This document shows, piece by piece, positions 1 to 64,000 of a stretch of DNA of 64,000 nt; position 1 is the stretch's first letter, and each line of letters begins with the position of its first letter. Position numbers and translations under genes: made by a program. The notes beneath the pieces are model-generated. The model was not told the DNA's origin and searched no databases. It was given only the letters and a program-made list of their open reading frames with translations. The DNA comes from a virus. The stretch lies in the IMG/VR virus record IMGVR_UViG_3300028197_000003, positions 62,001-126,000 of that record; one strand, written 5' to 3'.

Positions 1-492
1 TTCGTTGCGAACGAGTGGATCAACGAGAATGCGCTGCAGGTCGAATCAGGAATCCGAAGTGAACTTTCGGAATCCTTTATGACGGGTCTCAAAGCCCTCT
101 TTGAAGAACATTATGTTGAAATCCCTGAAGATAAATATGATGTCTTAGAAGCAATGACTTCTAAGTTAGATGAAATGGAGACAAAACTCAACGAACAGAT
201 CGACAGCAACGTCGCATTGACTCAGCGACTGTCGGCGTCTGTTTCTGACAACATCCTCGATGAAGTAAGTGAAGGTTTGGCGCTGTCCCAAAAGGACAAG
301 CTTTCGGAACTCTCTAAAGGTGTTGAGTTTGAAAGTGAAGAACAGTACCGGGAAAAGCTCGCTACTCTCAAGGAATCGTATTTTACGAAACCTGTAGTTG
401 AGTCCCAAGAAGTTAGCAGCGAAGAGAGCCTCGTCGAAGATTACTCTCCGTCAATGAACGCATATCTCAATGCTCTAACTAAGTTCCAATAG
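1..492 (+). CDS. 22: Prohead core scaffolding protein gp22, 3' part
   Basis: The reading frame is open from base 1 and ends at the stop at 490-492, so the N-terminus lies outside the window and 163 residues are visible. The protein is acidic and helix-rich with long heptad-like stretches, as expected of the internal scaffold that T4-like phages build inside the prohead and later degrade with the gp21 protease. The position directly before the major capsid gene matches the T4 order 20-21-22-23. The ATG at 79 is internal and not the start. Assignment rests on position, composition and general resemblance; there is no catalytic motif to check. Confidence 0.85.
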   Translation, partial: FVANEWINENALQVESGIRSELSESFMTGLKALFEEHYVEIPEDKYDVLEAMTSKLDEMETKLNEQIDSNVALTQRLSASVSDNILDEVSEGLALSQKDKLSELSKGVEFESEEQYREKLATLKESYFTKPVVESQEVSSEESLVEDYSPSMNAYLNALTKFQ

Positions 493-524
493 TATTAGAA
501 CAACACCCCCCCAACACCCTAATA
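493..524 (+). promoter_or_regulatory. Hairpin with C-rich loop in the gp22-gp23 gap
   Basis: TATTAG at 493-498 is complementary to CTAATA at 519-524. The loop is a purine-poor stretch containing a run of C at about 506-512. A second palindrome, GGTATACC (525-532), lies between this hairpin and the gp23 ATG at 535. No strong Shine-Dalgarno sequence is visible, only AGG about nine bases upstream of the ATG. It may be an mRNA element controlling the very high capsid expression, a processing site, or chance. Confidence 0.4.
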
Positions 525-534
525 GGTATACCCA

Positions 535-1941
535 ATGTTCAATTCTGGATCTCTCCAGAAGAAGTGGGCACCTCTGCTAGAGGCCGAAGGTCTTGATTCA
601 ATCAAGGATTCCCACCGCAGAGCTGTAACAGCCCAACTTCTCGAAAACCAAGAACGTTTTCTCCGTGAGGAGCGTGCCTTCCTGAGCGAAGGACCCCCTA
701 CGGTCAACACAGATCCCGGCGGCGCAGGCGTTGCTGGTTTTAGTGGCGGCGCTGGTGCCGCTGGTCCTGTCGCAGGTTTCGACCCTGTGCTGATCAGCTT
801 GATCCGTCGCTCCATGCCCAACCTGGTCGCTTATGACCTCGCTGGTGTTCAGCCGATGAACGGTCCTACTGGACTGATCTTCGCAATGCGTTCACGCTAC
901 GACGGTCAGTCTGGCACAGAAGCATTCTTCAACGAGCCCGATTCGGCATTCTCCGCACAGAACTCTAACGCCAGCTTGGCACAGGGTGACTACACCGGAG
1001 CAACTGATGGTGGTACTGCTGTTGGTTTTGGTACGACCGCCCAAGGTGGTAGCAACCCATCCATCCTCAACGGTGGTGCAGACAACGCTTACAGCACTGG
1101 ACAAGGTTTCAACACCCAAGCTTCTGAAGCACTGGGCGATGGTTCCTCGAACGACTTCCGTGAGATGGCGTTCAGCATCGAGAAAGTCTCGGTGACCGCC
1201 AAATCACGTGCCCTGAAGGCCGAGTACAGCCTTGAGCTTGCTCAAGACTTGAAGGCAATTCATGGTTTGGATGCCGAAGCGGAACTCGCCAACATCCTCA
1301 GCACAGAAATCCTTGCTGAGATCAACCGCGAGATCATCCGTACGATCTACAAGTCCGCCGAAGCTGGTGCTCAAACAAACACTGCCACAACTGGCGTGTT
1401 CGACCTTGACACCGACAGCAACGGTCGTTGGATGGTTGAGAAGTTCAAAGGAATGATCTTCCAACTGGAGCGTGATGCTAACGCCATCGCTCAAAGAACT
1501 CGTCGCGGGAAGGGTAATATCCTCCTTTGCTCCGCTGATGTTGCTTCTGCTCTGACCGCCGCTGGTCAACTGGACTACACCCCTGCCCTGTCAGCCAACA
1601 TGACTGTTGATGACACCGGCAACACCTTCGCTGGTGTGCTCAACGGTCGCTATCGCGTCTATATTGACCCGTTTGCTGCTAACTTGAGTCCTGATCAGTA
1701 TTACGTGATGGGCTACAAGGGTTCTAACCCTTATGACGCCGGTCTGTTCTACTGTCCTTACGTGCCCCTGCAAATGGTTCGCGCCGTTGGTCAGGACACC
1801 TTCCAGCCCAAAATTGGCTTCAAGACCCGCTACGGCATGGTCGCCAACCCTTACGCCGAAGGCACCACACAGGGTCTCGGACGTATTACCGCTGGTTCTA
1901 ACCGCTACTACCGTCGCGTCAAGGTCCAAAACCTTATGTGA
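535..1941 (+). CDS. 23: Major capsid protein gp23
   Basis: The 468-residue protein has the N-terminal pattern of T4-like cyanophage capsid proteins: a helical prosequence (residues 1 to about 55), then a Gly/Ala-rich linker, then the conserved segment SLIRRSMPNLVAYDLAGVQP near residue 87 and GLIFAMRSRY shortly after. In T4 the prosequence is removed by gp21; a similar cleavage before the glycine-rich region is inferred here. Length is close to the cyanophage norm and shorter than T4 gp23 (521). The ATG at 535 is the first in frame. It is followed by a strong terminator, so gp22-gp23 probably end a transcription unit. The GC content looks higher than in the accessory genes, consistent with optimised codon use in an abundant virion protein. 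Confidence 0.98.
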   Translation: MFNSGSLQKKWAPLLEAEGLDSIKDSHRRAVTAQLLENQERFLREERAFLSEGPPTVNTDPGGAGVAGFSGGAGAAGPVAGFDPVLISLIRRSMPNLVAYDLAGVQPMNGPTGLIFAMRSRYDGQSGTEAFFNEPDSAFSAQNSNASLAQGDYTGATDGGTAVGFGTTAQGGSNPSILNGGADNAYSTGQGFNTQASEALGDGSSNDFREMAFSIEKVSVTAKSRALKAEYSLELAQDLKAIHGLDAEAELANILSTEILAEINREIIRTIYKSAEAGAQTNTATTGVFDLDTDSNGRWMVEKFKGMIFQLERDANAIAQRTRRGKGNILLCSADVASALTAAGQLDYTPALSANMTVDDTGNTFAGVLNGRYRVYIDPFAANLSPDQYYVMGYKGSNPYDAGLFYCPYVPLQMVRAVGQDTFQPKIGFKTRYGMVANPYAEGTTQGLGRITAGSNRYYRRVKVQNLM

Positions 1942-1960
1942 TCACGGATCACAGTCACCA

Positions 1961-1987
1961 AGACTCCCTTCGGGGGGTCTTTTTTTA
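1961..1987 (+). terminator. Factor-independent terminator after gp23
   Basis: AGACTCCC (1961-1968), a TTCG tetraloop and GGGGGTCT (1973-1980) form an eight-base stem with one G-T pair, followed by a run of T to 1987. It also lies at the 3' end of the converging minus-strand gene, whose stop is within the T run. Confidence 0.9.
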
Positions 1988-2428
1988 TGAGTATCTAATT
2001 ACAATCTTTTTATGTTGGGTAGTCTTATCACTACACTGGTAATGCGTTACTTTACCGTTTAGTAGACCAGTTGCTCTAGCAATGAGATCCATAGCAGCAA
2101 GTCTATCTGCTTCAGGACCTGCTTCAGGTTTCATTCTATGCTTCTTCCACATCTCAGCAACCATATCAACATTATGAACAACACCAATATGTTGTGGTGG
2201 TTGTGATTGCCACTCGTCTAGTTTCTCTTGCGTAGTATCTTGAATATTGAAAGGAGTATCACTTTCAATAAATTCTTCGTTCATTTTTTTATATGTTTCT
2301 GGCGTAATTTTCATATTGTTTTTCATTGACCAACAGGGTTTACAGAGAGGAACCATCCTCAATTGAGGGCACTGATCCGCTGGAGTTAGTTTACCACAAG
2401 AACTACATTCTATCTCCCACATTTTCAT
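1985..2428 (-). CDS. Small zinc-ribbon-like protein, unknown function
   Basis: The 147-residue product begins MKMWEIECSSCGKL, and two Cys-x2-Cys pairs (residues about 9-12 and 29-32) form a probable zinc knuckle at the N-terminus. The rest is polar and helical with no motif I recognise. Its ATG overlaps the stop of the upstream minus-strand gene by four bases (2425-2428), so the two are translationally coupled and form an operon driven from about 2890. It converges on gp23 and probably shares the region of the gp23 terminator. Possibly DNA- or RNA-binding; function not assigned. Confidence 0.7.
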   Translation of the reverse strand: MKMWEIECSSCGKLTPADQCPQLRMVPLCKPCWSMKNNMKITPETYKKMNEEFIESDTPFNIQDTTQEKLDEWQSQPPQHIGVVHNVDMVAEMWKKHRMKPEAGPEADRLAAMDLIARATGLLNGKVTHYQCSDKTTQHKKIVIRYS

Positions 2429-2808
2429 AATGTTCTTTCTAACCTTTCTGTTGGTTGGTCAGGGAAGTCTCTTGGTCTGCTATCAGTAGCATTATCAGTT
2501 TTAGGTGAACCTTCGTTTGCCTTCATAGTATGCTGATAGTTTGCTCTTGGGTATCTGATACGAAAAGGATCAGGCATCCAGTAGGTTACCTGCCATTCCT
2601 GTTCAGGACATAGTTCAAGATGTTTCTCTACAGTATGAGAAAAACTCCCAATTTGAATGTACCCATCGTGACTAACGCATCTTCCGTTCCCAGTATCAAC
2701 CAGGAATAACATCTTACTACTCATAGCATTTCTTGCTCTGGGTTGAGATTCTTGACAAATTGCACAGGATCCCTTTCGGACTTGTGTACCCAATGATATC
2801 GCATGCAT
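2425..2808 (-). CDS. Conserved-looking unknown protein with Cys-x2-Cys motif
   Basis: The 127-residue product contains CAIC near residue 15 and further single Cys/His residues (about 44-67), which could complete a metal site. The C-terminal third is polar and probably disordered. I do not recognise a family. It is the first gene of a two-gene minus-strand unit; a perfect late-type box TATAAATA lies about 75 bases upstream on the same strand. Late expression of a small regulatory or virion-associated protein is an inference from that promoter. Confidence 0.65.
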   Translation of the reverse strand: MHAISLGTQVRKGSCAICQESQPRARNAMSSKMLFLVDTGNGRCVSHDGYIQIGSFSHTVEKHLELCPEQEWQVTYWMPDPFRIRYPRANYQHTMKANEGSPKTDNATDSRPRDFPDQPTERLERTL

Positions 2809-2882
2809 TCAAACATGTGATCCCACATTGTAACACACGTGTAGTCAGATTTTTTACTTTCTGTTGTCACAATTTTTGATTT

Positions 2883-2890
2883 TATTTATA
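2883..2890 (-). promoter_or_regulatory. T4-type late promoter on the minus strand
   Basis: The + strand reads TATTTATA, giving TATAAATA, the exact T4 late consensus recognised by gp55-programmed polymerase, on the minus strand. It points towards the minus-strand genes starting at 2808 and 2428, with a leader of about 70 bases. Confidence 0.7.
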
Positions 2891-2965
2891 GTAATGTAAA
2901 TAAGTTAGAAATGTTAGTAAACAAACACAAAGTTGCATAGATAGTATGTCGAATTGGGATTTCAC

Positions 2966-3124
2966 ATGCACAACATTATTTCAAACAACCAGTTGAATGA
3001 ATGGGGTCGAATCCAAATGCTAGAAGAGGAAAATACTAGAATCAATGACTACTATGAATGCATCATTGAATGTGATGAGGGAGGAGCTGCCTGTAAACGA
3101 ATATGTAAAGAAATTTTAGTATAG
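2966..3124 (+). CDS. Small Cys-rich protein (52 aa), unknown
   Basis: A 52-codon frame starts at ATG 2966 and stops at TAG 3122-3124. The product is helical and charged, with a Cys-x3-Cys pair (residues 32 and 36) and a second pair at 43 and 47, each spaced i/i+4 as in a two-helix metal-binding or disulfide-stapled hairpin. A terminator follows within 12 bases, which supports it as an expressed monocistronic gene. No function recognised. Confidence 0.6.
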   Translation: MHNIISNNQLNEWGRIQMLEEENTRINDYYECIIECDEGGAACKRICKEILV

Positions 3125-3134
3125 GTACCACTAC

Positions 3135-3163
3135 AAACCTCCCCTTCCTAGGGGGGGTTTTTT
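3135..3163 (+). terminator. Factor-independent terminator
   Basis: AAACCTCCCC (3135-3144), loop TTCCTA and GGGGGGGTTT (3151-3160) form a ten-base stem with one G-T pair, running into six T. It ends the 52-aa gene unit. Confidence 0.9.
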
Positions 3164-3171
3164 GCTATAGT
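3163..3171 (+). promoter_or_regulatory. Extended -10 promoter (TGCTATAGT)
   Basis: TGCTATAGT matches the bacterial extended -10 form TGnTATAAT with one change and lies directly after the terminator, about 25 bases before the ATG at 3197. The same nine-base form recurs before gp55, gp45 and the 56-aa gene after gp43. No good -35 is visible because the terminator stem occupies that position. Confidence 0.5.
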
Positions 3172-3196
3172 AAATAGGGATGACGCTGATGCAACC

Positions 3197-3397
3197 ATGA
3201 AAGACCAGAACGCTATTTTGGATTCCGAAAGCAAACAGGTCAAGTGGAACCGTGGGTTAGATCTTTTCATTGAATCAGTTTTGAAACCGGATTCAACACT
3301 TAGAGACTGTGCTCACAACCAGCAGTGCTATAATGAACTTATGGATGTCAGGCAAGACGTTCTTCAGTATCTGAAATCTAAACGTTGGTATGCCTAA
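3197..3397 (+). CDS. Small unknown protein (66 aa)
   Basis: The product is charged and helical, with single Cys residues near 38 and 44. The ATG is the only reasonable start; no strong ribosome site precedes it. The last eight bases overlap the start of the next small gene at 3390. I recognise no family. It sits in the usual cyanophage zone of small unknowns between gp23 and the tail-completion gene. Confidence 0.6.
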   Translation: MKDQNAILDSESKQVKWNRGLDLFIESVLKPDSTLRDCAHNQQCYNELMDVRQDVLQYLKSKRWYA

Positions 3398-3554
3398 AAA
3401 CTCAGTAACTAGGGAAGAGTTGATCACCCGAGTTCTCAAACTAAAAACAGAATTGTATGATGGTTCCTGGTCTGCTAAAAACAGGGACTGGCACGAAGGT
3501 GGACAGAGTTCTTTGAATAGAGTTCTTGATCTATTAGAAGAGTATCGCTTCTAA
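3390..3554 (+). CDS. Small unknown protein (54 aa)
   Basis: The frame runs from ATG 3390 to TAA 3552-3554. The product starts MPKNSVTREELITRVLKLK, then has an acidic and aromatic middle and ends in a helix. It overlaps the preceding gene by eight bases in another frame, suggesting coupled translation. The stop codon lies inside the CTAAATA late box of the next gene, a compact gene-promoter overlap. No function assigned. Confidence 0.6.
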   Translation: MPKNSVTREELITRVLKLKTELYDGSWSAKNRDWHEGGQSSLNRVLDLLEEYRF

Positions 3555-3557
3555 ATA
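3551..3557 (+). promoter_or_regulatory. Late-type promoter box CTAAATA
   Basis: CTAAATA differs from the T4 late octamer only at its 5' side and recurs before several late genes here. It precedes the tail gene at 3579. ATAGC (3555-3559) can pair with GCTAT (3568-3572), giving a short hairpin at the expected 5' end of the mRNA. Confidence 0.55.
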
Positions 3558-3578
3558 GCTCGTTGCTGCTATTAGCTT

Positions 3579-4157
3579 TTGAAAACTGGAGTTAGGGGTG
3601 CTACTCCTCCATATCAACTAAACGAACCCACAAACAGGAACTTCCTGAGTATTGTTGGATTCAATTTTATTTTGAATCGTTGCCCTAAGGTTAGTTTTTA
3701 TTGTAACCAGGCAAATATCCCAGACATTACTTTAGGGGTAGCAAACCAGGCAAGTTATTTGAGAGACATTCCTGTACCTGGAGACAAACTTCAGTATGGA
3801 GATCTTTCTCTTCAGTTCATGGTTGACGAAAACTGTGAAAATTATTTGCAGATCTATGACTGGATCACAGGACTGGGATATCCAGAGTCCTTACAGCAGT
3901 ATGAAGATCTAAAACGAAACAGCAGGTTCTATCCTAATGAAGATGCTCCATTCAATGAGCGTTCTGATGGAACTTTGATTGTCTTGAACAGTGATTATAA
4001 CCCAGCGGTGAAAATCAAATTCAAGGATATGTTTCCAATCAACCTGTCAGGCATACCTTTCAGTGCTATTGAAACAGAAGAACGTTACTTTACAGCATCG
4101 GTAACCTTCAAGTATACTATTTTTGATATGATTGATGTCCTTGGAAAGAAAGTCTAG
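3579..4157 (+). CDS. Tail tube-family structural protein (gp3/tail-completion position)
   Basis: The 192-residue protein shows a tail-tube-like pattern: the segment IPVPGDKLQYGDLSLQFMVD, then a conserved ENYLQIYDWITGLGYP near residues 85-100, and a beta-rich C-terminal part. The same sequence style occurs in the T4 gp19/gp54 tube family. In cyanomyoviruses the gene between gp23 and uvsY is usually annotated gp3, the tail completion and sheath-stabiliser protein, so by position it is the gp3 equivalent. The start is TTG at 3579; no in-frame ATG near it would retain the N-terminal strand. The C-terminus overlaps uvsY. I am sure it is a tail protein of this fold, less sure of the T4 name. Confidence 0.7.
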   Translation: MKTGVRGATPPYQLNEPTNRNFLSIVGFNFILNRCPKVSFYCNQANIPDITLGVANQASYLRDIPVPGDKLQYGDLSLQFMVDENCENYLQIYDWITGLGYPESLQQYEDLKRNSRFYPNEDAPFNERSDGTLIVLNSDYNPAVKIKFKDMFPINLSGIPFSAIETEERYFTASVTFKYTIFDMIDVLGKKV

Positions 4158-4593
4158 TCCTCTTAGTCTCGAAAACATCCAAGAGATGTGGACTAAAGAT
4201 GCCGTAATGAATCAGGATGAGTTGGACACGGAATCACTGAAGATTCCCCAATTACATGCCAAGTATTATGGGCTATATAATACAATCCTACTGATGAGGA
4301 AACAAAACGAACAAATTTACAGTTCGTTGTTGCTTCAAAGGAGAAATTTTTACACTGGTAAGGCAACTGCTGCTGTATATGAAGCAGAACCATTTCCTTA
4401 CAAGGTCAGAGATAAGGATGACCTCAAGTTATATCTTGAGTCTGACGAGAAGTTATCCAAAACGAGACTAAAAATTGAATACTTCGATTCAATGTTGAAA
4501 TACTTAGAAGAAATTCTAAGGCAGATAACGAATCGCACGTATCAAATCAAAAATGCGATTGAGTGGCGCAGGTTCTCTTCAGGTTATGGCTGA
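4135..4593 (+). CDS. uvsY: Recombination mediator UvsY
   Basis: The product (152 residues from the ATG at 4135; a TTG lies one codon earlier) has the UvsY layout: LENIQEMWTKDA near the N-terminus corresponds to the T4 start LEDLQEELKKD. A helical core contains LLLQRRNFYTGKA, matching the T4 KARLDYYSGR region, and a C-terminal helix ends near RRFSSG. UvsY loads UvsX recombinase onto gp32-coated single-stranded DNA. The gene overlaps the tail gene by 23 bases and uvsW by eight bases, so it is translated as part of that chain. Linkage with uvsW is standard in T4-like phages. Confidence 0.9.
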   Translation: MSLERKSSPLSLENIQEMWTKDAVMNQDELDTESLKIPQLHAKYYGLYNTILLMRKQNEQIYSSLLLQRRNFYTGKATAAVYEAEPFPYKVRDKDDLKLYLESDEKLSKTRLKIEYFDSMLKYLEEILRQITNRTYQIKNAIEWRRFSSGYG

Positions 4594-6034
4594 TCTTATC
4601 ATAAAAAAGAAGAATGAAGTATATCTCGTTGTAGAATGTGATCCACATATACAGCATGAACTTCAGGACCAATTTACTTTTGAGGTTCCTGGTGCAAAAT
4701 TCATGCCTCAATACAGAAGTAAGTATTGGGATGGTAAAATTAGATTATTCAATGTCCAGAAAGGAGAAATCTACGTAGGTCTTCTGGATAAAGTCTGTCA
4801 ATTTTGTAAGAGATATAATTATACCTTTGAATTCAAAGACTCAAAGCACTACGGTCTACCGTACCAGGAAGATCCCGGTATCTCTGTACGAGGAGTAAAG
4901 GATTGGTTGGAGGTAATCTCCAAATATACTCCTAGAGACTATCAAATTGATGGCGTCTACGATGCCTTGAAAAGAAAACGACGATTGATTATTTCCCCGA
5001 CCGGTTCGGGCAAGTCTTTGATGATCTACGCTGTTGTGCAGTATCATGCTGCCCATCAAAGAAAGATCTTGGTCATTGTTCCTACCACATCTTTGGTAGA
5101 ACAAATGTATAAAGACTTTGACGAGTATGGTTTGGATGCTCAAAATGAATGTCATAAAATATATGGTGGTCGAGATATAAACAGTAGTAAGAATATTATT
5201 ATATCAACTTGGCAGTCAATTTACAAGTTAGATAAAAAATGGTTTAGACAATTTGACGTAGTTATTGGTGACGAAGCACATAACTTCAAGTCTAAATCTT
5301 TGGTAGGCATCATGACCAAGATGCATGACACTGCCTATCGTTACGGATTCACTGGTACATTAGATGGTACCCAAACTCACAAGTGGGTATTAGAAGGACT
5401 GTTTGGTCCCTCGTATAAAATTATCAATACAAAAGAACTGCAGGATGCAGGTTACTTAGCACAGTTGAACATCAAAGTTTTACTGTTGAAGCATAAACAA
5501 AATCCATTTGATACGTATGAGGAAGAAGTGCAGTATCTTATTGGTCATGAAAAGAGAAACAAGTTTATAAAAAACCTAGTCCTAGACATAAAAGGCAATA
5601 CGTTGATCCTGTTTAGTCGGGTTGCCGCACATGGAGAGGTTCTTTTCAACCTCATAAATACTGATGACCGGAAGGTATTTTTTATTCATGGTGGAGTTGA
5701 TGTCGAAGAACGGGAATCAGTTAGGTCTATTGCAGAGACTGAAAACGACGCCATCATCATCGCTTCTTTCGGAACTTTTTCAACAGGTATCAATATAAAG
5801 AACTTACACAACGTGGTCTTTGCATCACCAAGTAAGTCTCGAATCAGGACACTTCAATCAATCGGGAGGGTGCTACGGAAGAGTGATTCTAAATTGAATG
5901 CAACTCTATACGATATAGCAGATGATTGTAAGAAGGGTCAAAAAACAAACTACACGCTGAACCATCTTATAGAACGTATCAAATACTATAACGAAGAAAA
6001 GTTCAACTATGACATCATCCAAATCAAGCTCTGA
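4586..6034 (+). CDS. uvsW: UvsW-type recombination DNA-RNA helicase
   Basis: The start is ATG 4586 (MADLIIKKKNE), overlapping the uvsY stop; upstream codons in frame are not needed. The 482-residue protein has the UvsW N-terminal domain (SKYWDGKIRLF, like the T4 GNWDGRIRL segment), Walker A SPTGSGKS near residue 137, a DEAH box (GDEAHNF, about 230) and motif VI QSIGRVLRKS (about 424) of a superfamily 2 helicase. UvsW unwinds R-loops and drives branch migration, and in T4 shuts off origin-dependent replication late in infection. All key motifs are intact. Confidence 0.97.
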   Translation: MADLIIKKKNEVYLVVECDPHIQHELQDQFTFEVPGAKFMPQYRSKYWDGKIRLFNVQKGEIYVGLLDKVCQFCKRYNYTFEFKDSKHYGLPYQEDPGISVRGVKDWLEVISKYTPRDYQIDGVYDALKRKRRLIISPTGSGKSLMIYAVVQYHAAHQRKILVIVPTTSLVEQMYKDFDEYGLDAQNECHKIYGGRDINSSKNIIISTWQSIYKLDKKWFRQFDVVIGDEAHNFKSKSLVGIMTKMHDTAYRYGFTGTLDGTQTHKWVLEGLFGPSYKIINTKELQDAGYLAQLNIKVLLLKHKQNPFDTYEEEVQYLIGHEKRNKFIKNLVLDIKGNTLILFSRVAAHGEVLFNLINTDDRKVFFIHGGVDVEERESVRSIAETENDAIIIASFGTFSTGINIKNLHNVVFASPSKSRIRTLQSIGRVLRKSDSKLNATLYDIADDCKKGQKTNYTLNHLIERIKYYNEEKFNYDIIQIKL

Positions 6035-6458
6035 CAATCCATATGACGAGTTCATAGCAGCAGTCAAGCTGGTTTCTGGTGAGGAGATTCTTTCTACGAT
6101 TATGGTTATTGCAGATGATGACGATAAAGTCATCTTTGATAATCCTATTATCTGTGAAGAAATCCGTTCAAGAGGAGGTAAAGGCACTCCAGTGGGATAT
6201 AAGTTTGAACCTTGGATGAGAATGACAGACGAAGAAGTCTTCATTGTAGATATGGATCGTATTATTACTATCTCTGAAATAAAAGATGAAGATGTAATCA
6301 GTACCTATAAGAACATTATTGCATCAGGATTCACTAGAGAACATCCTGAACTCTCTAAAGAGATGGGGTTTATAAACACAGTAGAGAAAGCAAGAGATAC
6401 CTTTGAAGGAATCTATAAGGCAGAAGATGCCTCTAAGAATCCTAAAGATGCTTTATAG
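6009..6458 (+). CDS. Sm-like (LSm-type) small beta-barrel protein, unknown role
   Basis: The product (149 residues) contains AVKLVSGEEILSTIMV (about 18-33), then an NP.I segment and a late strand EVFIVDMDRIITISEI. That is the arrangement of Sm1/Sm2 strands in phage LSm-like proteins. Residues beyond about 90 form a helical acidic tail. Such proteins are common in marine T4-like phages, but I know of no defined function; binding of RNA or oligomer formation is an inference. The gene overlaps uvsW by 26 bases and precedes gp55. A second Sm-like candidate lies at 21555. Confidence 0.65.
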   Translation: MTSSKSSSDNPYDEFIAAVKLVSGEEILSTIMVIADDDDKVIFDNPIICEEIRSRGGKGTPVGYKFEPWMRMTDEEVFIVDMDRIITISEIKDEDVISTYKNIIASGFTREHPELSKEMGFINTVEKARDTFEGIYKAEDASKNPKDAL

Positions 6459-6536
6459 TGTTCTAAAGTAAGCTATAGCGTCCCGATCAACCCTGACAGA
6501 GTTAGTCTATATGCATTCTGCAGTCTTGTCAAGCTG

Positions 6537-6545
6537 TGCTATACT
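6537..6545 (+). promoter_or_regulatory. 55: Extended -10 promoter before gp55 (TGCTATACT)
   Basis: TGCTATACT matches TGnTATAAT with one change, 23 bases before the gp55 ATG, in a 109-base gap. No convincing -35 is seen at 16-18 bases. Early or middle host-type expression would make sense for the late sigma factor. Confidence 0.5.
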
Positions 6546-6567
6546 ATGAAGATGAAGATCCAATAAG

Positions 6568-7038
6568 ATGACCCGAAAGCGTTCTGAACACTACGTAAAT
6601 AACAAAGAGTTTCTTGTTGCGATCATTGCTTACAAGCAAGAGATCTCTGATGCGGAGGTACTTGGGAAACCAAAACCCCGCATTACAAACTATTTGGGTG
6701 AATGTTTTTTGAAGATAGCAACGCATCTATCTTACAAACCAAACTTTGTCAACTACATGTTCAAAGATGATATGGTTTGTGATGGTATTGAGAACTGTGT
6801 CCAATACATCAACAACTTCAACCCAGAGAAGTCTAAGAATCCTTTTGCTTACTTCACTCAGATCATTCACTACGCTTTCTTGCGTAGGATTCAGAAGGAG
6901 AAGAAGCAGTTAGAGATCCGTCAGAAGATCATTGAGCGGTCAGGGTTTGAGGAAGTGTTTTCTACTGATGACAACTCCAATCATTCTGAGTACAATTCCA
7001 TCAAAGATGCAGTTCAGTACAGGAACAACTACCGATGA
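6568..7038 (+). CDS. 55: Late-transcription sigma factor gp55
   Basis: The 156-residue product matches the compact T4-type late sigma factor: KPRITNYLGECFLKIATHLS (about 35-54), then FVNYMFKDDMVCDGIENCVQ and NPFAYFTQIIHYAFLRRIQK (about 90-110). The last resembles sigma region 2, which binds the polymerase beta-prime coiled coil and the TATAAATA box. gp55 directs host RNA polymerase to the late promoters, several of which are visible in this window. The ATG is preceded by AAGATG/AATAAG-type purine-rich sequence. Its stop overlaps the next ATG by four bases. Confidence 0.95.
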   Translation: MTRKRSEHYVNNKEFLVAIIAYKQEISDAEVLGKPKPRITNYLGECFLKIATHLSYKPNFVNYMFKDDMVCDGIENCVQYINNFNPEKSKNPFAYFTQIIHYAFLRRIQKEKKQLEIRQKIIERSGFEEVFSTDDNSNHSEYNSIKDAVQYRNNYR

Positions 7039-7289
7039 ACATTCTTTTTGAAAAGTGCGAAAAAGAAAAAGCAGAAGACAGAGGTCTTCCTTACACTGCC
7101 TATTTGATTACATACAAAGTCGATGGAGTTGAGACATACGACATTGCTACCTGTGGAAAAACTACCGATCTGTTTGACCACTATTACGACACCTATAAAA
7201 AAGATTTTATTAGGTTTGACCAAGCACAAGGTAGAGTCAGTCCTAAACTTTACGGTTACAAATCTCCAGAAACTTCTAAAAAACGGTAA
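7035..7289 (+). CDS. Small unknown protein (84 aa)
   Basis: The product is a mixed alpha/beta protein with CEKEKAEDRGLPYTAYLITY near the N-terminus and a lysine-rich end. The gene starts in an ATGA overlap with gp55 and its last base is the first base of the next gene, so it belongs to a tightly coupled chain running through to gp46. No family recognised. Confidence 0.65.
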   Translation: MNILFEKCEKEKAEDRGLPYTAYLITYKVDGVETYDIATCGKTTDLFDHYYDTYKKDFIRFDQAQGRVSPKLYGYKSPETSKKR

Positions 7290-7921
7290 TGGCTTTTTTA
7301 GTCCACAACTTACCTCCTATACCTGTCAAGGTTAGGAAAGAGTTTCTTTATGATCATGAATATGGACATGGAGAATTTACTGAAGGTATTTGGGTAAGTG
7401 TCAAGAGTGTTCAGTACAAAGCACTTTATTTTGAAACTATGCTTCCTGAGTATGGTGCTTTATTTGATAAACTACCTTTGAGTGCATTTGTTTGGAAAGA
7501 AGATCATGGCGATCTTTCACTAGATACGCTACAATTGTGGGACTGCTTTGATTACAATCTTACTGTAATTGAAAAACCTATACTTTCACGTTGTGAATTC
7601 TTTGGTAAAGATAAGCAGATGCACCCTGGTGAATACATGTTCACCATAGATACTTGCCATAGCGAGTCATCTACACTAGACACTGGTTTCAGTCAAGATG
7701 ATCCTGAGCACAAGTCTTTCAACATCATTAGACTTGACAACGGACAATTTGCTGCTCAACCAAACAATCGTGTCATCTGGAAAGACATGAGTCTTATTCC
7801 AGCAGGCACAAAAATGCCAGACTTCAAAGTTTGTACTCAAAACTACCGAGTTGAAAACTCGGATAAGTGGACAGTAGGACACTCTGAAGAATGGATGTAC
7901 AAAACAGAGGACGGAGCATGA
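7289..7921 (+). CDS. Conserved-looking unknown protein (210 aa)
   Basis: The protein is predicted beta-rich with few charged repeats: an N-terminal IPVKVRKEFLYDHEYGHGEF stretch, a central LQLWDCFDYNLTVIEK segment, and a C-terminal part with KVCTQNYRVENSDKW. Its neighbours are replication-recombination genes and it is translationally coupled on both sides. I have seen similar unknowns at this place in cyanomyoviruses, but no function is known to me. Confidence 0.65.
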   Translation: MAFLVHNLPPIPVKVRKEFLYDHEYGHGEFTEGIWVSVKSVQYKALYFETMLPEYGALFDKLPLSAFVWKEDHGDLSLDTLQLWDCFDYNLTVIEKPILSRCEFFGKDKQMHPGEYMFTIDTCHSESSTLDTGFSQDDPEHKSFNIIRLDNGQFAAQPNNRVIWKDMSLIPAGTKMPDFKVCTQNYRVENSDKWTVGHSEEWMYKTEDGA

Positions 7922-8121
7922 AAATTCTCACTCTTGAGGATTACGAAAAGGCTGGTGAATTATTCTGGCCAAAGTATTGGTACGTTGCTAAGGAACTTGG
8001 CGAAGGTGCTAAATCAGAAGACATCTTGAAAGTCATGGAGTCACTCGGTGGGGTTGCTCTAAAACTTGCAACAGAAAATAAAGAAGGACCCTTTGGTTTC
8101 AACAAAAAAAATGATCAATGA
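7918..8121 (+). CDS. Small helical unknown protein (67 aa)
   Basis: The start is ATG 7918 in an ATGA overlap with the previous gene; an ATG 27 bases further upstream would add residues encoded in overlap and is unlikely. The product is one or two amphipathic helices, with LTLEDYEKAGELFWPKYWYV at the N-terminus. It overlaps gp47 by four bases. No function recognised; position suggests a replication/recombination accessory. Confidence 0.6.
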   Translation: MKILTLEDYEKAGELFWPKYWYVAKELGEGAKSEDILKVMESLGGVALKLATENKEGPFGFNKKNDQ

Positions 8122-9158
8122 AAGTTGCTATCATCACAGACCAGCACTTTGGATTCAAGAAAGGATCCAGACTGTATCATGAATACTTTCTAAAATTCTA
8201 TGAAGAAACTTTCTTTCCTATGTTGGAAAGAGAAGGTATCAAAACTGTACTTGACCTTGGAGATACTTTTGACAACCGTAAAGGTGTTGATTTATATTCT
8301 CTGGACTGGGCGAAAAGAAATTATTTCGACCGTCTTCGATCTATGGGGATATCTGTGGTTTCTGTTGTGGGCAATCACACCGCCTTCTATAAAAACACTA
8401 ATGACATCAATACTATCGATCTACTCTTACGAGAGTACGATAACGTTCGTATTATTGGTGACTGCGAAGAAGTAGATATTGGTGGTCTTCCTGTTCTATT
8501 CATTCCTTGGATCAATCAGGAAAACAAAGAGCACACATATAAAACAATCAAAGAGTCCAAAGCAAAAGTTGCTATGGGTCATTTGGAACTCAATGGTTTT
8601 GTTGCTACTCATGGTCATGTCATGGAGCATGGTAATGACATTGAGGTTTACAAGAAATTTGACCGTGTTCTTTCAGGACACTTCCATACTAGGTCTAGTA
8701 ATGGACAAATCTATTACATCGGTAATCCATACGAGATGTTCTGGAGTGATGTAAATGATAAGCGTGGGTGTGTGATCTTCGATACCGAAGACTTCACCAT
8801 GAAGAACGTAGATAATCCAAACACTTTATACAAAGTGATCAAGTATTCTGACACTCCCCGTCAGTTGTTCAAGTTCAGTGAGTATTCGGGAAAGATTGTC
8901 AAGGTAGTTGTATTCAAGAAGAGTAGTGATAAAGAATACAATCGTTTTATGGCGGCACTTGCAAAGGTAAACCCAGTTGAGATCAAGGTTATTGAAAAGT
9001 CAGAGTACATCTTTATGGATGCTGACTTTGCTGAACAGACAGAAGATACTATGACTCTGTTGAATAAGTACGTAGATGAATTAGAGACAAATCTAAATAA
9101 ATCTAAGATCAAAGATATACTTACTGAAGCATACCAACTAGCGTGCGAGGGTATCTAA
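8118..9158 (+). CDS. 47: Recombination endonuclease subunit gp47 (Mre11-like)
   Basis: The 346-residue protein has the calcineurin-type nuclease motifs in order: TDQHFG (about 7-12), LGDTFDNR (about 47-54), VGNHTAF (about 82-88), GHLELNG (about 156), HGHVMEHG and SGHFHTR (about 191). With gp46 it forms the Mre11-Rad50-like complex that resects double-strand ends for recombination-dependent replication. All metal ligands of the family appear present. It is followed with no gap by a GTG-started small gene and then gp46. Confidence 0.97.
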   Translation: MKVAIITDQHFGFKKGSRLYHEYFLKFYEETFFPMLEREGIKTVLDLGDTFDNRKGVDLYSLDWAKRNYFDRLRSMGISVVSVVGNHTAFYKNTNDINTIDLLLREYDNVRIIGDCEEVDIGGLPVLFIPWINQENKEHTYKTIKESKAKVAMGHLELNGFVATHGHVMEHGNDIEVYKKFDRVLSGHFHTRSSNGQIYYIGNPYEMFWSDVNDKRGCVIFDTEDFTMKNVDNPNTLYKVIKYSDTPRQLFKFSEYSGKIVKVVVFKKSSDKEYNRFMAALAKVNPVEIKVIEKSEYIFMDADFAEQTEDTMTLLNKYVDELETNLNKSKIKDILTEAYQLACEGI

Positions 9159-9416
9159 GTGCACATAATCACCCCGATAGAAACTAAGAACGAAGGCGCA
9201 TTTGCCGTTGTTGATGAAACGGGTGAGAAAGTTGTATTCTTTTTTGTAGAACGTGACGATGCAGAAAGATATGTTATGATGTTAGAATGTAATGGACTCG
9301 ATTCTGAAATGGAAGTTGTAGACATTGCTGACAAAGCTGCTATTGCAGCATGTGAACGAACGGGTACTAAGTACGCGATCATCAATAAGAATGACCTTGT
9401 AATCCCTGTTGAATGA
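9159..9416 (+). CDS. DUF3110-like small protein between gp47 and gp46
   Basis: The start is GTG at 9159, directly abutting the gp47 stop; no ATG is available near it. The 85-residue product carries VVFFFVERDDAERYVMMLE and then an acidic VVDIADKAAIAACERTGTKY. This resembles the cyanobacterial/plastid DUF3110 family, in which a ..DDA.RY..LLE.. helix follows a strand. A gene of this type between gp47 and gp46 is a cyanophage habit. Function unknown; capture of a host gene is possible. Confidence 0.6.
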   Translation: MHIITPIETKNEGAFAVVDETGEKVVFFFVERDDAERYVMMLECNGLDSEMEVVDIADKAAIAACERTGTKYAIINKNDLVIPVE

Positions 9417-11122
9417 TTCTCTTCAAAGAAATTCGTTATAAAAACTTTTTATCATCTGGGAATCATTTTACTAAAATCAATCTAGACACAAGCAAGGATA
9501 CCTTGATTGTTGGTCAGAATGGTGCAGGTAAAAGTACAATTCTTGATGCACTGACCTTCTCACTGTTTAGTAAACCTTTTCGTAAGGTGAACAAACCGCA
9601 ACTGGTCAACAGTGTCAATGAACGTGACTGCCTAGTAGAAATCTTGTTTGTCATTGGCACGACTGAGTACAAGGTGGTTCGTGGAATCAAACCTAATATT
9701 TTTGAGATCTATAAAGACGGATCTAAATTCAATGAAGATTGTGATGCTAAAGAGCAGCAGCAATTCCTTGAAAAGCAAATCCTCAAACTGAACTACAAAT
9801 CGTTTACTCAGATCGTCATCCTGGGTAGTGCTAGTTTTGTACCGTTCATGCAACTCTCAGCAGCACACCGCAGAGAGGTCATAGAAGACCTCCTAGACAT
9901 CTCTGTGTTCTCATCCATGTCTGAGATCATCAAAGGGCGTCTGAAGGACTCCAAGGATGGTCTGAAGGTGCTAGAGTTGAAGAAGGAATCTGTAGCAGAC
10001 AAAATTCTGATGCAGAAACGGTTCATCAAAACTCTGGAGGAGTCTTCTCAAAATGATATCACTTCCAAACAGGAGGAGATCCAGTTACTGGATCAAGAGT
10101 CAGGGGACTACCAAATCAAGATTGCGGATCTCCTGGAAGAAAGCGAAGACCTTCAAACAGCAATCCAAGGATTTACTTCTTCAGGCGATACTGTAAAGAA
10201 ACTGAATCAATTCAAAGCAAAACTTCAAACAAAAGAACTTAGTTCATCAAAAGAGATCAAGTTCTTTGAAGAAAATACGGTATGCCCTACATGTACACAA
10301 ACCATTGATGATGCATTTAGGGTAAATAAGATTGAACATCTCCAGCAACTTCTAATAAAGCACGTTGATAGTCTTACTCAAATTGAGAACGCAATCACTG
10401 CTGAGGAGGAGAAAGAACAACAGTTTCTTACTCTGCAAAAGGAGATCACTACCATCACGCATGAAATTTCTCAGTACAATCTTAGAATCTCTAATTCAAG
10501 AAAACGAAAGTCAACTCTGGAATCAGAAATTCAAAACCTTACCGATAGCATTGAGAACCGATCTACTGAAGACGACAAACTATCAGAATACAAGGAGAAA
10601 TTGCGAGCGGTACTGCAGAAATTAGAAGAAACTAATAATACGTTTGACTATTTGACTCAAGGTAATTTACTACTAAAAGACGATGGCGTAAAGAGTTCGA
10701 TTATTAGGAAGTATCTTCCGATGATCAACAAACTCGTCAACGATTACTTGCAGCGGATGGATTTCTATATCAACTTCACGCTGGACGAGGAGTTCAACGA
10801 GAAGATCCAGACCCCTGTGCATGAGAAGTTCTCGTATGCATCCTTTAGTGAAGGAGAAAAGATGAGGATTGACCTTGCTCTCTTGTTCACGTGGAGGGAG
10901 ATTGCTCGTATGAAGAATAGCGTCGTCACCAATCTTCTTATTATGGACGAGGTGTTTGATTCATCTCTTGATGGGTTTGGAACTGAAGAGTTTTTGAAAA
11001 TTGTTCGCTTTGTGATAAAAGATGCTAATGTGTTTATCATTTCCCATAAGAACGAACTGTTTGACAAGTTCGACCATAGTCTTGAATTCAAGAAAATTGG
11101 TGGGTTTTCACAACTAGCTTGA
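9413..11122 (+). CDS. 46: Recombination endonuclease subunit gp46 (Rad50-like ATPase)
   Basis: The 569-residue SMC/Rad50-type protein has Walker A VGQNGAGKST (about 33-42), a long coiled coil (about 170-420) interrupted by the zinc-hook sequence CPTC (about 291-294), the ABC signature SFSEGEKMRIDLALLF (about 478) and Walker B LLIMDEVFDS (about 511). It bridges and processes DNA ends with gp47. The start is an ATGA overlap with the previous gene. The hook Cys pair is intact. Confidence 0.97.
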   Translation: MILFKEIRYKNFLSSGNHFTKINLDTSKDTLIVGQNGAGKSTILDALTFSLFSKPFRKVNKPQLVNSVNERDCLVEILFVIGTTEYKVVRGIKPNIFEIYKDGSKFNEDCDAKEQQQFLEKQILKLNYKSFTQIVILGSASFVPFMQLSAAHRREVIEDLLDISVFSSMSEIIKGRLKDSKDGLKVLELKKESVADKILMQKRFIKTLEESSQNDITSKQEEIQLLDQESGDYQIKIADLLEESEDLQTAIQGFTSSGDTVKKLNQFKAKLQTKELSSSKEIKFFEENTVCPTCTQTIDDAFRVNKIEHLQQLLIKHVDSLTQIENAITAEEEKEQQFLTLQKEITTITHEISQYNLRISNSRKRKSTLESEIQNLTDSIENRSTEDDKLSEYKEKLRAVLQKLEETNNTFDYLTQGNLLLKDDGVKSSIIRKYLPMINKLVNDYLQRMDFYINFTLDEEFNEKIQTPVHEKFSYASFSEGEKMRIDLALLFTWREIARMKNSVVTNLLIMDEVFDSSLDGFGTEEFLKIVRFVIKDANVFIISHKNELFDKFDHSLEFKKIGGFSQLA

Positions 11123-11145
11123 CAACTCACCAGAAAAGATGTACT

Positions 11146-11152
11146 CTAAATA
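11146..11152 (+). promoter_or_regulatory. Late-type promoter box CTAAATA
   Basis: CTAAATA sits in the gap after gp46, three bases before a perfect hairpin. TTGACA at 11120 with a weak TACTCT 17 bases on could also serve host polymerase. It drives the exported beta-barrel-like gene at 11244. Confidence 0.6.
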
Positions 11153-11155
11153 AGT

Positions 11156-11228
11156 ATTCGTGCTTAGTCACGAATCTTTACACTACGTGGTCCTGTCGAA
11201 CCACTTCCATCTACGGGATATTTCCGTA
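11156..11228 (+). promoter_or_regulatory. Structured 5' leader with three hairpins
   Basis: Three consecutive stem-loops fill the leader: ATTCGTG/CACGAAT (11156-11162 with 11169-11175), GTGGT/ACCAC (11187-11191 with 11200-11204) and TACGGGA/TTTCCGTA region (11212-11218 with 11222-11228, including one G-T pair). The first begins where a late transcript should begin. A reading frame from TTG 11160 runs through the leader, but the downstream ATG with a signal peptide is clearly the protein start. This looks like a stability or translation-control element. Confidence 0.6.
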
Positions 11229-11243
11229 AGTAACCTAACAACC

Positions 11244-11615
11244 ATGATCAAGCCTTTTCTCGCAGCCTCTGCTGCTCTGTTCGCTTCAGCCGGTGCAGTA
11301 TTTGCTGGACCCTATGTCAACGTAGAATCCAATGCCTCCTGGACGGGTGCGGATTACAATTCGGCCACCACAGATTTTCACGTGGGGTACGAAGGACTTC
11401 TGGGTGACTCTGCTTCATACTACGTTCAAGGCGGCGCTAGTGTAGTCTCCCCTGACGGCAGCGAAAGCGACACCGTTCCTTCTGGTAAGGCAGGCGTCAA
11501 TTTCGCTGCTACTGAAGCAGTAGGTGTCTATGGTGAAGTCTCCTTCTTGGGAAGTGGAGACAGTGCTATCGACCGTGGATACGGTGGTAAACTCGGAGTC
11601 AAGTACAATTTCTGA
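11244..11615 (+). CDS. Exported outer-membrane beta-barrel-like protein
   Basis: From ATG 11244 the product has 123 residues with a classical signal peptide, MIKPFLAASAALFASAGAVFA, cleaved before GPYVNV (the first 20 residues of this are hydrophobic or small). The mature part is Gly/Ser-rich with alternating polar/hydrophobic strands and ends in KLGVKYNF, a terminal aromatic typical of outer-membrane barrel strands recognised by BamA. It resembles short cyanobacterial outer-membrane family proteins. Role unknown; changes to the host envelope or superinfection exclusion are possible. It stands alone between a late promoter and a terminator. Confidence 0.75.
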   Translation: MIKPFLAASAALFASAGAVFAGPYVNVESNASWTGADYNSATTDFHVGYEGLLGDSASYYVQGGASVVSPDGSESDTVPSGKAGVNFAATEAVGVYGEVSFLGSGDSAIDRGYGGKLGVKYNF

Positions 11616-11647
11616 TCAGAAGTAAAGTACAACTTCTAATTTTACAG

Positions 11648-11672
11648 GGGGGTCTTCGGACCCCCTTTTTTT
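11648..11672 (+). terminator. Factor-independent terminator
   Basis: GGGGGTC (11648-11654), loop TTCG, GACCCCC (11659-11665), then seven or more T. It ends the beta-barrel-like gene unit and is followed at once by a late promoter box. Confidence 0.92.
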
Positions 11673-11679
11673 CTAAATA
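11673..11679 (+). promoter_or_regulatory. Late-type promoter box CTAAATA
   Basis: CTAAATA follows the terminator T run directly, 24 bases before the membrane-protein gene at 11703. Confidence 0.55.
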
Positions 11680-11702
11680 GCCTCGAATATTATTAGTCTG
11701 GC

Positions 11703-12353
11703 ATGGTTATCCCTCAAACAGGGAGTCAACTATCAACCCAACAGGCACCTGAGAAGCGAAGTTCATCTTTGAAATGGTTTGCCTTAGGGCTTGGTGGATT
11801 ACTTGGCATTTCTCATCTCGCCATGATTGGTATGCTTGTAGGTAACAAGCAGATGGTTTACCCCAACCTCAATCTTCCCGTAAGCGACTATACTTCTTAT
11901 GAAGCGGAGGTAGGACCCCAAGGTTATCGGGTCAAGTACAACTCCAATGATCCAAAAACTCTCAGTAGAGTTCAGGAATTAGAACTGGATAAGTCTGCTG
12001 AACGACCTGGAGGTCTTTTTGGTGGTGGAAGTCCCCGAAGAAGTTCTGAGAAACGTACTCAGAAAAGTGTAGAAGAATATACAATGCAGGGTACTCTCAA
12101 CATGCAGAATGAGGGTGGTCTCCCAAAGATCATTGCAGCATCAGACCTGAACGTCGCGTGTATCGAGGCGGTCGGTGGTGGCAAGAGCCAAGGAAAACTC
12201 CTAGGTGCTAGTCTTGGTGCTGCGGCTGCTCCCGCTTTCATGGGGATTCCTATTGTTGGACCTCTTTTAGGTGGTATTGTTACTATGTTCTCCTCTGATA
12301 AAGCAGCCGAAATTGGTGGCAACATGGCAGAAAACTTCTCGGATGACTGCTAA
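11703..12353 (+). CDS. Membrane-anchored unknown protein (216 aa)
   Basis: The product has a polar N-terminus, a transmembrane helix near residues 24-46 (WFALGLGGLLGISHLAMIGM), a polar middle with charged linker, and a Gly/Ala-rich hydrophobic region near 165-195 (GASLGAAAAPAFMGIPIVGP). The latter resembles glycine-zipper segments. One Cys near 152 and one near the C-terminus could form a disulfide. The late promoter suggests a late or virion-associated role. No family recognised. Confidence 0.7.
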   Translation: MVIPQTGSQLSTQQAPEKRSSSLKWFALGLGGLLGISHLAMIGMLVGNKQMVYPNLNLPVSDYTSYEAEVGPQGYRVKYNSNDPKTLSRVQELELDKSAERPGGLFGGGSPRRSSEKRTQKSVEEYTMQGTLNMQNEGGLPKIIAASDLNVACIEAVGGGKSQGKLLGASLGAAAAPAFMGIPIVGPLLGGIVTMFSSDKAAEIGGNMAENFSDDC

Positions 12354-13209
12354 TCTTCATATCAATGCAGGGGCAGCGTACTCAGGTACAAAACCCCTGT
12401 GTTATAGCATTGAAAAAACTGGGTATGCACCTATGGGGGAGGATCGGAAAACAGAACCGAACCTCCTTTATTATTTGTCCCTTCAAGAGTCAGAGGCACA
12501 GTGGTACTGGGAGTCTCAGCATAGTCATAGGACCCAATCCTACATCAAAAAGAATTACACACTCTCTGACTACATTGAGTATGTGAAGAATAGAAATGGG
12601 TTGTTGGATTTTTCTAATAGCAATCAAGCATTACCTGATTATTTCCTGAAAATTATTGCCCCAATACTTCAAAAAGAATTCAATGTTACTGTCACGCTAA
12701 TCTGGAGAGACCCTGTTAGGAGATCTTATTCTCAACTCTCAGACATCTATCAAAAGAAAACTGGCAAGAAACAAACTCCTCAGTGGAAAATTCACAAGAC
12801 ATCTAATCTCAAAAAAGATCTAGCGGAAAGGCGTAAGTGGAGAGAAATTTCTGATAAATTTCCTACTAGCATTTCTTTTTGGAAACACTGTGTCGAGAAT
12901 AGAGACTGGCATATCTGTGACTATGCAGAAATCTATAAACGCTGGCAGTGCTTTGACAATATTCAACACCTGATCATGGAAGACTTGTGGTCATGTGATT
13001 CTGAACTCCTTCTGTTGGAAGAACTTCTTGACCGCCCTGTCGGTGTTCTATATGATAATGCTTACTGTTCTGCTGGGATTGCTGAAGGTCATCAGCAAAC
13101 TGATATGGAAGTTTTGAGTGAAGAAGATATTGCCTGGGGTCAAGATCAAATGTCATGGGTATATAATAATTTCAAAGATAGTTTTGGTTATATACCTTCT
13201 TCGTGGTAG
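12343..13209 (+). CDS. Sulfotransferase-like protein
   Basis: The start is ATG 12343, overlapping the previous gene by 11 bases; upstream in-frame codons lie wholly inside that gene. The 288-residue product begins with a strand and a loop INAGAAYSGTKPLCYSIEKTG, resembling the sulfate-donor (5'-PSB) loop of PAPS sulfotransferases. A second motif, LIWRDPVRRSYSQLSDIY, near residue 105 fits their 3'-phosphate-binding motif. The likely reaction is transfer of sulfate from PAPS to a sugar or protein. The usual GTT is GTK here, so activity is uncertain. Target unknown; virion or host-envelope glycans are an inference. Confidence 0.65.
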   Translation: MTANLHINAGAAYSGTKPLCYSIEKTGYAPMGEDRKTEPNLLYYLSLQESEAQWYWESQHSHRTQSYIKKNYTLSDYIEYVKNRNGLLDFSNSNQALPDYFLKIIAPILQKEFNVTVTLIWRDPVRRSYSQLSDIYQKKTGKKQTPQWKIHKTSNLKKDLAERRKWREISDKFPTSISFWKHCVENRDWHICDYAEIYKRWQCFDNIQHLIMEDLWSCDSELLLLEELLDRPVGVLYDNAYCSAGIAEGHQQTDMEVLSEEDIAWGQDQMSWVYNNFKDSFGYIPSSW

Positions 13210-13218
13210 TCTGTAATT

Positions 13219-13413
13219 ATGAAATTCCTAACGAATCCAGGTACGCTAACTTCCCTTCTAATGTTGGGAACGCTAGCACTGATAGGGGCACTGCATAACC
13301 ATGCCCACTTCACAATGGATAAGGATGCAGATGCTTATGTGAGGCAGTGGTGTAGAGCATCAGCAGAAAACAAAAAGACCTGCATCAGTTATGGCGGAAA
13401 CATGGACTATTGA
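13219..13413 (+). CDS. Small membrane-anchored protein (64 aa)
   Basis: The product has one hydrophobic helix (residues about 8-26, LTSLLMLGTLALIGAL), which may act as an uncleaved signal anchor, then a polar His-rich and Cys-containing tail (Cys near 45 and 55) presumably outside the cytoplasm. It starts nine bases after the sulfotransferase-like gene. No family recognised. Confidence 0.6.
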   Translation: MKFLTNPGTLTSLLMLGTLALIGALHNHAHFTMDKDADAYVRQWCRASAENKKTCISYGGNMDY

Positions 13414-13438
13414 CAAAACTTTATCTTTACTATATACT
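13410..13438 (+). promoter_or_regulatory. Consensus sigma70 promoter of the hli operon
   Basis: TTGACA (13410-13415), a 17-base spacer and TATACT (13433-13438) match the bacterial housekeeping consensus at 11 of 12 positions. The -35 overlaps the stop codon of the preceding gene. The start of the hli gene is 28 bases downstream. This suggests early or host-like transcription of the photosynthesis-related operon. Confidence 0.85.
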
Positions 13439-13465
13439 ATGTGAAGAATCATTACGGAACGTATC

Positions 13466-13684
13466 ATGACTGTTACAACTGAGGATGGTGGACGTACAAA
13501 CATGTATGCCACAGAACCTAGGATGTATATTTCAGAGACTGACGCAGAGCGTTATGGTTCCGAGACATATGCAGAACGTGCCGAAAAACTAAATGGACGT
13601 ACTGCTATGGTTGGATTTGTTGCTGCTGTTGTCTCTTATGCTTTCAGTGGTAGCGTATTCTTTTTTGGTGCGTTCGGATTCTAA
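13466..13684 (+). CDS. hli: High-light-inducible protein (Hli)
   Basis: The 72-residue protein carries the Hlip/ELIP chlorophyll-binding helix signature AEKLNGRTAMVGFVAAVVSY (about 39-58), with E, N and R at the pigment-ligand positions, after a polar N-terminal extension. Hlips bind chlorophyll and carotenoid and protect photosystem II under stress; cyanophages carry them to maintain host photosynthesis. It is the first gene of a five-gene micro-operon and ends in a TAATG overlap with the next gene. Confidence 0.93.
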   Translation: MTVTTEDGGRTNMYATEPRMYISETDAERYGSETYAERAEKLNGRTAMVGFVAAVVSYAFSGSVFFFGAFGF

Positions 13685-13908
13685 TGATTGAACTTCTCAC
13701 TTATTATGTGATTGGCGGTGCTCTTATTATTGGACCACCTGCAATCTTCCTGATCATTGCTATGATGGGAGCTATCCAAAATACGAAAGGTCGTATGGTT
13801 GGATACAAAGACCACAAAACTTACGGTGATAGTTCTATCTACGACCCATCACCAAAATTACCAGTAGATCAAACCAAATTTTACCTCACTTTAGGAGAAC
13901 ATTCGTGA
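13684..13908 (+). CDS. Small membrane protein in the hli operon (74 aa)
   Basis: One long hydrophobic helix (residues about 5-31, TYYVIGGALIIGPPAIFLII) is followed by a polar tail containing KGRMVGYKDHKTYGD. The gene is wedged between two Hli genes with one-base and four-base overlaps, which suggests action in the thylakoid membrane with them. It is not a photosystem subunit I recognise. Confidence 0.7.
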   Translation: MIELLTYYVIGGALIIGPPAIFLIIAMMGAIQNTKGRMVGYKDHKTYGDSSIYDPSPKLPVDQTKFYLTLGEHS

Positions 13909-14009
13909 AAGAAGCAGAACGTATCAACGGTTGGGCAGCAATGCTTGGTGTAATTGCAGCAATGGGTGCTTATGCATCTACAGGACAAATCATTCCAGGT
14001 ATTTGGTAA
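13905..14009 (+). CDS. hli: Mini high-light-inducible protein (34 aa)
   Basis: The start is GTG 13905, in a GTGA overlap with the previous gene. The 34 residues consist almost only of the Hlip helix: AERINGWAAMLGVIAAMGAY then STGQIIPGIW. The E..NG.AAMLG core and the C-terminal tGq.iPG are typical of Hlips. It is among the shortest Hlips possible, lacking any N-terminal extension. The translation stop overlaps the next ATG. Confidence 0.85.
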   Translation: MKEAERINGWAAMLGVIAAMGAYASTGQIIPGIW

Positions 14010-14077
14010 TGGCATTTATAGCAGTAGCACTACTGTTGCTAATTCCAATTGGTGCAGCAGTTAGGAAATCGTCATGA
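14009..14077 (+). CDS. 22-residue hydrophobic micro-protein
   Basis: ATG 14009 shares its A with the Hli stop, and the stop TGA forms an ATGA overlap with the next gene. The product is one short membrane helix, MAFIAVALLLLIPIGAA, with a basic end VRKSS, oriented with its C-terminus in the cytoplasm by the positive-inside rule. The size recalls small photosystem or cytochrome b6f subunits, but I see no match. It could also serve mainly to couple translation. Confidence 0.55.
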   Translation: MAFIAVALLLLIPIGAAVRKSS

Positions 14078-14211
14078 GTATAGAATGGGCACAGACAGTT
14101 ATTTTTCTCGTGGCACCATTTTTCTTTATGTTACTGTTGATTGAAACTGAGGATGACGATGGTCCACCAGACGGTGGACTAATGACACCAGTATTTCAAG
14201 GGACTACTTGA
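14074..14211 (+). CDS. 45-residue membrane protein with acidic tail
   Basis: The frame runs from ATG 14074 to TGA 14209-14211. A helix (residues about 8-24, TVIFLVAPFFFMLLLIE) is followed by an acidic, proline/glycine-rich tail TEDDDGPPDGG. It is the last gene of the hli operon; its 3' end lies inside the terminator stem. No family recognised. Confidence 0.6.
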   Translation: MSIEWAQTVIFLVAPFFFMLLLIETEDDDGPPDGGLMTPVFQGTT

Positions 14212-14226
14212 TTAGTCCCTTTTTTT
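14199..14226 (+). terminator. Terminator of the hli operon
   Basis: AGGGACTA (14199-14206), loop CTTGAT and TAGTCCCT (14213-14220) form a perfect eight-base stem followed by seven T. The stem includes the last codons and stop of the 45-aa gene. Confidence 0.9.
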
Positions 14227-14236
14227 GTGCTATAGT
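14208..14236 (+). promoter_or_regulatory. 45: Promoter before gp45 (TTGATT-17-TATAGT, extended -10)
   Basis: TTGATT (14208-14213), a 17-base spacer and TGCTATAGT ending at 14236 form a sigma70 promoter with extended -10. The -35 lies in the loop of the hli terminator, so the two signals overlap. It begins the main replisome unit. Confidence 0.65.
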
Positions 14237-14255
14237 TTAGCCTGTAAACTTCATT

Positions 14256-14942
14256 ATGAAACTCCGAGATACTATGAGACTGTCAGAAAAGACACTAAAG
14301 ATTCTGCAGAACTTTACGACGATCAATCAGTCTCTCTTCTTCAAAGAAGGTAATAAACTGCGAACAATTTCTGTCATGAAGAACGTTCTGGCAGAAGCGG
14401 AGATCGAGGAGTACATTCCTCGCGACTTTGCAATCTACGACCTACCTCAGTTTTTGAATACACTGTCTCTGTACAGGTCTCCTGAGGTGGATGTTTCTAC
14501 CAACACATCTCATGCCATTATCAAGGATGGTAACAACCGGGCAAAATTCTTCTTCTCTGATCCTAGTGTGATCGTTGCTCCTCCTGAAAAGGAGATGCAA
14601 TTGCCAAGCGAAGATGTTTCTTTTGCACTGACTGAAGCCGACCTGATTCGGATTCTAAAGTCTTCTTCTATCATGCAACTTCCCGATATGTCGGTGGTTG
14701 GTGAAGATGGGAGCGTAAAACTTGTGGTATCTGATAGGAAAAACGATACATCTAACGAGTATTCAATCCAAGTTGGTCAGACCGATCGATCGTTCTCCTT
14801 CAATTTCAAGATTGAGAACATTCGTTTGATCCCTAAAGACTATCAAGTAATTATTTCTGCCAAGAATTTGGCAAAATTCTCCAATAAAGATTACAACCTC
14901 ACTTACTTTATTGCTCTTGAGCCGGACTCTTCCTGCGAATAA
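14256..14942 (+). CDS. 45: Sliding clamp gp45
   Basis: The 228-residue length equals T4 gp45, and the start KTLKILQNFTTINQSLFFKE matches the clamp N-terminal domain; later segments RAKFFFSDPSVIV and the C-terminal NYFIALEP-like strand complete the two-domain clamp fold. The trimer encircles DNA, tethers gp43 polymerase, and in T4 also activates late transcription with gp33/gp55. It heads the replisome operon behind its own promoter. Confidence 0.95.
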   Translation: MKLRDTMRLSEKTLKILQNFTTINQSLFFKEGNKLRTISVMKNVLAEAEIEEYIPRDFAIYDLPQFLNTLSLYRSPEVDVSTNTSHAIIKDGNNRAKFFFSDPSVIVAPPEKEMQLPSEDVSFALTEADLIRILKSSSIMQLPDMSVVGEDGSVKLVVSDRKNDTSNEYSIQVGQTDRSFSFNFKIENIRLIPKDYQVIISAKNLAKFSNKDYNLTYFIALEPDSSCE

Positions 14943-14944
14943 AC

Positions 14945-15208
14945 ATGGTTACTTCACATGGGCATTGGTTAGGTCAACTTTCTCTAGCGTTAGAGAAACT
15001 TGATTGGCCTAATGATGCAGAGATCTTAGTAGAAATTGGTGGCACTCAAGTAAGTGGCATTGAACAACCAGAAGGTTACAATGAGAAGTGGGCATCTCCA
15101 TTTGGTCATCGTAAGTACAACAAAGATGCCTTTATTGTTATCAAACAAAAAGAAACTGTAATTTCTAGTAAACCACCAGCACCGAAAGAACCTGATGAGT
15201 CAAAATGA
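14945..15208 (+). CDS. Small unknown protein after the clamp (87 aa)
   Basis: The product begins MVTSHGHWLGQLSLALEKL, then a strand-rich segment with EILVEIGGTQVSGIEQPEGY and a proline-rich charged tail. It starts two bases after the gp45 stop. The gene that follows starts inside its 3' end. No family recognised; conserved placement beside the clamp suggests a replication accessory. Confidence 0.6.
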   Translation: MVTSHGHWLGQLSLALEKLDWPNDAEILVEIGGTQVSGIEQPEGYNEKWASPFGHRKYNKDAFIVIKQKETVISSKPPAPKEPDESK

Positions 15209-15353
15209 AAACTTCTTTTGTGAAGTTGATGACGATGGAATTTTGACTTTCCCTCAAGAACTCCTTGAGAAAACTGGTTGGAAGGAAGGAGACGTGTTAG
15301 AGTGGACTCCTAATGATGATGGGTCTTTTTCTTTGAGGAAACAGAATGAGTGA
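15195..15353 (+). CDS. AbrB/SpoVT-like mini-protein (52 aa)
   Basis: The frame runs ATG 15195 to TGA 15353. The product has the swapped-hairpin AbrB pattern: EVDDDGILTFPQELLEKTGW then KEGDVLEWTPNDDGSFSLRK. In this family two such chains interleave to bind DNA. It overlaps the preceding gene by 14 bases and gp44 by eight, and the RKQNE codons of its end include the gp44 start. A related end occurs in the small gene before gp62. Roles as a regulator or a translational coupler are both possible. Confidence 0.7.
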   Translation: MSQNENFFCEVDDDGILTFPQELLEKTGWKEGDVLEWTPNDDGSFSLRKQNE

Positions 15354-16290
15354 TGAATTTCTTTGGGTCGAAAAGTATCGACCTAAAACAATTGATGAGT
15401 GCATTCTTCCCAAGTCGATAAAGACGACTTTTACGGAGTTTGTAAATAGCGGTGAGATTCCTAATCTATTGCTTTCTGGTCCACCTGGAATAGGTAAGAC
15501 GACAGTAGCAAAGGCATTATGTCTTGAACTTGGAGCTGACTGCTATGTCATCAACGGATCAGATGAAGGAAGATTCCTGGACACGGTTCGTAATAAAGCA
15601 AAGAATTTCGCTTCAACTGTTTCTCTTACGTCTGAATCTAAGCACAAGGTCATCATCATTGATGAGGCAGATAATACTACACATGATGTACAACTCCTCC
15701 TCCGAGCTAACATCGAGGCGTTTTACAACAACTGTAGGTTTATCTTCACGTGCAATTACAAGAACAAAATTATTGAACCTCTCCACAGCCGATGCGCGGT
15801 GGTCGATTTCGGAGTTACAGGGAAAGAAAAACAACTGATTGCTGCTGGTTTCTTCAAGCGGTTGACTCAGATTCTTCAGATGGAGGGTGTTGAGTATGAA
15901 CCAAAAGTTGCAGTAGAACTTATCAATAAACACTTTCCTGATTGGAGACGTGTATTGAATGAGTGTCAAAGATATGCAACTAGTGGTAGAATAGATACAG
16001 GAGTTCTAGCAGACTTTAGTAACGTACAGGTCAATGAATTAGTTTCTTATATTAGTAAGAAGCAGTACCCCAATGTGCGGAAGTGGATTGTTCAAAATTT
16101 AGATAATGATCCCAATACAATCCTTAGAAAATTGTATGACTCAATCTATGAGCATATGAAACCAAAGTCTATTCCTGAGGCGGTACTAATTATTGCAAAA
16201 TACCAGTACCAGTCTGCTTTTGCAGCAGATCAAGAGATCAATCTCTTAGCAGCAATGACAGAAATTATGGTCAACTGCGAATTCAAGTAA
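15346..16290 (+). CDS. 44: Clamp loader large subunit gp44
   Basis: The 314-residue AAA+ protein begins LWVEKYRPKTIDECILP, then Walker A GPPGIGKTT (about 45-53), Walker B VIIIDEADN (about 101-109), and the SRC arginine-finger motif HSRCAVVDF (about 149). Four gp44 plus one gp62 load the gp45 clamp. Length is close to T4 gp44 (319). In T4 gene 62 follows directly; here six other genes lie between. Confidence 0.97.
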   Translation: MSDEFLWVEKYRPKTIDECILPKSIKTTFTEFVNSGEIPNLLLSGPPGIGKTTVAKALCLELGADCYVINGSDEGRFLDTVRNKAKNFASTVSLTSESKHKVIIIDEADNTTHDVQLLLRANIEAFYNNCRFIFTCNYKNKIIEPLHSRCAVVDFGVTGKEKQLIAAGFFKRLTQILQMEGVEYEPKVAVELINKHFPDWRRVLNECQRYATSGRIDTGVLADFSNVQVNELVSYISKKQYPNVRKWIVQNLDNDPNTILRKLYDSIYEHMKPKSIPEAVLIIAKYQYQSAFAADQEINLLAAMTEIMVNCEFK

Positions 16291-16303
16291 TCTAATCAGT
16301 TCA

Positions 16304-17200
16304 ATGAAGTGTCTTGTAACAGGCGGTGCTGGATTCATCGGATCCCATATCGTTTCACGTCTTCTTCGTGATAATCATGAAGTCGTAGTCATTGATAACG
16401 AATCAGCGGAAGCAAACGATGCTTTCAACTGGTACGAGAATGACGTAGAGAACCATATCGAAGACATTCGTGACATCGAAGCATGTCGCCATATCTTCAA
16501 GGGTGTTGAGGTTGTGTTCCATTTGGCAGCACACTCTCGAATCCAATTAGCAATGGAGAATCCTTTTGATTGTGTTACCACAAACGTGGTAGGAACCTGC
16601 AACATGCTTGAACTTGCACGAGAAGTAGGTGTGAGTAGGTTTATCAATTCTTCTACTTCTTCTTCGTATGGTTTGAATAATCAACCACCTTTGATTGAGT
16701 TCATGCCTTCTGATTGTTTGAATCATTATTCAGCAAGTAAGGTATCTGCAGAGAAGTTCTGTTATATGTACTATCGTTTGCATATGTTGCGGACAGTATC
16801 TCTCCGATACTTCAACGTTTACGGTCCTCGTCAACCTTTGAAGGGACCATATGCACCGGTCATTGGTCTGTTCCAAGAACAGAAACGTCGTGGTGAACCT
16901 ATGACCATCGTTGGTGATGGTGAGCAACGTCGTGACTTCACTCACGTCGATGATGTAGTCGAGGCAAACATTTGTGCCATGAATAATTTGATTTCTATTG
17001 AATCAATCAACATTGGTACAGGAACTAATTACTCTATGAATCAAGTTGCTGACATGATTGGCGGTGATAGAGTTTATATCCCAGCACGTAAAGGAGAATC
17101 TAGAGAAACTCTTGCGGATATCTCAAGAGCTAAATCTATGCTAGGATGGGAACCTAAGATTACATTAGAGGATCAACTTACAAATCATGATCAACTTTGA
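16304..17200 (+). CDS. NAD-dependent nucleotide-sugar epimerase (GalE/WbpP-like)
   Basis: An extended short-chain dehydrogenase with the Rossmann motif VTGGAGFIGSHIV (residues 5-17), then FHLAAHSRI, a catalytic Ser in the SSTSSSYG region (about 117-124) and YSASKVSAEK (about 143) giving the Tyr-Lys pair, and RYFNVYGPRQ. The likely substrate is a UDP-hexose or its uronic/N-acetyl form; exact specificity is not readable. At 298 residues it lacks the usual last helix after GWEP, where the next gene begins. A sugar enzyme here, inside the clamp-loader operon, is unexpected. Confidence 0.88.
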   Translation: MKCLVTGGAGFIGSHIVSRLLRDNHEVVVIDNESAEANDAFNWYENDVENHIEDIRDIEACRHIFKGVEVVFHLAAHSRIQLAMENPFDCVTTNVVGTCNMLELAREVGVSRFINSSTSSSYGLNNQPPLIEFMPSDCLNHYSASKVSAEKFCYMYYRLHMLRTVSLRYFNVYGPRQPLKGPYAPVIGLFQEQKRRGEPMTIVGDGEQRRDFTHVDDVVEANICAMNNLISIESINIGTGTNYSMNQVADMIGGDRVYIPARKGESRETLADISRAKSMLGWEPKITLEDQLTNHDQL

Positions 17201-17705
17201 CAATATCAATCTTGAAGAATTTTTTGGTTGCGTTGACGCAACTAATACTCCTCAGATGAAGTCAAATACTTTCAAGACAATTCGTACATGGTTACAAGAA
17301 AATTCATTCGCTAAGTGGAGTAACGGACAAGTAGATTACGTTGGTGATTACATGGATGGTGTGGACTTCAAGTCTGCTGAACATAATTACGAGATGAAAG
17401 GAACTCTCGGTATGTTCAATAAGAATGGCAGCACCAAAAGTGTTGTGTTGAAAAACTTCCGAGGTGATGTCTCATTTGTAGATAAAACCTTTGACTACAT
17501 GCTTTTGGTGGACACTAGGAATATGTCTATCGCAGTCACTGATTGGGAAACTGTTGAGAAACGTACCTATTACACTCCATCTTCCCCTTGTGCCAAGTTC
17601 AAACTAGAACCGGGGGACTATACTATGCTGGCAGAGAACGTCACTCCTTCTACTAAAAACACTACAGCAGACGTTCTCCTCAATAACTTCCAAGACATTC
17701 TTTGA
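17187..17705 (+). CDS. PD-(D/E)xK nuclease-like protein, candidate restriction enzyme
   Basis: The 172-residue protein contains GDYMDGVDF (about 53-61) and NYEMKG (E69, K71), spaced as the D...ExK active site of PD-(D/E)xK nucleases. It continues with VVLKNFRGDVSF and FDYMLLVDTRNMSIAVTDWE, typical of the strands that follow in type II restriction enzymes. Its stop overlaps the start of a Dam-type methylase, the classical layout of a restriction-modification pair. I infer an endonuclease matched to that methylase; no family member is recognised by name, so it could be another structure-specific nuclease. Confidence 0.55.
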   Translation: MINFDNINLEEFFGCVDATNTPQMKSNTFKTIRTWLQENSFAKWSNGQVDYVGDYMDGVDFKSAEHNYEMKGTLGMFNKNGSTKSVVLKNFRGDVSFVDKTFDYMLLVDTRNMSIAVTDWETVEKRTYYTPSSPCAKFKLEPGDYTMLAENVTPSTKNTTADVLLNNFQDIL

Positions 17706-18526
17706 TGGCACTCGCCAAAACTCCTCTTCGTTATCCCGGTGGTAAATCCCGTGCAACTACACAGATCTACAATCATCTGCCTCGCCTGTCTGGTTATAGG
17801 GAGTATCGTGAATGTTTCTTGGGTGGAGGATCAATGGCGATCTTCATCACACAAAAATACCCTACCCTCCCCGTCGTCTGTAGTGACCTCTACGAACCCT
17901 TAGTCAACTTTTGGATCCATCTTCGCGACGACGGGGAAAAGATGGCAGAAGATCTTCTAAAACTAAAGCGACAGCACGACAATCATGAGTCTGCTCGTGA
18001 ACTATTCATCGAATCTAAGAGACTACTCAATGACGAATCCAATAATGACTCTTTACTGCGTGCTGTCAGTTTTTATATTATCAATAAGTGTTCTTTTTCT
18101 GGTCTCACCGAGTCGTCCTCCTTCAGCAAACAAGCAAGTGTCTCCAACTTCAGTGAACGGGGCATCATGCGACTGCCAACAACTTCCAAAATAATTCGTA
18201 ATTGGACTATCTTACATCAGTCTTACGAGAAGTTATTGGAAGGAGATGATGCTTTGGTATACCTTGACCCTCCCTATGACATCAAGGACAACTTGTATGG
18301 TAAGAAAGGTGGTATGCATAAAGGATTTGATCATGATAAGTTTGCTCGTGACTGCTGCTGGTCTAGCAACGATTGCATCATTAGTTACAACTCAGATCAA
18401 CTAGTCCAAGAACGATTTGAAAATTGGAAAGCAGCAGAGTTTGATCTTACATACACCATGAGATCAGTCGGTGAGTATATGAAGGATCAAACAAAAAGAA
18501 AAGAGTTGTTACTTATGAACTATTAG
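17705..18526 (+). CDS. dam: DNA adenine-N6 methyltransferase (Dam/D12 class)
   Basis: The 273-residue product has the D12-class motifs: LRYPGGKSR (SAM-binding motif, residues about 8-16), FLGGGSM (about 38), and YLDPPYD (about 193), the DPPY catalytic tetrapeptide for adenine N6. The start is ATG 17705, in a TGATG overlap with the nuclease-like gene; a TTG one codon earlier is possible. It could protect phage DNA from host restriction, regulate phage promoters, or protect against the neighbouring nuclease. Recognition site is not predictable with confidence; GATC is the default for Dam. Confidence 0.93.
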   Translation: MALAKTPLRYPGGKSRATTQIYNHLPRLSGYREYRECFLGGGSMAIFITQKYPTLPVVCSDLYEPLVNFWIHLRDDGEKMAEDLLKLKRQHDNHESARELFIESKRLLNDESNNDSLLRAVSFYIINKCSFSGLTESSSFSKQASVSNFSERGIMRLPTTSKIIRNWTILHQSYEKLLEGDDALVYLDPPYDIKDNLYGKKGGMHKGFDHDKFARDCCWSSNDCIISYNSDQLVQERFENWKAAEFDLTYTMRSVGEYMKDQTKRKELLLMNY

Positions 18527-18548
18527 GAAGGTACCTAGATAGTAATGC

Positions 18549-18860
18549 ATGACTGAACTTATGCTTTCTACAAAATATCGCCTGCGTCTTGAAGGTATCT
18601 GTAGAAAGATTGTACTTGGCGAAGAAGTTCCTTTAGATGACATGATCTGGGCAAACAAGATGTCCAAGGCAAACACCACTGCTAGAACGTGGTTGAATCG
18701 TGCAAGAAGAGAAGTAATGAATCCTGGTGATGGTCTTTACAATGATTTGAATTTGGGATCACCAGATCCATCTGATCACAAAACTGCATTTGGTGATGCT
18801 GATGATATAATGGAGTGGTTCCGCGAAGATCGTAGCGATGATTGGCGACAAAGAGACTAG
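18549..18860 (+). CDS. Small unknown protein (103 aa)
   Basis: The product is helical at its N-terminus (TKYRLRLEGICRKIVLGEEV) and acidic at the C-terminus, with WANKMSKANTTARTWLNRAR in the middle, probably a helical bundle. It overlaps the next gene by 23 bases. I have seen similar unknowns near gp62 in cyanomyoviruses; no function known. Confidence 0.65.
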   Translation: MTELMLSTKYRLRLEGICRKIVLGEEVPLDDMIWANKMSKANTTARTWLNRARREVMNPGDGLYNDLNLGSPDPSDHKTAFGDADDIMEWFREDRSDDWRQRD

Positions 18861-19293
18861 TCTCCAAGCATGGTTCAAGAAACTTTCAAAACCTAGTGAG
18901 TTGTTTGGTGGAATGCCACCATGCCCTTTTGCCAAATCTGCCTTTCTAAAAAATAAGGTTGAGGTAATCGACTATGTAGACTTCCCGCAGATTGTGGGAT
19001 ACATGGCACAGGAATGGAATAAAGAGGTAGTTATATTTGTCATGCAGGATCAGAGTGCCGAGTGGGTAACAGATCTAGCAGAAAAATGCAATAGGGTTTA
19101 CCCCGAGTTTTTATTTTTAGAAGAGCATCCTGATCTTGTAGAGGAAGTTGGTGGTATGCTTTTGAACAGTGGACTTGTTCTCCTTCTAGTACAGAAAAGA
19201 AATGAGTTAGAGGAAGCTAGAGATGAATTGAAAAAGACCAATTATTATGATAAGTGGACAAATGAATTGAAGGAAAGAATTTTCAACCGATAG
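18838..19293 (+). CDS. Unknown protein with CPFA motif (151 aa)
   Basis: The protein has GGMPPCPFAKSAFLKNKVEV (about 24-43), then a hydrophobic strand EVVIFVMQDQSAEW, and LVLLLVQKR near 115, followed by a C-terminal coiled-coil helix. The alternating strands and helices with a Cys-Pro motif vaguely recall a thioredoxin-like fold, but there is only one active-site Cys, so redox function is doubtful. Unknown function. Confidence 0.65.
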   Translation: MIGDKETSLQAWFKKLSKPSELFGGMPPCPFAKSAFLKNKVEVIDYVDFPQIVGYMAQEWNKEVVIFVMQDQSAEWVTDLAEKCNRVYPEFLFLEEHPDLVEEVGGMLLNSGLVLLLVQKRNELEEARDELKKTNYYDKWTNELKERIFNR

Positions 19294-19299
19294 ATACTG

Positions 19300-19308
19300 T
19301 GGTATACT
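19300..19308 (+). promoter_or_regulatory. Extended -10 promoter (TGGTATACT)
   Basis: TGGTATACT fits TGnTATAAT with one change, 21 bases before the ATG at 19329. TTTCAA 16 bases upstream is a weak -35. It could drive the 47-aa gene, gp62 and regA separately from gp44. Confidence 0.5.
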
Positions 19309-19328
19309 GTTAGCATTCATTGTTTCTG

Positions 19329-19472
19329 ATGGAAAAACCTGCTGACTTGTGGCAAGATATGGCAACCCTCAATGCATTGTATGAGGAGTTATGCTGGGAT
19401 CCTGGAGTAGTTCTAGAATTTATTCCTGACTACGAGAACAACTGTATTATTATTCGCAAACAGAATGCCTGA
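19329..19472 (+). CDS. Small protein with AbrB-like end, upstream of gp62 (47 aa)
   Basis: The frame runs ATG 19329 to TGA 19472. The C-terminal half, WDPGVVLEFIPDYENNCIII then RKQNA, parallels the AbrB-like protein before gp44 (KEGDVLEWTPNDDGSFSLRK then QNE). Both end in RKQN codons that contain the ATG of the following clamp-loader gene. The N-terminal half lacks the usual AbrB first strand, so it may be a degenerate paralogue. It may act in translational coupling. Confidence 0.55.
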   Translation: MEKPADLWQDMATLNALYEELCWDPGVVLEFIPDYENNCIIIRKQNA

Positions 19473-19848
19473 ATTGAAGGATTGGTTGAAGTCAATCAAC
19501 GAGACTAAGACTAATCTTATTGATGAAGATCCACTCCTAGAGTCCAAGTATCTTCCCTATATTATCAATCGATGTTTGTCTGGGCATATTGACTCATTGA
19601 TGTTTGTCAATGAAATGAATATCAATCATTCTCTTGAGTATAAATTACAATACGATTTTTTACTAAATACTCTGAGATCTAAGAAGAGATTTTCTCCTTG
19701 GGTCAGAAAAGATGAGCTAGTGAATCTCCAGATTGTCAAAAAATACTATGGGTATTCTGACGATAAGGCAAAGCAAGTGCTTCCTCTTTTATCTAACGAA
19801 CAGTTAGACATTATTCGACAAAAACTTGAGACCGGAGGGTTGCAATGA
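19465..19848 (+). CDS. 62: Clamp loader small subunit gp62
   Basis: The 127-residue helical protein begins LKDWLKSINETK and has IINRCLSGHIDSLMFVNEMN (about 34-53) and KKRFSPWVRKDE, which I recognise from cyanophage gp62. It is shorter than T4 gp62 (187). It completes the gp44/62 loader; placement directly before regA matches T4. It starts inside the 3' end of the 47-aa gene and overlaps regA by four bases. Confidence 0.85.
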   Translation: MPELKDWLKSINETKTNLIDEDPLLESKYLPYIINRCLSGHIDSLMFVNEMNINHSLEYKLQYDFLLNTLRSKKRFSPWVRKDELVNLQIVKKYYGYSDDKAKQVLPLLSNEQLDIIRQKLETGGLQ

Positions 19849-20279
19849 ATAGTGGAGAACCAATTTACGAATGGTCCCCTGCAAAAATGATTGAAGTGGT
19901 TCTGCAAGAACCCGACGACTTTCTAAAAGTACGTGAAACACTGACTAGAATCGGTGTTGCTTCCCGTAAAGAAAAGAAACTCTATCAGTCTTGTCATATT
20001 CTGCATAAGCAAGGTAGATATTTTATCGTTCACTTCAAGGAACTGTTTGCTCTGGATGGTAAGAGAGCGAACTTGACCATCAATGATGTGCAACGTCGTA
20101 ATCGTATTGTCAATCTCTTAGTTGATTGGGGATTAGTCTTGATCTCTGAAGAGAACCTTGCAAATATTGCAGAGGTTTCACCACTGAATCAAATCAAAGT
20201 GATTTCTTTCCGTGAAAAAGGTGAGTGGTCATTAGAGACTAAGTACAATATTGGTAAGAAGAAAACCCAAGAAGACTGA
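19845..20279 (+). CDS. regA: Translational repressor RegA
   Basis: The 144-residue protein contains MIEVVLQEPDDFLKVRETLT (from residue 15), YQSCHILHKQGRYFIVHFKE and VNLLVDWGL, closely matching T4 RegA throughout. The N-terminal 14 residues extend beyond T4 RegA, so the internal ATG at 19887 is an alternative start. RegA binds ribosome sites of early mRNAs such as gp44 and gp45 and blocks translation. Its position after 62 and before the polymerase is as in T4. Confidence 0.96.
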   Translation: MNSGEPIYEWSPAKMIEVVLQEPDDFLKVRETLTRIGVASRKEKKLYQSCHILHKQGRYFIVHFKELFALDGKRANLTINDVQRRNRIVNLLVDWGLVLISEENLANIAEVSPLNQIKVISFREKGEWSLETKYNIGKKKTQED

Positions 20280-20286
20280 GTTAGGT

Positions 20287-20294
20287 TATAAATA
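20287..20294 (+). promoter_or_regulatory. T4 late promoter, exact TATAAATA
   Basis: The perfect late octamer lies eight bases after the regA stop and about 58 bases before the hsp20 ATG. A strong hairpin begins two bases later. Confidence 0.8.
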
Positions 20295-20295
20295 A

Positions 20296-20320
20296 GTGTG
20301 GATGCCTTCGGGGTCCACAC
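20296..20320 (+). promoter_or_regulatory. 5' leader hairpin of hsp20 mRNA
   Basis: GTGTGGA (20296-20302) pairs perfectly with TCCACAC (20314-20320); the inside contains a CC-TTCG-GG mini-stem. It sits where a late transcript should start and has no T tract, so it is not a terminator. A ribosome site AGGAG follows, about 10 bases before the ATG. Confidence 0.65.
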
Positions 20321-20351
20321 AAAAAACATCTGCCTTTACAGGAGATCTACT

Positions 20352-20792
20352 ATGTCTAACATCGAGAAATTTCGTGCAGCCGGTCTGCCGGATCTAATTG
20401 ATCGTATCAATAAGAATTCGCTTGGTTGGGATACATCATTCAACCAATTTTGGGAGTCCAACACGGTTGGTAACTATCCTCCCTATAACATTATCCAACT
20501 CAGTAACCACGAAACACGCCTAGAGATTGCACTGGCGGGGTTCAAGAGAGAGGAAGTCAAAGTATACTCTGAGTATGGCAAACTTGTCGTACAAGGTAAT
20601 CATGAAAGTGAGGATCCACGAGAAGCAAAGGTTGAGTATGTGCACCGTGGTCTTGCCAACCGTAGCTTTGAGCGTGCTTGGACGCTTAGTGAGGACGTAA
20701 AAATCGATAGTGTTACTTTTGAAGATGGACTTTTGATCGTAACACTAAAGAAAATTGTTCCTGATCATCATGCCCGAAAGGAGTACCTCTAA
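20352..20792 (+). CDS. hsp20: Small heat-shock protein Hsp20
   Basis: The start is ATG 20352 behind AGGAGATCT; an upstream in-frame ATG at 20298 lies inside the leader hairpin and is rejected. The 146-residue product has an alpha-crystallin domain: YNIIQLSNHETRLEIALAGF (about 45-64), VKVYSEYGKLVVQG, NRSFERAWTLSEDVKI (about 103) and the closing GLLIVTLKKIVP (about 124). It should hold unfolding proteins during infection. Hsp20 is a hallmark gene of marine cyanomyoviruses. The late promoter indicates late expression. Confidence 0.96.
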   Translation: MSNIEKFRAAGLPDLIDRINKNSLGWDTSFNQFWESNTVGNYPPYNIIQLSNHETRLEIALAGFKREEVKVYSEYGKLVVQGNHESEDPREAKVEYVHRGLANRSFERAWTLSEDVKIDSVTFEDGLLIVTLKKIVPDHHARKEYL

Positions 20793-21558
20793 ATACTACG
20801 ATGACAGTCGTAATTTAGTGTACAATAGAGTCCTTCATCATATCAAAGCATCAGATCTGCGGGAAACTGCAGGTCTGACTTTGCGTTTTAGGGATGACTT
20901 GAATCCTAAGTTTTGGATTGCGGGTAAACTGAGACCAGAAGTGCGCCGTGCACTGATGAATTTTGCAAAAGCGTTTGCAGATTTTGTTGATCTGGAAGAT
21001 TCTGCAATCCAAGACGTGTTGATGCTTGGTGGTAATGCTGGATACAACTATACTCAGTACAGTGACATTGATGTTCACCTCGTTATCGATCCAAAACTTA
21101 TACCAAAATGTGATCCGGATCTAATCTCGGATTATTTTATGGACAAGAAGACGTTATGGGAACTAACTCATGATGTCAAAGTCTTTGGAGCACCTGTAGA
21201 ACCATACATTGAACGCCCTGGTATTACTAGAAAGGTAAGTCAAGGTGTTTATAGTGTTCTAAAAAACAAGTGGGTGCAGGAACCGCAAAAATTTGATGGT
21301 GATATTGATGAATTTGAACTGACTAAGAAAACAAACAACCTGAAGAACAAGATTGACATCTTGATTCAGACAGAAAAACCTGAAGCACTCAAGTCAATCG
21401 TCAAGAAACTCCGCGCCGCACGTTCATCCTCGCTTGATAAGTATGGTGAGTATGGTTTTGAGAACCTTGTTTTCAAAGAGTTGCGAAACTCTGGGTATAT
21501 TGATAAGATGCGTAAGTCCATGGTACAATTGAAGAACAGAAGATTATCCCTTCCATGA
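20770..21558 (+). CDS. Nucleotidyltransferase-fold protein
   Basis: The start is ATG 20770, overlapping hsp20 by 23 bases. The 262-residue protein has LMLGGNAGYNYTQYSDIDVH (about 82-101), the hG[GS]...DhDh signature of the Pol-beta nucleotidyltransferase superfamily with two metal-binding Asp. The remainder is helical and basic, with KIDILIQTEKPEALKS late. It may add nucleotides to RNA, protein or a small molecule; minimal NTases act in toxin-antitoxin and tRNA repair systems. Occurs in other cyanomyoviruses after hsp20; specific role unknown. Confidence 0.8.
   Translation: MPERSTSKYYDDSRNLVYNRVLHHIKASDLRETAGLTLRFRDDLNPKFWIAGKLRPEVRRALMNFAKAFADFVDLEDSAIQDVLMLGGNAGYNYTQYSDIDVHLVIDPKLIPKCDPDLISDYFMDKKTLWELTHDVKVFGAPVEPYIERPGITRKVSQGVYSVLKNKWVQEPQKFDGDIDEFELTKKTNNLKNKIDILIQTEKPEALKSIVKKLRAARSSSLDKYGEYGFENLVFKELRNSGYIDKMRKSMVQLKNRRLSLP
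20789..20818 (+). promoter_or_regulatory. Large palindrome overlapping a late-type box
   Basis: CTAAAT (20789-20794) pairs with ATTTAG (20813-20818), and TACGA (20797-20801) with TCGTA (20808-20812), leaving a two-base bulge and a six-base loop. CTAAATA at its left arm matches the late box used elsewhere. It spans the hsp20 stop and the early codons of the nucleotidyltransferase gene. It may combine a late start, an mRNA hairpin and coupling control. Confidence 0.5.
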
Positions 21559-21824
21559 TCCAAATTTTAGTATTGAAGAATGATTTGGTCCTAATCTCAC
21601 GAGTAGAGGAGATTGGTACTGAATTGGGGGAACCCGACTGCAAACTCATCAAACCTTATAAGGTTATCTTGCATGAGGGTGGGTGTACCGATGACGTAAC
21701 TTACGAATCGTGGCCAGAGTTTACAGAGCAAAAGGAATTGATGATTCACTCTGATAGTATTCTGACCATAGTTGAACCTAACAAGCATCAACTTGAAAAA
21801 TACCAGCAGGTTACCGCTGAATGA
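21555..21824 (+). CDS. Second Sm-like small protein (89 aa), upstream of polymerase
   Basis: The product reads IQILVLKNDLVLISRVEEIG, then CKLIKPYKVIL, and LMIHSDSILTIVEPNKHQ. This is the Sm1-like strand series with a late Sm2-like hydrophobic strand, similar in pattern to the protein at 6009. It starts in an ATGA overlap with the nucleotidyltransferase gene and overlaps gp43 likewise. Cyanophages often have such a gene before gp43. Function unknown. Confidence 0.65.
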   Translation: MIQILVLKNDLVLISRVEEIGTELGEPDCKLIKPYKVILHEGGCTDDVTYESWPEFTEQKELMIHSDSILTIVEPNKHQLEKYQQVTAE

Positions 21825-24316
21825 GGTTTTACACTAACGTGCAGATGGTCGGCAACGATTTTCTGGTCCGTGGGTATGAAAACGGTAGTCCTATCAAAAC
21901 TAGAGAGAGCTATCAACCTACATTATTTGTTCCATCACGTAAGAAAACTCATTTCAAAACACTGGACGGCAAGTATGTCCAGAGCATTCAACCAGGTACA
22001 GTTAGGGATTGTCGTGAGTTCTACAAAACTCATGGTGACGTAGAGAACTTCGATATCTACGGTAATAATCGGTACGTATACCAGTACATATCTGATAAGT
22101 ATCCAGAAGACGAGATCAAGTTCGACATCAAAAAGATGAAGGTGGTTACCATCGACATCGAGGTGTCTGCTGAGAAAGGATTTCCTACAGTAGAGAACTG
22201 TGATGAGGAAATGCTTTGCATTACCCTACAGAATTACGCTACGAAGCGTATTCTTACCTTTGGTGTGGGTGCATATAATAATACTGACCCTATGGTCAAG
22301 TATGTGCAGTGTAATGATGAGTATGATTTACTTCAACACTTCATTACATATTGGCAGAGTGAGACTCCTGATGTGGTAACCGGGTGGAACTGTCAATTGT
22401 ACGACATTCCGTACCTATGTAAGCGCATCACACGTGTCTTGGGTCAGAAGATGTGTAAGAAGATGTCTCCATGGGGTCTAGTGACTGCTGAGGAGATGTT
22501 TATTATGCATCGTGAGCGCCTTGTCTATGACATTGCAGGTGTTACAGTCCTTGATTACATGGACTTGTACAAAAAATTTACCTATAAGGCACAAGAAAGT
22601 TATAGATTAGATTACATTGGTGAAGTTGAACTTGGTGAGAAGAAGTTAGATCACTCTGAGTACGATAGTTTCAAGGATTTCTATGCTAACGACTGGCAAA
22701 AGTTTGTCAGGTACAACATCCAAGACGTGAGATTGGTTGACTCCCTTGAGGAGAAGATGAAACTGATCGAACTTGCTATCACTATGGCATATGATGCCAA
22801 GGTGAACTTCACAGACGTGTTCTATCAGGTACGGATGTGGGACATGATCATCTATAACGACCTGAAGAAAAAAGGTATCGTTATTCCACCCAAAGCAGAC
22901 GAAGTAAAGAATGAAAAGTATGCTGGTGCCTATGTAAAAGAACCAAAACCTGGCATTTATGAATGGGTTGTGAGTTTTGACTTGAACTCATTGTATCCAC
23001 ACCTCATCATGCAGTACAATATCTCTCCTGAGACACTGTTAGATGAGAGATACCCCTCTGTCAGCGTCGATAAACTACTGAATAAGGAAGTAGACCTGTC
23101 GGGTCTTGAGGACGTTACTGTGTGCCCTAATGGCGCTATGTTTACCACTAAAACACGTGGGTTCCTGCCCAAATTGATGGACAGGATCTACAGTGAACGG
23201 GTGGTCTTCAAGAAAAAGATGATCCAAGCAAAGAAGGAGTACGAAAAAAATCCTACGAAGGCGTTGGAGAAAGAAATTGCCAGGTGTAACAACATTCAGA
23301 TGGCAAAGAAGATCCAACTAAACTCTGCTTATGGTGCCATTGGCAACAATTACTTCCGGTATTACAAACTAGAGAACGCTGAGGCGATTACTCTGGGGGG
23401 TCAGTTCAGCATCCGTTGGATTGAAAACCGGATGAATCTATATCTAAACAAATTACTCAACACTAAAGACCATGACTACGTCATTGCTTCCGATACTGAC
23501 AGTATCTATTTGTGTCTTGATTTACTTGTCAATAGTGTATTTGATGTACAAAAAGTTTCTAAAGAGAGGATTGTTGACTTCCTCAATGACGCCTGCGAGA
23601 AGCGATTTGAACCATACATATCGAAATGCTACGAGGAACTCTCGACGTATGTGAATGCATACGATCAGAAGATGTTCATGAAGAGAGAAACTATTGCTGA
23701 ACGTGGTATTTGGACTGCCAAGAAGCGATATATCCTCAATGCATGGGATATTGAGGGTGTGAGGTTTGCTGAACCAAAACTCAAGATCATGGGTATCGAA
23801 GCAGTCAAGTCATCTACCCCTGCACCTTGCCGTCAGATGATCAAAGACGCTTTGAAGATCATCATGACTAAAACTGAAGATGATGTAATTGATTACATTG
23901 ATAAGGTGCGTCGTGAGTTCAAAAAAATGGATCCTGCTGCTGTTTCTTTCCCCCGATCATGTAACAATCTGGACAAATATAAGAGTTCACTGTCCATTTA
24001 TGGAAAGGGTACACCTATTCATGTCCGAGGTTCATTGCTTTACAACCATTACTTGAAGAAGCATAAGTTAGACTCTAAATATAATGCTATCAACAACGGC
24101 GACAAGGTAAAGTTCTGCTATTTGACCAAACCCAACCCAACTCAAGAGAATGTGATCTCTTTTGTGGGCGATTTTCCAAAAGAATTGGGTCTAGCAAACT
24201 ATGTTGACTATACGTTGATGTTTGATAAATCATTTGTTGAACCGTTGAAGGCGGTTCTGGATGCTATTGGCTGGTCAGTTGAGAAAACTGCAACGCTGGA
24301 CCTTTTCTTTGTCTGA
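21821..24316 (+). CDS. 43: DNA polymerase gp43 (family B)
   Basis: The 831-residue polymerase is typical in length for cyanomyoviruses and shorter than T4 (898). It has exonuclease motif VTIDIEVSAEKG (about 109-120), polymerase motif A SFDLNSLYPHLIMQYNIS (about 385-402), motif B with LNSAYGAIGN.YFRYY (about 503-519) and motif C ASDTDSIYL (about 557). A C-terminal clamp-binding end LDLFFV is present, like the T4 tail ending in SLDFLFG. All catalytic Asp are intact. Confidence 0.98.
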   Translation: MRFYTNVQMVGNDFLVRGYENGSPIKTRESYQPTLFVPSRKKTHFKTLDGKYVQSIQPGTVRDCREFYKTHGDVENFDIYGNNRYVYQYISDKYPEDEIKFDIKKMKVVTIDIEVSAEKGFPTVENCDEEMLCITLQNYATKRILTFGVGAYNNTDPMVKYVQCNDEYDLLQHFITYWQSETPDVVTGWNCQLYDIPYLCKRITRVLGQKMCKKMSPWGLVTAEEMFIMHRERLVYDIAGVTVLDYMDLYKKFTYKAQESYRLDYIGEVELGEKKLDHSEYDSFKDFYANDWQKFVRYNIQDVRLVDSLEEKMKLIELAITMAYDAKVNFTDVFYQVRMWDMIIYNDLKKKGIVIPPKADEVKNEKYAGAYVKEPKPGIYEWVVSFDLNSLYPHLIMQYNISPETLLDERYPSVSVDKLLNKEVDLSGLEDVTVCPNGAMFTTKTRGFLPKLMDRIYSERVVFKKKMIQAKKEYEKNPTKALEKEIARCNNIQMAKKIQLNSAYGAIGNNYFRYYKLENAEAITLGGQFSIRWIENRMNLYLNKLLNTKDHDYVIASDTDSIYLCLDLLVNSVFDVQKVSKERIVDFLNDACEKRFEPYISKCYEELSTYVNAYDQKMFMKRETIAERGIWTAKKRYILNAWDIEGVRFAEPKLKIMGIEAVKSSTPAPCRQMIKDALKIIMTKTEDDVIDYIDKVRREFKKMDPAAVSFPRSCNNLDKYKSSLSIYGKGTPIHVRGSLLYNHYLKKHKLDSKYNAINNGDKVKFCYLTKPNPTQENVISFVGDFPKELGLANYVDYTLMFDKSFVEPLKAVLDAIGWSVEKTATLDLFFV

Positions 24317-24325
24317 TGCTATAAT
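24317..24325 (+). promoter_or_regulatory. Perfect extended -10 promoter (TGCTATAAT)
   Basis: TGCTATAAT is the exact extended -10 consensus, starting one base after the gp43 stop. TGGACC lies 17 bases upstream of TATAAT as a partial -35. It can drive the 56-aa gene and the nucleotidyltransferase, uvsX and gp41 genes behind it. Confidence 0.7.
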
Positions 24326-24344
24326 CAAACTACTCTGAGACTCT

Positions 24345-24515
24345 ATGGAACTTCCTATTACTGATAAAGAACTAGTAACAATCATCAACGCTCTGCGTCT
24401 TGGTGGTGACACTTCTCTTTATCAAAAACTGAATACTATTCACCAAATCCGTAAGGATAATCCTGGTGGTCCGTACAAAAAAATTGCTAGAGAGCAGTTC
24501 GGTTACGTTATCTAA
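24345..24515 (+). CDS. Small unknown protein (56 aa)
   Basis: The frame runs ATG 24345 to TAA 24515, sharing one base with the next ATG. The product is helical: LPITDKELVTIINALRLGGD then YQKLNTIHQIRKDNPGG. It is the first gene behind a strong promoter between the polymerase and uvsX. No family recognised. Confidence 0.6.
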   Translation: MELPITDKELVTIINALRLGGDTSLYQKLNTIHQIRKDNPGGPYKKIAREQFGYVI

Positions 24516-24973
24516 TGTTTTTTGAAAAAGTGAGTCTGGTAACAGGCGGGTTTGACCCTATTCATAGTGGTCATTTGCATTATTTTGACTGTGCTAAAGA
24601 TTTTTCAGACTACCTGGTGGTAGGTTTGAATGGTGATCCCTGGTTGAAACGTAAGAAAGGTCAGTATTTTCAGTCTTGGACTGAGCGTGCTGACATCGTT
24701 CGCCATTTGGATATGGTTGACGCTGTGGTATCATGGGACGACGCTGATGACAGTGCCTGTGGTGCTATTGCTAAGTCCTTAGAGATTGCAGAGACAGTTG
24801 TCTTCTGTAATGGTGGTGATCGTGGTGCTGATAACACTCCAGAACTCCAACGATATAAAGATGACCCACGTGTTATCTTTGAATGGGGTGTTGGAGGACA
24901 AGAAAAAATGAATAGCAGTTCGTGGATTCTCCACGGATATTTTGAGAGGCAACGCAAACTACTAGGTATTTGA
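24515..24973 (+). CDS. Cytidylyltransferase-like nucleotidyl transferase
   Basis: The 152-residue protein begins VSLVTGGFDPIHSGHLHYFD; the HSGH (H-x-G-H) motif and GGFDP.H start define the TagD/RfaE class of nucleotidyltransferases. Later NGDPWLKRKKG and ERADIVRHL follow the family pattern, although the usual RTxxIST box is not evident. Such enzymes join CTP or ATP to a phosphorylated sugar, glycerol or heptose. It may feed nucleotide-sugar synthesis, linking with the glycan genes elsewhere in the window. Confidence 0.82.
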   Translation: MFFEKVSLVTGGFDPIHSGHLHYFDCAKDFSDYLVVGLNGDPWLKRKKGQYFQSWTERADIVRHLDMVDAVVSWDDADDSACGAIAKSLEIAETVVFCNGGDRGADNTPELQRYKDDPRVIFEWGVGGQEKMNSSSWILHGYFERQRKLLGI

Positions 24974-24974
24974 C

Positions 24975-25985
24975 ATGGACTTTTTCAAAGACATCATCAA
25001 GGAGATTGGAGATGACTTCACCAAACTCGCATCGGATGTTGACGATACGGAGCGATTTGTTGACACTGGTTCTTACATTTTCAATGCCCTTGTTAGTGGC
25101 AGCATTTATGGGGGAATTAGTGGTGACAGAATTACCGCTATTGCAGGTGAAACCTCAACAGGTAAAACTTTCTTCTCTCTCGCTGTAGTCAAAGATTTTC
25201 TAGAGAAGAACCCTGATGGTGGGGTCATGTATTTTGATACAGAATCTGCTATCAAGAAGAACATGCTGGTGGCACGTGGCATTGACTTGCAGAGGTTTGG
25301 TCATGTGCAGGTTGTAACAATTGAGCAGTTCCGAAACCGAGCACTAAAGATTGTAGACAAATACCTAAGTATTCCTGAAGGTGATCGCAAACCCATGATG
25401 TTTGTCCTAGATTCTCTAGGCATGCTTTCCACTGAAAAGGAGATCAGAGATGTCCTTGAAGACAAGCAAACTCGCGACATGACTAAAAGTCAACTTGTCA
25501 AGGGTGCTTTCCGTATGCTCACACTCAAACTAGGTCAAGCTCATGTGCCGCTCATTGTCACCAACCATACGTATGATGTCATCGGAGCTTACGTACCAAC
25601 TAAAGAGATGGGAGGAGGTTCTGGACTCAAGTATGCAGCAAGTACAATCATCTATCTCAGTAAGGCAAAGGAGAAGGATGGAACAGAGATCGTCGGAAAC
25701 ATTATCAAGGCTAAGACAGTCAAGTCTCGTTTGAGTCGTGAAAATAAGGTTGCTGCTATTCGTCTTTATTACGACGAACGTGGTCTTGATCGCTACTACG
25801 GTCTACTGGATCTTGGTGAGTCCTCTGGTGTGATCAAGAAAGTTGGTAACAGGTATGAGATTGACGGTAAAAAGGTGTATGCTAAAGAGGTATACTCCAA
25901 TCCTGAAAAGTATTTCACGGAAGATCTTATGTCTCAACTCGATGAGGCGGCACAAAAAGAGTTCACTTACGGTGGGGGTGAATGA
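24975..25985 (+). CDS. uvsX: UvsX RecA-like recombinase
   Basis: The 336-residue recombinase has Walker A AIAGETSTGKTFF (about 56-68), Walker B PMMFVLDSLGML (about 139), and the DNA-binding loop region TKEMGGGSGLKYAAS (about 210), as in RecA/UvsX. It forms filaments on single-stranded DNA with UvsY and gp32 for strand exchange and recombination-dependent replication. It starts one base after the preceding stop and overlaps gp41 by four bases. Confidence 0.97.
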   Translation: MDFFKDIIKEIGDDFTKLASDVDDTERFVDTGSYIFNALVSGSIYGGISGDRITAIAGETSTGKTFFSLAVVKDFLEKNPDGGVMYFDTESAIKKNMLVARGIDLQRFGHVQVVTIEQFRNRALKIVDKYLSIPEGDRKPMMFVLDSLGMLSTEKEIRDVLEDKQTRDMTKSQLVKGAFRMLTLKLGQAHVPLIVTNHTYDVIGAYVPTKEMGGGSGLKYAASTIIYLSKAKEKDGTEIVGNIIKAKTVKSRLSRENKVAAIRLYYDERGLDRYYGLLDLGESSGVIKKVGNRYEIDGKKVYAKEVYSNPEKYFTEDLMSQLDEAAQKEFTYGGGE

Positions 25986-27370
25986 CCGAAAGGATCCCGC
26001 TAACGATCCTCAGCAATCTGGTCACAGATGAAAACTATGCACGGCAGGTACTGCCGTTCATAGAACCCGATTACTTTGAAGAAAGGACTGATCGGGTAGT
26101 CTTTGAGCAGGTTGCTTCTTTTCTATCTGAGTATGATGCTCTCCCTAGTAAGGAGGTTCTTCATATTGAGATTGAAAAACGGACAGATATTACTCAAGAC
26201 GAGCACACCACTATCACTCAGTTGGTGTCCTCTTTGGAAGCAAGTGAGTCTGAGTCTAAGTGGTTGCTTGACACTACTGAATCGTGGTGTAAGCAACGTG
26301 CCATCTACCTAGCACTAATCAAAAGTATTCAGGTTGCTGATGGTGCTGATGAAAATCTCGCTCCCGATGCAATTCCTGGTATCCTTTCCGATGCTCTTGC
26401 TGTCGGGTTTGATCAAAGTGTCGGGCATGATTACCTTGACGATGCTGAGGCTCGCTATGAGTATTATCATCGGATTGAGAATAAAATTCCTTTTGATCTT
26501 GAATATTTCAATAAGATTACTTCGGGTGGACTCAGTGATAAGACTCTCAACATTGCTTTAGCTGGCACTGGTGTTGGTAAGTCTTTGTTCATGTGTCACC
26601 TTGCTGCTAGTGTTCTTCTCCAAGGGAAAAATGTTCTATACATTACAATGGAGATGTCTGAAGAGAAAATTGCAGAGAGGATTGACGCTAACCTTTTAGA
26701 TGTCAACATCTCAGATATACAGAATGTACCTGAACAAACTTTCAAAAAGAAAATTGCAAAGATTGTATCCAAAACATCTGGTCATCTGATTGTCAAAGAA
26801 TATCCTACTGCTTCCGCACATGTAGGACATTTTCGTGCACTGCTTCAGGAGTTGAAGTTGAAAAAATCCTTCATTCCTGATATAATATTTGTGGACTATC
26901 TCAACATATGTGCTTCATCTCGATATAGAGGTGCTGCCAATGTGAATTCTTATTCTTATGTCAAAGCAATCGCAGAAGAACTCCGGGGGCTCGCGGTCGA
27001 AACCGTTGTCCCAGTGGTCTCAGCTACGCAGACTACTCGCTCTGGTTTTTCTAGTTCAGATCCTAACCTTACTGATACTTCTGAATCATTTGGCCTTCCA
27101 GCTACCGCTGATCTTATGTTCGCTTTGGTTTCTACCGAAGATATGGAACGACTTAGCCAAATAATGGTCAAGCAGTTGAAGAATCGTTACAACGATATCA
27201 ACATGCACAAGAGGTTTGTCGTAGGGATTGACCGTGCTAAGATGAGACTGTACGACTGCGAGCAGACAGCACAGGATGACCTGGTTGACGACATCGTAGA
27301 AGTACAACACATGTCTAAAGAAGACAACACCAAATCCAAATCAAAATTCGACGACTTCAAATGGGAGTAG
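25982..27370 (+). CDS. 41: Replicative helicase gp41 (DnaB family)
   Basis: The 462-residue protein has an N-terminal helical domain and a RecA-like core: Walker A LAGTGVGKSLFM (about 193-204), Walker B FIPDIIFVDYLNI (about 298), and the DnaB-type arginine-finger region near KNRYNDI.MHKRFVVGID. It unwinds the lagging-strand template with the gp61 primase. It starts in an ATGA overlap with uvsX and overlaps mazG by ten bases. Confidence 0.97.
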   Translation: MTERIPLTILSNLVTDENYARQVLPFIEPDYFEERTDRVVFEQVASFLSEYDALPSKEVLHIEIEKRTDITQDEHTTITQLVSSLEASESESKWLLDTTESWCKQRAIYLALIKSIQVADGADENLAPDAIPGILSDALAVGFDQSVGHDYLDDAEARYEYYHRIENKIPFDLEYFNKITSGGLSDKTLNIALAGTGVGKSLFMCHLAASVLLQGKNVLYITMEMSEEKIAERIDANLLDVNISDIQNVPEQTFKKKIAKIVSKTSGHLIVKEYPTASAHVGHFRALLQELKLKKSFIPDIIFVDYLNICASSRYRGAANVNSYSYVKAIAEELRGLAVETVVPVVSATQTTRSGFSSSDPNLTDTSESFGLPATADLMFALVSTEDMERLSQIMVKQLKNRYNDINMHKRFVVGIDRAKMRLYDCEQTAQDDLVDDIVEVQHMSKEDNTKSKSKFDDFKWE

Positions 27371-27762
27371 ATTTTTCTAGTTACCAACACTTTGTAAACA
27401 CAGTGACAAGTAAAGAATCACAAGATTCTGATGCTTTCATCTATCGTTTGCAAGAACTTGGTAGCGAAATTCCAATCCAACGTCTTCTAACTGCTGCTGT
27501 AGGCATCTCTGCTGAAGGTGGTGAGTTTACGGAGATCGTAAAGAAAATGATTTTCCAAGGCAAACCTGCTAATGAGGAAAACTTGTACCACCTAAAGCGG
27601 GAATTGGGTGATGTAATGTGGTATGTGGCACAAGCATGCATGGCACTGGACGTGGACATGAATGAAGTGCTAGATATGAATATCAAAAAACTGGAATCCC
27701 GTTTCCCCGAGGGTACTTTCAGTGAGTTCTATTCAGAGAATCGTAAAGATGGAGACATCTAA
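27361..27762 (+). CDS. mazG: MazG-type nucleotide pyrophosphohydrolase
   Basis: The 133-residue helical protein has AEGGEFTEIVKKMIFQGK (about 57-74) and LKRELGDVMWYVAQACMALD (about 82-101), the E..E...E..D metal-binding pattern of all-alpha NTP pyrophosphatases. Cyanophage MazG hydrolyses nucleoside triphosphates, with dNTPs as good substrates in vitro; it was once proposed to act on (p)ppGpp. It is a standard cyanomyovirus gene and follows gp41 as usual. Confidence 0.92.
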   Translation: MGVDFSSYQHFVNTVTSKESQDSDAFIYRLQELGSEIPIQRLLTAAVGISAEGGEFTEIVKKMIFQGKPANEENLYHLKRELGDVMWYVAQACMALDVDMNEVLDMNIKKLESRFPEGTFSEFYSENRKDGDI

Positions 27763-28438
27763 TCTTTGCATAACCTGCATCAAAATTGGAGACAAATTTG
27801 ATGCAGGTTATGTGAACAAACTCTATGATATGGTGCATCGTCAGATTGATGTACCATTTTTTTGTTTTACTGATAACCCTAGTGGCATCAAAGAAGGTGT
27901 TACTGTGGTTGAGATTGATGTTACTGAATATTCTCAATGGGAGAATTGGTGGCCAGCATGGTGGAAGATCAATATGTTTGTCCGCCCTGAAATACAGGAC
28001 TTCAAACGTAAAATCTTCTTTGATTTGGATGTGATTATCCATGGAGATCTTAGTAAAATTTATGAATTCAATAGTCCATTTGCTTTGGTCTATTCTTCTT
28101 GGAAAGGATTACAATTCCAAGTCAAAAACCCAACCAAATCGATGTTCAATTCCAGTGTAATTGCATGGGATGATGCAAAGCACATTTATGATCATTGGAT
28201 GCAGGATGCTAAGGGATTCGTTGCCAAGTATGCTGGAACTGATGACTTCTATCATAACGAAAAGATCAAAAGATATCGTCTCCCACCTATCATCTACTCA
28301 TATAGGGATGGTTGTATTCCAGGGCAACAAAATTGTTTAGAATTTAGACCATGGATGGGACTTGCTATTCTCCATCAGCACCCTAAGAACCATGAACTAG
28401 ACCCAAATATACATATTATTGCTAGGTATTGGGGATAG
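27749..28438 (+). CDS. Glycosyltransferase-like protein (GT-A type)
   Basis: The start is ATG 27749, overlapping mazG by 14 bases; a GTG at 27722 is an alternative. The 229-residue protein carries KIFFDLDVIIHGDLSKI (about 90-106), whose DLD is a DxD-type metal site of GT-A glycosyltransferases. It also has WWPAWWKINMF and MFNSSVIAWD, as in GT8-like enzymes that read an acceptor backbone. Donor and acceptor unknown. It lies apart from the main glycan cassette. Confidence 0.75.
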   Translation: METSNLCITCIKIGDKFDAGYVNKLYDMVHRQIDVPFFCFTDNPSGIKEGVTVVEIDVTEYSQWENWWPAWWKINMFVRPEIQDFKRKIFFDLDVIIHGDLSKIYEFNSPFALVYSSWKGLQFQVKNPTKSMFNSSVIAWDDAKHIYDHWMQDAKGFVAKYAGTDDFYHNEKIKRYRLPPIIYSYRDGCIPGQQNCLEFRPWMGLAILHQHPKNHELDPNIHIIARYWG

Positions 28439-28440
28439 TA

Positions 28441-29538
28441 ATGGCAAAGATTGATCCAAAGCATCTCAAGAAATATACTGTCAAGTGGATTCTTTCTAAT
28501 GAACCACTTGATTTTTTTATGAGAATTGCTAAGTCATTCGAGCATCATATGGATCGCCGCATGCCTGGTAGAGTCAATTTTGAAATTATGTCTGCTCAAG
28601 AGTATGCAGTCAAGTATAATGATGGAGTTGAGATTGATCATGATGATGTGCTTAGATTGTTGAAAGAAAATGAGATCCAACTAGCAGATTTTCCTGCACC
28701 TTTGTTTGCACAAAAGATCAAAGAGCGTTATCAGAATCGTCAAACTAGGGGGAAAGATTTAGATTTTGTTGAAAGTGATTGGTCAAGCATTGAAATGCCA
28801 TTTCTTTTTAGAAATGAAACGCATGCCACTGCGTTTATGCAGTCCCATATGGGTGAACAACTTCTTTACTATCGTAATCAGTTGAAAGTAAAACCTATGG
28901 CAATGGTGTCTTGGGGTGGATCTAAATTGATTGCTGGGGACAAACCCTATATGTCACCTGAGGATTTTGAAGGTAGTAAAGTTAGTCTCCAATACCATAC
29001 TGCAGTAGCAGAGAAAATTTTTGAGTCTTTGGGTGCTGAGGTCACTGATTCTGACGCTGATGCATATGAGACAGACATGCCCTCCTTTGATATGTCTAAG
29101 AAGGTGGTTACTGAACTGAATCACAGCATCAATACTAATATTATCCTTGCATCTCATGAGTTCTGGAGGAATGTAATCAAGTGTGAGTGTGATTACAGAG
29201 AGCATACTAAAGAAGAAGAGGACGGTTGTCTAAGAAAACAATTGAAACGTGCATGCAATGAAGCAACACGTGATAGAGACGTGTGGAATGATGAAATGAC
29301 TGCTAAGTTTAGGCAAGAATGTGAGTCAAGAGGCATTGAGTTACATCAGGTATCTGACTCCACTCCTTTCAAAGAAAAGACTGCTTCTGTATATGATCAG
29401 TTTGTAAAATTCTTCTATGACGAACAGTTTATTGACAGTGAAAGTGAGGTTGTCAAGCATGACCTCAGAACAAGAGTCAATGATTTGTCTGACAACAGTA
29501 GAAGTGCTTGGTGTGACGACCTTACTATTGACCAATGA
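28441..29538 (+). CDS. TRAP-transporter DctP-like protein without signal peptide
   Basis: The start is ATG 28441. The 365-residue protein has KWILSNEPLDFFMRIAKSFE near the N-terminus and then PMAMVSWGGSKLIAGDKPYM (about 152-171) with EDFEGSKVSLQYHTAVAEKI and an LGAEVT segment. This follows the pattern of periplasmic DctP solute-binding proteins (substrate-binding strand, PedlkGlK, alGA). No signal peptide is present, so if secreted it uses another route; it may be a cytoplasmic scavenger or a reshaped domain. Annotation by pattern; moderate confidence. Confidence 0.6.
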   Translation: MAKIDPKHLKKYTVKWILSNEPLDFFMRIAKSFEHHMDRRMPGRVNFEIMSAQEYAVKYNDGVEIDHDDVLRLLKENEIQLADFPAPLFAQKIKERYQNRQTRGKDLDFVESDWSSIEMPFLFRNETHATAFMQSHMGEQLLYYRNQLKVKPMAMVSWGGSKLIAGDKPYMSPEDFEGSKVSLQYHTAVAEKIFESLGAEVTDSDADAYETDMPSFDMSKKVVTELNHSINTNIILASHEFWRNVIKCECDYREHTKEEEDGCLRKQLKRACNEATRDRDVWNDEMTAKFRQECESRGIELHQVSDSTPFKEKTASVYDQFVKFFYDEQFIDSESEVVKHDLRTRVNDLSDNSRSAWCDDLTIDQ

Positions 29539-29840
29539 ACGAAGAACTAATTGACTCCATCATCAAGATGTACCGATCAACCTCAGAAGGTAGTCGGAGG
29601 ATGACAAAGAAACGACGAATGAATAGTTTTTGTCGTTTTGTATTGGCGCTTACTAGCAACGATAAATACAAAGAGTACCAAACACCTTTGATGGTGTGGG
29701 TTCAGAAGTATCAGGATCAAATTTACAGCAAACTAAGTGAAGAAGTTCTCGACCTTCATAACCGAAGCCCGCGTTACCAAAGCATCGCAAGAAGCGAAGC
29801 GTTTGGGACTAGTCGGGGACGGTCACGGCGATTGGTATGA
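29535..29840 (+). CDS. Small unknown protein (101 aa) overlapping the next gene
   Basis: The N-terminal two-thirds is helical and basic (LIDSIIKMYRSTSEGSRRMT). The C-terminal third is encoded in a 104-base overlap with the next gene and is Ser/Arg-rich, as expected when a second frame constrains it. The start forms an ATGA overlap with the preceding gene. Either both frames are used or this gene has lost its original stop. No family recognised. Confidence 0.55.
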   Translation: MNEELIDSIIKMYRSTSEGSRRMTKKRRMNSFCRFVLALTSNDKYKEYQTPLMVWVQKYQDQIYSKLSEEVLDLHNRSPRYQSIARSEAFGTSRGRSRRLV

Positions 29841-30633
29841 CCGCCAAGGAAACCTAAAAGCAAAAACTGTCTCAGGTTTACTTCAAATGTACTCAGCATC
29901 TGCTGGGGATAAGGATGGACTTGGTACGTCAGGATCTAAAGCAGCATCGGTTGTAGCAAAAAGGACTACCGGTGATGGTGAAGACTATGGTAGGAAGGTA
30001 GCAACAGGGGGACCGTCATCTGCGGAACCCAATCCTAATTCCGCCAATGGACAAGCAAAAGCAGCACTCCAACAGGTCAGTCGGGATAACCCCCTTACAA
30101 TTGCCTTTGATAAGTTTGACTCTGACGAGGTAACTGCTAATATACTAGCCACAGTGGAAGAAATTTCCGGTGGCACTTACTACTATGTGTTTCCCAGTAG
30201 GGACACAAACATTCAAGAACTAAAAAATGCATATCCTGAGATTGGCGATGCCTTCGTTGATGACGCAAATGCAGAGACCATCTACGATGTCCTCTCCTCA
30301 CTCTATGAAAACGGTTTTGACGCGATTAGTATCGTTGTACGACAGTCAAGAGCAAAAGAAATCTCAGAGTTAGCACTCAAAGGGAACGGTCAACTATACA
30401 ACTATGTGATGCTAAACGTCATCCCTGTAGATGAACGTAGTGTTCGTGAACAGTATATTGCGGGTGATATTTTCCAGAACGGATCCTTTATTGAGTCTAA
30501 TGGAAAGACGGGGCAAGTGTTCCGTAGAGGTGCTAATCATCTGATCTGTATGGGTGAAGATAAGAAAATTTTTAGAGCATGGATTTCCGACTCTAAACAA
30601 GTAGATAAGTTTCTGTTACCCCAAGACTTTTGA
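29737..30633 (+). CDS. Cyanophage protein with GDGHGDWYD N-terminal motif
   Basis: The start is GTG 29737, giving VKKFSTFITEARVTKASQEA; the F..F.tEA opening is common in T4-like marine phage virion and replication-associated proteins. Next comes KRLGLVGDGHGDWYDRQGNL (about 22-41), a motif I have seen in several marine phage proteins that precedes varied C-termini. Then a low-complexity Gly/Ser linker and a globular part (about 110-298) with AFDKFDSDEVTAN and beta-rich segments. Function unknown. Confidence 0.7.
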   Translation: MKKFSTFITEARVTKASQEAKRLGLVGDGHGDWYDRQGNLKAKTVSGLLQMYSASAGDKDGLGTSGSKAASVVAKRTTGDGEDYGRKVATGGPSSAEPNPNSANGQAKAALQQVSRDNPLTIAFDKFDSDEVTANILATVEEISGGTYYYVFPSRDTNIQELKNAYPEIGDAFVDDANAETIYDVLSSLYENGFDAISIVVRQSRAKEISELALKGNGQLYNYVMLNVIPVDERSVREQYIAGDIFQNGSFIESNGKTGQVFRRGANHLICMGEDKKIFRAWISDSKQVDKFLLPQDF

Positions 30634-30637
30634 CACA

Positions 30638-30666
30638 CTAAATAATTGAACGGTAAAATTACGTTC
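30638..30666 (+). promoter_or_regulatory. Late-type promoter CTAAATA with leader hairpin
   Basis: CTAAATA (30638-30644) follows the preceding stop by four bases. GAACG (30648-30652) pairs with CGTTC (30662-30666), placing a hairpin at the expected mRNA 5' end. GTAA/TTAC inside the loop could form an alternative fold. Confidence 0.6.
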
Positions 30667-30671
30667 GTAAG

Positions 30672-32354
30672 ATGAGTAACCCTTGGGCACAGACGTATAA
30701 TGAATTGCGTCGTCCTTATCTTGAAGAGAAGAAGGCAAAGAAAGATCATGATGGTGACGGCAAAGTAGAAAGCGGTTCAAAAGAACACGCTGGTGCTGTT
30801 CACAATGCTATCCAACGTGCCAAGGGTGGTAAAGCGGATGGTCAGGACACTCGTAAAGAAGCATTCAGCATGGCTGCTGACCCTGAGAAACGGGCACTAC
30901 CTCGTCCTACTAGTAAGGCAGAGAATAAAAAAAGTATGAGCATGAGGTCTCGTGCTGTAAAGGCAGTGGGTACTCAGCGTCGCCAAGATAAGGAAGTTGG
31001 TATTTCTGGGAAGAAAAACCCAAGAGCACACGCTAAAGAAAGTGTCTGGGCTGGTAATTATCAAGGTCCTCTTTATGCTTCTTGGACTGCCGTCGAAGAA
31101 GGCAAGAAACAAATGCCTATGGTAAAGATGTACCGTAAGGCAGGTAATCTTGGACGTGATGGAAGTCCAGAGGCAATGGAACGTTCCAAGAAAATCACTG
31201 GTGTGATGAACGCTAACGCTGAAAGGCGTGCTGCTCATCGTGCAAAGGATGATGCTGCCAAGGATGCCAAGGCATCAAAGAAGATGAAAAAAGAAGAGGT
31301 TGAAGTAGAAGGTTACGTTCCTATGGATTCTGCAAAGAAGGAAAAGATTGGTCGTCAGTCTAATAAAGCTTATGCTAAGGAAGTTGTTGCTGCTCGTCAT
31401 GGTAAAGAAAAGGAGGCCAATAAGCAGATGCAACGTCGGATTGCAATGCAGGATCCTGCAGGACGTAAAGCATCACTAAAGAAAGAAGAAACTGCTATTG
31501 AAGAAGGCAGCATGTCAACAGCACGTAAAAACGTTGGTGCTTCTACTTGCTGGAAGGGTTACAAGGCAAAGGGAACCAAGAGCAAGGGTGGTCGTACTGT
31601 CCCCAATTGTGTCAAGGAACGTTCTGACTGGCGTGAAGAAATGGGGGATGACGGTTTTTTTTCCGAAGCCGCTAAGCGTCAAAATGATTTAGACATCAAG
31701 ACGAGCGGCGTCAAAAACAAAATTGAGATCAACCCTGAGATCAAAACTGAAGGTGTCGATAAGCGAAGAGCACCAGCAGAACTAGTTGCACGAATGAGTG
31801 CAAAAAGAGAAGGTGAGATGGCGCATGATGGTCCTAACAAACCAGCATCTGATGCTAAAGCACGGATCATGGCGAAGACTAAAAAAAAACGTGAGCAGGC
31901 AAAAGAAAACATCATGAAGGGTCCTCTTCTTCCTGGCGAAGGACGTAAGGTATTCCCTAAGGGTGCTGCACCTAAAGCGACTGGTGCAAAACTGCCTCTT
32001 CAAACGGCATCATATAATCCTATGCTTGACTCTGTAGAAGCACAAGCACTCCAGATGTTTGAGCGTACTCGTTACGCTAAAGAGAAAGGTACAGATTCTC
32101 AGACTGGTAAAGAGTCTAAGAGTGGTGGAACTATCAAACCTGGATCTGCTATGTCCAAGGTTCGTAAGAGTCTTGCTGGTCAAGGTCTAATGTCCTCTCG
32201 TGGCAAAGCGATCCAACCGCAAGGTAAAAAGAAGGATAAAGGTGCTAAAGGTTATCAAGGACAAACACCTGTAGATAAGATCAAGGGAAACCTTGCACGT
32301 AAGAGAGCACCAAAACCTAACCCATATAAACCACGTGCTGGGGAGTCTGATTGA
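30672..32354 (+). CDS. Lysine-rich protein with EF-hand-like loop (560 aa)
   Basis: The protein is strongly basic and low in complexity (Lys, Ala, Gly). Residues about 24-36 read KDHDGDGKVESGS, with DxDxDG spacing like a calcium-binding EF-hand or dockerin loop. Near 280-310 a GASTCWKGYKAKGTKSKGG and VPNC segment recurs widely in marine phage proteins. Short acidic EExxxEE islands separate basic modules. The composition and late promoter suggest a DNA-associated or head-internal protein, but there is no direct evidence. Contrast with the acidic average of cyanophage proteins is notable. Confidence 0.65.
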   Translation: MSNPWAQTYNELRRPYLEEKKAKKDHDGDGKVESGSKEHAGAVHNAIQRAKGGKADGQDTRKEAFSMAADPEKRALPRPTSKAENKKSMSMRSRAVKAVGTQRRQDKEVGISGKKNPRAHAKESVWAGNYQGPLYASWTAVEEGKKQMPMVKMYRKAGNLGRDGSPEAMERSKKITGVMNANAERRAAHRAKDDAAKDAKASKKMKKEEVEVEGYVPMDSAKKEKIGRQSNKAYAKEVVAARHGKEKEANKQMQRRIAMQDPAGRKASLKKEETAIEEGSMSTARKNVGASTCWKGYKAKGTKSKGGRTVPNCVKERSDWREEMGDDGFFSEAAKRQNDLDIKTSGVKNKIEINPEIKTEGVDKRRAPAELVARMSAKREGEMAHDGPNKPASDAKARIMAKTKKKREQAKENIMKGPLLPGEGRKVFPKGAAPKATGAKLPLQTASYNPMLDSVEAQALQMFERTRYAKEKGTDSQTGKESKSGGTIKPGSAMSKVRKSLAGQGLMSSRGKAIQPQGKKKDKGAKGYQGQTPVDKIKGNLARKRAPKPNPYKPRAGESD

Positions 32355-33316
32355 TGAAAAGTTTTAGAGATTTCTTTGAAGATGTAGAACTTACTGACGC
32401 ATATGGTGAGACTTTTGCTGTCATTCATGACGTAGTAAAAGTTGAACCATTGAAACGTGCTAGATTCCCGAACGCCCCATTCCGTGAGGACGATGTAAAT
32501 GAGGTAGAGGAAGGTGCTGCCATGACCCAACAGGGTAGGGCAGAACATATGGCACAGCGGATGTTGAACCAGGCAAAGGGTGCTGCTGTCAGATATGATG
32601 CTGCTAAACAAGCAGCAAAGACTGTGAAAACCACAAGTGGTAGTACGAAAACCCGTGTAATGGAGAAATTCAAAACTCAATATGGTAAGAAAGATAAGAT
32701 GGCTCAGTCTTCTGAAAGGAAGACTTTGGGTCGTCGTTCTTCTACTAAAGATGGGTCTAAGCCAACTGGTTACGAATCTCCAAAAGAATTTCGTGACAAG
32801 TCTATGCCTCTCCGTAAATTCCGTGACCGGTTTCAAAAAGAAGGTGTTATTACTGGTGCATTAGCAGGTGCTGCATTGGTTGGCGGTGTTGCTTCTATGA
32901 TGAATAATGCAAAGAAAGCTACAAGTAAAGATAATCATAGTGATAAATCAGTTGGTAAACCAACTCTTCAGGGTGTAGCATCTGGGATTAGAAATAGAAA
33001 TGCTGCTTTGAAAAAGGCAATGAACAATTCTTTTGATCCCATTTCGTCTGGTGTTTCTATTTTTCTTGAAGGAAGTGCCTGGACAAAAAAGTCCGGGAAG
33101 AATCAGGAAGGTGGTCTCAATGAAAAAGGACGCAAGTCTTATGAGAAAGCAAATCCTGGTTCTGACCTAAAAGCACCCACGAAAACTAAGGGAAATCCTC
33201 GTCGTTCTTCGTTCTGTGCACGCATGAAGGGAATGAAAAGCAAGTTGACTTCTAAGAAAACTGCATCTGATCCAGATAGCAGAATCAATAAGTCACTTCG
33301 TAAGTGGGATTGCTGA
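32354..33316 (+). CDS. Basic protein with DUF6321-like C-terminus
   Basis: The start is ATG 32354 in a TGATG overlap. The 320-residue protein begins MKSFRDFFEDVELTDAYGE, is Ala/Lys-rich in the middle with a short hydrophobic Gly/Ala segment (GALAGAALVGGVASMM, about 176-191). It ends in a module starting GSAWTKKSGKNQEGGLNEKG and including NPRRSSFCARMKGM and SRINKSLRKWDC, which I recognise as the DUF6321-type domain of marine phages, usually at a C-terminus. Cys residues in the module may bind metal. Function unknown. Confidence 0.72.
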   Translation: MKSFRDFFEDVELTDAYGETFAVIHDVVKVEPLKRARFPNAPFREDDVNEVEEGAAMTQQGRAEHMAQRMLNQAKGAAVRYDAAKQAAKTVKTTSGSTKTRVMEKFKTQYGKKDKMAQSSERKTLGRRSSTKDGSKPTGYESPKEFRDKSMPLRKFRDRFQKEGVITGALAGAALVGGVASMMNNAKKATSKDNHSDKSVGKPTLQGVASGIRNRNAALKKAMNNSFDPISSGVSIFLEGSAWTKKSGKNQEGGLNEKGRKSYEKANPGSDLKAPTKTKGNPRRSSFCARMKGMKSKLTSKKTASDPDSRINKSLRKWDC

Positions 33317-33345
33317 ATATATAGTGTGATGTTGCAATGTAACTG

Positions 33346-33546
33346 ATGGCTTTTTTACTTCCACTCGCATCCAAAATTCTGATGGATGCTGTCGCCAAGA
33401 TTCCCGAGAATGAGGAACTGGGCGAACTTATGATCAACGTTTGCGTCACCATTCTTCGCAAGGCGGTTTCAATGACTAAAACTGAGATGGATGACATCCT
33501 CCTCGAACAAGTTGTTGCTGCTATCAAAGTAAAGGACGACGCCTAA
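33346..33546 (+). CDS. Small helical protein (66 aa)
   Basis: A two-helix hydrophobic/amphipathic protein: LLPLASKILMDAVAKIPENE followed by VCVTILRKAVSMTKTEMDDI. The first helix could associate with membranes but is short. It lies before a late-type box. No family recognised. Confidence 0.6.
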   Translation: MAFLLPLASKILMDAVAKIPENEELGELMINVCVTILRKAVSMTKTEMDDILLEQVVAAIKVKDDA

Positions 33547-33547
33547 C

Positions 33548-33554
33548 CTAAATA
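33548..33554 (+). promoter_or_regulatory. Late-type promoter box CTAAATA
   Basis: CTAAATA lies two bases after the preceding stop and 28 bases before the Ig-like virion protein. No clear hairpin follows it, unlike at most other boxes here. Confidence 0.5.
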
Positions 33555-33581
33555 TCTAAACGACTAACCTACGAGAAACAC

Positions 33582-34148
33582 ATGGCACTTTGGGGAGCAT
33601 CTGACGCAGACGAATCTAAACCCAAGAATCTGACTGCTGCCGAAAAGAAAGAAGTTTATGCTGCCGAAGCAGGTTGGGTCCTCCGTGGCGGGTCTACTCT
33701 CACCGGTTGTGACAATACCAATGCTACACCTGAAGTGCTGGTCGCTATTAGCGGTCTAGCAGTTTCTATTGGTGCTGCTGATATTACTGACATCAGACTG
33801 ATTACTTCATCCTTCAGCAAAGCTGCTGGTGGTACATTGTCTGTTCGCGTTTCGTTCAACGAAGAAGTGGATGTTACTGGCACCCCTCAACTCGAAGTTG
33901 TCAACGATACCAATAGCAACCACACCCTTTCCTATCTCTCAGGTACGGGCACCTATCGTCTCCTGTTTACGCTCGCCATTGCTGCTAACAATGCCGCAAC
34001 TGATGCAGATGACGTTCTGTCCATCGGTGCTAATGCTGTTTCCTTGAATGGTGGCACGATCAAGGACAAAGGTACGAGCACTGTCTCTACTATCACAAAC
34101 TCCGGCGCAATTGGTACTGCAGCAGGATCAATTACTGTAGTTGCATAA
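33582..34148 (+). CDS. Ig-like virion decoration protein candidate
   Basis: The 188-residue protein begins MALWGASDADESKPKNLTAA, an opening typical of cyanomyovirus structural proteins, followed by KKEVYAAEAGWVLRGG. Residues about 80-188 are beta-rich with LSVRVSFNEEVDVTGTPQLE and YRLLFTLAIA, a pattern common to bacterial Ig-like (Big/cadherin-type) repeats. There is no signal peptide. I infer a virion surface or decoration protein. One Cys near 44 only. Confidence 0.75.
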   Translation: MALWGASDADESKPKNLTAAEKKEVYAAEAGWVLRGGSTLTGCDNTNATPEVLVAISGLAVSIGAADITDIRLITSSFSKAAGGTLSVRVSFNEEVDVTGTPQLEVVNDTNSNHTLSYLSGTGTYRLLFTLAIAANNAATDADDVLSIGANAVSLNGGTIKDKGTSTVSTITNSGAIGTAAGSITVVA

Positions 34149-34155
34149 TTTCTAA

Positions 34156-34536
34156 ATGCGATTTGATGAACTAAATGATGACAATTATTTGCTCTTCGCT
34201 ATAAAATATTACGAAAATCCTCTTGCGGCAACAATGGAGGATTTTCAAAATGATATGAGGCGGTTCAAATATATCAAAAGATTATTCAAAAAATATATGA
34301 TTCAAGGAGGTGAACTAAAGTATCATCTAATTCTAAATCATCTTATTATTTGTTTCAATATCTTTGATGAAGGCGCTGTTCCTTTATTATTCTATAAGAT
34401 AGATCGAGAGTATTGGTCAATGCTCAAAACATTTCTTATATTCTTGAATAGGATTCCAGAATACCCAAAATCTGGACTAGATGATCTACAAATTGATAAT
34501 GAAGTATACTCTATACTAAATTCAATTGATGGATGA
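34156..34536 (+). CDS. Conserved T4-like marine phage protein (126 aa)
   Basis: The helical protein begins RFDELNDDNYLLFAIKYYEN and has ELKYHLILNHLIICFNIFDE and LKTFLIFLNRIPE. This aromatic-rich helical pattern is shared by small proteins of many T4-like marine and enteric phages, always of unknown function. It overlaps the next gene by eight bases. No catalytic motif. Confidence 0.7.
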   Translation: MRFDELNDDNYLLFAIKYYENPLAATMEDFQNDMRRFKYIKRLFKKYMIQGGELKYHLILNHLIICFNIFDEGAVPLLFYKIDREYWSMLKTFLIFLNRIPEYPKSGLDDLQIDNEVYSILNSIDG

Positions 34537-34711
34537 CGCCAAGTTTCAAAGAATTCTAAATATTCTCAGAGAAGATGTACCCACGAATAGTATTTCGGGG
34601 GGAAAAATTGCAGGTTCTCAAGAAGCTGGTGACGATCCTCCGGTACGGAGGAAAAAAAAGAAATACGCTTACTTAGGACCACGTTCACGTAAAACTTGGA
34701 TGCCAAAGTGA
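34529..34711 (+). CDS. Small basic protein ending YLGPRSRKTWMPK (60 aa)
   Basis: The start is ATG 34529, overlapping the previous gene. The N-terminus is a short helix (DDAKFQRILNILRED), followed by a Gly/Ser linker and a very basic stretch RRKKKKYAYLGPRSRKTW. The basic end could bind nucleic acid or a capsid partner. It is probably conserved in cyanomyoviruses at this site. Unknown function. Confidence 0.6.
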   Translation: MDDAKFQRILNILREDVPTNSISGGKIAGSQEAGDDPPVRRKKKKYAYLGPRSRKTWMPK

Positions 34712-35088
34712 ATTCTGATCAAGTCAATAGCGCCATTCTAGAACGGTTAGAAAAAATCGTTATGTCTTTGCAGGATAATTCTGTAAAGATGGGCCAGTTA
34801 CTTGCTGTTCATAATGAAAAACTTTCAAAACAGGATGAGATTGATTCTGTTTTGTTCTATAAGATTGACGAGCTCCGTTCAATGACGATGGAGGAGACTA
34901 CTAAGATCAAAAATGGATGTGAACGTGACATTCGTCTGGTTGATCTGCGTCTTCGGTCAATTGAGAAGAAAATGTGGAGCATTGCTGGTGCTCTTACGAT
35001 CATTAGCATATGCGTTTCTCCTATTGGAGTAAGAATGTTTTCTCTATTGACACCTCAGTCCACTAGTGCTATGGTGACAGCGAAGTAA
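34708..35088 (+). CDS. Coiled-coil membrane protein (126 aa)
   Basis: The start chosen is GTG 34708, in a GTGA overlap with the previous stop; TTG 34696 is an alternative. A long coiled coil (residues about 5-75, LERLEKIVMSLQDNSVKMGQ onwards) is followed by a single transmembrane helix (about 90-112, SIAGALTIISICVSPIGVRM). The topology recalls holin- or spanin-accessory proteins and phage DUF1640-like proteins. Function unknown. Confidence 0.6.
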   Translation: MNSDQVNSAILERLEKIVMSLQDNSVKMGQLLAVHNEKLSKQDEIDSVLFYKIDELRSMTMEETTKIKNGCERDIRLVDLRLRSIEKKMWSIAGALTIISICVSPIGVRMFSLLTPQSTSAMVTAK

Positions 35089-35099
35089 GACACGGTAAC

Positions 35100-36071
35100 G
35101 TGCTCCACATTGATGCCAAATACATTGGCTTGGTATCAGCTCGTCTCGACAAGTTCAAACGTGTAAAGGATCATCTATACACGTTTCGGTGTCCTTATTG
35201 TGGGGACTCCAAGAAGAACAAGAATAAGACACGAGGATACTTATACCAAGTAAAGACTGACTACAACTTCAAGTGCCATAACTGTGGTGAGTCAAGGTCT
35301 TTTACATATTTCCTGAAAGACAGGGACCGTCAACTGTACGATCAGTACATTCTTGAGCGATATAAAGAAGGGATCACTGGTATTGGATCAGTTGCTCCTA
35401 ACTTTGTGTATACAGGTAAAAAACCAGTCTTCAAAACGAAGATGGACTTACCTAGAGCAACTGAAAATGTAGATTCTGCAAGGTATTTGACCAAACGTGG
35501 TCTAGATCCAAAGGATTATTTCTACGCTGAGAAGTTTCAGAGGTTCTGCAACACATACAAACCTACGTATGACAACATCACACGTGATCATGCACGTATT
35601 GTCATACCAATGTACAGTAAGAGTAAAAAACTAATCGGGTTTCAGGGGAGGGCGTTGGACAATTATGTGCAACCTAAATATCTCACCATGATGCTTGATG
35701 AGGAACATCCAAAGATCTACGGGTTAGATAAAATTGACAAAGAAGAGACCGTTTACGTCGCAGAAGGACCATTCGACTCCACTTTCCTTGGGAACTCTAT
35801 CGCTATGTGTGGTAGCGATGTTGACCTTGGCACTATGGATTATAAGTTCGTGTTCGTCTATGACAACGAACCCCGTTCCAGGGAGATCGTCTCTAAAATT
35901 GCTAAGACCATCGCAAAGTCATATCCGGTAGTTATTTTTCCATCATCAGTTCATGAAAAGGACTTGAATGACATGCATCTTGCTGGACATGATGTCCAAA
36001 ATCTGATAGAATCTAATACCTACAAGGGATTAGAGGCGACATTGAAACTTCAAACGTGGAAACGGGTATGA
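35100..36071 (+). CDS. 61: DNA primase gp61
   Basis: The start is GTG 35100. The 323-residue protein has an N-terminal zinc-binding module with CPYCGDSKK (about 31-39) and CHNCGES (about 59-65), then a TOPRIM core with VAEGPFDSTF (about 221) and VFVYDNEPRS (about 254). It makes RNA primers with gp41 helicase. Its distance from gp41 (about 8 kb) is normal in cyanophages. It ends in an ATGA overlap with nrdA. Confidence 0.95.
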   Translation: MLHIDAKYIGLVSARLDKFKRVKDHLYTFRCPYCGDSKKNKNKTRGYLYQVKTDYNFKCHNCGESRSFTYFLKDRDRQLYDQYILERYKEGITGIGSVAPNFVYTGKKPVFKTKMDLPRATENVDSARYLTKRGLDPKDYFYAEKFQRFCNTYKPTYDNITRDHARIVIPMYSKSKKLIGFQGRALDNYVQPKYLTMMLDEEHPKIYGLDKIDKEETVYVAEGPFDSTFLGNSIAMCGSDVDLGTMDYKFVFVYDNEPRSREIVSKIAKTIAKSYPVVIFPSSVHEKDLNDMHLAGHDVQNLIESNTYKGLEATLKLQTWKRV

Positions 36072-38362
36072 GCAACGGCACCAAGGTAGTAAAGCGTAAC
36101 GGTTCTATTGAACCTCTAGACCTTGATAAGATGCATTTGATGGTAGAGAAGGCATGCGAGGGACTCGCTGGCGTATCTGCCTCACAGGTTGAAATCCAAT
36201 CAGGTATCCAGTTCTTTGATGGTATCAGCACTGCTGAAATCCAAGAGATTTTGATCAAATCTGCTTCAGATCTTATTTCTCTGGAAGTTCCTAACTATCA
36301 GTTTGTTGCTGCTCGTCTGCTTCTGTTTTCAATCCGTAAACAACTTTACGGTTTGATTGACGACATGCCTCCTATGCATGAACATATTTCTAAGTGTATT
36401 GGACTAAGTGTTTATGATACAAGCATCATAGATAAGTATAGTGACAAAGATATTGCCACACTTGATACTTATATTGATCATGACCGTGACTATCTGTTTA
36501 CTTTTGCCGGTCTCCGTCAAGTAGTTGATAAGTATCTGGTCCAAGATCGTAGTAACGGAGAAGTCTTTGAGACTCCTCAGCAAATGTACATGATGATTTC
36601 GGCAACTTTGTTTGCTAATTATCCACAAGAAACTCGTCTGTCATATGTCAAAAGATACTACGACGCAATCAGCAGACACAAGATCAACATCCCAACGCCC
36701 ATCATGGCAGGTGTCAGAACACCCCTGCGACAATTTGCTTCTTGCGTTCTTGTTGATGTTGCTGACACCCTCGACAGTATCTTTAGCTCTGATATGGCTG
36801 TTGGCAAATACGTTGCACAACGGGCGGGTATCGGCATCAACGCAGGTGCAATCCGTGGCATCAACGCTAAAATCAGAGGCGGAGAGGTTCAACACACAGG
36901 TGTTATCCCCTTCCTCAAAAAGTTTGAATCAACTGTTCGATGCTGTACACAAAACGGTGTACGAGGTGGGTCAGCAACTGTCCACTTTCCAATCTGGCAT
37001 CAAGAGATAGAGGACATCATTGTTCTCAAGAACAACAAAGGCACAGAAGACAATCGGGTACGTAAACTTGACTACTCAATTCAATTCAGCAAAATTTTCT
37101 ACGAGCGTTTCATCCAGAATGGAGAAATTAGCTTATTCTCACCGCATGATGTACCAGGTCTGTATGATTCCTTTGGTACTGATAGGTTCGATGATTTATA
37201 TGTGGAGTTTGAACGAGATGAGTCTGTTCCAAGAAAGACTATCGGAGCACAAGATCTAATCCTTACAATCCTGAAGGAGAGGGCAGAGACTGGTCGTATT
37301 TACATCATGAATATCGACCATTGTAATACTCATTCTTCGTTTACTGATAGGGTATCGATGAGCAACCTGTGTCAAGAGATTACTCTCCCCACAGACCCTA
37401 TTGAGCACATCGATGGAGCGGGTGAAATTGCTCTTTGTATCCTGTCTGCTATCAACGTGGGTACGGTGCGATCTGACACTGAACTGGAAGACTATTGTGA
37501 GTTGACTGTTCGTGCTTTAGATGAATTGATTGAGTATCAAGAGTATCCTGTCAAAGCAGCAGAAATTAGCACAAAAGCACGTCGCTCACTGGGAATTGGG
37601 TTCATTGGTCTGGCACACTATCTTGCCAGACTTGGATACAGTTATGATAGTCAAGAGGCATGGGAAGCAGTCCATCAACTGACGGAATCATTCCAGTATT
37701 ATCTCCTCAAAGCGTCTAATAAATTGGCAGAAGAGAAAGGTGCATGTGAATACTTCTCTCGGACTAAATATTCTCACGGTCAACTACCAATAGATCATTA
37801 CAAGCGTGATGTTGACGAGATTACAACTGCTGAATTGCAACATGATTGGGATAGTCTTAGGGTATCTATCTCGAAGTATGGATTACGGCACTCAACACTG
37901 TCCGCACAAATGCCTTCGGAGAGCAGTTCCGTTGTGTCAAATGCCACCAACGGAATTGAGCCCCCGCGTGATTGTTTGTCCATCAAGAAAAGTAAAAAGG
38001 GGCCTCTCAAGCAGGTTGTTCCCCAGTATCAACGCTTGAAGAATCAGTACACTCTTCTCTGGGAAATGAAAGGTAACCGAGGTTACATCAATGTGGTTTC
38101 TGTTATGCAGAAATTCTTTGATCAGGCAATCTCTGGTAACTGGTCTTATAATCCCAGTGACTATGACAACAACGAAGTACCGGTGTCTGTCATGGCAAAT
38201 GATCTTCTAACCACATACAAGTATGGTTGGAAAACTTCTTATTATCAAAATACAAATGACCTCAAGTCGGACGAGATGGAAGAACCGGCAGTAGATCTTG
38301 CAAGTTTAGTTGCTGCGATCCAAACTGAAGACGAAGAAACCTGTGAATCCTGTGCAATTTAG
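36068..38362 (+). CDS. nrdA: Ribonucleotide reductase alpha subunit NrdA (class Ia)
   Basis: The start is ATG 36068 (ATGA overlap); the protein has 764 residues. It has an N-terminal ATP-cone KVVKRNGSIEPLDLDKMHLM, active-site strand RTPLRQFASCVLVDV (Cys near 221), NLCQEITLP with its Cys near 435, the SLGIGFIGLAHYLA segment, and the C-terminal redox pair CESC four residues from the end. It reduces ribonucleotides to deoxy forms for phage DNA. Paired directly with nrdB. Confidence 0.98.
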   Translation: MSNGTKVVKRNGSIEPLDLDKMHLMVEKACEGLAGVSASQVEIQSGIQFFDGISTAEIQEILIKSASDLISLEVPNYQFVAARLLLFSIRKQLYGLIDDMPPMHEHISKCIGLSVYDTSIIDKYSDKDIATLDTYIDHDRDYLFTFAGLRQVVDKYLVQDRSNGEVFETPQQMYMMISATLFANYPQETRLSYVKRYYDAISRHKINIPTPIMAGVRTPLRQFASCVLVDVADTLDSIFSSDMAVGKYVAQRAGIGINAGAIRGINAKIRGGEVQHTGVIPFLKKFESTVRCCTQNGVRGGSATVHFPIWHQEIEDIIVLKNNKGTEDNRVRKLDYSIQFSKIFYERFIQNGEISLFSPHDVPGLYDSFGTDRFDDLYVEFERDESVPRKTIGAQDLILTILKERAETGRIYIMNIDHCNTHSSFTDRVSMSNLCQEITLPTDPIEHIDGAGEIALCILSAINVGTVRSDTELEDYCELTVRALDELIEYQEYPVKAAEISTKARRSLGIGFIGLAHYLARLGYSYDSQEAWEAVHQLTESFQYYLLKASNKLAEEKGACEYFSRTKYSHGQLPIDHYKRDVDEITTAELQHDWDSLRVSISKYGLRHSTLSAQMPSESSSVVSNATNGIEPPRDCLSIKKSKKGPLKQVVPQYQRLKNQYTLLWEMKGNRGYINVVSVMQKFFDQAISGNWSYNPSDYDNNEVPVSVMANDLLTTYKYGWKTSYYQNTNDLKSDEMEEPAVDLASLVAAIQTEDEETCESCAI

Positions 38363-38399
38363 AAAAACTTCCGCCGACAAGAGTATGTCTGTCAAAGGC

Positions 38400-39530
38400 A
38401 TGACTGTGTTCAATGATACTTACGTGGACACTAAGACTCAACCAATGTTTTTTGGGGCACCTCTGGGTGTTCAACGATACGACTCATACAAGTATCCAGT
38501 CTTTGAAAAGCTGACCAATCAGATGCTTGGATACTTCTGGCGTCCTGAAGAGGTGTCCCTTCAGAAGGACCGTGGAGACTATAAGACTCTGCGTCCTGAG
38601 CAGAAGCACATCTTCACATCTAACCTGAAGTATCAGATCCTTCTGGACTCTGTGCAGGGTCGTGGTCCTGGTATGGCATTCTCTCCATACTGTGCTCTTC
38701 CTGAGTTGGAAGGTGCTATGAATGTGTGGCAGTTTATGGAGATGATCCACTCACGTTCTTACACTTACATCATCAAGAACATCTACCCAGATCCTGCTGA
38801 GGTCTTTGATACTATTCTGGATGACCAACGTATCCTGGCACGTGCTAAGAGTGTCACTAAAGCGTATGATGACTTCCTAGAAGTAGCAAATGAGTGGGGT
38901 GCTGGTAACATGTGGACAGCAGACTATGCTGATTCACCTACTGCTATCTACACTCGTAAGGAACTGAAGCGTCGTTTGTATCTGGCAATACAAAACGTCA
39001 ATATCCTTGAGGGTATTCGTTTCTATGTGTCTTTTGCTTGTTCATTTGCTTTTGGTGAACTGAAACTGATGGAAGGATCTGCCAAGATTATTTCTTTGAT
39101 TGCACGTGATGAGAACCAGCACACTGTACTGACTCAACAAATTATCAAGGCATGGCAGAAGGGTGATGATCCTGAGATGCTAGACATCATCAAAGAAGAA
39201 GAGCAAACCGTCACTGATATGTTTTCTAATGCAGTGGAAGAAGAGAAGGAGTGGGCACAGTATCTGTTCAAGGATGGCAGCATGATTGGTCTCAACGACA
39301 AACTCCTCGTCAAGTATGTGGAGTGGATCGCTAATAAGCGTATGCGTGCGATTGGTTTGAAACCCCTATACGACGCTCCAATCCATTCTAATCCTCTTCC
39401 TTGGACTGAGCACTGGATCTCTTCTAAGGGTCTTCAGGTCGCCCCACAGGAGACGGAGGTGGAGTCTTATGTCGTGGGGGGTATCAAGCAAGATGTTCAG
39501 AAAGATTCATTCAGTGGATTCCAACTCTAA
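38400..39530 (+). CDS. nrdB: Ribonucleotide reductase beta subunit NrdB
   Basis: The start is taken as ATG 38400 (MTVFNDTYVD, like E. coli/T4 MxTVFN); ATG 38385 is an alternative. The 376-residue protein retains the metal ligands and radical Tyr: LLDSVQGRGP (Asp), EMIHSRSYTYI (Glu, His and radical Tyr), NILEGIRFYVSFACSF (Glu) and IARDENQHT (Glu, His). It carries the tyrosyl radical for NrdA. The C-terminus SFSGFQL is the expected alpha-binding tail. Confidence 0.97.
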   Translation: MTVFNDTYVDTKTQPMFFGAPLGVQRYDSYKYPVFEKLTNQMLGYFWRPEEVSLQKDRGDYKTLRPEQKHIFTSNLKYQILLDSVQGRGPGMAFSPYCALPELEGAMNVWQFMEMIHSRSYTYIIKNIYPDPAEVFDTILDDQRILARAKSVTKAYDDFLEVANEWGAGNMWTADYADSPTAIYTRKELKRRLYLAIQNVNILEGIRFYVSFACSFAFGELKLMEGSAKIISLIARDENQHTVLTQQIIKAWQKGDDPEMLDIIKEEEQTVTDMFSNAVEEEKEWAQYLFKDGSMIGLNDKLLVKYVEWIANKRMRAIGLKPLYDAPIHSNPLPWTEHWISSKGLQVAPQETEVESYVVGGIKQDVQKDSFSGFQL

Positions 39531-39533
39531 CTG

Positions 39534-40001
39534 ATGAAACGGGTGCAACTAACAACTAACTTTTATAAAAGAGTTCAAGGTTATTGGTCCCTAGATCTTG
39601 CTACATGTCATAAAGAAGCATTTGAGATGCTGAATGACATAGACAGTCCACTATTGTTGGAACTATACGCTTACTCTAATGATCATTATGTTGCTAAGAA
39701 TTGGAGTGGTAAAACTCTAGGTGAATGGTGGTGGGATAATCGATCACCTGAGTGGGCATATAAGTTTATGAATGATATGCATAATCTTTACTATGAATTT
39801 AGTAAGAGAACCTTAGTTCAGGATGGAGTGACTTATAGATTGTCTTATGTTGATATGCACCCTGGGAATGTTTTAGTAAACCAGCATGGTGTCCCAAAGG
39901 TTATTGATTATGATTCTATAGGTTGGGTCCGAGAAAAAAATATTACATATTATCAGGCAAAAGCTACATATGCTATATCACACTTCCTAGAATTAGAATG
40001 A
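39534..40001 (+). CDS. Minimal kinase-like (APH/lipopolysaccharide-kinase type) protein
   Basis: The 155-residue protein contains SYVDMHPGNVLVNQHGVPKV (about 103-122) followed by IDYDSIGWV. This matches the catalytic loop (D-x-H-x-x-N) and metal-binding D-x-D of aminoglycoside phosphotransferase and LPS-kinase folds. The N-lobe is very short: the usual glycine loop and Lys strand are not visible. It may phosphorylate a sugar or lipid, or be a relic. It starts three bases after nrdB and overlaps the SGNH gene by four. Confidence 0.65.
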   Translation: MKRVQLTTNFYKRVQGYWSLDLATCHKEAFEMLNDIDSPLLLELYAYSNDHYVAKNWSGKTLGEWWWDNRSPEWAYKFMNDMHNLYYEFSKRTLVQDGVTYRLSYVDMHPGNVLVNQHGVPKVIDYDSIGWVREKNITYYQAKATYAISHFLELE

Positions 40002-40687
40002 AATTTTATTTTGATGGGGACTCTTTTACTTATGGTGGTAGTCTAGACAAAGTAGGTGCAGTTGCAGAAGAAGTTAGGTGGTCTAAGTTAGTATGTGATC
40101 ACTTTGGTGCTGAAGAAATAAACTTATCTACTGGTGGTGCTAGTAACGATGCAGTTATGAGGCATACGTTTAGTAGACCCACTACTGAGGTTCATGACTT
40201 TTATTTTTTTCAAACCACTATTCCTAGTAGAGGTGAGATTTTTGACCCTAAAACGCAGGGGTGGATGAAATATGGTCTGAATGAGGATGTAGAAACCAGA
40301 TGTATGGAACGATGGGGACCCATAGAAGGACCAAAATTTATACAGTGGATACGGTTTGGATTTAGTAGAGTCCATAATGAACATTATGGGAGGACTAAAG
40401 AAACTATTACATACAATGCATTGAAGTCTTACGTTGCATCTATAGGTCGAGCAAGAAGATCTTTCTTTAGTACGTTAGTGCGTTTTGAAAAAGACAAACC
40501 ATGTACTGATAATAAGTATGATCTGTATCACATAAACAAAATAAACAACTGGCCTAAGCATAAAGTTGTACCACCAGAACTATTGGTATATGATAAAATA
40601 CCCAACGATGGACACCCTTCTGTAGAAGGGCATAAGACAATAGCAAAATACGTTATAGATATAGTAACTGAAAGAATCAAAGATTGA
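39998..40687 (+). CDS. SGNH/GDSL hydrolase-like protein, copy 1
   Basis: The 229-residue protein begins MKFYFDGDSFTYGGSLDKVG with the GDS block (residues 7-9), then INLSTGGASNDAVMRH (block II/III, Gly and Asn) and NDGHPSVEGHKTIAKYV near the C-terminus (block V, Asp and His). These are the residues of SGNH esterases/acyl hydrolases; such enzymes acylate or deacylate sugars. Starts in an ATGA overlap. The next gene is a close copy. Confidence 0.82.
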   Translation: MKFYFDGDSFTYGGSLDKVGAVAEEVRWSKLVCDHFGAEEINLSTGGASNDAVMRHTFSRPTTEVHDFYFFQTTIPSRGEIFDPKTQGWMKYGLNEDVETRCMERWGPIEGPKFIQWIRFGFSRVHNEHYGRTKETITYNALKSYVASIGRARRSFFSTLVRFEKDKPCTDNKYDLYHINKINNWPKHKVVPPELLVYDKIPNDGHPSVEGHKTIAKYVIDIVTERIKD

Positions 40688-41376
40688 AGTTTTATTTTGA
40701 CGGTGATTCATTTACATATGGTGGGGGCCTCAAAAAAGTATTAGGTATAGATCCAGAAGATGTAAGGTGGTCTAAGTTAGTATGTGATCACTTTGGTGCT
40801 GAAGAAATAAACTTATCTTCTTGTGGTTCTAGTAACGATGCAGTTATAAGGCACATTTTCAGTAAACCTACTAGTGAGGTTTATGATTTTTATTTTCTGC
40901 AAACCACTATTCCTACTAGAGGTGAGTTTTTTGATCCTAAAACGCAGGGGTGGACAAGATATAGTTTTGGGAAGGGTATGAAGGAGAAATGTATATCTCG
41001 GTGGGGACCTATAGAAGGAGCAAAGTTTATACAGTGGATGGAGTTTGGATTTAGTAGAGTCTATAATGATCATTATGGAAAAACTAAAGAAACTATTGTA
41101 TACAATGCAATGAAAGCATACGTTGCATCTGTGGGTCGAGCAAGAAGATCTTTCTTTAGTACGTTGGTACCTTTTCAATGCACTGATAATAAGTATGATC
41201 TGTATCACATAGGCAAAAGGGACTGGCCTAAGGATAAACCTATGCCACCAGAACTATTGGTATATGATAAAATACCCGACGATGGGCATCCTTCTGTAGA
41301 AGGACATAAGACGATAGCAAAATACGTTATAGATATAGTAAGTGAGCGACTAAGTGATGAGGGTTCAGTCTGCTAA
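40684..41376 (+). CDS. SGNH/GDSL hydrolase-like protein, copy 2
   Basis: The start is TTG 40684 (LKFYFDGDSFTYGGGL), overlapping copy 1's stop; no ATG is near. The 230-residue protein keeps GDS, NLSSCGSSNDAVIRH and DDGHPSVEGHKTIAKYV, and by eye is identical to copy 1 at about three of four positions, including long shared stretches of DNA. It is a recent tandem duplicate. The two may act on different sugar or acyl groups. Confidence 0.82.
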   Translation: MKFYFDGDSFTYGGGLKKVLGIDPEDVRWSKLVCDHFGAEEINLSSCGSSNDAVIRHIFSKPTSEVYDFYFLQTTIPTRGEFFDPKTQGWTRYSFGKGMKEKCISRWGPIEGAKFIQWMEFGFSRVYNDHYGKTKETIVYNAMKAYVASVGRARRSFFSTLVPFQCTDNKYDLYHIGKRDWPKDKPMPPELLVYDKIPDDGHPSVEGHKTIAKYVIDIVSERLSDEGSVC

Positions 41377-41692
41377 GGCAAAGGGTAGGAGACTACAACA
41401 GTGGGTGAGAGACATGCTCATCGAGATGTTAGAAGTACATCCTGAGGATGTTGAATCTAGATCTATGGGTGCGGGTGGTGAAGACATCATCATGGCACGT
41501 GCAGCTAGACAAAAGTTTCCTTTCTCAGTAGAATGTAAGAACACAGAAAAACTAAACGTCTGGGATGCGTATGACCAGGCATGTGCTAACTCTGGTGATT
41601 ACGAACCAATTCTCTTTATAAAAAAGAATGGCAGGAAACCACTCGCTATACTCGATGCGGAAAGCTTTATTAGATCCAACCGACATGAATGA
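41357..41692 (+). CDS. Small PD-(D/E)xK nuclease-like protein
   Basis: From ATG 41357 the 111-residue product reads KAKGRRLQQWVRDMLIEMLE, then GAGGEDIIMARAARQKFPFS and VECKN. The D43 in GGED and E59-C-K61 fit the PD-(D/E)xK core as in small Holliday-junction or VRR-type nucleases of phages. It likely processes recombination or replication structures. It overlaps both neighbours. Specificity unproven. Confidence 0.75.
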   Translation: MRVQSAKAKGRRLQQWVRDMLIEMLEVHPEDVESRSMGAGGEDIIMARAARQKFPFSVECKNTEKLNVWDAYDQACANSGDYEPILFIKKNGRKPLAILDAESFIRSNRHE

Positions 41693-41921
41693 TTGGAGGT
41701 ACTCTGAGGAACGAATGCTACTTCGTGCTGAAGTATTTCGTGCTCTTTCTCATCACCTAAATGATCATTGCAGACTCGTATATGAGTTTTGTCATGACTG
41801 GGTGAGTCAAGGTAATAAAACAACTATTGGAGTCGAGCAAAGATTCCAAGACTTCATCCGTGATTGTGCCGAAACTTTGTACACACTAACTCCTATTGAG
41901 GAACATGCAGAAAATCATTAG
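41685..41921 (+). CDS. Small unknown protein (78 aa), paralogue of the one at 42890
   Basis: The start is ATG 41685 (MNDWRYSEERML), overlapping the nuclease by eight bases; two upstream in-frame ATGs lie inside the nuclease gene. The segment CRLVYEFCHDWVSQGNKTTI then GVEQRFQDFIRD resembles VRKFCRDWATSGKSAPLGTL then TKVDFYFRDL in the protein at 42890. Short helical proteins of unknown role. Confidence 0.6.
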   Translation: MNDWRYSEERMLLRAEVFRALSHHLNDHCRLVYEFCHDWVSQGNKTTIGVEQRFQDFIRDCAETLYTLTPIEEHAENH

Positions 41922-42111
41922 CATCATGTCGATTTTTTCATTCGCAACTAGTCTTGCTGTTGTCAGCACCGCTGGTTATGTGTATGTAAATAAAGACAAT
42001 ATCACAAACAACATCAAAGAGCAGGTCACCAAAGGAATTGAGGAAGCAATTGTAGGTCAAATGGATGTTCCTGCTTTACCTGAGACCACTGGAGGTGTTC
42101 TTCCATTCTAA
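41905..42111 (+). CDS. Small membrane-anchored protein (68 aa)
   Basis: The start is ATG 41905 (MQKIISIMSIFSFATSLAVV); TTG 41896 is an alternative. The hydrophobic N-terminus (about 3-25) is a signal anchor or signal peptide, followed by KDNITNNIKEQVTKGIEEAI, a helix, and a proline-rich end. Similar small proteins are reported among cyanophage virion or membrane proteins. Unknown function. It overlaps the preceding gene by 17 bases. Confidence 0.6.
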   Translation: MQKIISIMSIFSFATSLAVVSTAGYVYVNKDNITNNIKEQVTKGIEEAIVGQMDVPALPETTGGVLPF

Positions 42112-42135
42112 ATAATGCCAGTGTCTTTCTGGCAT
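42108..42135 (+). promoter_or_regulatory. Late-type promoter CTAAATA with perfect leader hairpin
   Basis: CTAAATA (42108-42114) overlaps the preceding stop. ATGCCAG (42115-42121) pairs perfectly with CTGGCAT (42129-42135) around a seven-base loop. The ATG inside the left arm would be sequestered; the ATG immediately after the hairpin (42136) starts the next protein. Confidence 0.65.
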
Positions 42136-42621
42136 ATGGACGACAAATCTAAGACTGAAGAAAAGAAAGTAGAAGATGCGAAAGTAGATAAGAATTGGTT
42201 GGGACAACCAAAAAAGGATAAAAAAGAAGAGAAAGAAGACCAAGAAGATCGGATGCTGGCATTGTCCACACTCGTTCGTCTTGGTATTCTTATTTGGTCC
42301 GGCGGAATTCTTACTCTTGCCTACATCAAACTACCTCCTGCACTAGGTATTCCTGAACAGAAACTTGATCCAACTTTTATCGCCAGTGTCTTTACTGGGG
42401 TTTTAGCTACCTTCGGGGTTCAGGCAGGCAAAAAAGCAAACGGTGCCAACGGTAGTGCTGGTATCAGTAAGGCAGATATGGAACGTCTTATTGAAGCAGC
42501 AGCACGTACTGCTCCTGCACAAACAATTCGGATTGAACAAGGACCCTTGACAATAGGAACACAACCTCCTACTGTGTCCGAAGATGGTGCTCCTCCAGTT
42601 GTACCTCCTAAAAAGTCATGA
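42136..42621 (+). CDS. Membrane protein with charged N-terminus (161 aa)
   Basis: The start is taken at ATG 42136; ATG 42115 lies in the leader hairpin and would add PVSFWH. A Lys/Glu-rich N-terminus (about 1-40) precedes two hydrophobic segments (about 42-62, LVRLGILIWSGGILTLAYI, and about 77-97, TFIASVFTGVLATFGVQAG), then a Pro/Thr-rich tail. It may be a phage membrane or virion protein. No family recognised. It ends in an ATGA overlap. Confidence 0.65.
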   Translation: MDDKSKTEEKKVEDAKVDKNWLGQPKKDKKEEKEDQEDRMLALSTLVRLGILIWSGGILTLAYIKLPPALGIPEQKLDPTFIASVFTGVLATFGVQAGKKANGANGSAGISKADMERLIEAAARTAPAQTIRIEQGPLTIGTQPPTVSEDGAPPVVPPKKS

Positions 42622-42749
42622 ACCTTGCTGATATTTTGTTGTGGGCATCAATTCCATTTGTGCTCGCCACTATAGCCTTCGGACTTTATAGGGGCGAGAA
42701 CTTTTATTATGAGAGTGATAAGTACGATGGGAATGGAACCGCACACTAA
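42618..42749 (+). CDS. 43-residue membrane protein
   Basis: ATG 42618 (ATGA overlap) to TAA 42749. One transmembrane helix, ILLWASIPFVLATIAFGLY, is followed by a polar tail RGENFYYESDKYDG. It overlaps the next gene by 23 bases. Part of a run of tiny membrane proteins between 41.9 and 43.3 kb. Confidence 0.55.
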   Translation: MNLADILLWASIPFVLATIAFGLYRGENFYYESDKYDGNGTAH

Positions 42750-42888
42750 GAAAGAAGTGCAGGAAATGATTGATGCCGCCATGGCAAAGCACAATCGCAA
42801 TGCATCAGCTATTAGTATCGTCCTAGGATCTGTAGCTCTCATCGGTTATGCTGATGGAATGCTTCGCATTATTGAAAAAATCAAATAA
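42727..42888 (+). CDS. 53-residue protein with one membrane helix
   Basis: Frame from ATG 42727 (or 42733) to TAA 42888. An N-terminal helix (EPHTKKEVQEMIDAAMAKHN) precedes a hydrophobic segment ASAISIVLGSVALIGYADG and a basic end RIIEKIK. It overlaps the previous gene in another frame. Similar small proteins accompany the preceding membrane proteins in cyanophages as far as I recall; function unknown. Confidence 0.55.
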   Translation: MGMEPHTKKEVQEMIDAAMAKHNRNASAISIVLGSVALIGYADGMLRIIEKIK

Positions 42889-42889
42889 T

Positions 42890-43078
42890 ATGAATCACGT
42901 TGAAACTCAAGCATATAACTTTGCTATGTCATCATTCGCAAGAATGTATGGTGTTAGAACTATACAATCTAATTATGCTGTACGTAAATTTTGTCGTGAT
43001 TGGGCAACCTCTGGAAAATCTGCACCTTTAGGCACTCTTACGAAAGTTGATTTTTACTTTCGGGATTTGTGGGTATGA
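42890..43078 (+). CDS. Small unknown protein (62 aa), paralogue of the one at 41685
   Basis: The start is ATG 42890 (MNHVETQAYNFAMSSFARMY), one base after the previous stop. The core VRKFCRDWATSGKSAPLGTL resembles the 41685 protein. Both end in a ..FRDL/FIRD segment. Function unknown; two copies within 1.2 kb suggests a duplicated module around the membrane-protein run. Confidence 0.6.
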   Translation: MNHVETQAYNFAMSSFARMYGVRTIQSNYAVRKFCRDWATSGKSAPLGTLTKVDFYFRDLWV

Positions 43079-43302
43079 ATTTATTACTACGACCTCTTGA
43101 TAATCCATCTGATCCTGTATGGTCAGTGATTATCATGACGATCCTTGTTGTAGCTATGGCGATTTATAGTATTTACTATATAATAGGAATTGATCAGAGG
43201 GAAAGTGGAGATTCCAGGGATCAACGTCAATCCAGTGGGGATACGACGCCTACAGATCGGACAACTGGACATCAGGGACGCCACGATTCAGAAGATTCCT
43301 GA
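43075..43302 (+). CDS. Small membrane protein (75 aa)
   Basis: ATG 43075 in an ATGA overlap; the protein has a hydrophobic helix VWSVIIMTILVVAMAIYSIY (about 15-34) and a hydrophilic Gln/Arg/Asp-rich tail. The tail region overlaps the next gene by nearly 100 bases in a different frame, which explains its unusual composition. Unknown function. Confidence 0.55.
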   Translation: MNLLLRPLDNPSDPVWSVIIMTILVVAMAIYSIYYIIGIDQRESGDSRDQRQSSGDTTPTDRTTGHQGRHDSEDS

Positions 43303-43969
43303 TTGGGCACAGTCTACTCCACAAGCAATTCCAATCTATCCACCAGTCACTACACAGGTGGGGACGCCTATTGTCAATATTCCTGGTTGCGTTGAGGCAC
43401 ACAGAGACAGTAGTGAAAATCAAAATCTAAAGAATGAGGATAGAGAAGGCACGGTCACCTACTGTGATGCCGGAACACCTTCATTCACTCCTATTGATTA
43501 TGATAAAGACAATTTAGATATCACACAAAAGTCACCACCACCACCTATTATTCCTCCATCTAAAACACCGGAGCAGGAGACACCTGCACAACCTGGCATA
43601 CCAAAACGACCCACATGTCAGGAGGGTGAGAAATATAATGAGGCGAAGAAAGTTTGTGAAATTATAGTAGTTGAGGTTCCTGAAAAACAGATACCATGGA
43701 CTGAGCAGTATCTCCCTCCACTACCACTAGTAACTACTACCGCCTCAATCGCTGTAGTTGCGACGACTTCTGCACTGCTCGCAAAACCTCTCGCTGATCT
43801 TCTTTTGAAAGTGGTGAAACCTGTGACGAAGAAAGTGGTGAAGAAGATTGCTGCAATACGGAAGAAGGAGATCCCGGTACTATCTTTGTCTGCGAGGAGG
43901 GACGAGCAACGGGTACGGAACCAGGCGATCCGGACGTTGAAGTCTGCCCTCCGGCAAAGGAAGAGATAG
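43205..43969 (+). CDS. Proline-rich protein with C-terminal membrane segment (254 aa)
   Basis: The start is taken at GTG 43205 behind AGAGGG; TTG 43190 is an alternative. The protein begins VEIPGINVNPVGIRRLQIGQ, has a Pro-rich middle (KSPPPPIIPPSKTPEQE), a Cys pair (about 137 and 147), and a hydrophobic helix near 180-203 (TTTASIAVVATTSALLAKPL). A strongly basic tail ending LSARRDEQRVRNQAIRTLKS and ALRQRKR follows. It resembles cyanophage virion-associated membrane proteins. Its 3' 233 bases overlap a gene on the opposite strand. Confidence 0.65.
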   Translation: MEIPGINVNPVGIRRLQIGQLDIRDATIQKIPDWAQSTPQAIPIYPPVTTQVGTPIVNIPGCVEAHRDSSENQNLKNEDREGTVTYCDAGTPSFTPIDYDKDNLDITQKSPPPPIIPPSKTPEQETPAQPGIPKRPTCQEGEKYNEAKKVCEIIVVEVPEKQIPWTEQYLPPLPLVTTTASIAVVATTSALLAKPLADLLLKVVKPVTKKVVKKIAAIRKKEIPVLSLSARRDEQRVRNQAIRTLKSALRQRKR

Positions 43970-44753
43970 GTTGTGGAATTGTATGTCGGTGTCTTCTGAT
44001 AGCATCAACACTATCTACCACTACATCTGCACAGATTGCAGCATAGTGTGTTCCTGGTCTAAAATAAATTCCTGCCTTTTTCAATTCACCACAATTTTTC
44101 AAACGAGCAATCTCAAAGTCTAATCTTTTATTAGCAATCATTTGTTGCTGCATTTGTATCTGAGTATCTGCTGCTGACTTGCAACGTTCCTGTAGTCCAC
44201 CATCAAGTGGGAAAGATATTGTTGCAGATAAACCAAGACTGGTGCTGTAATTTCTAGTGTCACCAGTTCTTACTGGTTTCTTCCAGAGTTCTGACCCTGG
44301 ACTATCTGGTACACCATCACCAGTGATTTCCATGACAGTGATAGGCATGTCTGCACCATCTTCATAGGCACGAACAGTATCACCATCTGTGTTGGTATAA
44401 GTTCTATTATCATAATGTGATTCCCATGGCCAGTTCTTCACATTTTTTGTAACTTCTACTAACTGTCCTTCAAAATCTCTGTTGTCATACTGAGGTTCCA
44501 TGTAGTGTGTCTCAAATGGATCCTTATTATTACGAGCGTGAGTAATGAATGGTGTTATGTTAGCAGTAGGTCCTTGACAAGCAATTCCATTACCATATTG
44601 ATTAGTAATATAAGGACCTTGTAACACCTGAATAGCTTGGTTCGTAACCGAGCCAGAGCTATTAGCTATTGGACTTGCTGTTGCACTTACACCCCCTACA
44701 TCTCCCGCCAGTGTGGCAGGGGCAGTTGCAAGTTGAGTTAGACATAATACTAT
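43737..44753 (-). CDS. Exported unknown protein with no standard start codon
   Basis: The minus-strand frame is open to 45044, but its upstream part lies within the 150-aa gene. The plausible protein starts near 44750 with a signal-like stretch VLCLTQLATAPATLA then GDVGGVSATAS. No ATG, GTG or TTG lies between the upstream gene's end and that stretch; an ATA overlaps the upstream stop as ATAG. The mature part has VTNQAIQVLQGPYITNQYGN and NTDGDTVRAYEDGADMPITV, a Cys-containing middle and a Ser/Pro-rich end. It may be made by a non-AUG start, a -1 shift from the upstream gene, or there may be a base error. The stop is at 43737. Confidence 0.6.
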   Translation of the reverse strand: MVLCLTQLATAPATLAGDVGGVSATASPIANSSGSVTNQAIQVLQGPYITNQYGNGIACQGPTANITPFITHARNNKDPFETHYMEPQYDNRDFEGQLVEVTKNVKNWPWESHYDNRTYTNTDGDTVRAYEDGADMPITVMEITGDGVPDSPGSELWKKPVRTGDTRNYSTSLGLSATISFPLDGGLQERCKSAADTQIQMQQQMIANKRLDFEIARLKNCGELKKAGIYFRPGTHYAAICADVVVDSVDAIRRHRHTIPQPISSFAGGQTSTSGSPGSVPVARPSSQTKIVPGSPSSVLQQSSSPLSSSQVSPLSKEDQREVLRAVQKSSQLQRLRR

Positions 44754-45202
44754 TGGGTAAAGATACTTGTGGTGTCGGTTACGCTGGTGACCTCCGTAAC
44801 CCTTTGGATTACAGTTTGATTCGAGATTCCCGGTCCTCGATATGTCTGAGTGAACTGAAACGCTTCTCCTGGATTTGTTATTTTGAATGCCGGATTGTTG
44901 TTGAAATTCAAAGCCGACTGGGTTGATGTTACTTGTCCTTCGACTCCCCCCATTGGGGTTACTGTCACTGTTGAGGTGTTGGCGGGGGGAGTGAGAGATT
45001 GTCCCCCGTTGTCCACGTTTGTCCCGGTTACTGAGTATTCCCATCCTGTTGAATAATCTATAGAGTTGATCGTTTCAGATACCTTTGAAGTAGTTTCCGT
45101 GTGACTGGTCATACTTCCCTGAGTGAAATTAGGGACCACAGGGACGGAATATACTGGTGAGGTTATACTAAGCAACGCCAATGCTGCTAGTATTTTATTC
45201 AT
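44750..45202 (-). CDS. Exported unknown protein (150 aa)
   Basis: The protein has a clear signal peptide MNKILAALALLSITSPVYSV (cleavage near residue 19-20) and a beta-rich, Thr/Ser/Asn-rich mature region, e.g. EYSVTGTNVDNGGQSLTPPA, and ends QRVTEVTSVTDTTSIFTQ. No Cys. It starts directly after the stop of the 164-aa gene on the same strand. Composition suggests a secreted fibre-like or surface protein. No family recognised. Confidence 0.7.
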   Translation of the reverse strand: MNKILAALALLSITSPVYSVPVVPNFTQGSMTSHTETTSKVSETINSIDYSTGWEYSVTGTNVDNGGQSLTPPANTSTVTVTPMGGVEGQVTSTQSALNFNNNPAFKITNPGEAFQFTQTYRGPGISNQTVIQRVTEVTSVTDTTSIFTQ

Positions 45203-45697
45203 TTATCTAACCGTGATTTCAGTTACTACTTGTCCCGTGGCACTGGTGCCACCGCCGCCTGCGGTCAAACCAATTACGCCAGCACTTGTAATAGTACCTG
45301 CTAGATCACCAGCAACACCAATGGCAGTGCTAGTTTGATTTGAGTAAGAATTCACCGCACCAACAGCAGGAGCTGTAGTTACGATTGCATCCCCGGCGGT
45401 ATAAGAAGAACTAAAGGAGAAAGCACTCCCTGCAGTTTGTTGAGTTGCTGTAATTGATGGTGGCGCTGCAACACCATTAGACCCAACAGTTCCAAGACCA
45501 CCTACTACACCGGCAGTGGTGCCGTCTGAGGTGGTAACTCCGTTACCGGAGACACTGAGAGAGTTACCAATTCGCTGCACATTGGTTGCGGCAGCATCAA
45601 CTGTCAATTGAACTGATGATGTAATGCGGTGTGTCAGGTCTGCTCTAGCAGCACTACTCATACTGAGTAAAGCCACAATAAAAAGTAGACTTTTCAT
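45203..45697 (-). CDS. Exported unknown protein, Gly/Ser/Thr-rich (164 aa)
   Basis: The signal peptide MKSLLFIVALLSMSSAARA is followed by DLTHRITSSVQLTVDAAATN and a low-complexity mature part rich in Gly, Ser, Thr and Ala with alternating polar/apolar residues, ending GQVVTEITVR. The start has an AAGGG ribosome site eight bases upstream. First gene of the minus-strand trio; it may be transcribed from the palindromic AT-rich region at 45725. It shows no Cys and looks like a secreted beta-structured protein. Confidence 0.7.
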   Translation of the reverse strand: MKSLLFIVALLSMSSAARADLTHRITSSVQLTVDAAATNVQRIGNSLSVSGNGVTTSDGTTAGVVGGLGTVGSNGVAAPPSITATQQTAGSAFSFSSSYTAGDAIVTTAPAVGAVNSYSNQTSTAIGVAGDLAGTITSAGVIGLTAGGGGTSATGQVVTEITVR

Positions 45698-45724
45698 TGC
45701 ATACCCTTAGAAATTGTACCTAGT

Positions 45725-45741
45725 TTATATATGATATATAA
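45725..45741. promoter_or_regulatory. Perfect 17-base palindrome in the divergent promoter region
   Basis: TTATATAT-G-ATATATAA is a perfect inverted repeat around one G between divergent genes at 45697 (minus) and 45760 (plus, talC). It supplies TATATAA-type -10 sequences in both directions and could be a bidirectional promoter or an operator. No clear -35 on either side. Confidence 0.5.
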
Positions 45742-45759
45742 CAAGTGATCTTGATTACT

Positions 45760-46413
45760 ATGAAGATTTTTCTAGATACTGCTGACACAGATATTATCAA
45801 TCAGTATCTACCAACCGGGTTGATTGATGGGGTGACTACTAACCCTACTCTCATGCTCAAAAGTGGTAAATGTCCTGACGATGTTTATCAAGACCTAGCA
45901 GACATGGGTCTTCCTGACATTAGTATGGAAGTGGGTGGCAACGCCATGGAAATGCTTGAAGAAGGAAGACGTTTATCTACTAAGTTTGGAAAGTGTGCTA
46001 CTATAAAGGTACCTTGCACACCTGATGGACTTTGGGTATGTAAAGAACTCTCACGTGATCTCATCAGAGTCAATGTCACTTTGATTTTTGCTGCATCACA
46101 AGCAATCCTTGCTGCTAAAGCAGGTGCATATTATGTGTCCCCGTTCGTGGGTCGCTATGATGACAATAGTATCAGTGGTCTAGAACTTGTCCGTTCTATT
46201 GCTGAGGTCTATGGTCGCCAAGGTGTTCGTACTCAAGTCCTAGCAGCATCACTTCGTGATGTGTATAAAGTCTCTCGGTGTTTTTACAACGGAGCAAGCG
46301 TAGTAACGATGCCTCCAGCAGTGTTTGAAAAAATGTTCAATCATGTGCTGACGGATAAGGGACTAGAAATTTTTGATCAAAATTTGGAAGAAATTCGTAA
46401 TGCGAATCATTGA
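45760..46413 (+). CDS. talC: Transaldolase TalC
   Basis: The start is ATG 45760 (MKIFLDTADTD); an upstream in-frame codon adds ILIT only. The 217-residue protein is of the short FSA/TalC type, with DGVTTNPTLMLKSG (about 23-36), CATIKVPCTPDG where Lys forms the Schiff base (about 80), and VNVTLIFAASQAILAAKAGA (about 104-123). Cyanophages use it to push the pentose-phosphate pathway during infection, supplying NADPH and ribose. Its stop overlaps the oxygenase start. Confidence 0.95.
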   Translation: MKIFLDTADTDIINQYLPTGLIDGVTTNPTLMLKSGKCPDDVYQDLADMGLPDISMEVGGNAMEMLEEGRRLSTKFGKCATIKVPCTPDGLWVCKELSRDLIRVNVTLIFAASQAILAAKAGAYYVSPFVGRYDDNSISGLELVRSIAEVYGRQGVRTQVLAASLRDVYKVSRCFYNGASVVTMPPAVFEKMFNHVLTDKGLEIFDQNLEEIRNANH

Positions 46414-46951
46414 CTATGCTGTTTCTGAAGAACTAATTGATCTTTGCGTTCAAGAGATCGAGTCGAAGAAGAAACATGACTGCTGGGGTATCAGTAAGTG
46501 GAAATGGGGTGCAACCTTGATGACCTCTTCTATGAAGAGTTTTTGTCTTTCTGCAAAACCCTGTACGGATCTCTACAAAAGACTCCGTAACGAGACTTCT
46601 CCTTGGTTACCGTTTGTTCCTACTGCTATCAACTATCACGTATGGTTGCCTGGTTCTGGAATCAACTGGCACAATGATGGTGACTATGTTTATGGTGCCA
46701 CCCTTCACCTGAAGGACTGGCCACCTGAGCATGGTGGTATTTTTATGTGGAAAGAAAATGGGACTGACATCCTTCATTCCACGTACCCGAAAAAAAATAC
46801 AATGGTGATCAATGAGGGAGAGGAACGGCATGCTGTATCTCCTATTGTTGTTAGTGAAAAAGATGCAGGACTAAGAATGTCAGTTCAATTATTCTGCACT
46901 AGAGAAGCAGCACATCAAGCAAGAAGAAGTGGTGGAGGTAGAACTATCTAA
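46400..46951 (+). CDS. 2OG-Fe(II) oxygenase, first of three
   Basis: The start is ATG 46400, overlapping talC by 14 bases. The 183-residue protein has the double-stranded beta-helix ligands: INWHNDGDYVYGATLHL (HxD, about 87-92), HAVSPIV (second His, about 143) and LRMSVQLF (Arg for 2-oxoglutarate, about 160). Such oxygenases hydroxylate proteins, sugars or small molecules and are numerous in cyanomyoviruses. Target unknown. Confidence 0.85.
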   Translation: MRIIDYAVSEELIDLCVQEIESKKKHDCWGISKWKWGATLMTSSMKSFCLSAKPCTDLYKRLRNETSPWLPFVPTAINYHVWLPGSGINWHNDGDYVYGATLHLKDWPPEHGGIFMWKENGTDILHSTYPKKNTMVINEGEERHAVSPIVVSEKDAGLRMSVQLFCTREAAHQARRSGGGRTI

Positions 46952-47214
46952 TGGATTTCAAAGTAAAATGTTTGCAATGCAATACTGAGATTGAAGACAC
47001 TGGTAAGTTTCATACTTGTGGGTGTCCTAACGGTCTATCTTTTTGCAACGGTAAAATCACTGCTATGGATATGGGACTTGTGGTAGAAGTTCCCATTTAT
47101 AGGCAGGAATCCAAAGTGCATAAGCAAAGCAGTTACCTGTCTCCGGAAGATCTAAGTTTTCAAGAGAGGCGACGGGACCGAGATTTCAAAAAATTGTCAT
47201 ACGACGTACGATAA
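46951..47214 (+). CDS. Small Cys-rich zinc-ribbon-like protein (87 aa)
   Basis: The N-terminal half has Cys at about 7, 10, 23, 25 and 32 (VKCLQCNTEI, FHTCGCPNG, FCNG), spaced like a zinc ribbon. The C-terminal half is charged with DLSFQERRRDRDFKKLSYDV. It starts in a TAATG overlap with the oxygenase. Possibly related to the short DUF7695-type phage zinc proteins. Function unknown. Confidence 0.6.
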   Translation: MDFKVKCLQCNTEIEDTGKFHTCGCPNGLSFCNGKITAMDMGLVVEVPIYRQESKVHKQSSYLSPEDLSFQERRRDRDFKKLSYDVR

Positions 47215-47246
47215 ATATTGACAGGATCCTTTGGGTCCTTTATACT
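47210..47246 (+). promoter_or_regulatory. Overlapping late-type box, sigma70 promoter and hairpin
   Basis: GATAAATA (47210-47217) is directly followed by TTGACA (47218-47223), a 17-base spacer and TATACT (47241-47246). Inside the spacer AGGATCC (47223-47229) pairs with GGGTCCT (47233-47239) around TTT, with one G-T pair. The hairpin is followed by TTTATA rather than a long T run, so it is at most a weak terminator. The combination could give early and late expression of the glycan cassette. Confidence 0.7.
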
Positions 47247-47267
47247 ATAGACAACTTTACTACCACA

Positions 47268-47495
47268 ATGTCCCGAGGAGTCTTCCTTTCCAAATTCAAG
47301 AACTATACTAAAATCTTAGTAGATGCAGTAGAGGAAAAAACCGATCTTGAATATGAGCATCCTTCTCTGTATGAAAATCTAATTTCTCACTACAGAGATC
47401 AAGAAGTTTATTTCTATGAAGACCAGGACAAAAACTACAATGTACTGATTGATAAGTTAGAATATGACCTTATGAATTCTGGCATGTGGGGATGA
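47268..47495 (+). CDS. Small unknown protein (75 aa) heading the glycan cassette
   Basis: The protein is acidic and helical with SRGVFLSKFKNYTKILVDAV then LYENLISHYRDQEVYFYEDQ. First gene behind the promoter at 47210-47246; its stop overlaps the cupin gene by four bases. No family recognised. Confidence 0.6.
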   Translation: MSRGVFLSKFKNYTKILVDAVEEKTDLEYEHPSLYENLISHYRDQEVYFYEDQDKNYNVLIDKLEYDLMNSGMWG

Positions 47496-47851
47496 AAGAG
47501 AATCGCCCTTGGGGTTGGTATGAAACTATTGAAGATGGATCAGACTACAAACTAAAAAAGATCTATCTGCACCCAAGACAACGTTTCTCACTCCAATTCC
47601 ACAGGAAAAGAACAGAACAGTGGATCGTAATTCAAGGTAGTGGTGTAATCACTTTAGGTCACGATGATCTTGAATGCAAACCAGGGGATAGTTTTACTAT
47701 CGGTATTGAACAACGTCATCGTGCTGAAGCAGGTGATGATGGACTTACTTTTTTTGAAGTACAAAGAGGTGAGTGTGATGAATGTGACATTGTCCGTATA
47801 GAGGATGATTACGGTCGCACTGGCAATTCAATTTTAGATTATTTGATATGA
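47492..47851 (+). CDS. Cupin of the mannose-6-phosphate isomerase type II family
   Basis: The start is ATG 47492 (ATGA overlap). The 119-residue protein is a single cupin: RPWGWYETIEDGSDYKLKKI, then FSLQFHRKRTEQWIVIQGSG (about 36-55), CKPGDSFTIGIEQRHRAEA (about 68-86). This is the isomerase domain of bifunctional mannose-1-P guanylyltransferase/isomerases standing alone. It would make mannose-6-phosphate for GDP-mannose. Confidence 0.85.
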   Translation: MKENRPWGWYETIEDGSDYKLKKIYLHPRQRFSLQFHRKRTEQWIVIQGSGVITLGHDDLECKPGDSFTIGIEQRHRAEAGDDGLTFFEVQRGECDECDIVRIEDDYGRTGNSILDYLI

Positions 47852-48795
47852 CTTACATGGTTACCGGCGGTGCCGGGTTTATTGGTAGTAACTTTTTACA
47901 TTTCCTCACTAAAAAAACGTCAGAACCTATTGTCGTACTTGATAATCTGACTTACGCTGGTGACATGAGATTTATTCCTGTTACTAAGCAGGTAAAATTT
48001 GAGTGGTGTGATATCTCAAATGAAGATCATGTATTGTTTCTATTTGAGAAATACCAACCCAAAAAGATCTGGCATTTTGCGGCAGAGAGTCACGTAGATA
48101 ATAGCATCGCCAACTATCGACCTTTCCTAGAGGCAAATGTTATAGGCACTATCAATCTCCTCAATGCTTCATTGAATACGGAGGTTGAAAAGTTCCATCA
48201 CATTTCTACTGATGAGGTGTATGGATCTCTGGAGTATGACGATACGGAACTCTTCACAGAAGAGACCCCATACAATCCTAAAAACCCATACTCTGCAAGC
48301 AAAGCAGCATCAGATCATTATGTCAAGACTTGGCATAATACATATGATCTTCCATACCTAATCACTAACTGTAGTAATAACTATGGTGTGCGTCAGCACG
48401 TAGAAAAACTTATTCCAAAAGTTATCGGTCGTGCAATGAGGGACGAGGTTACTTACATGTATGGGGGTGGTCAACAGATCCGTGATTGGTTGTATGTCAA
48501 CGATCATTGTGAAGCAATCTGGTCACTAGAAAAAGAAGGTGTAATCAATAACCATTTCAATATTGGTGGTGGTTGTGAAATGAGAAACATTGATGTGACT
48601 AAGAAAATCTTGGATCTTTTGAAAAAACCACATGATCTTATTGGGATATCCCATGAAAGACCTGGTCAAGACAAGCGTTATGGCATAAAATATGATAAAC
48701 TGACTAAGTGTACTGGGTGGAAACCCTGTACTGATTTTGATTACGGACTACGTGCAACTGTTTCATGGTACTTAGAAAGATGGGGACTGATCTGA
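47848..48795 (+). CDS. rfbB: dTDP-glucose 4,6-dehydratase (RmlB/RfbB-like)
   Basis: The 315-residue extended SDR has VTGGAGFIGSNFLHFL (about 5-20), DNLTYAGDM, HFAAESHVDNSI (about 78), the HISTDEVYGSL signature (about 119) and PYSASKAASDH (about 145) with catalytic Tyr-Lys, then NCSNNYG.RQ. The STDEVYG motif defines NDP-glucose 4,6-dehydratases making 4-keto-6-deoxy sugars. Nucleotide specificity (dTDP or other) is inferred from family. Confidence 0.93.
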   Translation: MTYMVTGGAGFIGSNFLHFLTKKTSEPIVVLDNLTYAGDMRFIPVTKQVKFEWCDISNEDHVLFLFEKYQPKKIWHFAAESHVDNSIANYRPFLEANVIGTINLLNASLNTEVEKFHHISTDEVYGSLEYDDTELFTEETPYNPKNPYSASKAASDHYVKTWHNTYDLPYLITNCSNNYGVRQHVEKLIPKVIGRAMRDEVTYMYGGGQQIRDWLYVNDHCEAIWSLEKEGVINNHFNIGGGCEMRNIDVTKKILDLLKKPHDLIGISHERPGQDKRYGIKYDKLTKCTGWKPCTDFDYGLRATVSWYLERWGLI

Positions 48796-49619
48796 AGTCC
48801 TACAACAGTCCGGTCACTCTCTATGGTCCTGGTTTTGTAGGTGGTAGGTATGCTGAGATGTTTCCTGATACTTTGGTACAGGAACGCGATGAATACAAAC
48901 CACAATCTAAGAAGATTCTCTACATGATCTCTACGGTGGACAACTATAATGTTCACAAGGATCTCAATATGGATGTTGATACTAATCTTCGTCTTCTTTG
49001 TGATGTCTTACATCATTGTCGTAATGAAGACATTGAGTTCAACTTTATCTCCTCATGGTTTGTGTATGGTAAGGGGTGCGAGATTCCTGCCCATGAGTCA
49101 GATCATTGCAACCCAACTGGGTTCTATAGCATCACCAAGAAGTGTGCAGAAGATCTAATCAAATCATTCTGTGATGTATACAAGATGAAGTATCGCATTC
49201 TTCGTCTTTGTAATGTTATGGGAGATGATCCCAAAGCATCAAAACAAAAGAATGCAATCATGTGGATGATCAATCAACTAAAAGAGCACAAACCAATTGA
49301 TCTTTATGATCAAGGTAGTCACCGTCGTGATGTCATGCATGTTGATGACGTATGTCGTGCAATCAAAACTGTTATTTCTGAAGGTGATTTGAATGCCGTC
49401 TATAATATTGGGTCAGGTATACCCACTCCTATTGCTGATATTGTTGATACAGCAGTATCTGTCTTGACCAGTCGTTCTGCCATAGATATGATTGATCCTC
49501 CCAAGTTTCATAATGATGTCCAGACACAAGACTTTTATCTTGACACCACTAAACTTCAGGAATTAGGATTCAGACCAAGCATGGACACAGTTGAAATCGT
49601 GGAGTCGTTATGCTCGTAA
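48780..49619 (+). CDS. NAD-dependent epimerase/reductase-like protein
   Basis: The start is ATG 48780, overlapping the previous gene by 16 bases. The 279-residue SDR-like protein has an atypical nucleotide loop TLYGPGFVGGRYAEMF (glycine positions shifted), FNFISSWFVYGKG, FYSITKKCAEDLIKSF giving a Tyr-x3-Lys pair, LRLCNVMGDD and RRDVMHVDDVCRAIK. It may reduce or epimerise the keto-sugar made by the upstream enzyme, for example an RmlD- or GDP-fucose-synthase-like step. Confidence 0.8.
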   Translation: MGTDLKSYNSPVTLYGPGFVGGRYAEMFPDTLVQERDEYKPQSKKILYMISTVDNYNVHKDLNMDVDTNLRLLCDVLHHCRNEDIEFNFISSWFVYGKGCEIPAHESDHCNPTGFYSITKKCAEDLIKSFCDVYKMKYRILRLCNVMGDDPKASKQKNAIMWMINQLKEHKPIDLYDQGSHRRDVMHVDDVCRAIKTVISEGDLNAVYNIGSGIPTPIADIVDTAVSVLTSRSAIDMIDPPKFHNDVQTQDFYLDTTKLQELGFRPSMDTVEIVESLCS

Positions 49620-50911
49620 GAAAGAAAGTTGAAAACTTTATTGATGCCCTAGAGGCAGATGGTGAAAAACTATTTCCCTACATGGCAAACAGGGGATGGC
49701 AACCAGGTGATAACATTTACTATTCTGGTCCTTACTGGGACAATCAAGAACCTGCTGCCGCTATCACTACCTTACTCCAAGGTAAATGGTTGCCTGCTGG
49801 TGAAGAAGTCAACAAATTTGAACGTGCATTCTCTAAGCAGTTTGAGTTTGACTATTCTGTGATGGTGAACAGTGGATCATCTGCCAACCTGGTGATGATT
49901 GCTGCACTAAAAAAGTATTTTGATTGGCATGATGGTGATGAGATCATTGTCTGCACCTGTGGGTTCCCCACAACTATCAATCCCATCATCCAGAATGGTC
50001 TTACACCAGTCTTTGTAGATATCAACTATGGTGATCTCAACTGGGATCTTGATCAACTAGAGAGCAAGATTACTCCTAGAACTGTGGCGCTTTTTTCGTC
50101 TCCTGTTCTGGGAAATCCCTATGACTTCGATAAGTTCATCGAGATTGTCGATAGGAATAACCTGCGGTACATCGCTGACAACTGTGACTCGCTCGGTTCC
50201 AAGTGGCGTGGTGAGTTGCTTACCAAACATGCCGTCGCAGCGTCTTGTTCTTTCTATCCAGCGCACCATATCAGCACGATTGAAGGCGGGATGGTTTCTT
50301 CTAACATTGAGGAGATCGTTCAGATCGCCAGGTCTTTCGCATGGTGGGGGAGAGGTTGTTATTGTGTAGGAACCCAGAATAAATTGCCCAACGGTGTCTG
50401 TGGGCAACGCTTCGACCGCTGGTTGGAAGGGTACGATCAAGATGTCGATCATAAGTATGTCTTTGGCGTTCAAGGATACAACCTCAAGCCTGCCGACTTG
50501 CAAGGGTCTATTGGGTTGGTACAACTGACTAAGCAAAATGAGATACATAGCATCCGTCGTAGCAACAAAGCTAGACTTCACGAGATCTTCAGTCAGATTC
50601 CGGGTGCTCGGGTTATTGAAGAGAAAGAGCATGCAGAGACTAGTTGGTTTGGTGTTCCTATCGTCTGCGAAGAATATAAACACCGCCTCGTAAAATATTT
50701 AGAGAGTAATAAAGTCCAGACAAGGAACTATTTTGCTGGTAATATTCTAATGCATCCTGCATACCAACATATTGAACCTGCAAGCAATTATCCAAACGCA
50801 TGTAAGGTTTTAGATAATGTATTTTTTGTTGGATGTAGTCCTGTTATTACTGAACCTATGTTAGAATACATAGATGAGGTTGTTTCTAATTACATTTCTG
50901 AAAATTACTAA
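49610..50911 (+). CDS. rfbH: RfbH/E1-like 3-dehydrase (DegT/DnrJ fold, His at the lysine site)
   Basis: The 433-residue DegT/DnrJ protein has GSSANLVMIAAL (about 88-99) and SFYPAHHISTIEGGMVSS (about 213-230). A His replaces the PLP-binding Lys, as in CDP-4-keto-6-deoxyglucose-3-dehydrase (E1, RfbH) and ColD. Further, GRGCYCVGTQ (Cys about 249 and 251) and NGVCGQRF provide Cys like those of the E1 2Fe-2S cluster. It would remove the 3-hydroxyl of a 4-keto-6-deoxy sugar, leading to a 3,6-dideoxyhexose. The E3 reductase partner is not in the window. Confidence 0.9.
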   Translation: MLVRKKVENFIDALEADGEKLFPYMANRGWQPGDNIYYSGPYWDNQEPAAAITTLLQGKWLPAGEEVNKFERAFSKQFEFDYSVMVNSGSSANLVMIAALKKYFDWHDGDEIIVCTCGFPTTINPIIQNGLTPVFVDINYGDLNWDLDQLESKITPRTVALFSSPVLGNPYDFDKFIEIVDRNNLRYIADNCDSLGSKWRGELLTKHAVAASCSFYPAHHISTIEGGMVSSNIEEIVQIARSFAWWGRGCYCVGTQNKLPNGVCGQRFDRWLEGYDQDVDHKYVFGVQGYNLKPADLQGSIGLVQLTKQNEIHSIRRSNKARLHEIFSQIPGARVIEEKEHAETSWFGVPIVCEEYKHRLVKYLESNKVQTRNYFAGNILMHPAYQHIEPASNYPNACKVLDNVFFVGCSPVITEPMLEYIDEVVSNYISENY

Positions 50912-52011
50912 TGGATAGACAAAAGCGAGCATTGGTCCTGGGTGCCGGTGGTTTCATCGGTAGTCATATGGTCAAGCGACTCAAGACCGAAGGGTATTGG
51001 GTTCGTGGTGTGGACCTCAAGGTTCCTGACTTCTCAGATTCAGTAGCGGATGAATTCATCCAAGGTGATCTGCGAGATTATACTTTTGTCGAACGTGTAA
51101 TTGAGTACAAGGGTGAACAGGGTAACTTTTATAACTCTGTTCCCTACCAGTACATCGACACCTTTGATGAGATCTATCAGTTTGCTGCTGACATGGGTGG
51201 TGCTGGTTACATCTTTACTGGTGAGCATGATGCAGATATCATGCACAACTCTGCAAGCATCAACTTGAACTTGCTGCAGTCAGTCTATAAATTCAATGAG
51301 ACCTTTGATGGTCGTGATAAAGAGTGGACTGTAGCAAATCGTCCTAAGAAAGATCAACCCACAAAGATCTTTTATAGTTCTTCTGCTTGCATGTATCCAG
51401 AGCACAATCAACTAGACCCCGATAATCCAGACTGCCGTGAAGAATCTGCGTACCCTGCTGCTCCTGATTCGGAGTACGGCTGGGAAAAACTCTTTAGCGA
51501 AAGACTTTACTTTGCTTACAACCGTAATCATGGGATTCCTGTTCGTGTCGCTCGCTATCACAACATCTTCGGACCTGAAGGAACCTGGGAAGGTGGAAAA
51601 GAGAAGGCACCTGCTGCAATCTGCCGCAAAGTCGCTTTCCTCCCGCTCCAAGGTGGAGCTATCGAGGTGTGGGGAGACGGCTTACAGACTCGTTCCTTCT
51701 TGTTCATTGATGAATGCATCGAAGCGACTTGGAGACTGATGCAGTCTGACTTCATGGGTCCTGTGAACATTGGATCTGAGGAGATGGTCACCATCAATCA
51801 ACTGGCAGAAATCACGGCGAAAGTTGCACGTAAAGATGTTACCAAGATTCATCTTGATGTTCCTCACACAGGTGTTCGAGGACGCAACTCCAACAACGAT
51901 CTAATTCGAGAGAAATTAGGTTGGGATTATTCTCAATCCCTTGAAGAAGGTATCTCTCTGACTTACAATTGGATCATTCAACAAATCGGGAAGAACCTTG
52001 AGGGATCATGA
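50911..52011 (+). CDS. GDP-mannose 3,5-epimerase-like SDR
   Basis: The 366-residue extended SDR has LVLGAGGFIGSHMVKRL (about 8-24), FAADMGGAGYIFTGEHDAD (about 91-109), FYSSSACMYPEHNQL (Ser/Thr site, about 152), YGWEKLFSERL (Tyr-Lys, about 190), and ARYHNIFGPEGTWEGGKEKA. The ADMGG.GYI and GPEGTW.GG segments are characteristic of GDP-mannose 3,5-epimerase, which makes GDP-L-galactose or gulose. It shares one base with the previous gene (TAATG). Confidence 0.88.
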   Translation: MDRQKRALVLGAGGFIGSHMVKRLKTEGYWVRGVDLKVPDFSDSVADEFIQGDLRDYTFVERVIEYKGEQGNFYNSVPYQYIDTFDEIYQFAADMGGAGYIFTGEHDADIMHNSASINLNLLQSVYKFNETFDGRDKEWTVANRPKKDQPTKIFYSSSACMYPEHNQLDPDNPDCREESAYPAAPDSEYGWEKLFSERLYFAYNRNHGIPVRVARYHNIFGPEGTWEGGKEKAPAAICRKVAFLPLQGGAIEVWGDGLQTRSFLFIDECIEATWRLMQSDFMGPVNIGSEEMVTINQLAEITAKVARKDVTKIHLDVPHTGVRGRNSNNDLIREKLGWDYSQSLEEGISLTYNWIIQQIGKNLEGS

Positions 52012-52664
52012 ACACTACGTATAACTATGAACGCGATGCTCTGAAGTCTACTTTCACAGGGCACACTAAAGTTTTTGAAAATTTCTCTCAAGCATACCAG
52101 GATTTGTTTGTCCTAACTATGTTGAATGGAAAAAAGAATGGTAAGTATGTGGAGGTGGGTGCTAATCATCCCCAATCTTTGAACAATACTTTCCTACTTG
52201 AGACAGTATTTGGTTGGCGTGGTTTCTCTGTAGAGATTGAGCGTTCAATGTGTGAGGTTTTCAACGGAGACATGGCACGGCAGAACCAATGCTATGAAGC
52301 AGATGCCACTACGTTTGATTACTCCGAGGCAATCGCTAAAGAAAAGTGGCAGGGTCGTATTGATTACTTCTCTGTTGACTGTGAACCTCCTGAGGTGACG
52401 TTCAAGGCACTCAAAGCATTCCCTCATGATGAATTCCGTGCCAGCGTTATCACCTTTGAACATGACTCGTACAAGGACGGTGAGACTATCCGTGATCATT
52501 CACGTCAATTCTTAGAAGATCTTGGTTACCAACTGGTATGTGCCAGTGTTTGTAATGGTGGTAATTCTTATGAAGATTGGTGGGTTGATCCTACTGTTGT
52601 AAAAGAATCAGTTTGGAAACCCTTTGAGTGTGTTGATGTAGAAGCACGAAACATTTTGGTATGA
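52008..52664 (+). CDS. FkbM-family methyltransferase-like protein
   Basis: The 218-residue protein has SQAYQDLFVLTMLNGKKNGK and YVEVGANHPQSLNNTFLLE (SAM-binding strand and loop, about 47-65), then WRGFSVEIERSMCE (acidic end of strand 2) and DYFSVDCEPPE (about 124). This is the FkbM pattern of O-methyltransferases acting on sugars. Starts in an ATGA overlap; it likely methylates a glycan product of the cassette. Confidence 0.85.
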   Translation: MNTTYNYERDALKSTFTGHTKVFENFSQAYQDLFVLTMLNGKKNGKYVEVGANHPQSLNNTFLLETVFGWRGFSVEIERSMCEVFNGDMARQNQCYEADATTFDYSEAIAKEKWQGRIDYFSVDCEPPEVTFKALKAFPHDEFRASVITFEHDSYKDGETIRDHSRQFLEDLGYQLVCASVCNGGNSYEDWWVDPTVVKESVWKPFECVDVEARNILV

Positions 52665-53434
52665 AACTATCTCATTGGTATGGAAGACTTGGTAACAACA
52701 TTCAACAGTGTGCTGTTGGTTTGATGTGTGCTCAGGCATACAACACCGAGTTTATCCAACCCCTAGAGCACGAGATAATTCCTACCTTCACTGAAAAGTT
52801 TGGTGACACTAGAAGGTCTGGGTTTAGTAAATTTTTTTATTATGATGGACCATTCAGAGAAGTTCCGATCGAAATCGGTAAAATTTATACCGAGATCCGA
52901 TCGTTTTGTAAAACATATATCAGACCGCGTCTTGACCTCCCAAATGTGGAGGTGGATCCTGATTGCCTTGTTATTCATATTCGTAGTGGAGATGTCTTTG
53001 ACCGGGGGGTTGATAATCCTGGTCAATATGTCCCTAATCCTTACTGTTTTTATGGTGCACTACTTGAGAATTTTGAGAAGGCAATTGTCGTCACTGAACC
53101 TGACCGACACAATCCAATTGTTGAAGAACTCAGGTGGAATCCTAAGGTTACGATCCAATCTAAAAGCGTTGCGGAGGATTTTGCTACGCTAATGGCAGCA
53201 AAACATGTTGCTACGTCTGGAGTAGGGACGTTTGGTATTGCTGCAGCACTTTGTAGTGATAAAATTACTAATCTTTATTGCACAGACCTGTGTATTGGTG
53301 AACATCTAAATTATAAAATGCTTTATAATACGGATGTAGTCATCAATATGATGGTCCTGATGGACTATATCAAAACAGGAGAGTGGGCGAACACTAATGA
53401 ACAACGAGAGTTCCTCTTTAGTTACAAGGTATAA
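52661..53434 (+). CDS. Fucosyltransferase-like protein (HxRxGD type)
   Basis: The 257-residue protein starts MKLSHWYGRLGNNIQQCAVG, a GRLGNN.Q motif shared with GT11 fucosyltransferases. It has LVIHIRSGDVFD (about 103-114), the HxRxGD-type nucleotide-sugar motif of alpha-1,2/1,6- and O-fucosyltransferases. Later TLMAAKHVATSGVGTFGIAA aligns with the SxxSxF region. Likely donor is GDP-fucose or GDP-L-galactose. Overlaps neighbours on both sides. Confidence 0.8.
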   Translation: MKLSHWYGRLGNNIQQCAVGLMCAQAYNTEFIQPLEHEIIPTFTEKFGDTRRSGFSKFFYYDGPFREVPIEIGKIYTEIRSFCKTYIRPRLDLPNVEVDPDCLVIHIRSGDVFDRGVDNPGQYVPNPYCFYGALLENFEKAIVVTEPDRHNPIVEELRWNPKVTIQSKSVAEDFATLMAAKHVATSGVGTFGIAAALCSDKITNLYCTDLCIGEHLNYKMLYNTDVVINMMVLMDYIKTGEWANTNEQREFLFSYKV

Positions 53435-53939
53435 ACTCAAGGTTACTCATCAAAAACTGATTGAGAATCTGTGTCATGAGATGCCCTACTATTTTTTCAA
53501 GGACTGTGCCTACGGCAACGTAGACCATCCCTTGAGAAAAGAAATGAATCCTTACTTCAGTCATACGTTATTGCATGTCAAGGGCACAACGTCTGACTTT
53601 TTTTATAAGTTTCCATGGGATGAGATTGGTAAAGCAATCAACCTACCAGACAAGAAAATGTTCAGGGCACACATGACCCTGCAATATCCTAGACCCACTG
53701 CTGTGGGTGTACCTCACAATCCCCACGTTGATGACGACCGTCCACATGTAGTTGCACTCTATTATCCTAATGATTCTGATGGCGACACATACTTTTTTGA
53801 TTCATCTGGTGAAGTGATACATACAGAAGAACCTAAACGTGGTAAAATAATAGTGTTCAATGGCAGAACACTCCACTCCAGTTCTTCTCCCTCCTCTAAC
53901 GTACGCTTTTCTTTGAACATAAATTATGGCAGTCTATGA
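53397..53939 (+). CDS. 2OG-Fe(II) oxygenase, second of three
   Basis: The 180-residue protein has HNPHVDDDRPHVVALYYPND (HxD at about 116-118), a Gly-rich turn, RGKIIVFNGRTLHSSSSP (distal His near 162) and VRFSLNINY (Arg near 171). The metal site is complete. It overlaps the fucosyltransferase-like gene by 38 bases. The location among glycan genes suggests a sugar or glycoprotein target, unproven. Confidence 0.82.
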   Translation: MNNESSSLVTRYKLKVTHQKLIENLCHEMPYYFFKDCAYGNVDHPLRKEMNPYFSHTLLHVKGTTSDFFYKFPWDEIGKAINLPDKKMFRAHMTLQYPRPTAVGVPHNPHVDDDRPHVVALYYPNDSDGDTYFFDSSGEVIHTEEPKRGKIIVFNGRTLHSSSSPSSNVRFSLNINYGSL

Positions 53940-54771
53940 TGTGTTCACGTTCTATAATGAACTGGACTTACTTGAACTAAGAATGAATATTCTTGGTAAC
54001 GAAGTAGATTATTTTGTTATCAATGAAGCTAATATTACTTTTACTGGTAAACAAAAACCTATGTACTTCTCCGAGAACCGTAAGCGGTTCAAGAAGTGGG
54101 AAGACAAGATCATTTATCATGAGACGATTGATGACAATCAAACGTTAGAAAATTTCTGGGAGAATGTTCCGTACCACCGGAGCATGATGGAAGATGATAT
54201 CTATAAACTGCCACTGCCATACCAACGTGCATGCTTCCATAAAGACAGTGCAATCTATGCTCTGCTAGGTAAGGTAAAGGATGACGACATCATCCTTACC
54301 AGTGATGCTGATGAAATTGCAAATCCTGAAGCATTGAAATGTATTGATGAATGGTTTGATCCTAGTAATCATTACGTTCTTACTGGTCCTCTTTATTACT
54401 ACTACCTCAACGTCAAGTGTGAAGACCAGTGGATGGGAACCAGAGTGTGTGATTTCAAAACACTGAAGACAATGAGTGTTGACAAACTCCGTCAGTCACA
54501 TCATGAGGCATATAAGATTGCTAACGCTTCATGGCATTGGAGTTTCTTCGGTGATGCAGACACGGTACGGCAGAAGATGGACGCCTATGAGCACCAGGAA
54601 AATAATAAAGAAGAGTTTAGGTCTAGTATGGAGGACAGGATCAAGCATAATTTAGATCCTTATGGTCGTAGTTATCTTTATCAACCTACGGTAGTTGATA
54701 TTGATGATAGTTTCCCTTCATATGTGAGGGCACAGAAGAATCGTAAACTGAAGAAGTTTGTGAAAGTATGA
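53926..54771 (+). CDS. GT17-like glycosyltransferase
   Basis: The 281-residue protein begins VYDVFTFYNELDLLELRMNI, the opening of family 17 (beta-1,4-N-acetylglucosaminyltransferase III-like), and has DDIILTSDADEIANPEAL (about 120-137) with a DxD-like metal site, and ASWHWSFFGDADTVRQK. It overlaps the oxygenase by 14 bases. Sugar specificity is inferred from the family only. Confidence 0.88.
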   Translation: MAVYDVFTFYNELDLLELRMNILGNEVDYFVINEANITFTGKQKPMYFSENRKRFKKWEDKIIYHETIDDNQTLENFWENVPYHRSMMEDDIYKLPLPYQRACFHKDSAIYALLGKVKDDDIILTSDADEIANPEALKCIDEWFDPSNHYVLTGPLYYYYLNVKCEDQWMGTRVCDFKTLKTMSVDKLRQSHHEAYKIANASWHWSFFGDADTVRQKMDAYEHQENNKEEFRSSMEDRIKHNLDPYGRSYLYQPTVVDIDDSFPSYVRAQKNRKLKKFVKV

Positions 54772-55673
54772 AACTGATTTCGGGACCAGCGGTTGCAGAT
54801 CTTTGTGACTACAGTTTTGGTGATCAAGCAGGCATGGTAGGAGGAGTCTATGGTGCCTTTATGAATGATGCTAATTCATCTAACACTGATTTCTTATGTG
54901 ATAAAGAGGTTATCAAACTATTCATTGATAATATCAGGTTGTATCACAGACCAATCAAGTGTGGTAATAAAAAAGATCAGGTGTGGATCAATGGTCTACA
55001 AAAACGTAATGATCTTATGAAACTCTGTGCTCATTATCCTGAGAAAAAATTTATAATTTTCTGCAACAACGAAGACACTCCTATCAATTCTGATATTGAT
55101 ATCCCCGACAATGTGTTGGGGATTTTTGCTGCAAATGCAGTGGGGTTCAAAGATAAATTATATCCATTTCCTTATGGTGTGGGTAGGAAGTTGAGTGCCA
55201 ATGATGAACGTCAAAGTATTCTCCACGCTGCTATGGAGAAGGATCCTAAACCTAAAAAACTACTCTACATCAATCATGCAGAGCACACTAACATCAGTGC
55301 ACGTGGCAACATCCGTGAAATCTTTAGCAAGTTACATTACGCCACGGTCGGGGAAGCGGTAAACTATCATACCTACGTGAGAGAGATTCAGAATCATAAA
55401 TTTATGATCTGTCCTCAAGGTAATGCAGTTGATTGTCACCGAAACTGGGAGGTTCTCTATCTAAAAAGGGTGCCAATCATGGTGAAAAATGATTACTTGC
55501 AAGAGTTGTATAAAAATTATCCTGTGTTATGGGTAGATGACTTTGGTAAGATCACTAAATCTGTGTTGTCGAATGCTCAAGATCTTTGTGACAAGGCTAG
55601 AAATATTGACACTAATCTGTTAGACTTATACTCGGTGTTCAACAGGGCAGTCAAACGTGCTAAAGATTCCTGA
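54768..55673 (+). CDS. Exostosin-like glycosyltransferase
   Basis: The 301-residue protein has two domains; the second contains HKFMICPQGNAVDCHRNWEV then LYLKRVPIMVKND (about 207-239), as in exostosin/GT47-like GT-B enzymes (F.lcP.G...D.hR.wEaL..g.iPi). No DxD is needed in this fold. ATGA overlap with the previous gene. Donor unknown. Confidence 0.75.
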   Translation: MKLISGPAVADLCDYSFGDQAGMVGGVYGAFMNDANSSNTDFLCDKEVIKLFIDNIRLYHRPIKCGNKKDQVWINGLQKRNDLMKLCAHYPEKKFIIFCNNEDTPINSDIDIPDNVLGIFAANAVGFKDKLYPFPYGVGRKLSANDERQSILHAAMEKDPKPKKLLYINHAEHTNISARGNIREIFSKLHYATVGEAVNYHTYVREIQNHKFMICPQGNAVDCHRNWEVLYLKRVPIMVKNDYLQELYKNYPVLWVDDFGKITKSVLSNAQDLCDKARNIDTNLLDLYSVFNRAVKRAKDS

Positions 55674-56328
55674 AGTTACACTGCTGATGCTAGCAGATGT
55701 TGACATACCAGAAGCAGTCTATGCGGTAAATAAATCATGTGAATCTATTGAATGGGGCGCTGTCAAATTTCTTGGCAGTAAAGGAAGACCAGAAGGTCTC
55801 TGTGATCAAGCACAGTATGAGAAAACTTATCCAATTCAAAGTATCAATGATTTCAATTTTTATTGCATATATAATTTTCTCAATCATATTCAGTCCTCGC
55901 ATTGCCTCCTTATTCATCCTGACGGTTTTGTTATTCGACCTTGGTTATGGGATAATTCGTGGTTACAATACGACTACATCGGTGCCCCGTGGAGAGACGA
56001 TCCAACCGCCTACCTCGACCCCTGGGGTAAGAACCAGCGGGTTGGGAATGGGGGATTTTCCTTACGTTCCAGAAAGTTATTACAAGTTCCCTCGCGTGTG
56101 ACTGTGCCTTGGGAAGTCAATGAAGGAGACTTTTATAAGCATATGAATGCTGGACTATATAACGAGGACGGAAACATATGTATCCACAATCGGCACCTTT
56201 TTGAGGAACAAGGATGCGTCTTTGCTCCAGTGGAAGTTGCCGCTAGGTTCTCTAAAGAGGTAGAGTGCCCAGAACACAAAGGTGTCGAGACCTTTGGTTT
56301 TCATTATCATTTTCAAGACATCCGATGA
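55657..56328 (+). CDS. DUF5672-like glycosyltransferase
   Basis: The start is GTG 55657, overlapping the previous gene by 17 bases. The 223-residue protein shows HCLLIHPDGFVIRPWLWDNS, LQYDYIGAPWRDDP and VGNGGFSLRSRKLLQV (about 129-144), the recognisable DUF5672 series found in glycan loci. Such enzymes are putative GT-A glycosyltransferases. It ends in an ATGA overlap. Confidence 0.85.
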   Translation: MLKIPEVTLLMLADVDIPEAVYAVNKSCESIEWGAVKFLGSKGRPEGLCDQAQYEKTYPIQSINDFNFYCIYNFLNHIQSSHCLLIHPDGFVIRPWLWDNSWLQYDYIGAPWRDDPTAYLDPWGKNQRVGNGGFSLRSRKLLQVPSRVTVPWEVNEGDFYKHMNAGLYNEDGNICIHNRHLFEEQGCVFAPVEVAARFSKEVECPEHKGVETFGFHYHFQDIR

Positions 56329-57116
56329 CAGTCAAATATTATCCTCTGTGGTGGAACCCTTGGCAAGACAAGCATCTTGATCTTGGCGATAAGTCTGTCA
56401 GCATTTCTATTGATAACCTTGATTATGATCCGCAAGCAGATGTAAAAATTCTGTTCTTAGCGGAACCATATTCAATCCTTCCTACGGTAACTGAGGGAGC
56501 ACTTCGTGGTGCTTATCATTTTGATAAGATCTATACGTTCACTCAAAAAATTATCGACACACACCCTCAAGCAGAATTGTTTGAGTGGGGATCTAGTTGG
56601 TTGAATTTTTCTGATCTTATTATTGATAAGGGTAACAACGTTACCTTTGTTACGAGTAATAAGAATCAAACTGTTGGACACAACATGCGTCTTGACATCT
56701 TTGAGATGCTCAAGAAGGTAGATGTATCTAATGGACTACAATACTATGCACATATGTCACCTCCTTTCCATCAACGGAGGAATGATTTCTTTGAGAACGC
56801 TAAGTTTCATATTACAGTAGAGAACTCTCGCCAACAGAATTACTTTACTGAAAAGGTTATTGATTGCTTTGCGTCAAAAACTGTACCCATTTACTATGGT
56901 TGTCCTAACCTTAGTGATTGGTTCAATATGGATGGTGTGATTGTATTTCATGATATGGAAGAGCTTGAACTTATCCTAAGACATCTGGATACTGAAATGT
57001 ATGATTGGAGAAAACCTGCAATCGATCAGAACTATGAAATTGCTAAGCGTTTCCATAGTGAAAACGATGTAGTGCCTAGACTTACAAATAAAATCAAGGA
57101 GTTTGTAGGGAAATGA
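56325..57116 (+). CDS. Alpha-1,3-fucosyltransferase-like (GT10)
   Basis: The start is ATG 56325 in an ATGA overlap. The 263-residue protein includes FHITVENSRQQNYFTEKVID (about 161-180) and KTVPIYYGCPNLSDWFN (about 185-201), the GT10 donor-binding motif (f.l.fEN......yvTEK..da...g.vPiy.G). It transfers fucose (or L-galactose) from GDP. N-terminal domain is short. Specific linkage not deducible. Confidence 0.9.
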   Translation: MTVKYYPLWWNPWQDKHLDLGDKSVSISIDNLDYDPQADVKILFLAEPYSILPTVTEGALRGAYHFDKIYTFTQKIIDTHPQAELFEWGSSWLNFSDLIIDKGNNVTFVTSNKNQTVGHNMRLDIFEMLKKVDVSNGLQYYAHMSPPFHQRRNDFFENAKFHITVENSRQQNYFTEKVIDCFASKTVPIYYGCPNLSDWFNMDGVIVFHDMEELELILRHLDTEMYDWRKPAIDQNYEIAKRFHSENDVVPRLTNKIKEFVGK

Positions 57117-57796
57117 GAGTAAGTTTTTGCATTCCTACGCATGATAAGAACCCTAGGTGCCAACAGTATCTGTTTGACATCTTTCATAGTCTGTCATTGC
57201 AGAAGGATATGAACTTCAATGTTTGGGTGTCTGATCATGGCACATCAAACAAAGTTCAAAGAGCATGTCAAGAGTATGATGATCTGTTCGAGATCAATTA
57301 TGTTCAGAACACAGAAAAGATAGGTAACATTTCTGCTAATACCAATAACGCTATGCGTTTAGCAGATGGTGACATCTTGAAAATTATCTTCAGTGATGAT
57401 ATGATTCTAACTAAGAATCTAAGTTCTGAACTTGACGCTACCTTTACTGAAGGAGTGGAGTGGGCAGTGACTGGATTTGCTCATACCTTAGATGATGGTA
57501 AGACTCACTACAACCCTAAGATTCCTGTCTATAACAATCGTTTGCTAGAGGGTGTCAACACTCTCAGTTCTCCATCTATTCTTGCTCTCCGTAATGGGTG
57601 TGAGGAATACTTTGATGAAGAACTTACTATGCTGATGGACTGTGACATGTACTATAGGTTGTATGAGAACTATGGGGAACCAAAAGTTCTTAGTCACTAC
57701 CACATCTCTAATAGAGAACACCCCCATCAAACACAACGTAAGTATGAGAACCTTATGCCTCAGGAGATTGAATATTTGAAGGAGAAGCATAAATGA
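57113..57796 (+). CDS. GT2-type glycosyltransferase
   Basis: The 227-residue protein begins MRVSFCIPTHDKNPRCQQYL, has VSDHGTSNKVQRA, IGNISANTNNAMRLADGDIL and IIFSDDMIL (about 88-96), the A-type fold and Asp motif of family 2. C-terminal TMLMDCDMYYRLYENYG holds the usual acidic base position. Coupled by four-base overlaps on both sides. Confidence 0.88.
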   Translation: MRVSFCIPTHDKNPRCQQYLFDIFHSLSLQKDMNFNVWVSDHGTSNKVQRACQEYDDLFEINYVQNTEKIGNISANTNNAMRLADGDILKIIFSDDMILTKNLSSELDATFTEGVEWAVTGFAHTLDDGKTHYNPKIPVYNNRLLEGVNTLSSPSILALRNGCEEYFDEELTMLMDCDMYYRLYENYGEPKVLSHYHISNREHPHQTQRKYENLMPQEIEYLKEKHK

Positions 57797-58581
57797 TTGG
57801 ATTCAATCACCTGGGTCGTCATGGTCGTCTGGGTAATCAGATGTTTCAGTATGCAGGACTACGTGGCATTGCTGCTAAGCATGGGTATGACTTCTGTATT
57901 CCTCCTAGCGATTTTCAAGACCAATGGACTGACCATCAATTGTTTGAGTGCTTCAAACTTACTGGACTAACGAATATTGCAGTGTGTCCTGGACCTTACG
58001 TACAGGAAGAACATTTTCACTTTGATAAGAACCTGTTTGACAACATGCCTGATGGGCATAATGTCTACGGGTATCTACAAAGCGAAAAATGGTTCAAACA
58101 TATTGAATCTGAAATCCGTGAGGACTTTGAATTCAAAAACAATATCAAAGAACCATGCCAAGAAATGATTGGTTCGGTTGACCGACCAATTGCTCTGCAT
58201 GTTCGGAGGGGTGACTACATAACTAACTGCGACAACCACCCTCCATGCACCAAGGATTATTATGAACGTGCCCTTTCGCACTTTGATTCTGACAGGACTG
58301 TCGTTGTTTTTTCTGATGATCCTGCTTGGTGTAACGAACAATTTGTAGATGATCGTTTTTTGATCTCTGAGGGTGGCGACAATGTTGCCGACCTCTGTAT
58401 GATGAGTCTATGTCACGACTTTATCATTGCTAACTCATCATTCTCATGGTGGGGGTCTTGGTTGAGTGCAAACTCAGACAAGACAATCATCGCCCCTAAC
58501 CGTTGGTTCGGTGACGGGTATACTAAAGACCACGACACCTCTGACCTTTACTGCCCTAACTGGAAATCTATCAATGTCTGA
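57793..58581 (+). CDS. Alpha-1,2-fucosyltransferase (GT11)
   Basis: The 262-residue protein begins LGRHGRLGNQMFQYAGLRGI, has IALHVRRGDYITNC (about 132-145, HxRRGDY), VVVFSDDPAWC, MMSLCHDFIIANSSFSWWGS (about 198-217) and APNRWF. These are the full GT11 motifs. It would add fucose or a related sugar from GDP. Its 3' end overlaps the next start by eight bases. Confidence 0.95.
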   Translation: MIGFNHLGRHGRLGNQMFQYAGLRGIAAKHGYDFCIPPSDFQDQWTDHQLFECFKLTGLTNIAVCPGPYVQEEHFHFDKNLFDNMPDGHNVYGYLQSEKWFKHIESEIREDFEFKNNIKEPCQEMIGSVDRPIALHVRRGDYITNCDNHPPCTKDYYERALSHFDSDRTVVVFSDDPAWCNEQFVDDRFLISEGGDNVADLCMMSLCHDFIIANSSFSWWGSWLSANSDKTIIAPNRWFGDGYTKDHDTSDLYCPNWKSINV

Positions 58582-59536
58582 AACAATCCACCAAGAAGGT
58601 GTTGAAATTCAAGATCTTGGAATATACGAAGATCTTCAGATCCAACCGGTAAACTCCTGGGACCTGACTAAAACAACCTTCATCATTCCTTTGCGAATTG
58701 AAAGTGTTGATCGGATGCGTAACATCACGACAACACTAGTGTATCTTCTGCGTAATTTTGATACTCAGATCATTATCAAGGAACATGATGTTGAATCTAT
58801 TTTCTTGAAGAGTGTGGTGCCAATGCTTGATGAAGCATTGCCTCCTGAGAAGATGGAGAAGATTCATCATATCTTTGAGGAGAGTAATGATAAAGTCTTC
58901 CATAGGACTCGTTTGATCAACGACATGCTGATGTTGGTTGAGACCCCTGTGGTCTGCAACTATGACTGTGATGTCTTGCTGCCGATGAACAACTACATCT
59001 TGGCGCAGAATGCCATTCTAACCGGTTGGGTTCCCCCAAATGATCCTGAGGCAACTCCTGAACCTGTGAAGTGTGTCTATCCTTATGGGTGTGGAGACTA
59101 TCAGTACCAGTTACGAGTTACTGATGAGGACTGTACTCGGTTCATCAACAGCAACTTCAACTTCAATGCATTTGAGAAAAATGCAACTTTGTATGATGCC
59201 AAGTTTGGTTTCGTACAGTTCTTTGACACTAAAGAATACCTTCGATTGGGTGCAGAAAACGAAGGGTTTGTTGCTTATGGATATGAAGATGACGAACGTT
59301 ACAGTCGCTTCAATCTTTGTTCACAAGTGCTGCGTCTAAATGATTTGATCTATCATATGGAGCACCGTCGTACTCCTAACTCTTGGTTCAACAACCCTCA
59401 CATCGAAGAGAACCGTGCGTTGTGGGAAAAACTTGGCAACATGAGTAGGGACGCTATTGAAGAATATTATAAGGATCCCCTATACATGGTGTATCGTGGT
59501 GTCCGCAATGGCAAACGCCCTGGCACGGATGACTGA
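58574..59536 (+). CDS. GT7-like galactosyltransferase-type protein
   Basis: The start is ATG 58574. The 320-residue protein has TTFIIPLRIESVDRMRNITT (about 33-52), CNYDCDVLLPMNNY (Asp motif, about 132) and FGFVQFFDTKEYLRLGAENE then GFVAYGYEDDERYSRF (about 230-245). The gygYEDDE.. motif resembles GT7 galactosyl- and chondroitin-type transferases (W-G-x-E-D-D). Substrate unknown. Confidence 0.8.
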   Translation: MSETIHQEGVEIQDLGIYEDLQIQPVNSWDLTKTTFIIPLRIESVDRMRNITTTLVYLLRNFDTQIIIKEHDVESIFLKSVVPMLDEALPPEKMEKIHHIFEESNDKVFHRTRLINDMLMLVETPVVCNYDCDVLLPMNNYILAQNAILTGWVPPNDPEATPEPVKCVYPYGCGDYQYQLRVTDEDCTRFINSNFNFNAFEKNATLYDAKFGFVQFFDTKEYLRLGAENEGFVAYGYEDDERYSRFNLCSQVLRLNDLIYHMEHRRTPNSWFNNPHIEENRALWEKLGNMSRDAIEEYYKDPLYMVYRGVRNGKRPGTDD

Positions 59537-60329
59537 TAGGAATAAGTCTATCGACAAACTGAAGGGGTTCCCTAAAGTTCTTTGGATCAATCTAGACCGT
59601 GTGACCCAGAGACGGGAATACATGGAAGATCAATTGAACTACTGGGGACTCACTGATAACCACCGCATCAGTGGTATTGATGGTGATGAGTATGAGGACA
59701 ACCTGAAAGGTTCTGTACCTCATAATATGAACAAAGGTGAGATTGCATGTGTAATGTCTCACCTCAATGCTCTACGTTATTTTGTCGAAGAGACTGACCT
59801 AGATGAAATCTTCATCATGGAGGACGACATCGATCTCTCCACTGTCAAGCATTGGACTTTCACTTGGAAGGATGTTAGGAAGCGACTGCCCATCAACTGG
59901 GACTGCCTGCAACTAACCATCATCAATCCCAATGGGATTACTCTCAAGTTACATCAAAGGTTCATCAATGATTTCTCTGCTGCTGGTTACTTGATCAGCA
60001 GGCACCATGCAACCAAGGTCCTCCGGTGTCACCTCCGTGGCAACCAGTGGAAACTGGATCAGAACATCAGACCTCGTGCAGTTTCAGAGGATTTGATTCT
60101 TGACAGTGGTAAATCTTATTCTACTCCTTTGTTCAACTACAGATTAGACATGGGTTCTGCTATTCATGAAGAACACATTGACATCTTTCATAAGGGTAGT
60201 AATGAGGCATTAGCAGAGTTCTGGGAGAGAGATGCTAGAGAGCATACTGTCGATCAGATTATGGAACTAGATGAATATTGTGGTAGAATACCACCATCAG
60301 TGTATATGGAACACGCACAAAAGCAATGA
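59529..60329 (+). CDS. GT25-like glycosyltransferase
   Basis: The start is taken as ATG 59529 (overlap of eight bases); ATG 59508 is possible. The 266-residue protein has FPKVLWINLDRVTQRREYME (about 14-33), KGEIACVMSHLNALRYFVE (about 68-86) and EIFIMEDDIDL (about 95-105), the series of family 25 (LPS beta-1,4-galactosyltransferase type). The EDD metal motif is intact. Confidence 0.88.
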   Translation: MTDRNKSIDKLKGFPKVLWINLDRVTQRREYMEDQLNYWGLTDNHRISGIDGDEYEDNLKGSVPHNMNKGEIACVMSHLNALRYFVEETDLDEIFIMEDDIDLSTVKHWTFTWKDVRKRLPINWDCLQLTIINPNGITLKLHQRFINDFSAAGYLISRHHATKVLRCHLRGNQWKLDQNIRPRAVSEDLILDSGKSYSTPLFNYRLDMGSAIHEEHIDIFHKGSNEALAEFWERDAREHTVDQIMELDEYCGRIPPSVYMEHAQKQ

Positions 60330-61072
60330 CAGACGAGATCCTGACGCAACCTGACTTTACTGAACCCTTTTTCTATGACCACATAGGTGTCTTTGAGAAC
60401 TTTGTGCGTTGGGAATTCTGTGATTCTTTACGTGAGGTTTTTGAATACTGGTACAACAAAAAGCATTTCGTAGGAGAATCCTCCGAACATTCAGTCACAA
60501 AAATTGGAGAAAATGATTTTACCATTGACCACTTCAATGATGGGGAGTCTCAATTTCCTAAAGGTGGCATGGGTCGTAAGGACCATCAACTTTACCTTGA
60601 AGTTTGTGACACGACGATGACCGCTCAGGTCAATCAAGCAATCGGTCAAGCATTTGAGATGTATGTACAGAAGTACAAAGGTCTTGTTGATTCTGCTGAT
60701 CCCATTTCTTCATGGACTTGTAAACTTCAACGTACAGATCCTGGCGGTGGATATCATGTATGGCATTGTGAGAATGGTAACTTCCTCTACCGTGACCGTG
60801 TGCTGACGTGGATGATTTATCTGAATGATATCCCTCCTGAGAATGGTGGCGGCACTGACTTCTATCACCAGGAGAAAACGTTCCATCCTAAGAAGGGAAC
60901 TATTGTTCTCTGGCCTGCTACTTACACCCACATGCACAGAGGTGGATTCCTTACAGGGGATGAATCTAAGTACATTGCTACTGGATGGTTCTTACGTGAA
61001 CCTGGTAACGTTACGAACCGTACAGTAAGCGAAGCAATGGGTAAATCAAAACCTGTGGACAACCTAAATTGA
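60326..61072 (+). CDS. 2OG-Fe(II) oxygenase, third of three (prolyl-hydroxylase-like)
   Basis: The 248-residue protein has GGGYHVWHCENGNF (first metal ligand region, about 140-153), LTWMIYLNDIPPENGGGTDF (about 160-179), THMHRGGFLTGDESKYIATG (distal His and Arg/Lys region, about 202-221). In place of HxD it reads HVWHCE, so the first acidic ligand is Glu. This pattern is common in cyanophage P4H-like oxygenases. The target is unknown. Confidence 0.85.
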   Translation: MTDEILTQPDFTEPFFYDHIGVFENFVRWEFCDSLREVFEYWYNKKHFVGESSEHSVTKIGENDFTIDHFNDGESQFPKGGMGRKDHQLYLEVCDTTMTAQVNQAIGQAFEMYVQKYKGLVDSADPISSWTCKLQRTDPGGGYHVWHCENGNFLYRDRVLTWMIYLNDIPPENGGGTDFYHQEKTFHPKKGTIVLWPATYTHMHRGGFLTGDESKYIATGWFLREPGNVTNRTVSEAMGKSKPVDNLN

Positions 61073-63546
61073 TTTTTTATACGTGCATAACCAACGGATA
61101 CGACTCCATTCCTGACGCATATGTTGAGGAAGGTTGTCGGTATGTTTTGTTTCATGATGGAAGCATTCCTACAACCAAAGGACCGTGGGAGTACGTACAT
61201 CTTGATGATCTAAATGTAAAACTTCCCGACTGTCCTGTTAGGAAGTCATATGTTATCAAGCATGAACCGCATATATACTTCACACAGTCTTCTGATCTGA
61301 CTGTGTGGGTAGACGCAGCATATAATATAACCCTAGATCTGGTTGAATATAGTAGGAAAGTCTTTCGGCATCCTCATAGTTTTGTTGTACTACAAGAGCA
61401 CCCTGACCCCCGCAGTTTGCTTGAAGAGTTCAATAAGTTGTATGCCGAAGGATTTTCTGACAGTGTAGAAATTACCAAGATGTCTGAATGGATGCTTGGT
61501 GGTTATGATCCTTACCCTAAAAAGGATTACAAACAAACAATCAACTGCGTTGTCTGGAGACGTAACTTCCAAGAGAATAGGGAGTGGAACAGAGCGTGGG
61601 CACGGTGGTATAAGAGAGGTGTCAACCGTGATCAAATTGCTAGTGCACTTGCTGAGCATGAGACAGGACTGACAGCACTGCGTGTACCGATGCAGGTCAG
61701 TCTTGACAACACTAATAGGGTCAAGAAGTACGAAGAATCTTATAATATTGATCGACCAACCAACAAACAGATCACTGACTTTCAAAATAAATTAGTAAAA
61801 ATTTGGGACAGTGATATTAGTTCGATGTTGATGATGGCAGCAGTGCCCACTTTACCTCATGAATTTGGAGAAAGAATCAAACATATTCAATTGAATGTTT
61901 ATACATGTATTACTAATGATTATGATATCCCTCAGAATTTTTACTTTGATCCAAATGTAAACTATTGGATTTTCCATGATGGGAAGTTATCTGTTCCTGA
62001 TAGTCAAAAGATGTCAGGTTCTTGGAAGTATATTGATGTTTCTAATCTTGGGATTGATAATCCAAGAGAGTTGGCGTTCTATGTCAAAGCAAATGCTCAC
62101 GAGTTTTTTCCTCCTAACTCATATACAGTATGGGTTGATGGATGCTTTGATCATTCTTATGATTTTATTGAAAGATCTCTTGGATGTTTTCCTTTCTCGG
62201 TCCTGCGTCATGGAGGAGAGTTCTCATACTACGATGAGTTGTTGGAAGGATTTACTTGTGCTTTCTATAAGTACAACACAGCAGTCAACTACACCCTGTA
62301 TCTGGCATCGGCGGGATATGACTTTCTAAAATATTCTAGTCCACAGTGCTCTGTTGTCTGGAGACAGTTGACTCCGGAGGTAATTGAGTTCAATAAGAAA
62401 TGGTATGAGGAGGGGTATCTAAATCGAGATACGATTCCTTTTGATGCTGCTATACAGTTTACAGGAGTAACTCCCCGGTTCTATGATAACCGGGATGACT
62501 GTGGTATAAAATTTGGGTTCAACAATAAGAGAGGTAGACTCAAAAAACATGAGCAACTGGGTGATCTAGATCAATATAAAAAGGTAGATCAGTTCCTTAT
62601 GGAAGTTGATCGAGCGACTGGATATGAAGCAAAGTTGTTTTGTAAGTATAAACTCCATGAGTTTTACATGAAATACTATGGTATTGGTGGCAATTTAGGA
62701 CTGTCATTCAATACTTATCCTTATCAAGAAGGTGTCCGTGTTGATAAAAAATTAGTTGTCATCTATACATGCATTACTAATGGGCATGATGTGATACCAG
62801 ATAAGAATTACTATGATCCTGAAATAAGATACGTATGTTTTCATGATGGCACTATTGATACTACCAAGGGTCCATGGGAGTACATCAAATTAGATCTTGA
62901 TATTGAGTGTCCACGAGACTTAGCGTTCTATCCAAAGTGTAACCCCCATGAGTTTTTTGAGAAAGGAACTTACACTGTATGGGTAGACGGTTGCTTTGTG
63001 CATACCCGAGAGTTTGTAGAGAAGAGTTTGTATTCTTTTCCCTTCACCACACTTAGGAACATCAGCAAGTTCTCATACTATGATGAGTTGTTGGAGGGGT
63101 TTACTTGTGCCTTCTTCTCATACGAGGGGGGAATAGAGATTACTAAAGAACTAAGCACCACAAACTATAAGTTCAATAAGTATTCGAGTCCTCAGTGCTC
63201 AATTATATGGAGATATTTGTACGATGAGACTATAGAATTCAATGAGCAGTGGTATACTTGGAGTAAGAAAGGTATCAATAGGGATAGTATTCCCTTTGAT
63301 GCTGCTGTTCAATTGACTGGTACCAAACCTTTGTATTATGAGAACAGGACTGACTCTGGTATCAAGATGGGGTTCCAGCACAAGGTTGGTAGAGTCAAGA
63401 AGCATCCTCAGTATGGAGACAAAGATCAATATACTAAAGTGGATCAGTTTATCAAAGACCTTGAAAAATGGACTAAACTAAAACCACTTTTGTATATCAA
63501 GTACAAGTTTCATGAGTTCTATATGAAACACTATGACATCATATGA
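61069..63546 (+). CDS. Triple-domain DUF616/TOD1-like glycosyltransferase
   Basis: The start is TTG 61069 overlapping the preceding stop. The 825-residue protein consists of three tandem domains, each opening YTCITNGYDSIPD (residue 4), YTCITNDYDIPQN (about 281) and YTCITNGHDVIPD (about 565). Each has FHDG, a PH/HEFF segment and VWVDGCF (or VWVDAAY). Domains 2 and 3 share LLEGFTCAF, NRDTIPFDAA and KLHEFYMKYYG and are close copies; domain 1 differs after its middle. The pattern fits the DUF616 glycosyltransferase family. A fourth copy begins in the next gene. Confidence 0.8.
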   Translation: MIFYTCITNGYDSIPDAYVEEGCRYVLFHDGSIPTTKGPWEYVHLDDLNVKLPDCPVRKSYVIKHEPHIYFTQSSDLTVWVDAAYNITLDLVEYSRKVFRHPHSFVVLQEHPDPRSLLEEFNKLYAEGFSDSVEITKMSEWMLGGYDPYPKKDYKQTINCVVWRRNFQENREWNRAWARWYKRGVNRDQIASALAEHETGLTALRVPMQVSLDNTNRVKKYEESYNIDRPTNKQITDFQNKLVKIWDSDISSMLMMAAVPTLPHEFGERIKHIQLNVYTCITNDYDIPQNFYFDPNVNYWIFHDGKLSVPDSQKMSGSWKYIDVSNLGIDNPRELAFYVKANAHEFFPPNSYTVWVDGCFDHSYDFIERSLGCFPFSVLRHGGEFSYYDELLEGFTCAFYKYNTAVNYTLYLASAGYDFLKYSSPQCSVVWRQLTPEVIEFNKKWYEEGYLNRDTIPFDAAIQFTGVTPRFYDNRDDCGIKFGFNNKRGRLKKHEQLGDLDQYKKVDQFLMEVDRATGYEAKLFCKYKLHEFYMKYYGIGGNLGLSFNTYPYQEGVRVDKKLVVIYTCITNGHDVIPDKNYYDPEIRYVCFHDGTIDTTKGPWEYIKLDLDIECPRDLAFYPKCNPHEFFEKGTYTVWVDGCFVHTREFVEKSLYSFPFTTLRNISKFSYYDELLEGFTCAFFSYEGGIEITKELSTTNYKFNKYSSPQCSIIWRYLYDETIEFNEQWYTWSKKGINRDSIPFDAAVQLTGTKPLYYENRTDSGIKMGFQHKVGRVKKHPQYGDKDQYTKVDQFIKDLEKWTKLKPLLYIKYKFHEFYMKHYDII

Positions 63547-64000
63547 TCCTCTACACATCCATCACTAACGGATACTTTCAGTTGCCGCAATTGGATATTG
63601 ATTGTAGATGTGTTTGTTTTCATGATGGAAGTGTGTATGAGCAAGAAGGATGGGAACTAAAGTACATACCTGGGTTCTCATCTGATCCTATTCGTATGTC
63701 ACGTCTGGTAAAGATGATATGTCCATTTGATGAACCTAATGTTTACATTGATGCATCTAAATTACATACACTAAACAATAAATTTTGTGAAGTAAGTAAT
63801 TTTATTCTTTCTCAGGATACTTTTACTGTAATAGAGCATCCACATTCTCATACGTATCTTGAAGAGTGTGCTGAATATATTTGTAGAGGACTTGTTCCTT
63901 TCTCTGATGTGTATAAGTTCACGGTTGCTGCTGCGGAGGCAGGGTATAACTTCAAAGACTATCTGTCACCGCTATGTACGATCCTCTGGAGGAGGGGTAA
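63543..64000 (+). CDS. DUF616-like glycosyltransferase, 5' part
   Basis: ATG 63543 is in an ATGA overlap with the previous gene. The visible 152 residues begin MILYTSITNGYFQLPQLDID, then CVCFHDGSVYEQEGWELKYI, CPFDEPNVYIDASKL and TVIEHPHSHTYLEECAEYIC, and LCTILWRRG near the edge. The layout matches the first half of the domains in the triple protein (YTCITNG, FHDG, VWVD, hP..R). The frame continues beyond the window. Confidence 0.75.
   Translation, partial: MILYTSITNGYFQLPQLDIDCRCVCFHDGSVYEQEGWELKYIPGFSSDPIRMSRLVKMICPFDEPNVYIDASKLHTLNNKFCEVSNFILSQDTFTVIEHPHSHTYLEECAEYICRGLVPFSDVYKFTVAAAEAGYNFKDYLSPLCTILWRRG

Follow-up and report, generated by a model that had tools for sequence, protein, structure and literature searches.

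Gene-specific structured leaders behind late promoters of a T4-like cyanophage, one of them a probable ROSE-type RNA thermometer

The DNA analysed here (the window) is a stretch of 64,000 nucleotides belonging to a 192-kb T4-like cyanophage, in which the boxes number 60 on the plus strand and 7 on the minus strand. Two genes behind late-type boxes carry most of what follows: hsp20, which encodes a small heat shock protein and lies directly downstream of regA, and a gene for a cyanophage outer-membrane-protein-like beta barrel, Phage_OMP, assigned by Pfam PF24653 at 159.9 bits (cut-off 27). The box at 11673 has a real terminator just ahead of it. The features are:

11146-11152, plus strand: late-type box CTAAATA upstream of the outer-membrane-protein gene, read from sequence
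11156-11175, plus strand: 5' hairpin AUUCGUG-6-CACGAAU, whose position is kept and whose sequence is free
11187-11204, plus strand: second leader hairpin, with a conserved GUCGA in the loop
11212-11228, plus strand: third leader hairpin, UACGG/CCGUA here and UGCGG/CCGCA in most relatives
11244-11615, plus strand: Phage_OMP gene (PF24653; phrog_417), ATG at 11244
19845-20279: regA, directly 5' of hsp20
20287-20294, plus strand: late-type promoter box TATAAATA upstream of hsp20, read from sequence
20296-20320, plus strand: hairpin I, GUGUGGAU[G]CC(UUCG)GGGUCCACAC, its stem leaving one G unpaired and its loop being UUCG
20328-20346, plus strand: hairpin II, AUCU[G]CCU(UUAC)AGGAGAU, ROSE-like, over the Shine-Dalgarno sequence
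20352-20792, plus strand: hsp20 (phrog_432; PF00011), ATG at 20352, TAA at 20790-20792
42115-42135, plus strand: inverted repeat adjoining the late box at 42108 (offset 1), its 5' arm ahead of the expected +1
47218-47246, plus strand: sigma-70-type promoter TTGACA-N17-TATACT, read from sequence

The sequence-only reading had reported seven late-type boxes with an inverted repeat beside or overlapping each, and all seven are where it placed them. The stems at 11156-11175, 20296-20320 and 42115-42135 are perfect over 7 bp, that at 47223-47239 has 7 bp with one G-U, and that at 30648-30666 has 5 bp. At 3555 and 20789 part of the box itself belongs to the stem, which a transcript begun downstream of the box therefore cannot form in full. 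T4 late transcription begins at the sixth base after the box; with that +1, the 42115 stem would lose its 5' arm and the 30648 stem two bases, so that four of the seven window stems would be cut or lost (3555, 20789, 42115 and part of 30648). In the 42115 gene family, stems of at least 6 bp occur in 7 of 55 (shuffled 1.8 ± 1.3), and these phrog_2714 leaders were set aside for this weak excess and for the cut that the expected +1 makes in the window stem. The repeat at 47223-47239 is essentially the spacer of the TTGACA-N17-TATACT promoter, an arrangement also present in a relative. The 20789 stem was rejected as well: its outer stem is altered in relatives, and its box overlaps the hsp20 stop codon. 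At 30648, the 5-bp stem is kept with a changed loop in one relative, which is too little to judge, and 3555 has no related sequence among the compared loci.

The site at 20296 is the first hairpin of a two-hairpin leader. Hairpin II, which the earlier reading had missed, pairs the hsp20 ribosome-binding site and leaves one G unpaired. Hsp20 relatives are encoded in 506 phage records, mostly of cyanophages, and among 49 distinct phage leaders hairpin I is present in 48 and a stem comparable to hairpin II in all 49, most commonly as CUC[G]CUU-AAGGAG. The leader adjoins the start codon in every one of the 49, and the 3'-most hairpin pairs the Shine-Dalgarno sequence opposite an unpaired G, a base that the parser required. 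In most relatives a late box or a TATAAT-type box stands 4-7 nt before the stem of hairpin I. The leader is found in eight of nine named cyanomyovirus isolates examined, and R3, a model trained on phage hsp20 leaders alone, matches those of S-CAM9, P-HM2, S-SKS1, S-RIM2, Syn30, P-RSM3, S-CRM01 and ACG-2014d; it scores 59 bits at window positions 20300-20354, an identical leader having been in the training set.

Paired arms in the hsp20 leader covary, with compensating changes. The anchored arms of hairpin I are paired in 36 of 36 cells, against 25.5 ± 2.3 by random dealing, and its UUCG and GNRA loops swap among leaders. The leader parser prescribed an unpaired G for each stem and C-G pairs for hairpin I, so these letters are partly present by construction; without the parser, GCC-N4-GG or GC-UUCG-G is found in 46 of the 49 leaders, and CTCGCTT can be read off directly in most. 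The pairs of hairpin II show no two-sided changes in the alignment, and the support for this hairpin is the parsing of variant clades together with its universality among the 49 leaders.

This leader sits 5' of a small-heat-shock gene (HSP20 domain, PF00011) and resembles bacterial leaders of such genes. The Rfam family ROSE_3 (RF02523) aligns over its full length to 20296-20357 at 21.7 bits, under a gathering cut-off of 43, and to the leaders of about a dozen relatives at 12-25 bits (at most 25.4); at gathering cut-offs, neither the window nor its relatives match any Rfam family. R3 recognises bacterial small-heat-shock leaders, giving matches at E<1 in 33 of 46 loci from a bacterial and archaeal collection, for example in a Pelagibacteraceae MAG (39 bits, E 1.8e-8), and its top matches there are probably phage contigs. 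The leader of a Reyranella MAG, which R3 does not list, passes the cut-off of Rfam ROSE (RF00435) with 48.2 against 45. The textbook ROSE anti-Shine-Dalgarno motif is UYGCU, and the commoner phage form CUCGCUU contains a match to it. UCGCU is the form in most relatives and UUGCU that in S-CRM01; the exact U(U/C)GCU motif is absent in the window, which has CUGCC with a matching AGGAG.

Because the hsp20 hairpin lies within a larger leader that covers the ribosome-binding site and is common to bacterial heat-shock genes, translation control would explain it better than stability alone. The reading that we consider likely is that the hairpins belong to gene-specific leaders, of which that of hsp20 is a short ROSE-type RNA thermometer and that of the outer-membrane-protein gene a 5' hairpin followed by two covarying ones. 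The late promoter would yield an hsp20 mRNA with a leader of about 55-60 nt, having a stable hairpin I at the 5' end and then hairpin II, which is weak, has the unpaired G and engages the Shine-Dalgarno sequence in pairing. Hairpin II would mask the ribosome site at low temperature; warming would melt it and allow the phage small heat-shock chaperone to be made. Hairpin I would remain folded; it would also guide folding and might protect the 5' end. Pseudomonas ibpA provides a precedent, with a two-hairpin leader of 61-62 nt in which hairpin II melts and hairpin I is stable in the laboratory (PMC3669281). In the window, hairpin II is weak, at −5.3 kcal/mol at 25 °C and −3.6 at 37 °C.

Hairpin I might instead protect the 5' end while hairpin II sets a constant, low rate of translation, with temperature irrelevant in the phage. 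In strength, the window hairpin II ranks near the top of the phage forms folded, and when the leader is folded with 30 nt of coding sequence, other pairings form at the ribosome site and no rise in its predicted accessibility appears up to 50 °C, so the site is barely temperature-responsive in folding. A constant rate is unlikely, however: folding programs do not model the non-standard heat-sensing pairs of ROSE, and bacterial small-heat-shock leaders have the same layout, with a temperature response demonstrated for those of Pseudomonas (PMC3669281). An operator is improbable. Here a protein such as RegA would bind hairpin I or II and repress translation; regA lies directly upstream in the window, in P-HM2 and in S-CRM01, and proteins commonly bind stems in which two pairs separate an unpaired base from a tetraloop. 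Yet the same layout occurs in phages whose annotated gene upstream of hsp20 is not regA, and also at bacterial hsp20 genes, at least one of which has a leader belonging to Rfam ROSE.

The outer-membrane-protein gene has a leader of another kind. Of 104 relatives, 88 have a late-type box ahead of the gene, and 30 of 36 distinct leaders (3.9 ± 1.7 after shuffling) have a stem of 5 bp or more at offsets 4-7; the hairpin at 11156-11175 thus recurs in relatives with wholly different sequence. Two further hairpins, which had escaped the earlier reading, lie within 11182-11246, the part of the window matched by model R1. In the second, two-sided changes affect six of six pairs and 87% of cells are paired; in the third, the figures are four of five pairs and 99.4%. 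Together, 10 of their 11 pairs change on both sides, and their covariation of 0.622 (0.237 in the comparison) is reached in none of 500 shuffles. The leader is present in five named isolates and has no Rfam match even at E 10; the cultured relatives Syn33, S-RIM2 and P-HM2 each have this leader, that of hsp20, or both. It is a strongly covarying phage RNA of a kind absent from Rfam. The probable role of its 5' hairpin is to protect the mRNA 5' end against RNase E-type decay, while hairpins 2 and 3 look like a regulatory or ribosome-docking element.

Late mRNAs at large present a different picture. The 51 promoter-like boxes of this genome have seven stems of 6 bp or more at offsets 1-8, where dinucleotide shuffles give 2.3 ± 1.5 (7 at most among 300); for 5 bp or more the count is 11 against 7.8 ± 2.6. 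This excess is modest and carried by a few genes. Related phages contributed another 288 distinct promoter-like boxes; a stem of 5 bp or more occurs at offsets 4-7 behind 35 of these, and behind 30.4 ± 5.1 after shuffling. Most late gene families have no stem in any relative, psbA leaders have perfect stems in one of seven, with no enrichment, and a strong excess is confined to particular genes, those for the outer-membrane protein and hsp20. The hairpins are best explained as gene-specific structured leaders, not as a general late-mRNA cap.

The recurrent promoter-plus-hairpin stabiliser proposed from the sequence, in which 5'-terminal hairpins behind late promoters block 5'-end-dependent decay, is accordingly very improbable as a general device: the 288 other boxes lack enrichment, most late gene families lack the stem, and the expected +1 spoils four of the seven window stems. 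What survives of it belongs to two genes. There the leaders are conserved and covary, and the 5' base of the first stem is mostly 4-7 nt from the late box (6-7 from TATAAT) whatever the sequence of the stem, so that predicted starts would put the stem at the 5' end of the mRNA or beside it. The induction of host RNase E by other cyanophages (PMC9692554) and the proposal that hairpin I of Pseudomonas ibpA itself stabilises mRNA (PMC3669281) also speak for such a role. A role of the hairpins at the DNA level, or as weak terminators of read-through or antisense transcripts at operon borders, with their nearness to late boxes mere packing, is highly improbable: on the minus strand a hairpin followed by TATTTA does look like a weak terminator and a terminator scan lists 11175-11156, and a real terminator precedes the 11673 box, but the UUCG/GNRA loops, the conserved unpaired G and the ribosome-site pairing point to plus-strand RNA, the boxes lie nearly all on that strand, and the outer-membrane-protein gene has its two further covarying hairpins.

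Models R3 and R1 were run over 81 host-family genomes, with the best 70 candidates per genome scored, and gave chance-level matches except for one R1 match, which adjoins a Phage_OMP relative in a single-cell assembly that also holds a phage-like hsp20 locus. The two weak R3 matches (E 0.01-0.02) are not near an hsp20 relative. With no convincing R3 match in these genomes, the phage leader appears closer to proteobacterial ones. The open-licence literature yielded no paper on a cyanophage thermometer or leader. Whether marine cyanophages carry a working proteobacterial-type ROSE thermometer behind a late promoter, not seen in the sampled hosts and setting chaperone dose by seawater temperature, along with a second, undescribed class of three-hairpin leader on the outer-membrane-protein gene, is a proposition that we regard as evenly poised. 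If the hsp20 leader is temperature-responsive, a phage gene would come under the direct influence of temperature while major ocean photosynthesisers are being infected. The element is small and cheap to test, with a clear single-base prediction. The negative result matters too, as late cyanophage mRNAs do not, as a rule, begin with hairpins.

E. coli ompA and phage T7 late transcripts carry 5'-terminal hairpins that stabilise mRNA. The outer-membrane-protein stem is like them in lying at or near the predicted +1, free in sequence and fixed in position, and unlike them in being followed by two conserved hairpins. Both hairpins of the hsp20 leader align with ROSE_3 (RF02523), although phage leaders score below its cut-off, and ROSE (RF00435) accepts one bacterial leader among the Hsp20 relatives. 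In the cyanobacterial ROSE-like thermometers of Cimdins et al. 2014, as described in PMC4166951, a Shine-Dalgarno hairpin likewise controls a small-heat-shock gene, whereas R3 has no convincing counterpart among the host-family genomes. The Pseudomonas ibpA thermometers (Krajewski et al. 2013, PMC3669281) differ from the phage leader, which lies behind a T4-type late promoter, has the arm CUGCC in the window and is a thermometer by prediction, but the two have in common a small-heat-shock gene, a leader of about 60 nt, a stable hairpin I and a weak hairpin II over the Shine-Dalgarno sequence.

The virus record is 192,351 bases long, of which the window covers 62001-126000. The T4-like cyanophage genes found there encode SbcC-like gp46, RegA, DNA polymerase gp43, ribonucleotide reductase and hsp20. 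At the DNA level, the window has matches in phages of marine Synechococcus and Prochlorococcus. The late-promoter motif reported for such phages is NATAAATA (S-PM2, PMC2984593). All seven late-type boxes with inverted repeats (3555, 11156, 20296, 20789, 30648, 42115 and 47223) listed by the sequence-only reading are present, and the repeats are not of one kind. At 3555 and 20789, the stems include bases of the box. In T4, +1 is the sixth base after the late box. A start placed there leaves the 42115 stem without its 5' arm and the 30648 stem without two bases; 47223 stays complete, 11156 largely so, and 20296 keeps its core. In essence, the 47223 repeat makes up the 17 bases between the two elements of TTGACA-N17-TATACT (47218-47246), and a putative early promoter therefore accounts for this place at least as well.

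Stems of at least six pairs follow 7 of 51 promoter-like boxes in this genome, compared to 2.3±1.5 in shuffles. Sorting boxes by downstream gene across 247 loci from this phage and its relatives shows that stems are confined to few gene families. Once four families are set aside, stems of at least five pairs at offsets 4-7 follow 35 of 288 distinct boxes versus 30.4±5.1 in shuffled sequence, and the general promoter-plus-hairpin cassette proposed as a built-in stabilizer of late mRNA is therefore absent. The proposal captured something real at two places, but its rule was too wide and it missed larger structures, namely the leaders of hsp20 and of the Phage_OMP gene:

11182-11246, + strand, second and third hairpins of the Phage_OMP leader
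20296-20320, + strand, hairpin I of the hsp20 leader (gene start 20352)
20328-20346, + strand, hairpin II of the hsp20 leader

Among 49 distinct hsp20 leaders, all re-read from the gene start, 48 contain hairpin I, in which a stem is followed by a single unpaired G, one or two C-G pairs and, in almost every case, a tetraloop. Its loops interchange between UUCG (21) and GNRA (20), a swapping that is a mark of RNA selection. A Shine-Dalgarno hairpin with an unpaired G occurs in 49/49, a universality partly built in by a parser that demanded the G; its commonest form is CUC[G]CUU-AAGGAG and that of the window AUCU[G]CCU-AGGAGAU. An anchor-only test that ignored pairing yielded nine distinct arm pairs with 36/36 cells paired, against 25.5±2.3 for randomly dealt arms. 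Over the whole alignment, 95.7% of cells are paired, in agreement with that test, and covariation, at 0.295 versus 0.139, exceeds that of every shuffle; all two-sided changes lie within hairpin I. In most leaders the stem begins 4-6 nt past the late box, and in the window's clade, where the stem is longer, it begins 1-2 nt past the box; other leaders have TATAAT 6-7 nt 5' of the stem. Both spacings fit a predicted start at or adjoining the stem. At the other end of the gene, a late-type box (20787-20795) overlaps the stop codon (CTC TAA ATA). Relatives also have such a box at the end of hsp20, several with a terminator following.

Rfam ROSE_3, whose curated cut-off is 43 bits, aligns end to end with both window hairpins at a lower score of 21.7 bits (E 0.011 for 171 bases), and with the hsp20 leaders of about a dozen relatives at 12-25 bits. 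R3, a model trained on phage hsp20 leaders only, detects the leader in eight named isolates, of which S-RIM2 is identical to a training row and the others are not; it does not detect one in S-TIM5. In the bacterial and archaeal collection, R3 matches 33 of 46 Hsp20-relative loci, usually just 5' of the gene. Ranked from the best, the first, second and fourth of these matches are likely phage contigs, and the third is a Pelagibacteraceae MAG (39 bits). One leader of the 46, from a Reyranella MAG, exceeds the Rfam ROSE cut-off and is not among the R3 matches listed, and UYGCU lies 5' of the start in nearly all 46. The best candidates per genome in 81 host-family genomes include no convincing copy. 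Given these bacterial matches and the host result, the leader is of proteobacterial type by sequence comparison, and present hosts are probably not its source. Four loci from bacterial or archaeal assemblies that encode Hsp20 or Phage_OMP (L258, L259, L260, L312) resemble phage contigs and have the same leaders as phages, with 54-60% Hsp20 identity. In L256, an UNVERIFIED Campylobacter phage A11a record of doubtful identity, a gene resembling hsp20 has a Shine-Dalgarno hairpin of ROSE-like form (UACUCGCUU...AAGGAG) and a weak R3 match (17.6 bits).

The gene at 11244 belongs to Pfam Phage_OMP, and there are three hairpins in its leader. Hairpin 1 begins 4-7 nt past the box in 30 of the 36 distinct leaders (3.9±1.7 shuffled), its stem sequences unrelated between leaders; the second has a conserved GUCGA in its loop, and the third lies 5' of the start codon. 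In hairpins 2 and 3, 10 of 11 pairs show two-sided changes, and covariation is 0.622 versus 0.237, reached by 0/500 shuffles and lost when partners are slid. The leader has no match in Rfam. R1, the model of this leader, matches Syn1, Syn33, S-RIM2, MED4-213, P-RSM3 and ACG-2014d and finds no match in T7-like P-SSP10; the hairpins (alignment A3) are absent from the sampled host genomes. These two covarying hairpins are a candidate new phage RNA family.

In MED4-213 and P-RSM3 (L308, L309), composite early and late promoters lie ~130 nt 5' of the Phage_OMP gene. There, TTGACA is followed after ~17 bases by a -10 box that continues directly into the late box (P-RSM3 has TATACTAAATA), and transcripts from either promoter class would therefore start at the same place, adjoining the hairpin. 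Six longer Phage_OMP leaders (L127, L205, L107, L149, L185, L192) have an extra sigma-70-like promoter between hairpins 1 and 2, from which early transcripts would begin near hairpin 2. A strong terminator (11646-11673), with a U run and a stem of the AGGGGGG-UCUUCG-ACCCCCU type, leads straight into the late box at 11673, an arrangement kept in L089 and L014. Elsewhere, the leaders at 42108-42136 and in phrog_2714 relatives, 5' of a DUF6450 gene, are very short and show no evident Shine-Dalgarno sequence; TGCC often lies close to the predicted +1. The psbA gene of this phage (L005:2668, genome base 128168) has a late box and, after it, a perfect hairpin of 8 bp, UACGUUAC-AAAGC-GUAACGUA, which is not family-wide.

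In Pseudomonas ibpA, warming melts hairpin II but not hairpin I, and mRNA protection by hairpin I at the 5' end was suggested by the authors (PMC3669281). The phage hsp20 leader has the same layout, as shown by structure and conservation, and by this analogy we take it to be a putative thermometer. The mRNA would be transcribed late; its ribosome site would be covered in the cool and opened in the warm, and its 5' end would be shielded. Simple folding, which ignores non-standard pairs, does not predict that the leader of the window melts at temperatures up to 50 C. The hsp20 leader is ROSE-like, of a kind already known, and the second leader, that of Phage_OMP, is undescribed.

Follow-up and report, generated by a model that had tools for sequence, protein, structure and literature searches.

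We identified, in an uncultured T4-like phage of marine cyanobacteria (cyanophage), a candidate phage-borne and modular restriction–modification (R–M) arrangement in which a standing adenine methylase (Dam) would protect the phage DNA and an exchangeable nuclease would cut DNA that lacks the mark. We consider this the best explanation of the locus, with a probability of roughly 60%; cleavage, a recognition sequence shared by the two enzymes, protection by methylation and a benefit to the phage are the parts of this reading that we infer. The stretch of DNA analyzed (the window) comprises 64 kb out of a 192-kb record that also carries two photosystem reaction-centre genes, and the replication genes in the window are ordered gp45, gp44, gp62, regA and gp43.

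All genes of the locus in the window are on the plus strand. The locus is a slot with two conserved borders, both clamp-loader subunits: gp44 on the left (15346..16290), recognized from cyanophage homologues annotated as gp44 and from its identity to relatives, and gp62 on the right (19465..19848), which is conserved downstream of dam in relatives. The first gene in the slot encodes a nucleotide-sugar epimerase (16304..17200; PF01370, 2e-56; PHROG 540), a second accessory gene that is missing from the gp44–dam slot in most relatives and whose 3′ end overlaps the start of the nuclease gene by 14 nt. The predicted nuclease (17187..17705; 172 aa) is followed by the D12-class adenine-N6 DNA methyltransferase (17705..18526), with the nuclease stop codon TGA (17703-17705) overlapping the methylase ATG at 17705 to give TGATG (17703..17707), a junction similar to that of most relatives; the ORF list also offers an alternative methylase start, TTG at 17702, one codon before the ATG. 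The original prediction had described such a 172-aa ORF, with E69-x-K71 and an upstream aspartate, coupled through TGATG to a D12 methylase inside the clamp-loader operon, and the sequence, in which the upstream acid is D60, the PF02086 match and the neighboring genes (gp44 and the epimerase on the left; gp62, regA and gp43 on the right) confirm this layout. Overlaps of a few bases are frequent in the operon (15195/15208, 19845/19848, 20755/20792, 21555/21558 and 21821/21824), and the TGATG overlap alone is therefore weak evidence of pairing.

The 172-aa protein matched no family in Pfam, PHROGs, NCBIfam or PADLOC and had no credible match among PDB sequences, sequenced phages or plasmids; weak matches to toxin-repeat chains and Enterococcus plasmids were set aside as chance. 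Its own subfamily (F1) had no credible relatives among sequenced phage records. Relatives were found among the uncultured viruses of IMG/VR, 39 of them by single-sequence search and 213 by profile search, and an AlphaFold2 model computed from an alignment of 25 relatives reached a pLDDT of 86 and a pTM of 0.83. In the model, E69xK71 lies on a strand (residues 67-73) and D60 just ahead of a short strand, which places the conserved residues of the protein where the PD-(D/E)xK fold requires them. The top PDB matches from Foldseek were Eco15I-N, NhoI and DpnI, with E-values of 1e-3 to 1e-2 for Eco15I-N and NhoI. VIA-align 2 returned 3ndh, a restriction endonuclease with substrate DNA that we take to be ThaI (Z 9.4; 3.7 Å over 151 residues), along with DpnI (Z 9.1), Eco15I (8.8), NhoI (8.6), NaeI (8.4) and, at about 5, PvuII and EcoRV. 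Matches to PD-(D/E)xK enzymes span 112–151 residues. The Z values are individually modest, as are all structural E-values, and restriction enzymes head the list; the best matches include modification-dependent enzymes (DpnI, NhoI and Eco15I). The model and its structural neighbors thus point to a restriction-type nuclease fold rather than a non-nuclease one, and together with the IMG/VR relatives they suggest a predicted endonuclease of the PD-(D/E)xK superfamily.

A PD-(D/E)xK protein encoded beside Dam could also resemble MutH and, instead of restricting DNA, nick newly made DNA according to its Dam methylation, in the service of repair or the control of replication: MutH is itself a PD-(D/E)xK enzyme that works with Dam, the gene shares the replication operon with Dam and a MutH structure (2aoq, Z 5.1) appears in the structural list, while no Pfam profile matched the protein. 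However, the 2aoq match is within the background and below several restriction enzymes, and a housekeeping role predicts wide conservation, yet F1 is found in none of the sequenced phage records. We therefore regard a MutH-like role as very unlikely.

The putative catalytic residues are those expected of a PD-(D/E)xK enzyme. Glu38 (codon 17298-17300), Asp60 (GAC, 17364..17366; the D of D...ExK) and the ExK residues Glu69-Met-Lys71 (17391..17399; Glu69, GAG at 17391-17393; Lys71, AAA at 17397-17399) were followed through the family, and E38, D60, E69 and K71 are invariant in all members that cover them (93 in F1, 17 in F2, 10 in F3 and 6 in F4). The same four residues are kept in the homologues of phages S-SM1 and S-SCSM1, and E69 and K71 were never lost in any homologue covering them across the four subfamilies.

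F2 (26 loci), F3 (18) and F4 (6) are further subfamilies from follow-up searches, distant from F1 with profile-comparison E-values of 3e-15, 2e-5 (probability 76) and 3e-20, respectively. The link between F3 and F1 is based on profile comparison and a match in a viral structure library, and the F3 structure prediction itself had a pLDDT of 46. The best match in the library was E3SI79 of S-SM1 (TM 0.71), probably the product of SSM1_072, an S-SM1 gene whose protein is 51% identical to F3.

Linkage to D12 methylases recurs across these subfamilies. We fetched 95 F1 loci, 81 of which were informative (at least 900 nt downstream). Here, dam starts no more than 60 nt downstream of the nuclease in 70 of the 81 and 76 have a D12 methylase no farther than 1 kb away in either direction, with the caveat that many contigs are near-duplicates and the counts represent non-independent events. 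In the further subfamilies, dam abuts the nuclease at −13 to +5 nt in all 25 readable F2 loci, 16 of 17 readable F3 loci and all 6 F4 loci; one F3 locus has dam 446 nt away. Conversely, among 68 dam loci surveyed, which were selected for resemblance to the methylase of the window, a family member lies directly upstream in 13 and a member of a further subfamily in 3. Within T4-like phages, a shared location can stem from common descent and recombination and not from function. Outside them, six contigs from other phages (L089-L092, L097 and L098) carry a D12 methylase ~50–80 nt upstream of the F1 gene that is only ~20% identical to that of the window over 130 residues, and a contig from a metagenome-assembled genome (MAG; L100), with a nuclease 36% identical, has yet another D12 methylase 449 nt downstream. 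These three arrangements with three different D12 methylases make a single inherited location a hard explanation. In two of the contigs with the upstream methylase (L089:4547-5952 and L097:4055-5436), a PHROG 2400 ORF overlaps that methylase; by eye it resembles EcoRI-type enzymes (EGKKQQDRGNAIER), and this methylase may thus have two endonuclease partners.

The linkage is not universal. No D12 methylase lies near the F1 gene in five contigs (L015, L030, L049, L076 and L078), and neither of the two cultured homologues, from S-SM1 (F3) and S-SCSM1 (distant), adjoins dam. Two of the five (L030 and L015) have N6_N4-type methylase genes a few kilobases from F1, and in a third, T4-like contig, a DruA-family ORF (PF14236; L049:1568-2638) takes the place of dam beside the nuclease. 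In the remaining two (L076:3190-4535 and L078), a 178-aa ORF stands directly before a methylase-like ORF (269 aa, NPPF motif), and the two form another candidate pair, ~1.5–2.8 kb upstream of the F1 gene. That the N6_N4-type methylases, the methylase-like ORF of L076 or the DruA ORF are substitute partners is speculation. Such loci are what one would expect of a nuclease for host DNA breakdown, or of some other methylase-independent function, whose adjacency to dam would reflect an insertion hotspot and compact operons; few-base overlaps being the rule in the operon also agrees with this. However, the consistent abutment of dam in four subfamilies and the association with a second D12 methylase elsewhere argue against a methylase-independent function, which we consider unlikely. 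Nor is the gene spread among many phages without a methylase, given that a nearby D12 methylase was missing in 5 of the 81 informative loci.

The methylase matches PF02086 (MethyltransfD12) at 3e-27 and 96.4 bits, against a curated cut-off of 22, and PHROG 56 (DNA methyltransferase) at 4e-82, its DPPY motif is invariant in the alignment, and similar solved structures include 7m6b (E 4.5e-45) and DpnM (2dpm). Of 50,697 sequenced phage records, 431 contain it (429 over at least 80% of the query), and almost all of these are cyanophages; in the cyanophages inspected it also lies between gp44 and gp62; its presence in so many records at the same place identifies it as a long-standing phage gene and not a recent arrival with the nuclease. 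Because these sequenced cyanophages carry Dam without the F1 nuclease, Dam has another role too. In S-PM2, both the annotation of dam (L044:3561-4339) and its match are split in two, and the gene may be broken in the isolate or in the record. GATC as the Dam recognition sequence is a guess by analogy to distant relatives such as DpnM. The window contains 376 GATC sites compared with 381 expected under a trinucleotide model and 299 under dinucleotide shuffles, and composition near the expected count does not reveal the Dam site. In the S-RIM8 stretches read, 26 GATC were found versus 224 expected, although dam is present.

The original prediction of an R–M pair therefore stands in part. The restriction-type fold, the invariant residues and the recurrent D12 linkage, which in other phages extends to a highly dissimilar D12 methylase, speak for it; as an inserted unit it fails, since the methylase occurs in 431 phage records and the family of the 172-aa protein in none, and the slot also holds homing-type nucleases. 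Only the nuclease is an accessory gene, not the methylase. Elsewhere (L155, L173, L181 and, in S-SM1, L101:10734-11186, SSM1_158) the gp44–dam interval holds ORFs classed by eye as NUMOD/HNH-like, LAGLIDADG-like or HNH, and these varied nuclease ORFs indicate a hotspot for nucleases of several kinds. Near a helicase gene (T4-GC 36), cyanophages have another site at which adenine methylase or nuclease-like genes recur, as in P-SSM7 (L260:37440-41438), S-RIM8 (L261:32243-35043) and S-SM1 (L257:42275-44034), and the F3 homologue SSM1_072 of S-SM1 is located there.

A hotspot of this kind would also suit a free-standing homing endonuclease that resides in the gp44–dam interval and propagates through cleavage of phages without it. 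The structural matches include a homing enzyme of the PD-(D/E)xK type, I-Ssp6803I (Z 6.3), though it ranks below the restriction enzymes and the 172-aa protein matched no homing-family profile in Pfam. The two genes are, moreover, not strictly co-inherited. While nuclease and dam identities correlate (r 0.66), in 30 pairs of loci the nucleases are >93% identical and the dams <75%, with the reverse pattern in no pair; for L006/L010, the nucleases are 96% identical and the dams 64%. The nuclease is thus kept while the adjacent dam allele differs, a pattern anticipated where dams of one specificity are interchangeable and one that also fits an independently moving nuclease. Against homing, synonymous divergence between L006 and L010 is high (dS ~0.8), which rules against a recent sweep, and a fixed homing site does not account for the F1 genes that neighbor a highly dissimilar D12 methylase in other phages. 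Homing genes usually decay, yet there are no decayed copies among complete F1 loci: every copy that is not truncated at the edge of its contig reads as a single open frame, including the most distant (L100), and the nuclease, with a median dN/dS of 0.08 (dam, 0.09), is under strong purifying selection. We judge homing decidedly unlikely.

The 190 kb of this genome that we examined (window 1-64000 plus the G000 stretches L250-L256) contain no TTAA, where ~690 would be expected, and every other 4-mer occurs there; AGTACT, TTCGAA, GACGTC, GTCGAC, CTCGAG and GGCGCC are likewise missing. Close relatives (L001-L008, L010, L011, L013, L045-L048 and L050) lack TTAA as well, and other lineages with the same nuclease family do have it. 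Either host restriction or some nuclease of the phage itself could be the cause. Cleavage of TTAA by the F1 nuclease, escaped by a phage genome devoid of that sequence, was rejected as a rule for the whole family: TTAA is present at ordinary frequency in other F1 genomes, among them L009, although L009 and the TTAA-free L010 have closely similar nucleases. A shared missing site of any kind was likewise rejected, since each 4- or 6-bp palindrome occurs in at least one of the sampled F1 genomes; this also counts against a methylase-independent nuclease, for which self-avoidance of one fixed site needs such a palindrome. Separately, CCGG is absent from the stretches of all four cyanophages S-SM1 (L257, L101 and L258), S-PM2 (L259), P-SSM7 (L260/L042) and S-RIM8 (L261/L043), as are GTAC in S-SM1 and CGCG and GCGC in P-SSM7.

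Under the R–M reading, Dam would methylate the phage DNA made in every infection, and incoming and replicating phage DNA would carry the mark on at least one strand, having been marked in the previous cell and being hemimethylated while replicating. The 172-aa enzyme, translated just upstream of Dam and coupled to it, would cut the same sequence when unmarked, with the host chromosome and/or co-infecting phages as targets. The endonuclease would be an exchangeable accessory in a hypervariable slot upstream of dam that at least four diverged subfamilies use. From the recurrence of the nuclease–Dam pairing in uncultured viruses, it seems that lytic viruses mark the DNA they make and attack unmarked DNA, whether from the host or from rivals. 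More tentatively, Dam may serve T4-like cyanophages in general as a standing immunity mark, with the upstream slot alternating between undescribed PD-(D/E)xK subfamilies directed against unmarked host or co-infecting DNA. The orphan Dam genes of T4-like cyanophages would be half of an offensive system if the nuclease cuts Dam-unmarked DNA; if so, lytic phage competition in ocean microbes would be directly testable via two small genes. A further outcome is a previously undescribed family of small, restriction-like enzymes, divided among uncultured phages into four or more subfamilies.

The arrangement resembles type II R–M systems with a D12 methylase (DpnII/MboI type) in having adjacent PD-(D/E)xK endonuclease and D12 genes in one direction with an overlapping stop and start. 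It differs in that the endonuclease has no sequence similarity to any annotated family and its activity is predicted, the methylase belongs to a replication operon and is widespread among phages, with the endonuclease exchanged separately, and no regulator gene was seen. Chloroviruses and marseilleviruses carry working R–M pairs proposed to attack host or rival DNA (PMC7253447), and a virus-borne R–M pair has been described for a deep-sea temperate phage and its host (PMC10734518). As in the chlorovirus and marseillevirus systems (CviAI; the melbournevirus GATC system), a single virus would have both activities and methylate its own DNA, here as predicted from its genes; those are eukaryotic viruses, whereas ours is a tailed phage whose methylase gene lies inside an operon and whose endonuclease belongs to a family without annotated members. 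In the Mom–REase fusions of jumbo phages, an adenine modification is predicted to protect phage DNA and a REase-fold domain to attack other DNA (PMC7824862); there the two are fused in one protein and the modification is different, whereas here a methylase and separate genes are involved, and in the relative L049 a DruA-family ORF replaces dam. The orphan Dam of T4-like cyanophages is the same gene in the same operon, in >400 phage records, without this endonuclease family. We found no description of the nuclease–Dam pair in the literature searched, which does not prove that none exists. Virus-borne R–M pairs are already known (PMC7253447, PMC10734518); what differs here is an undescribed enzyme family and a standing methylase with a changeable nuclease slot.
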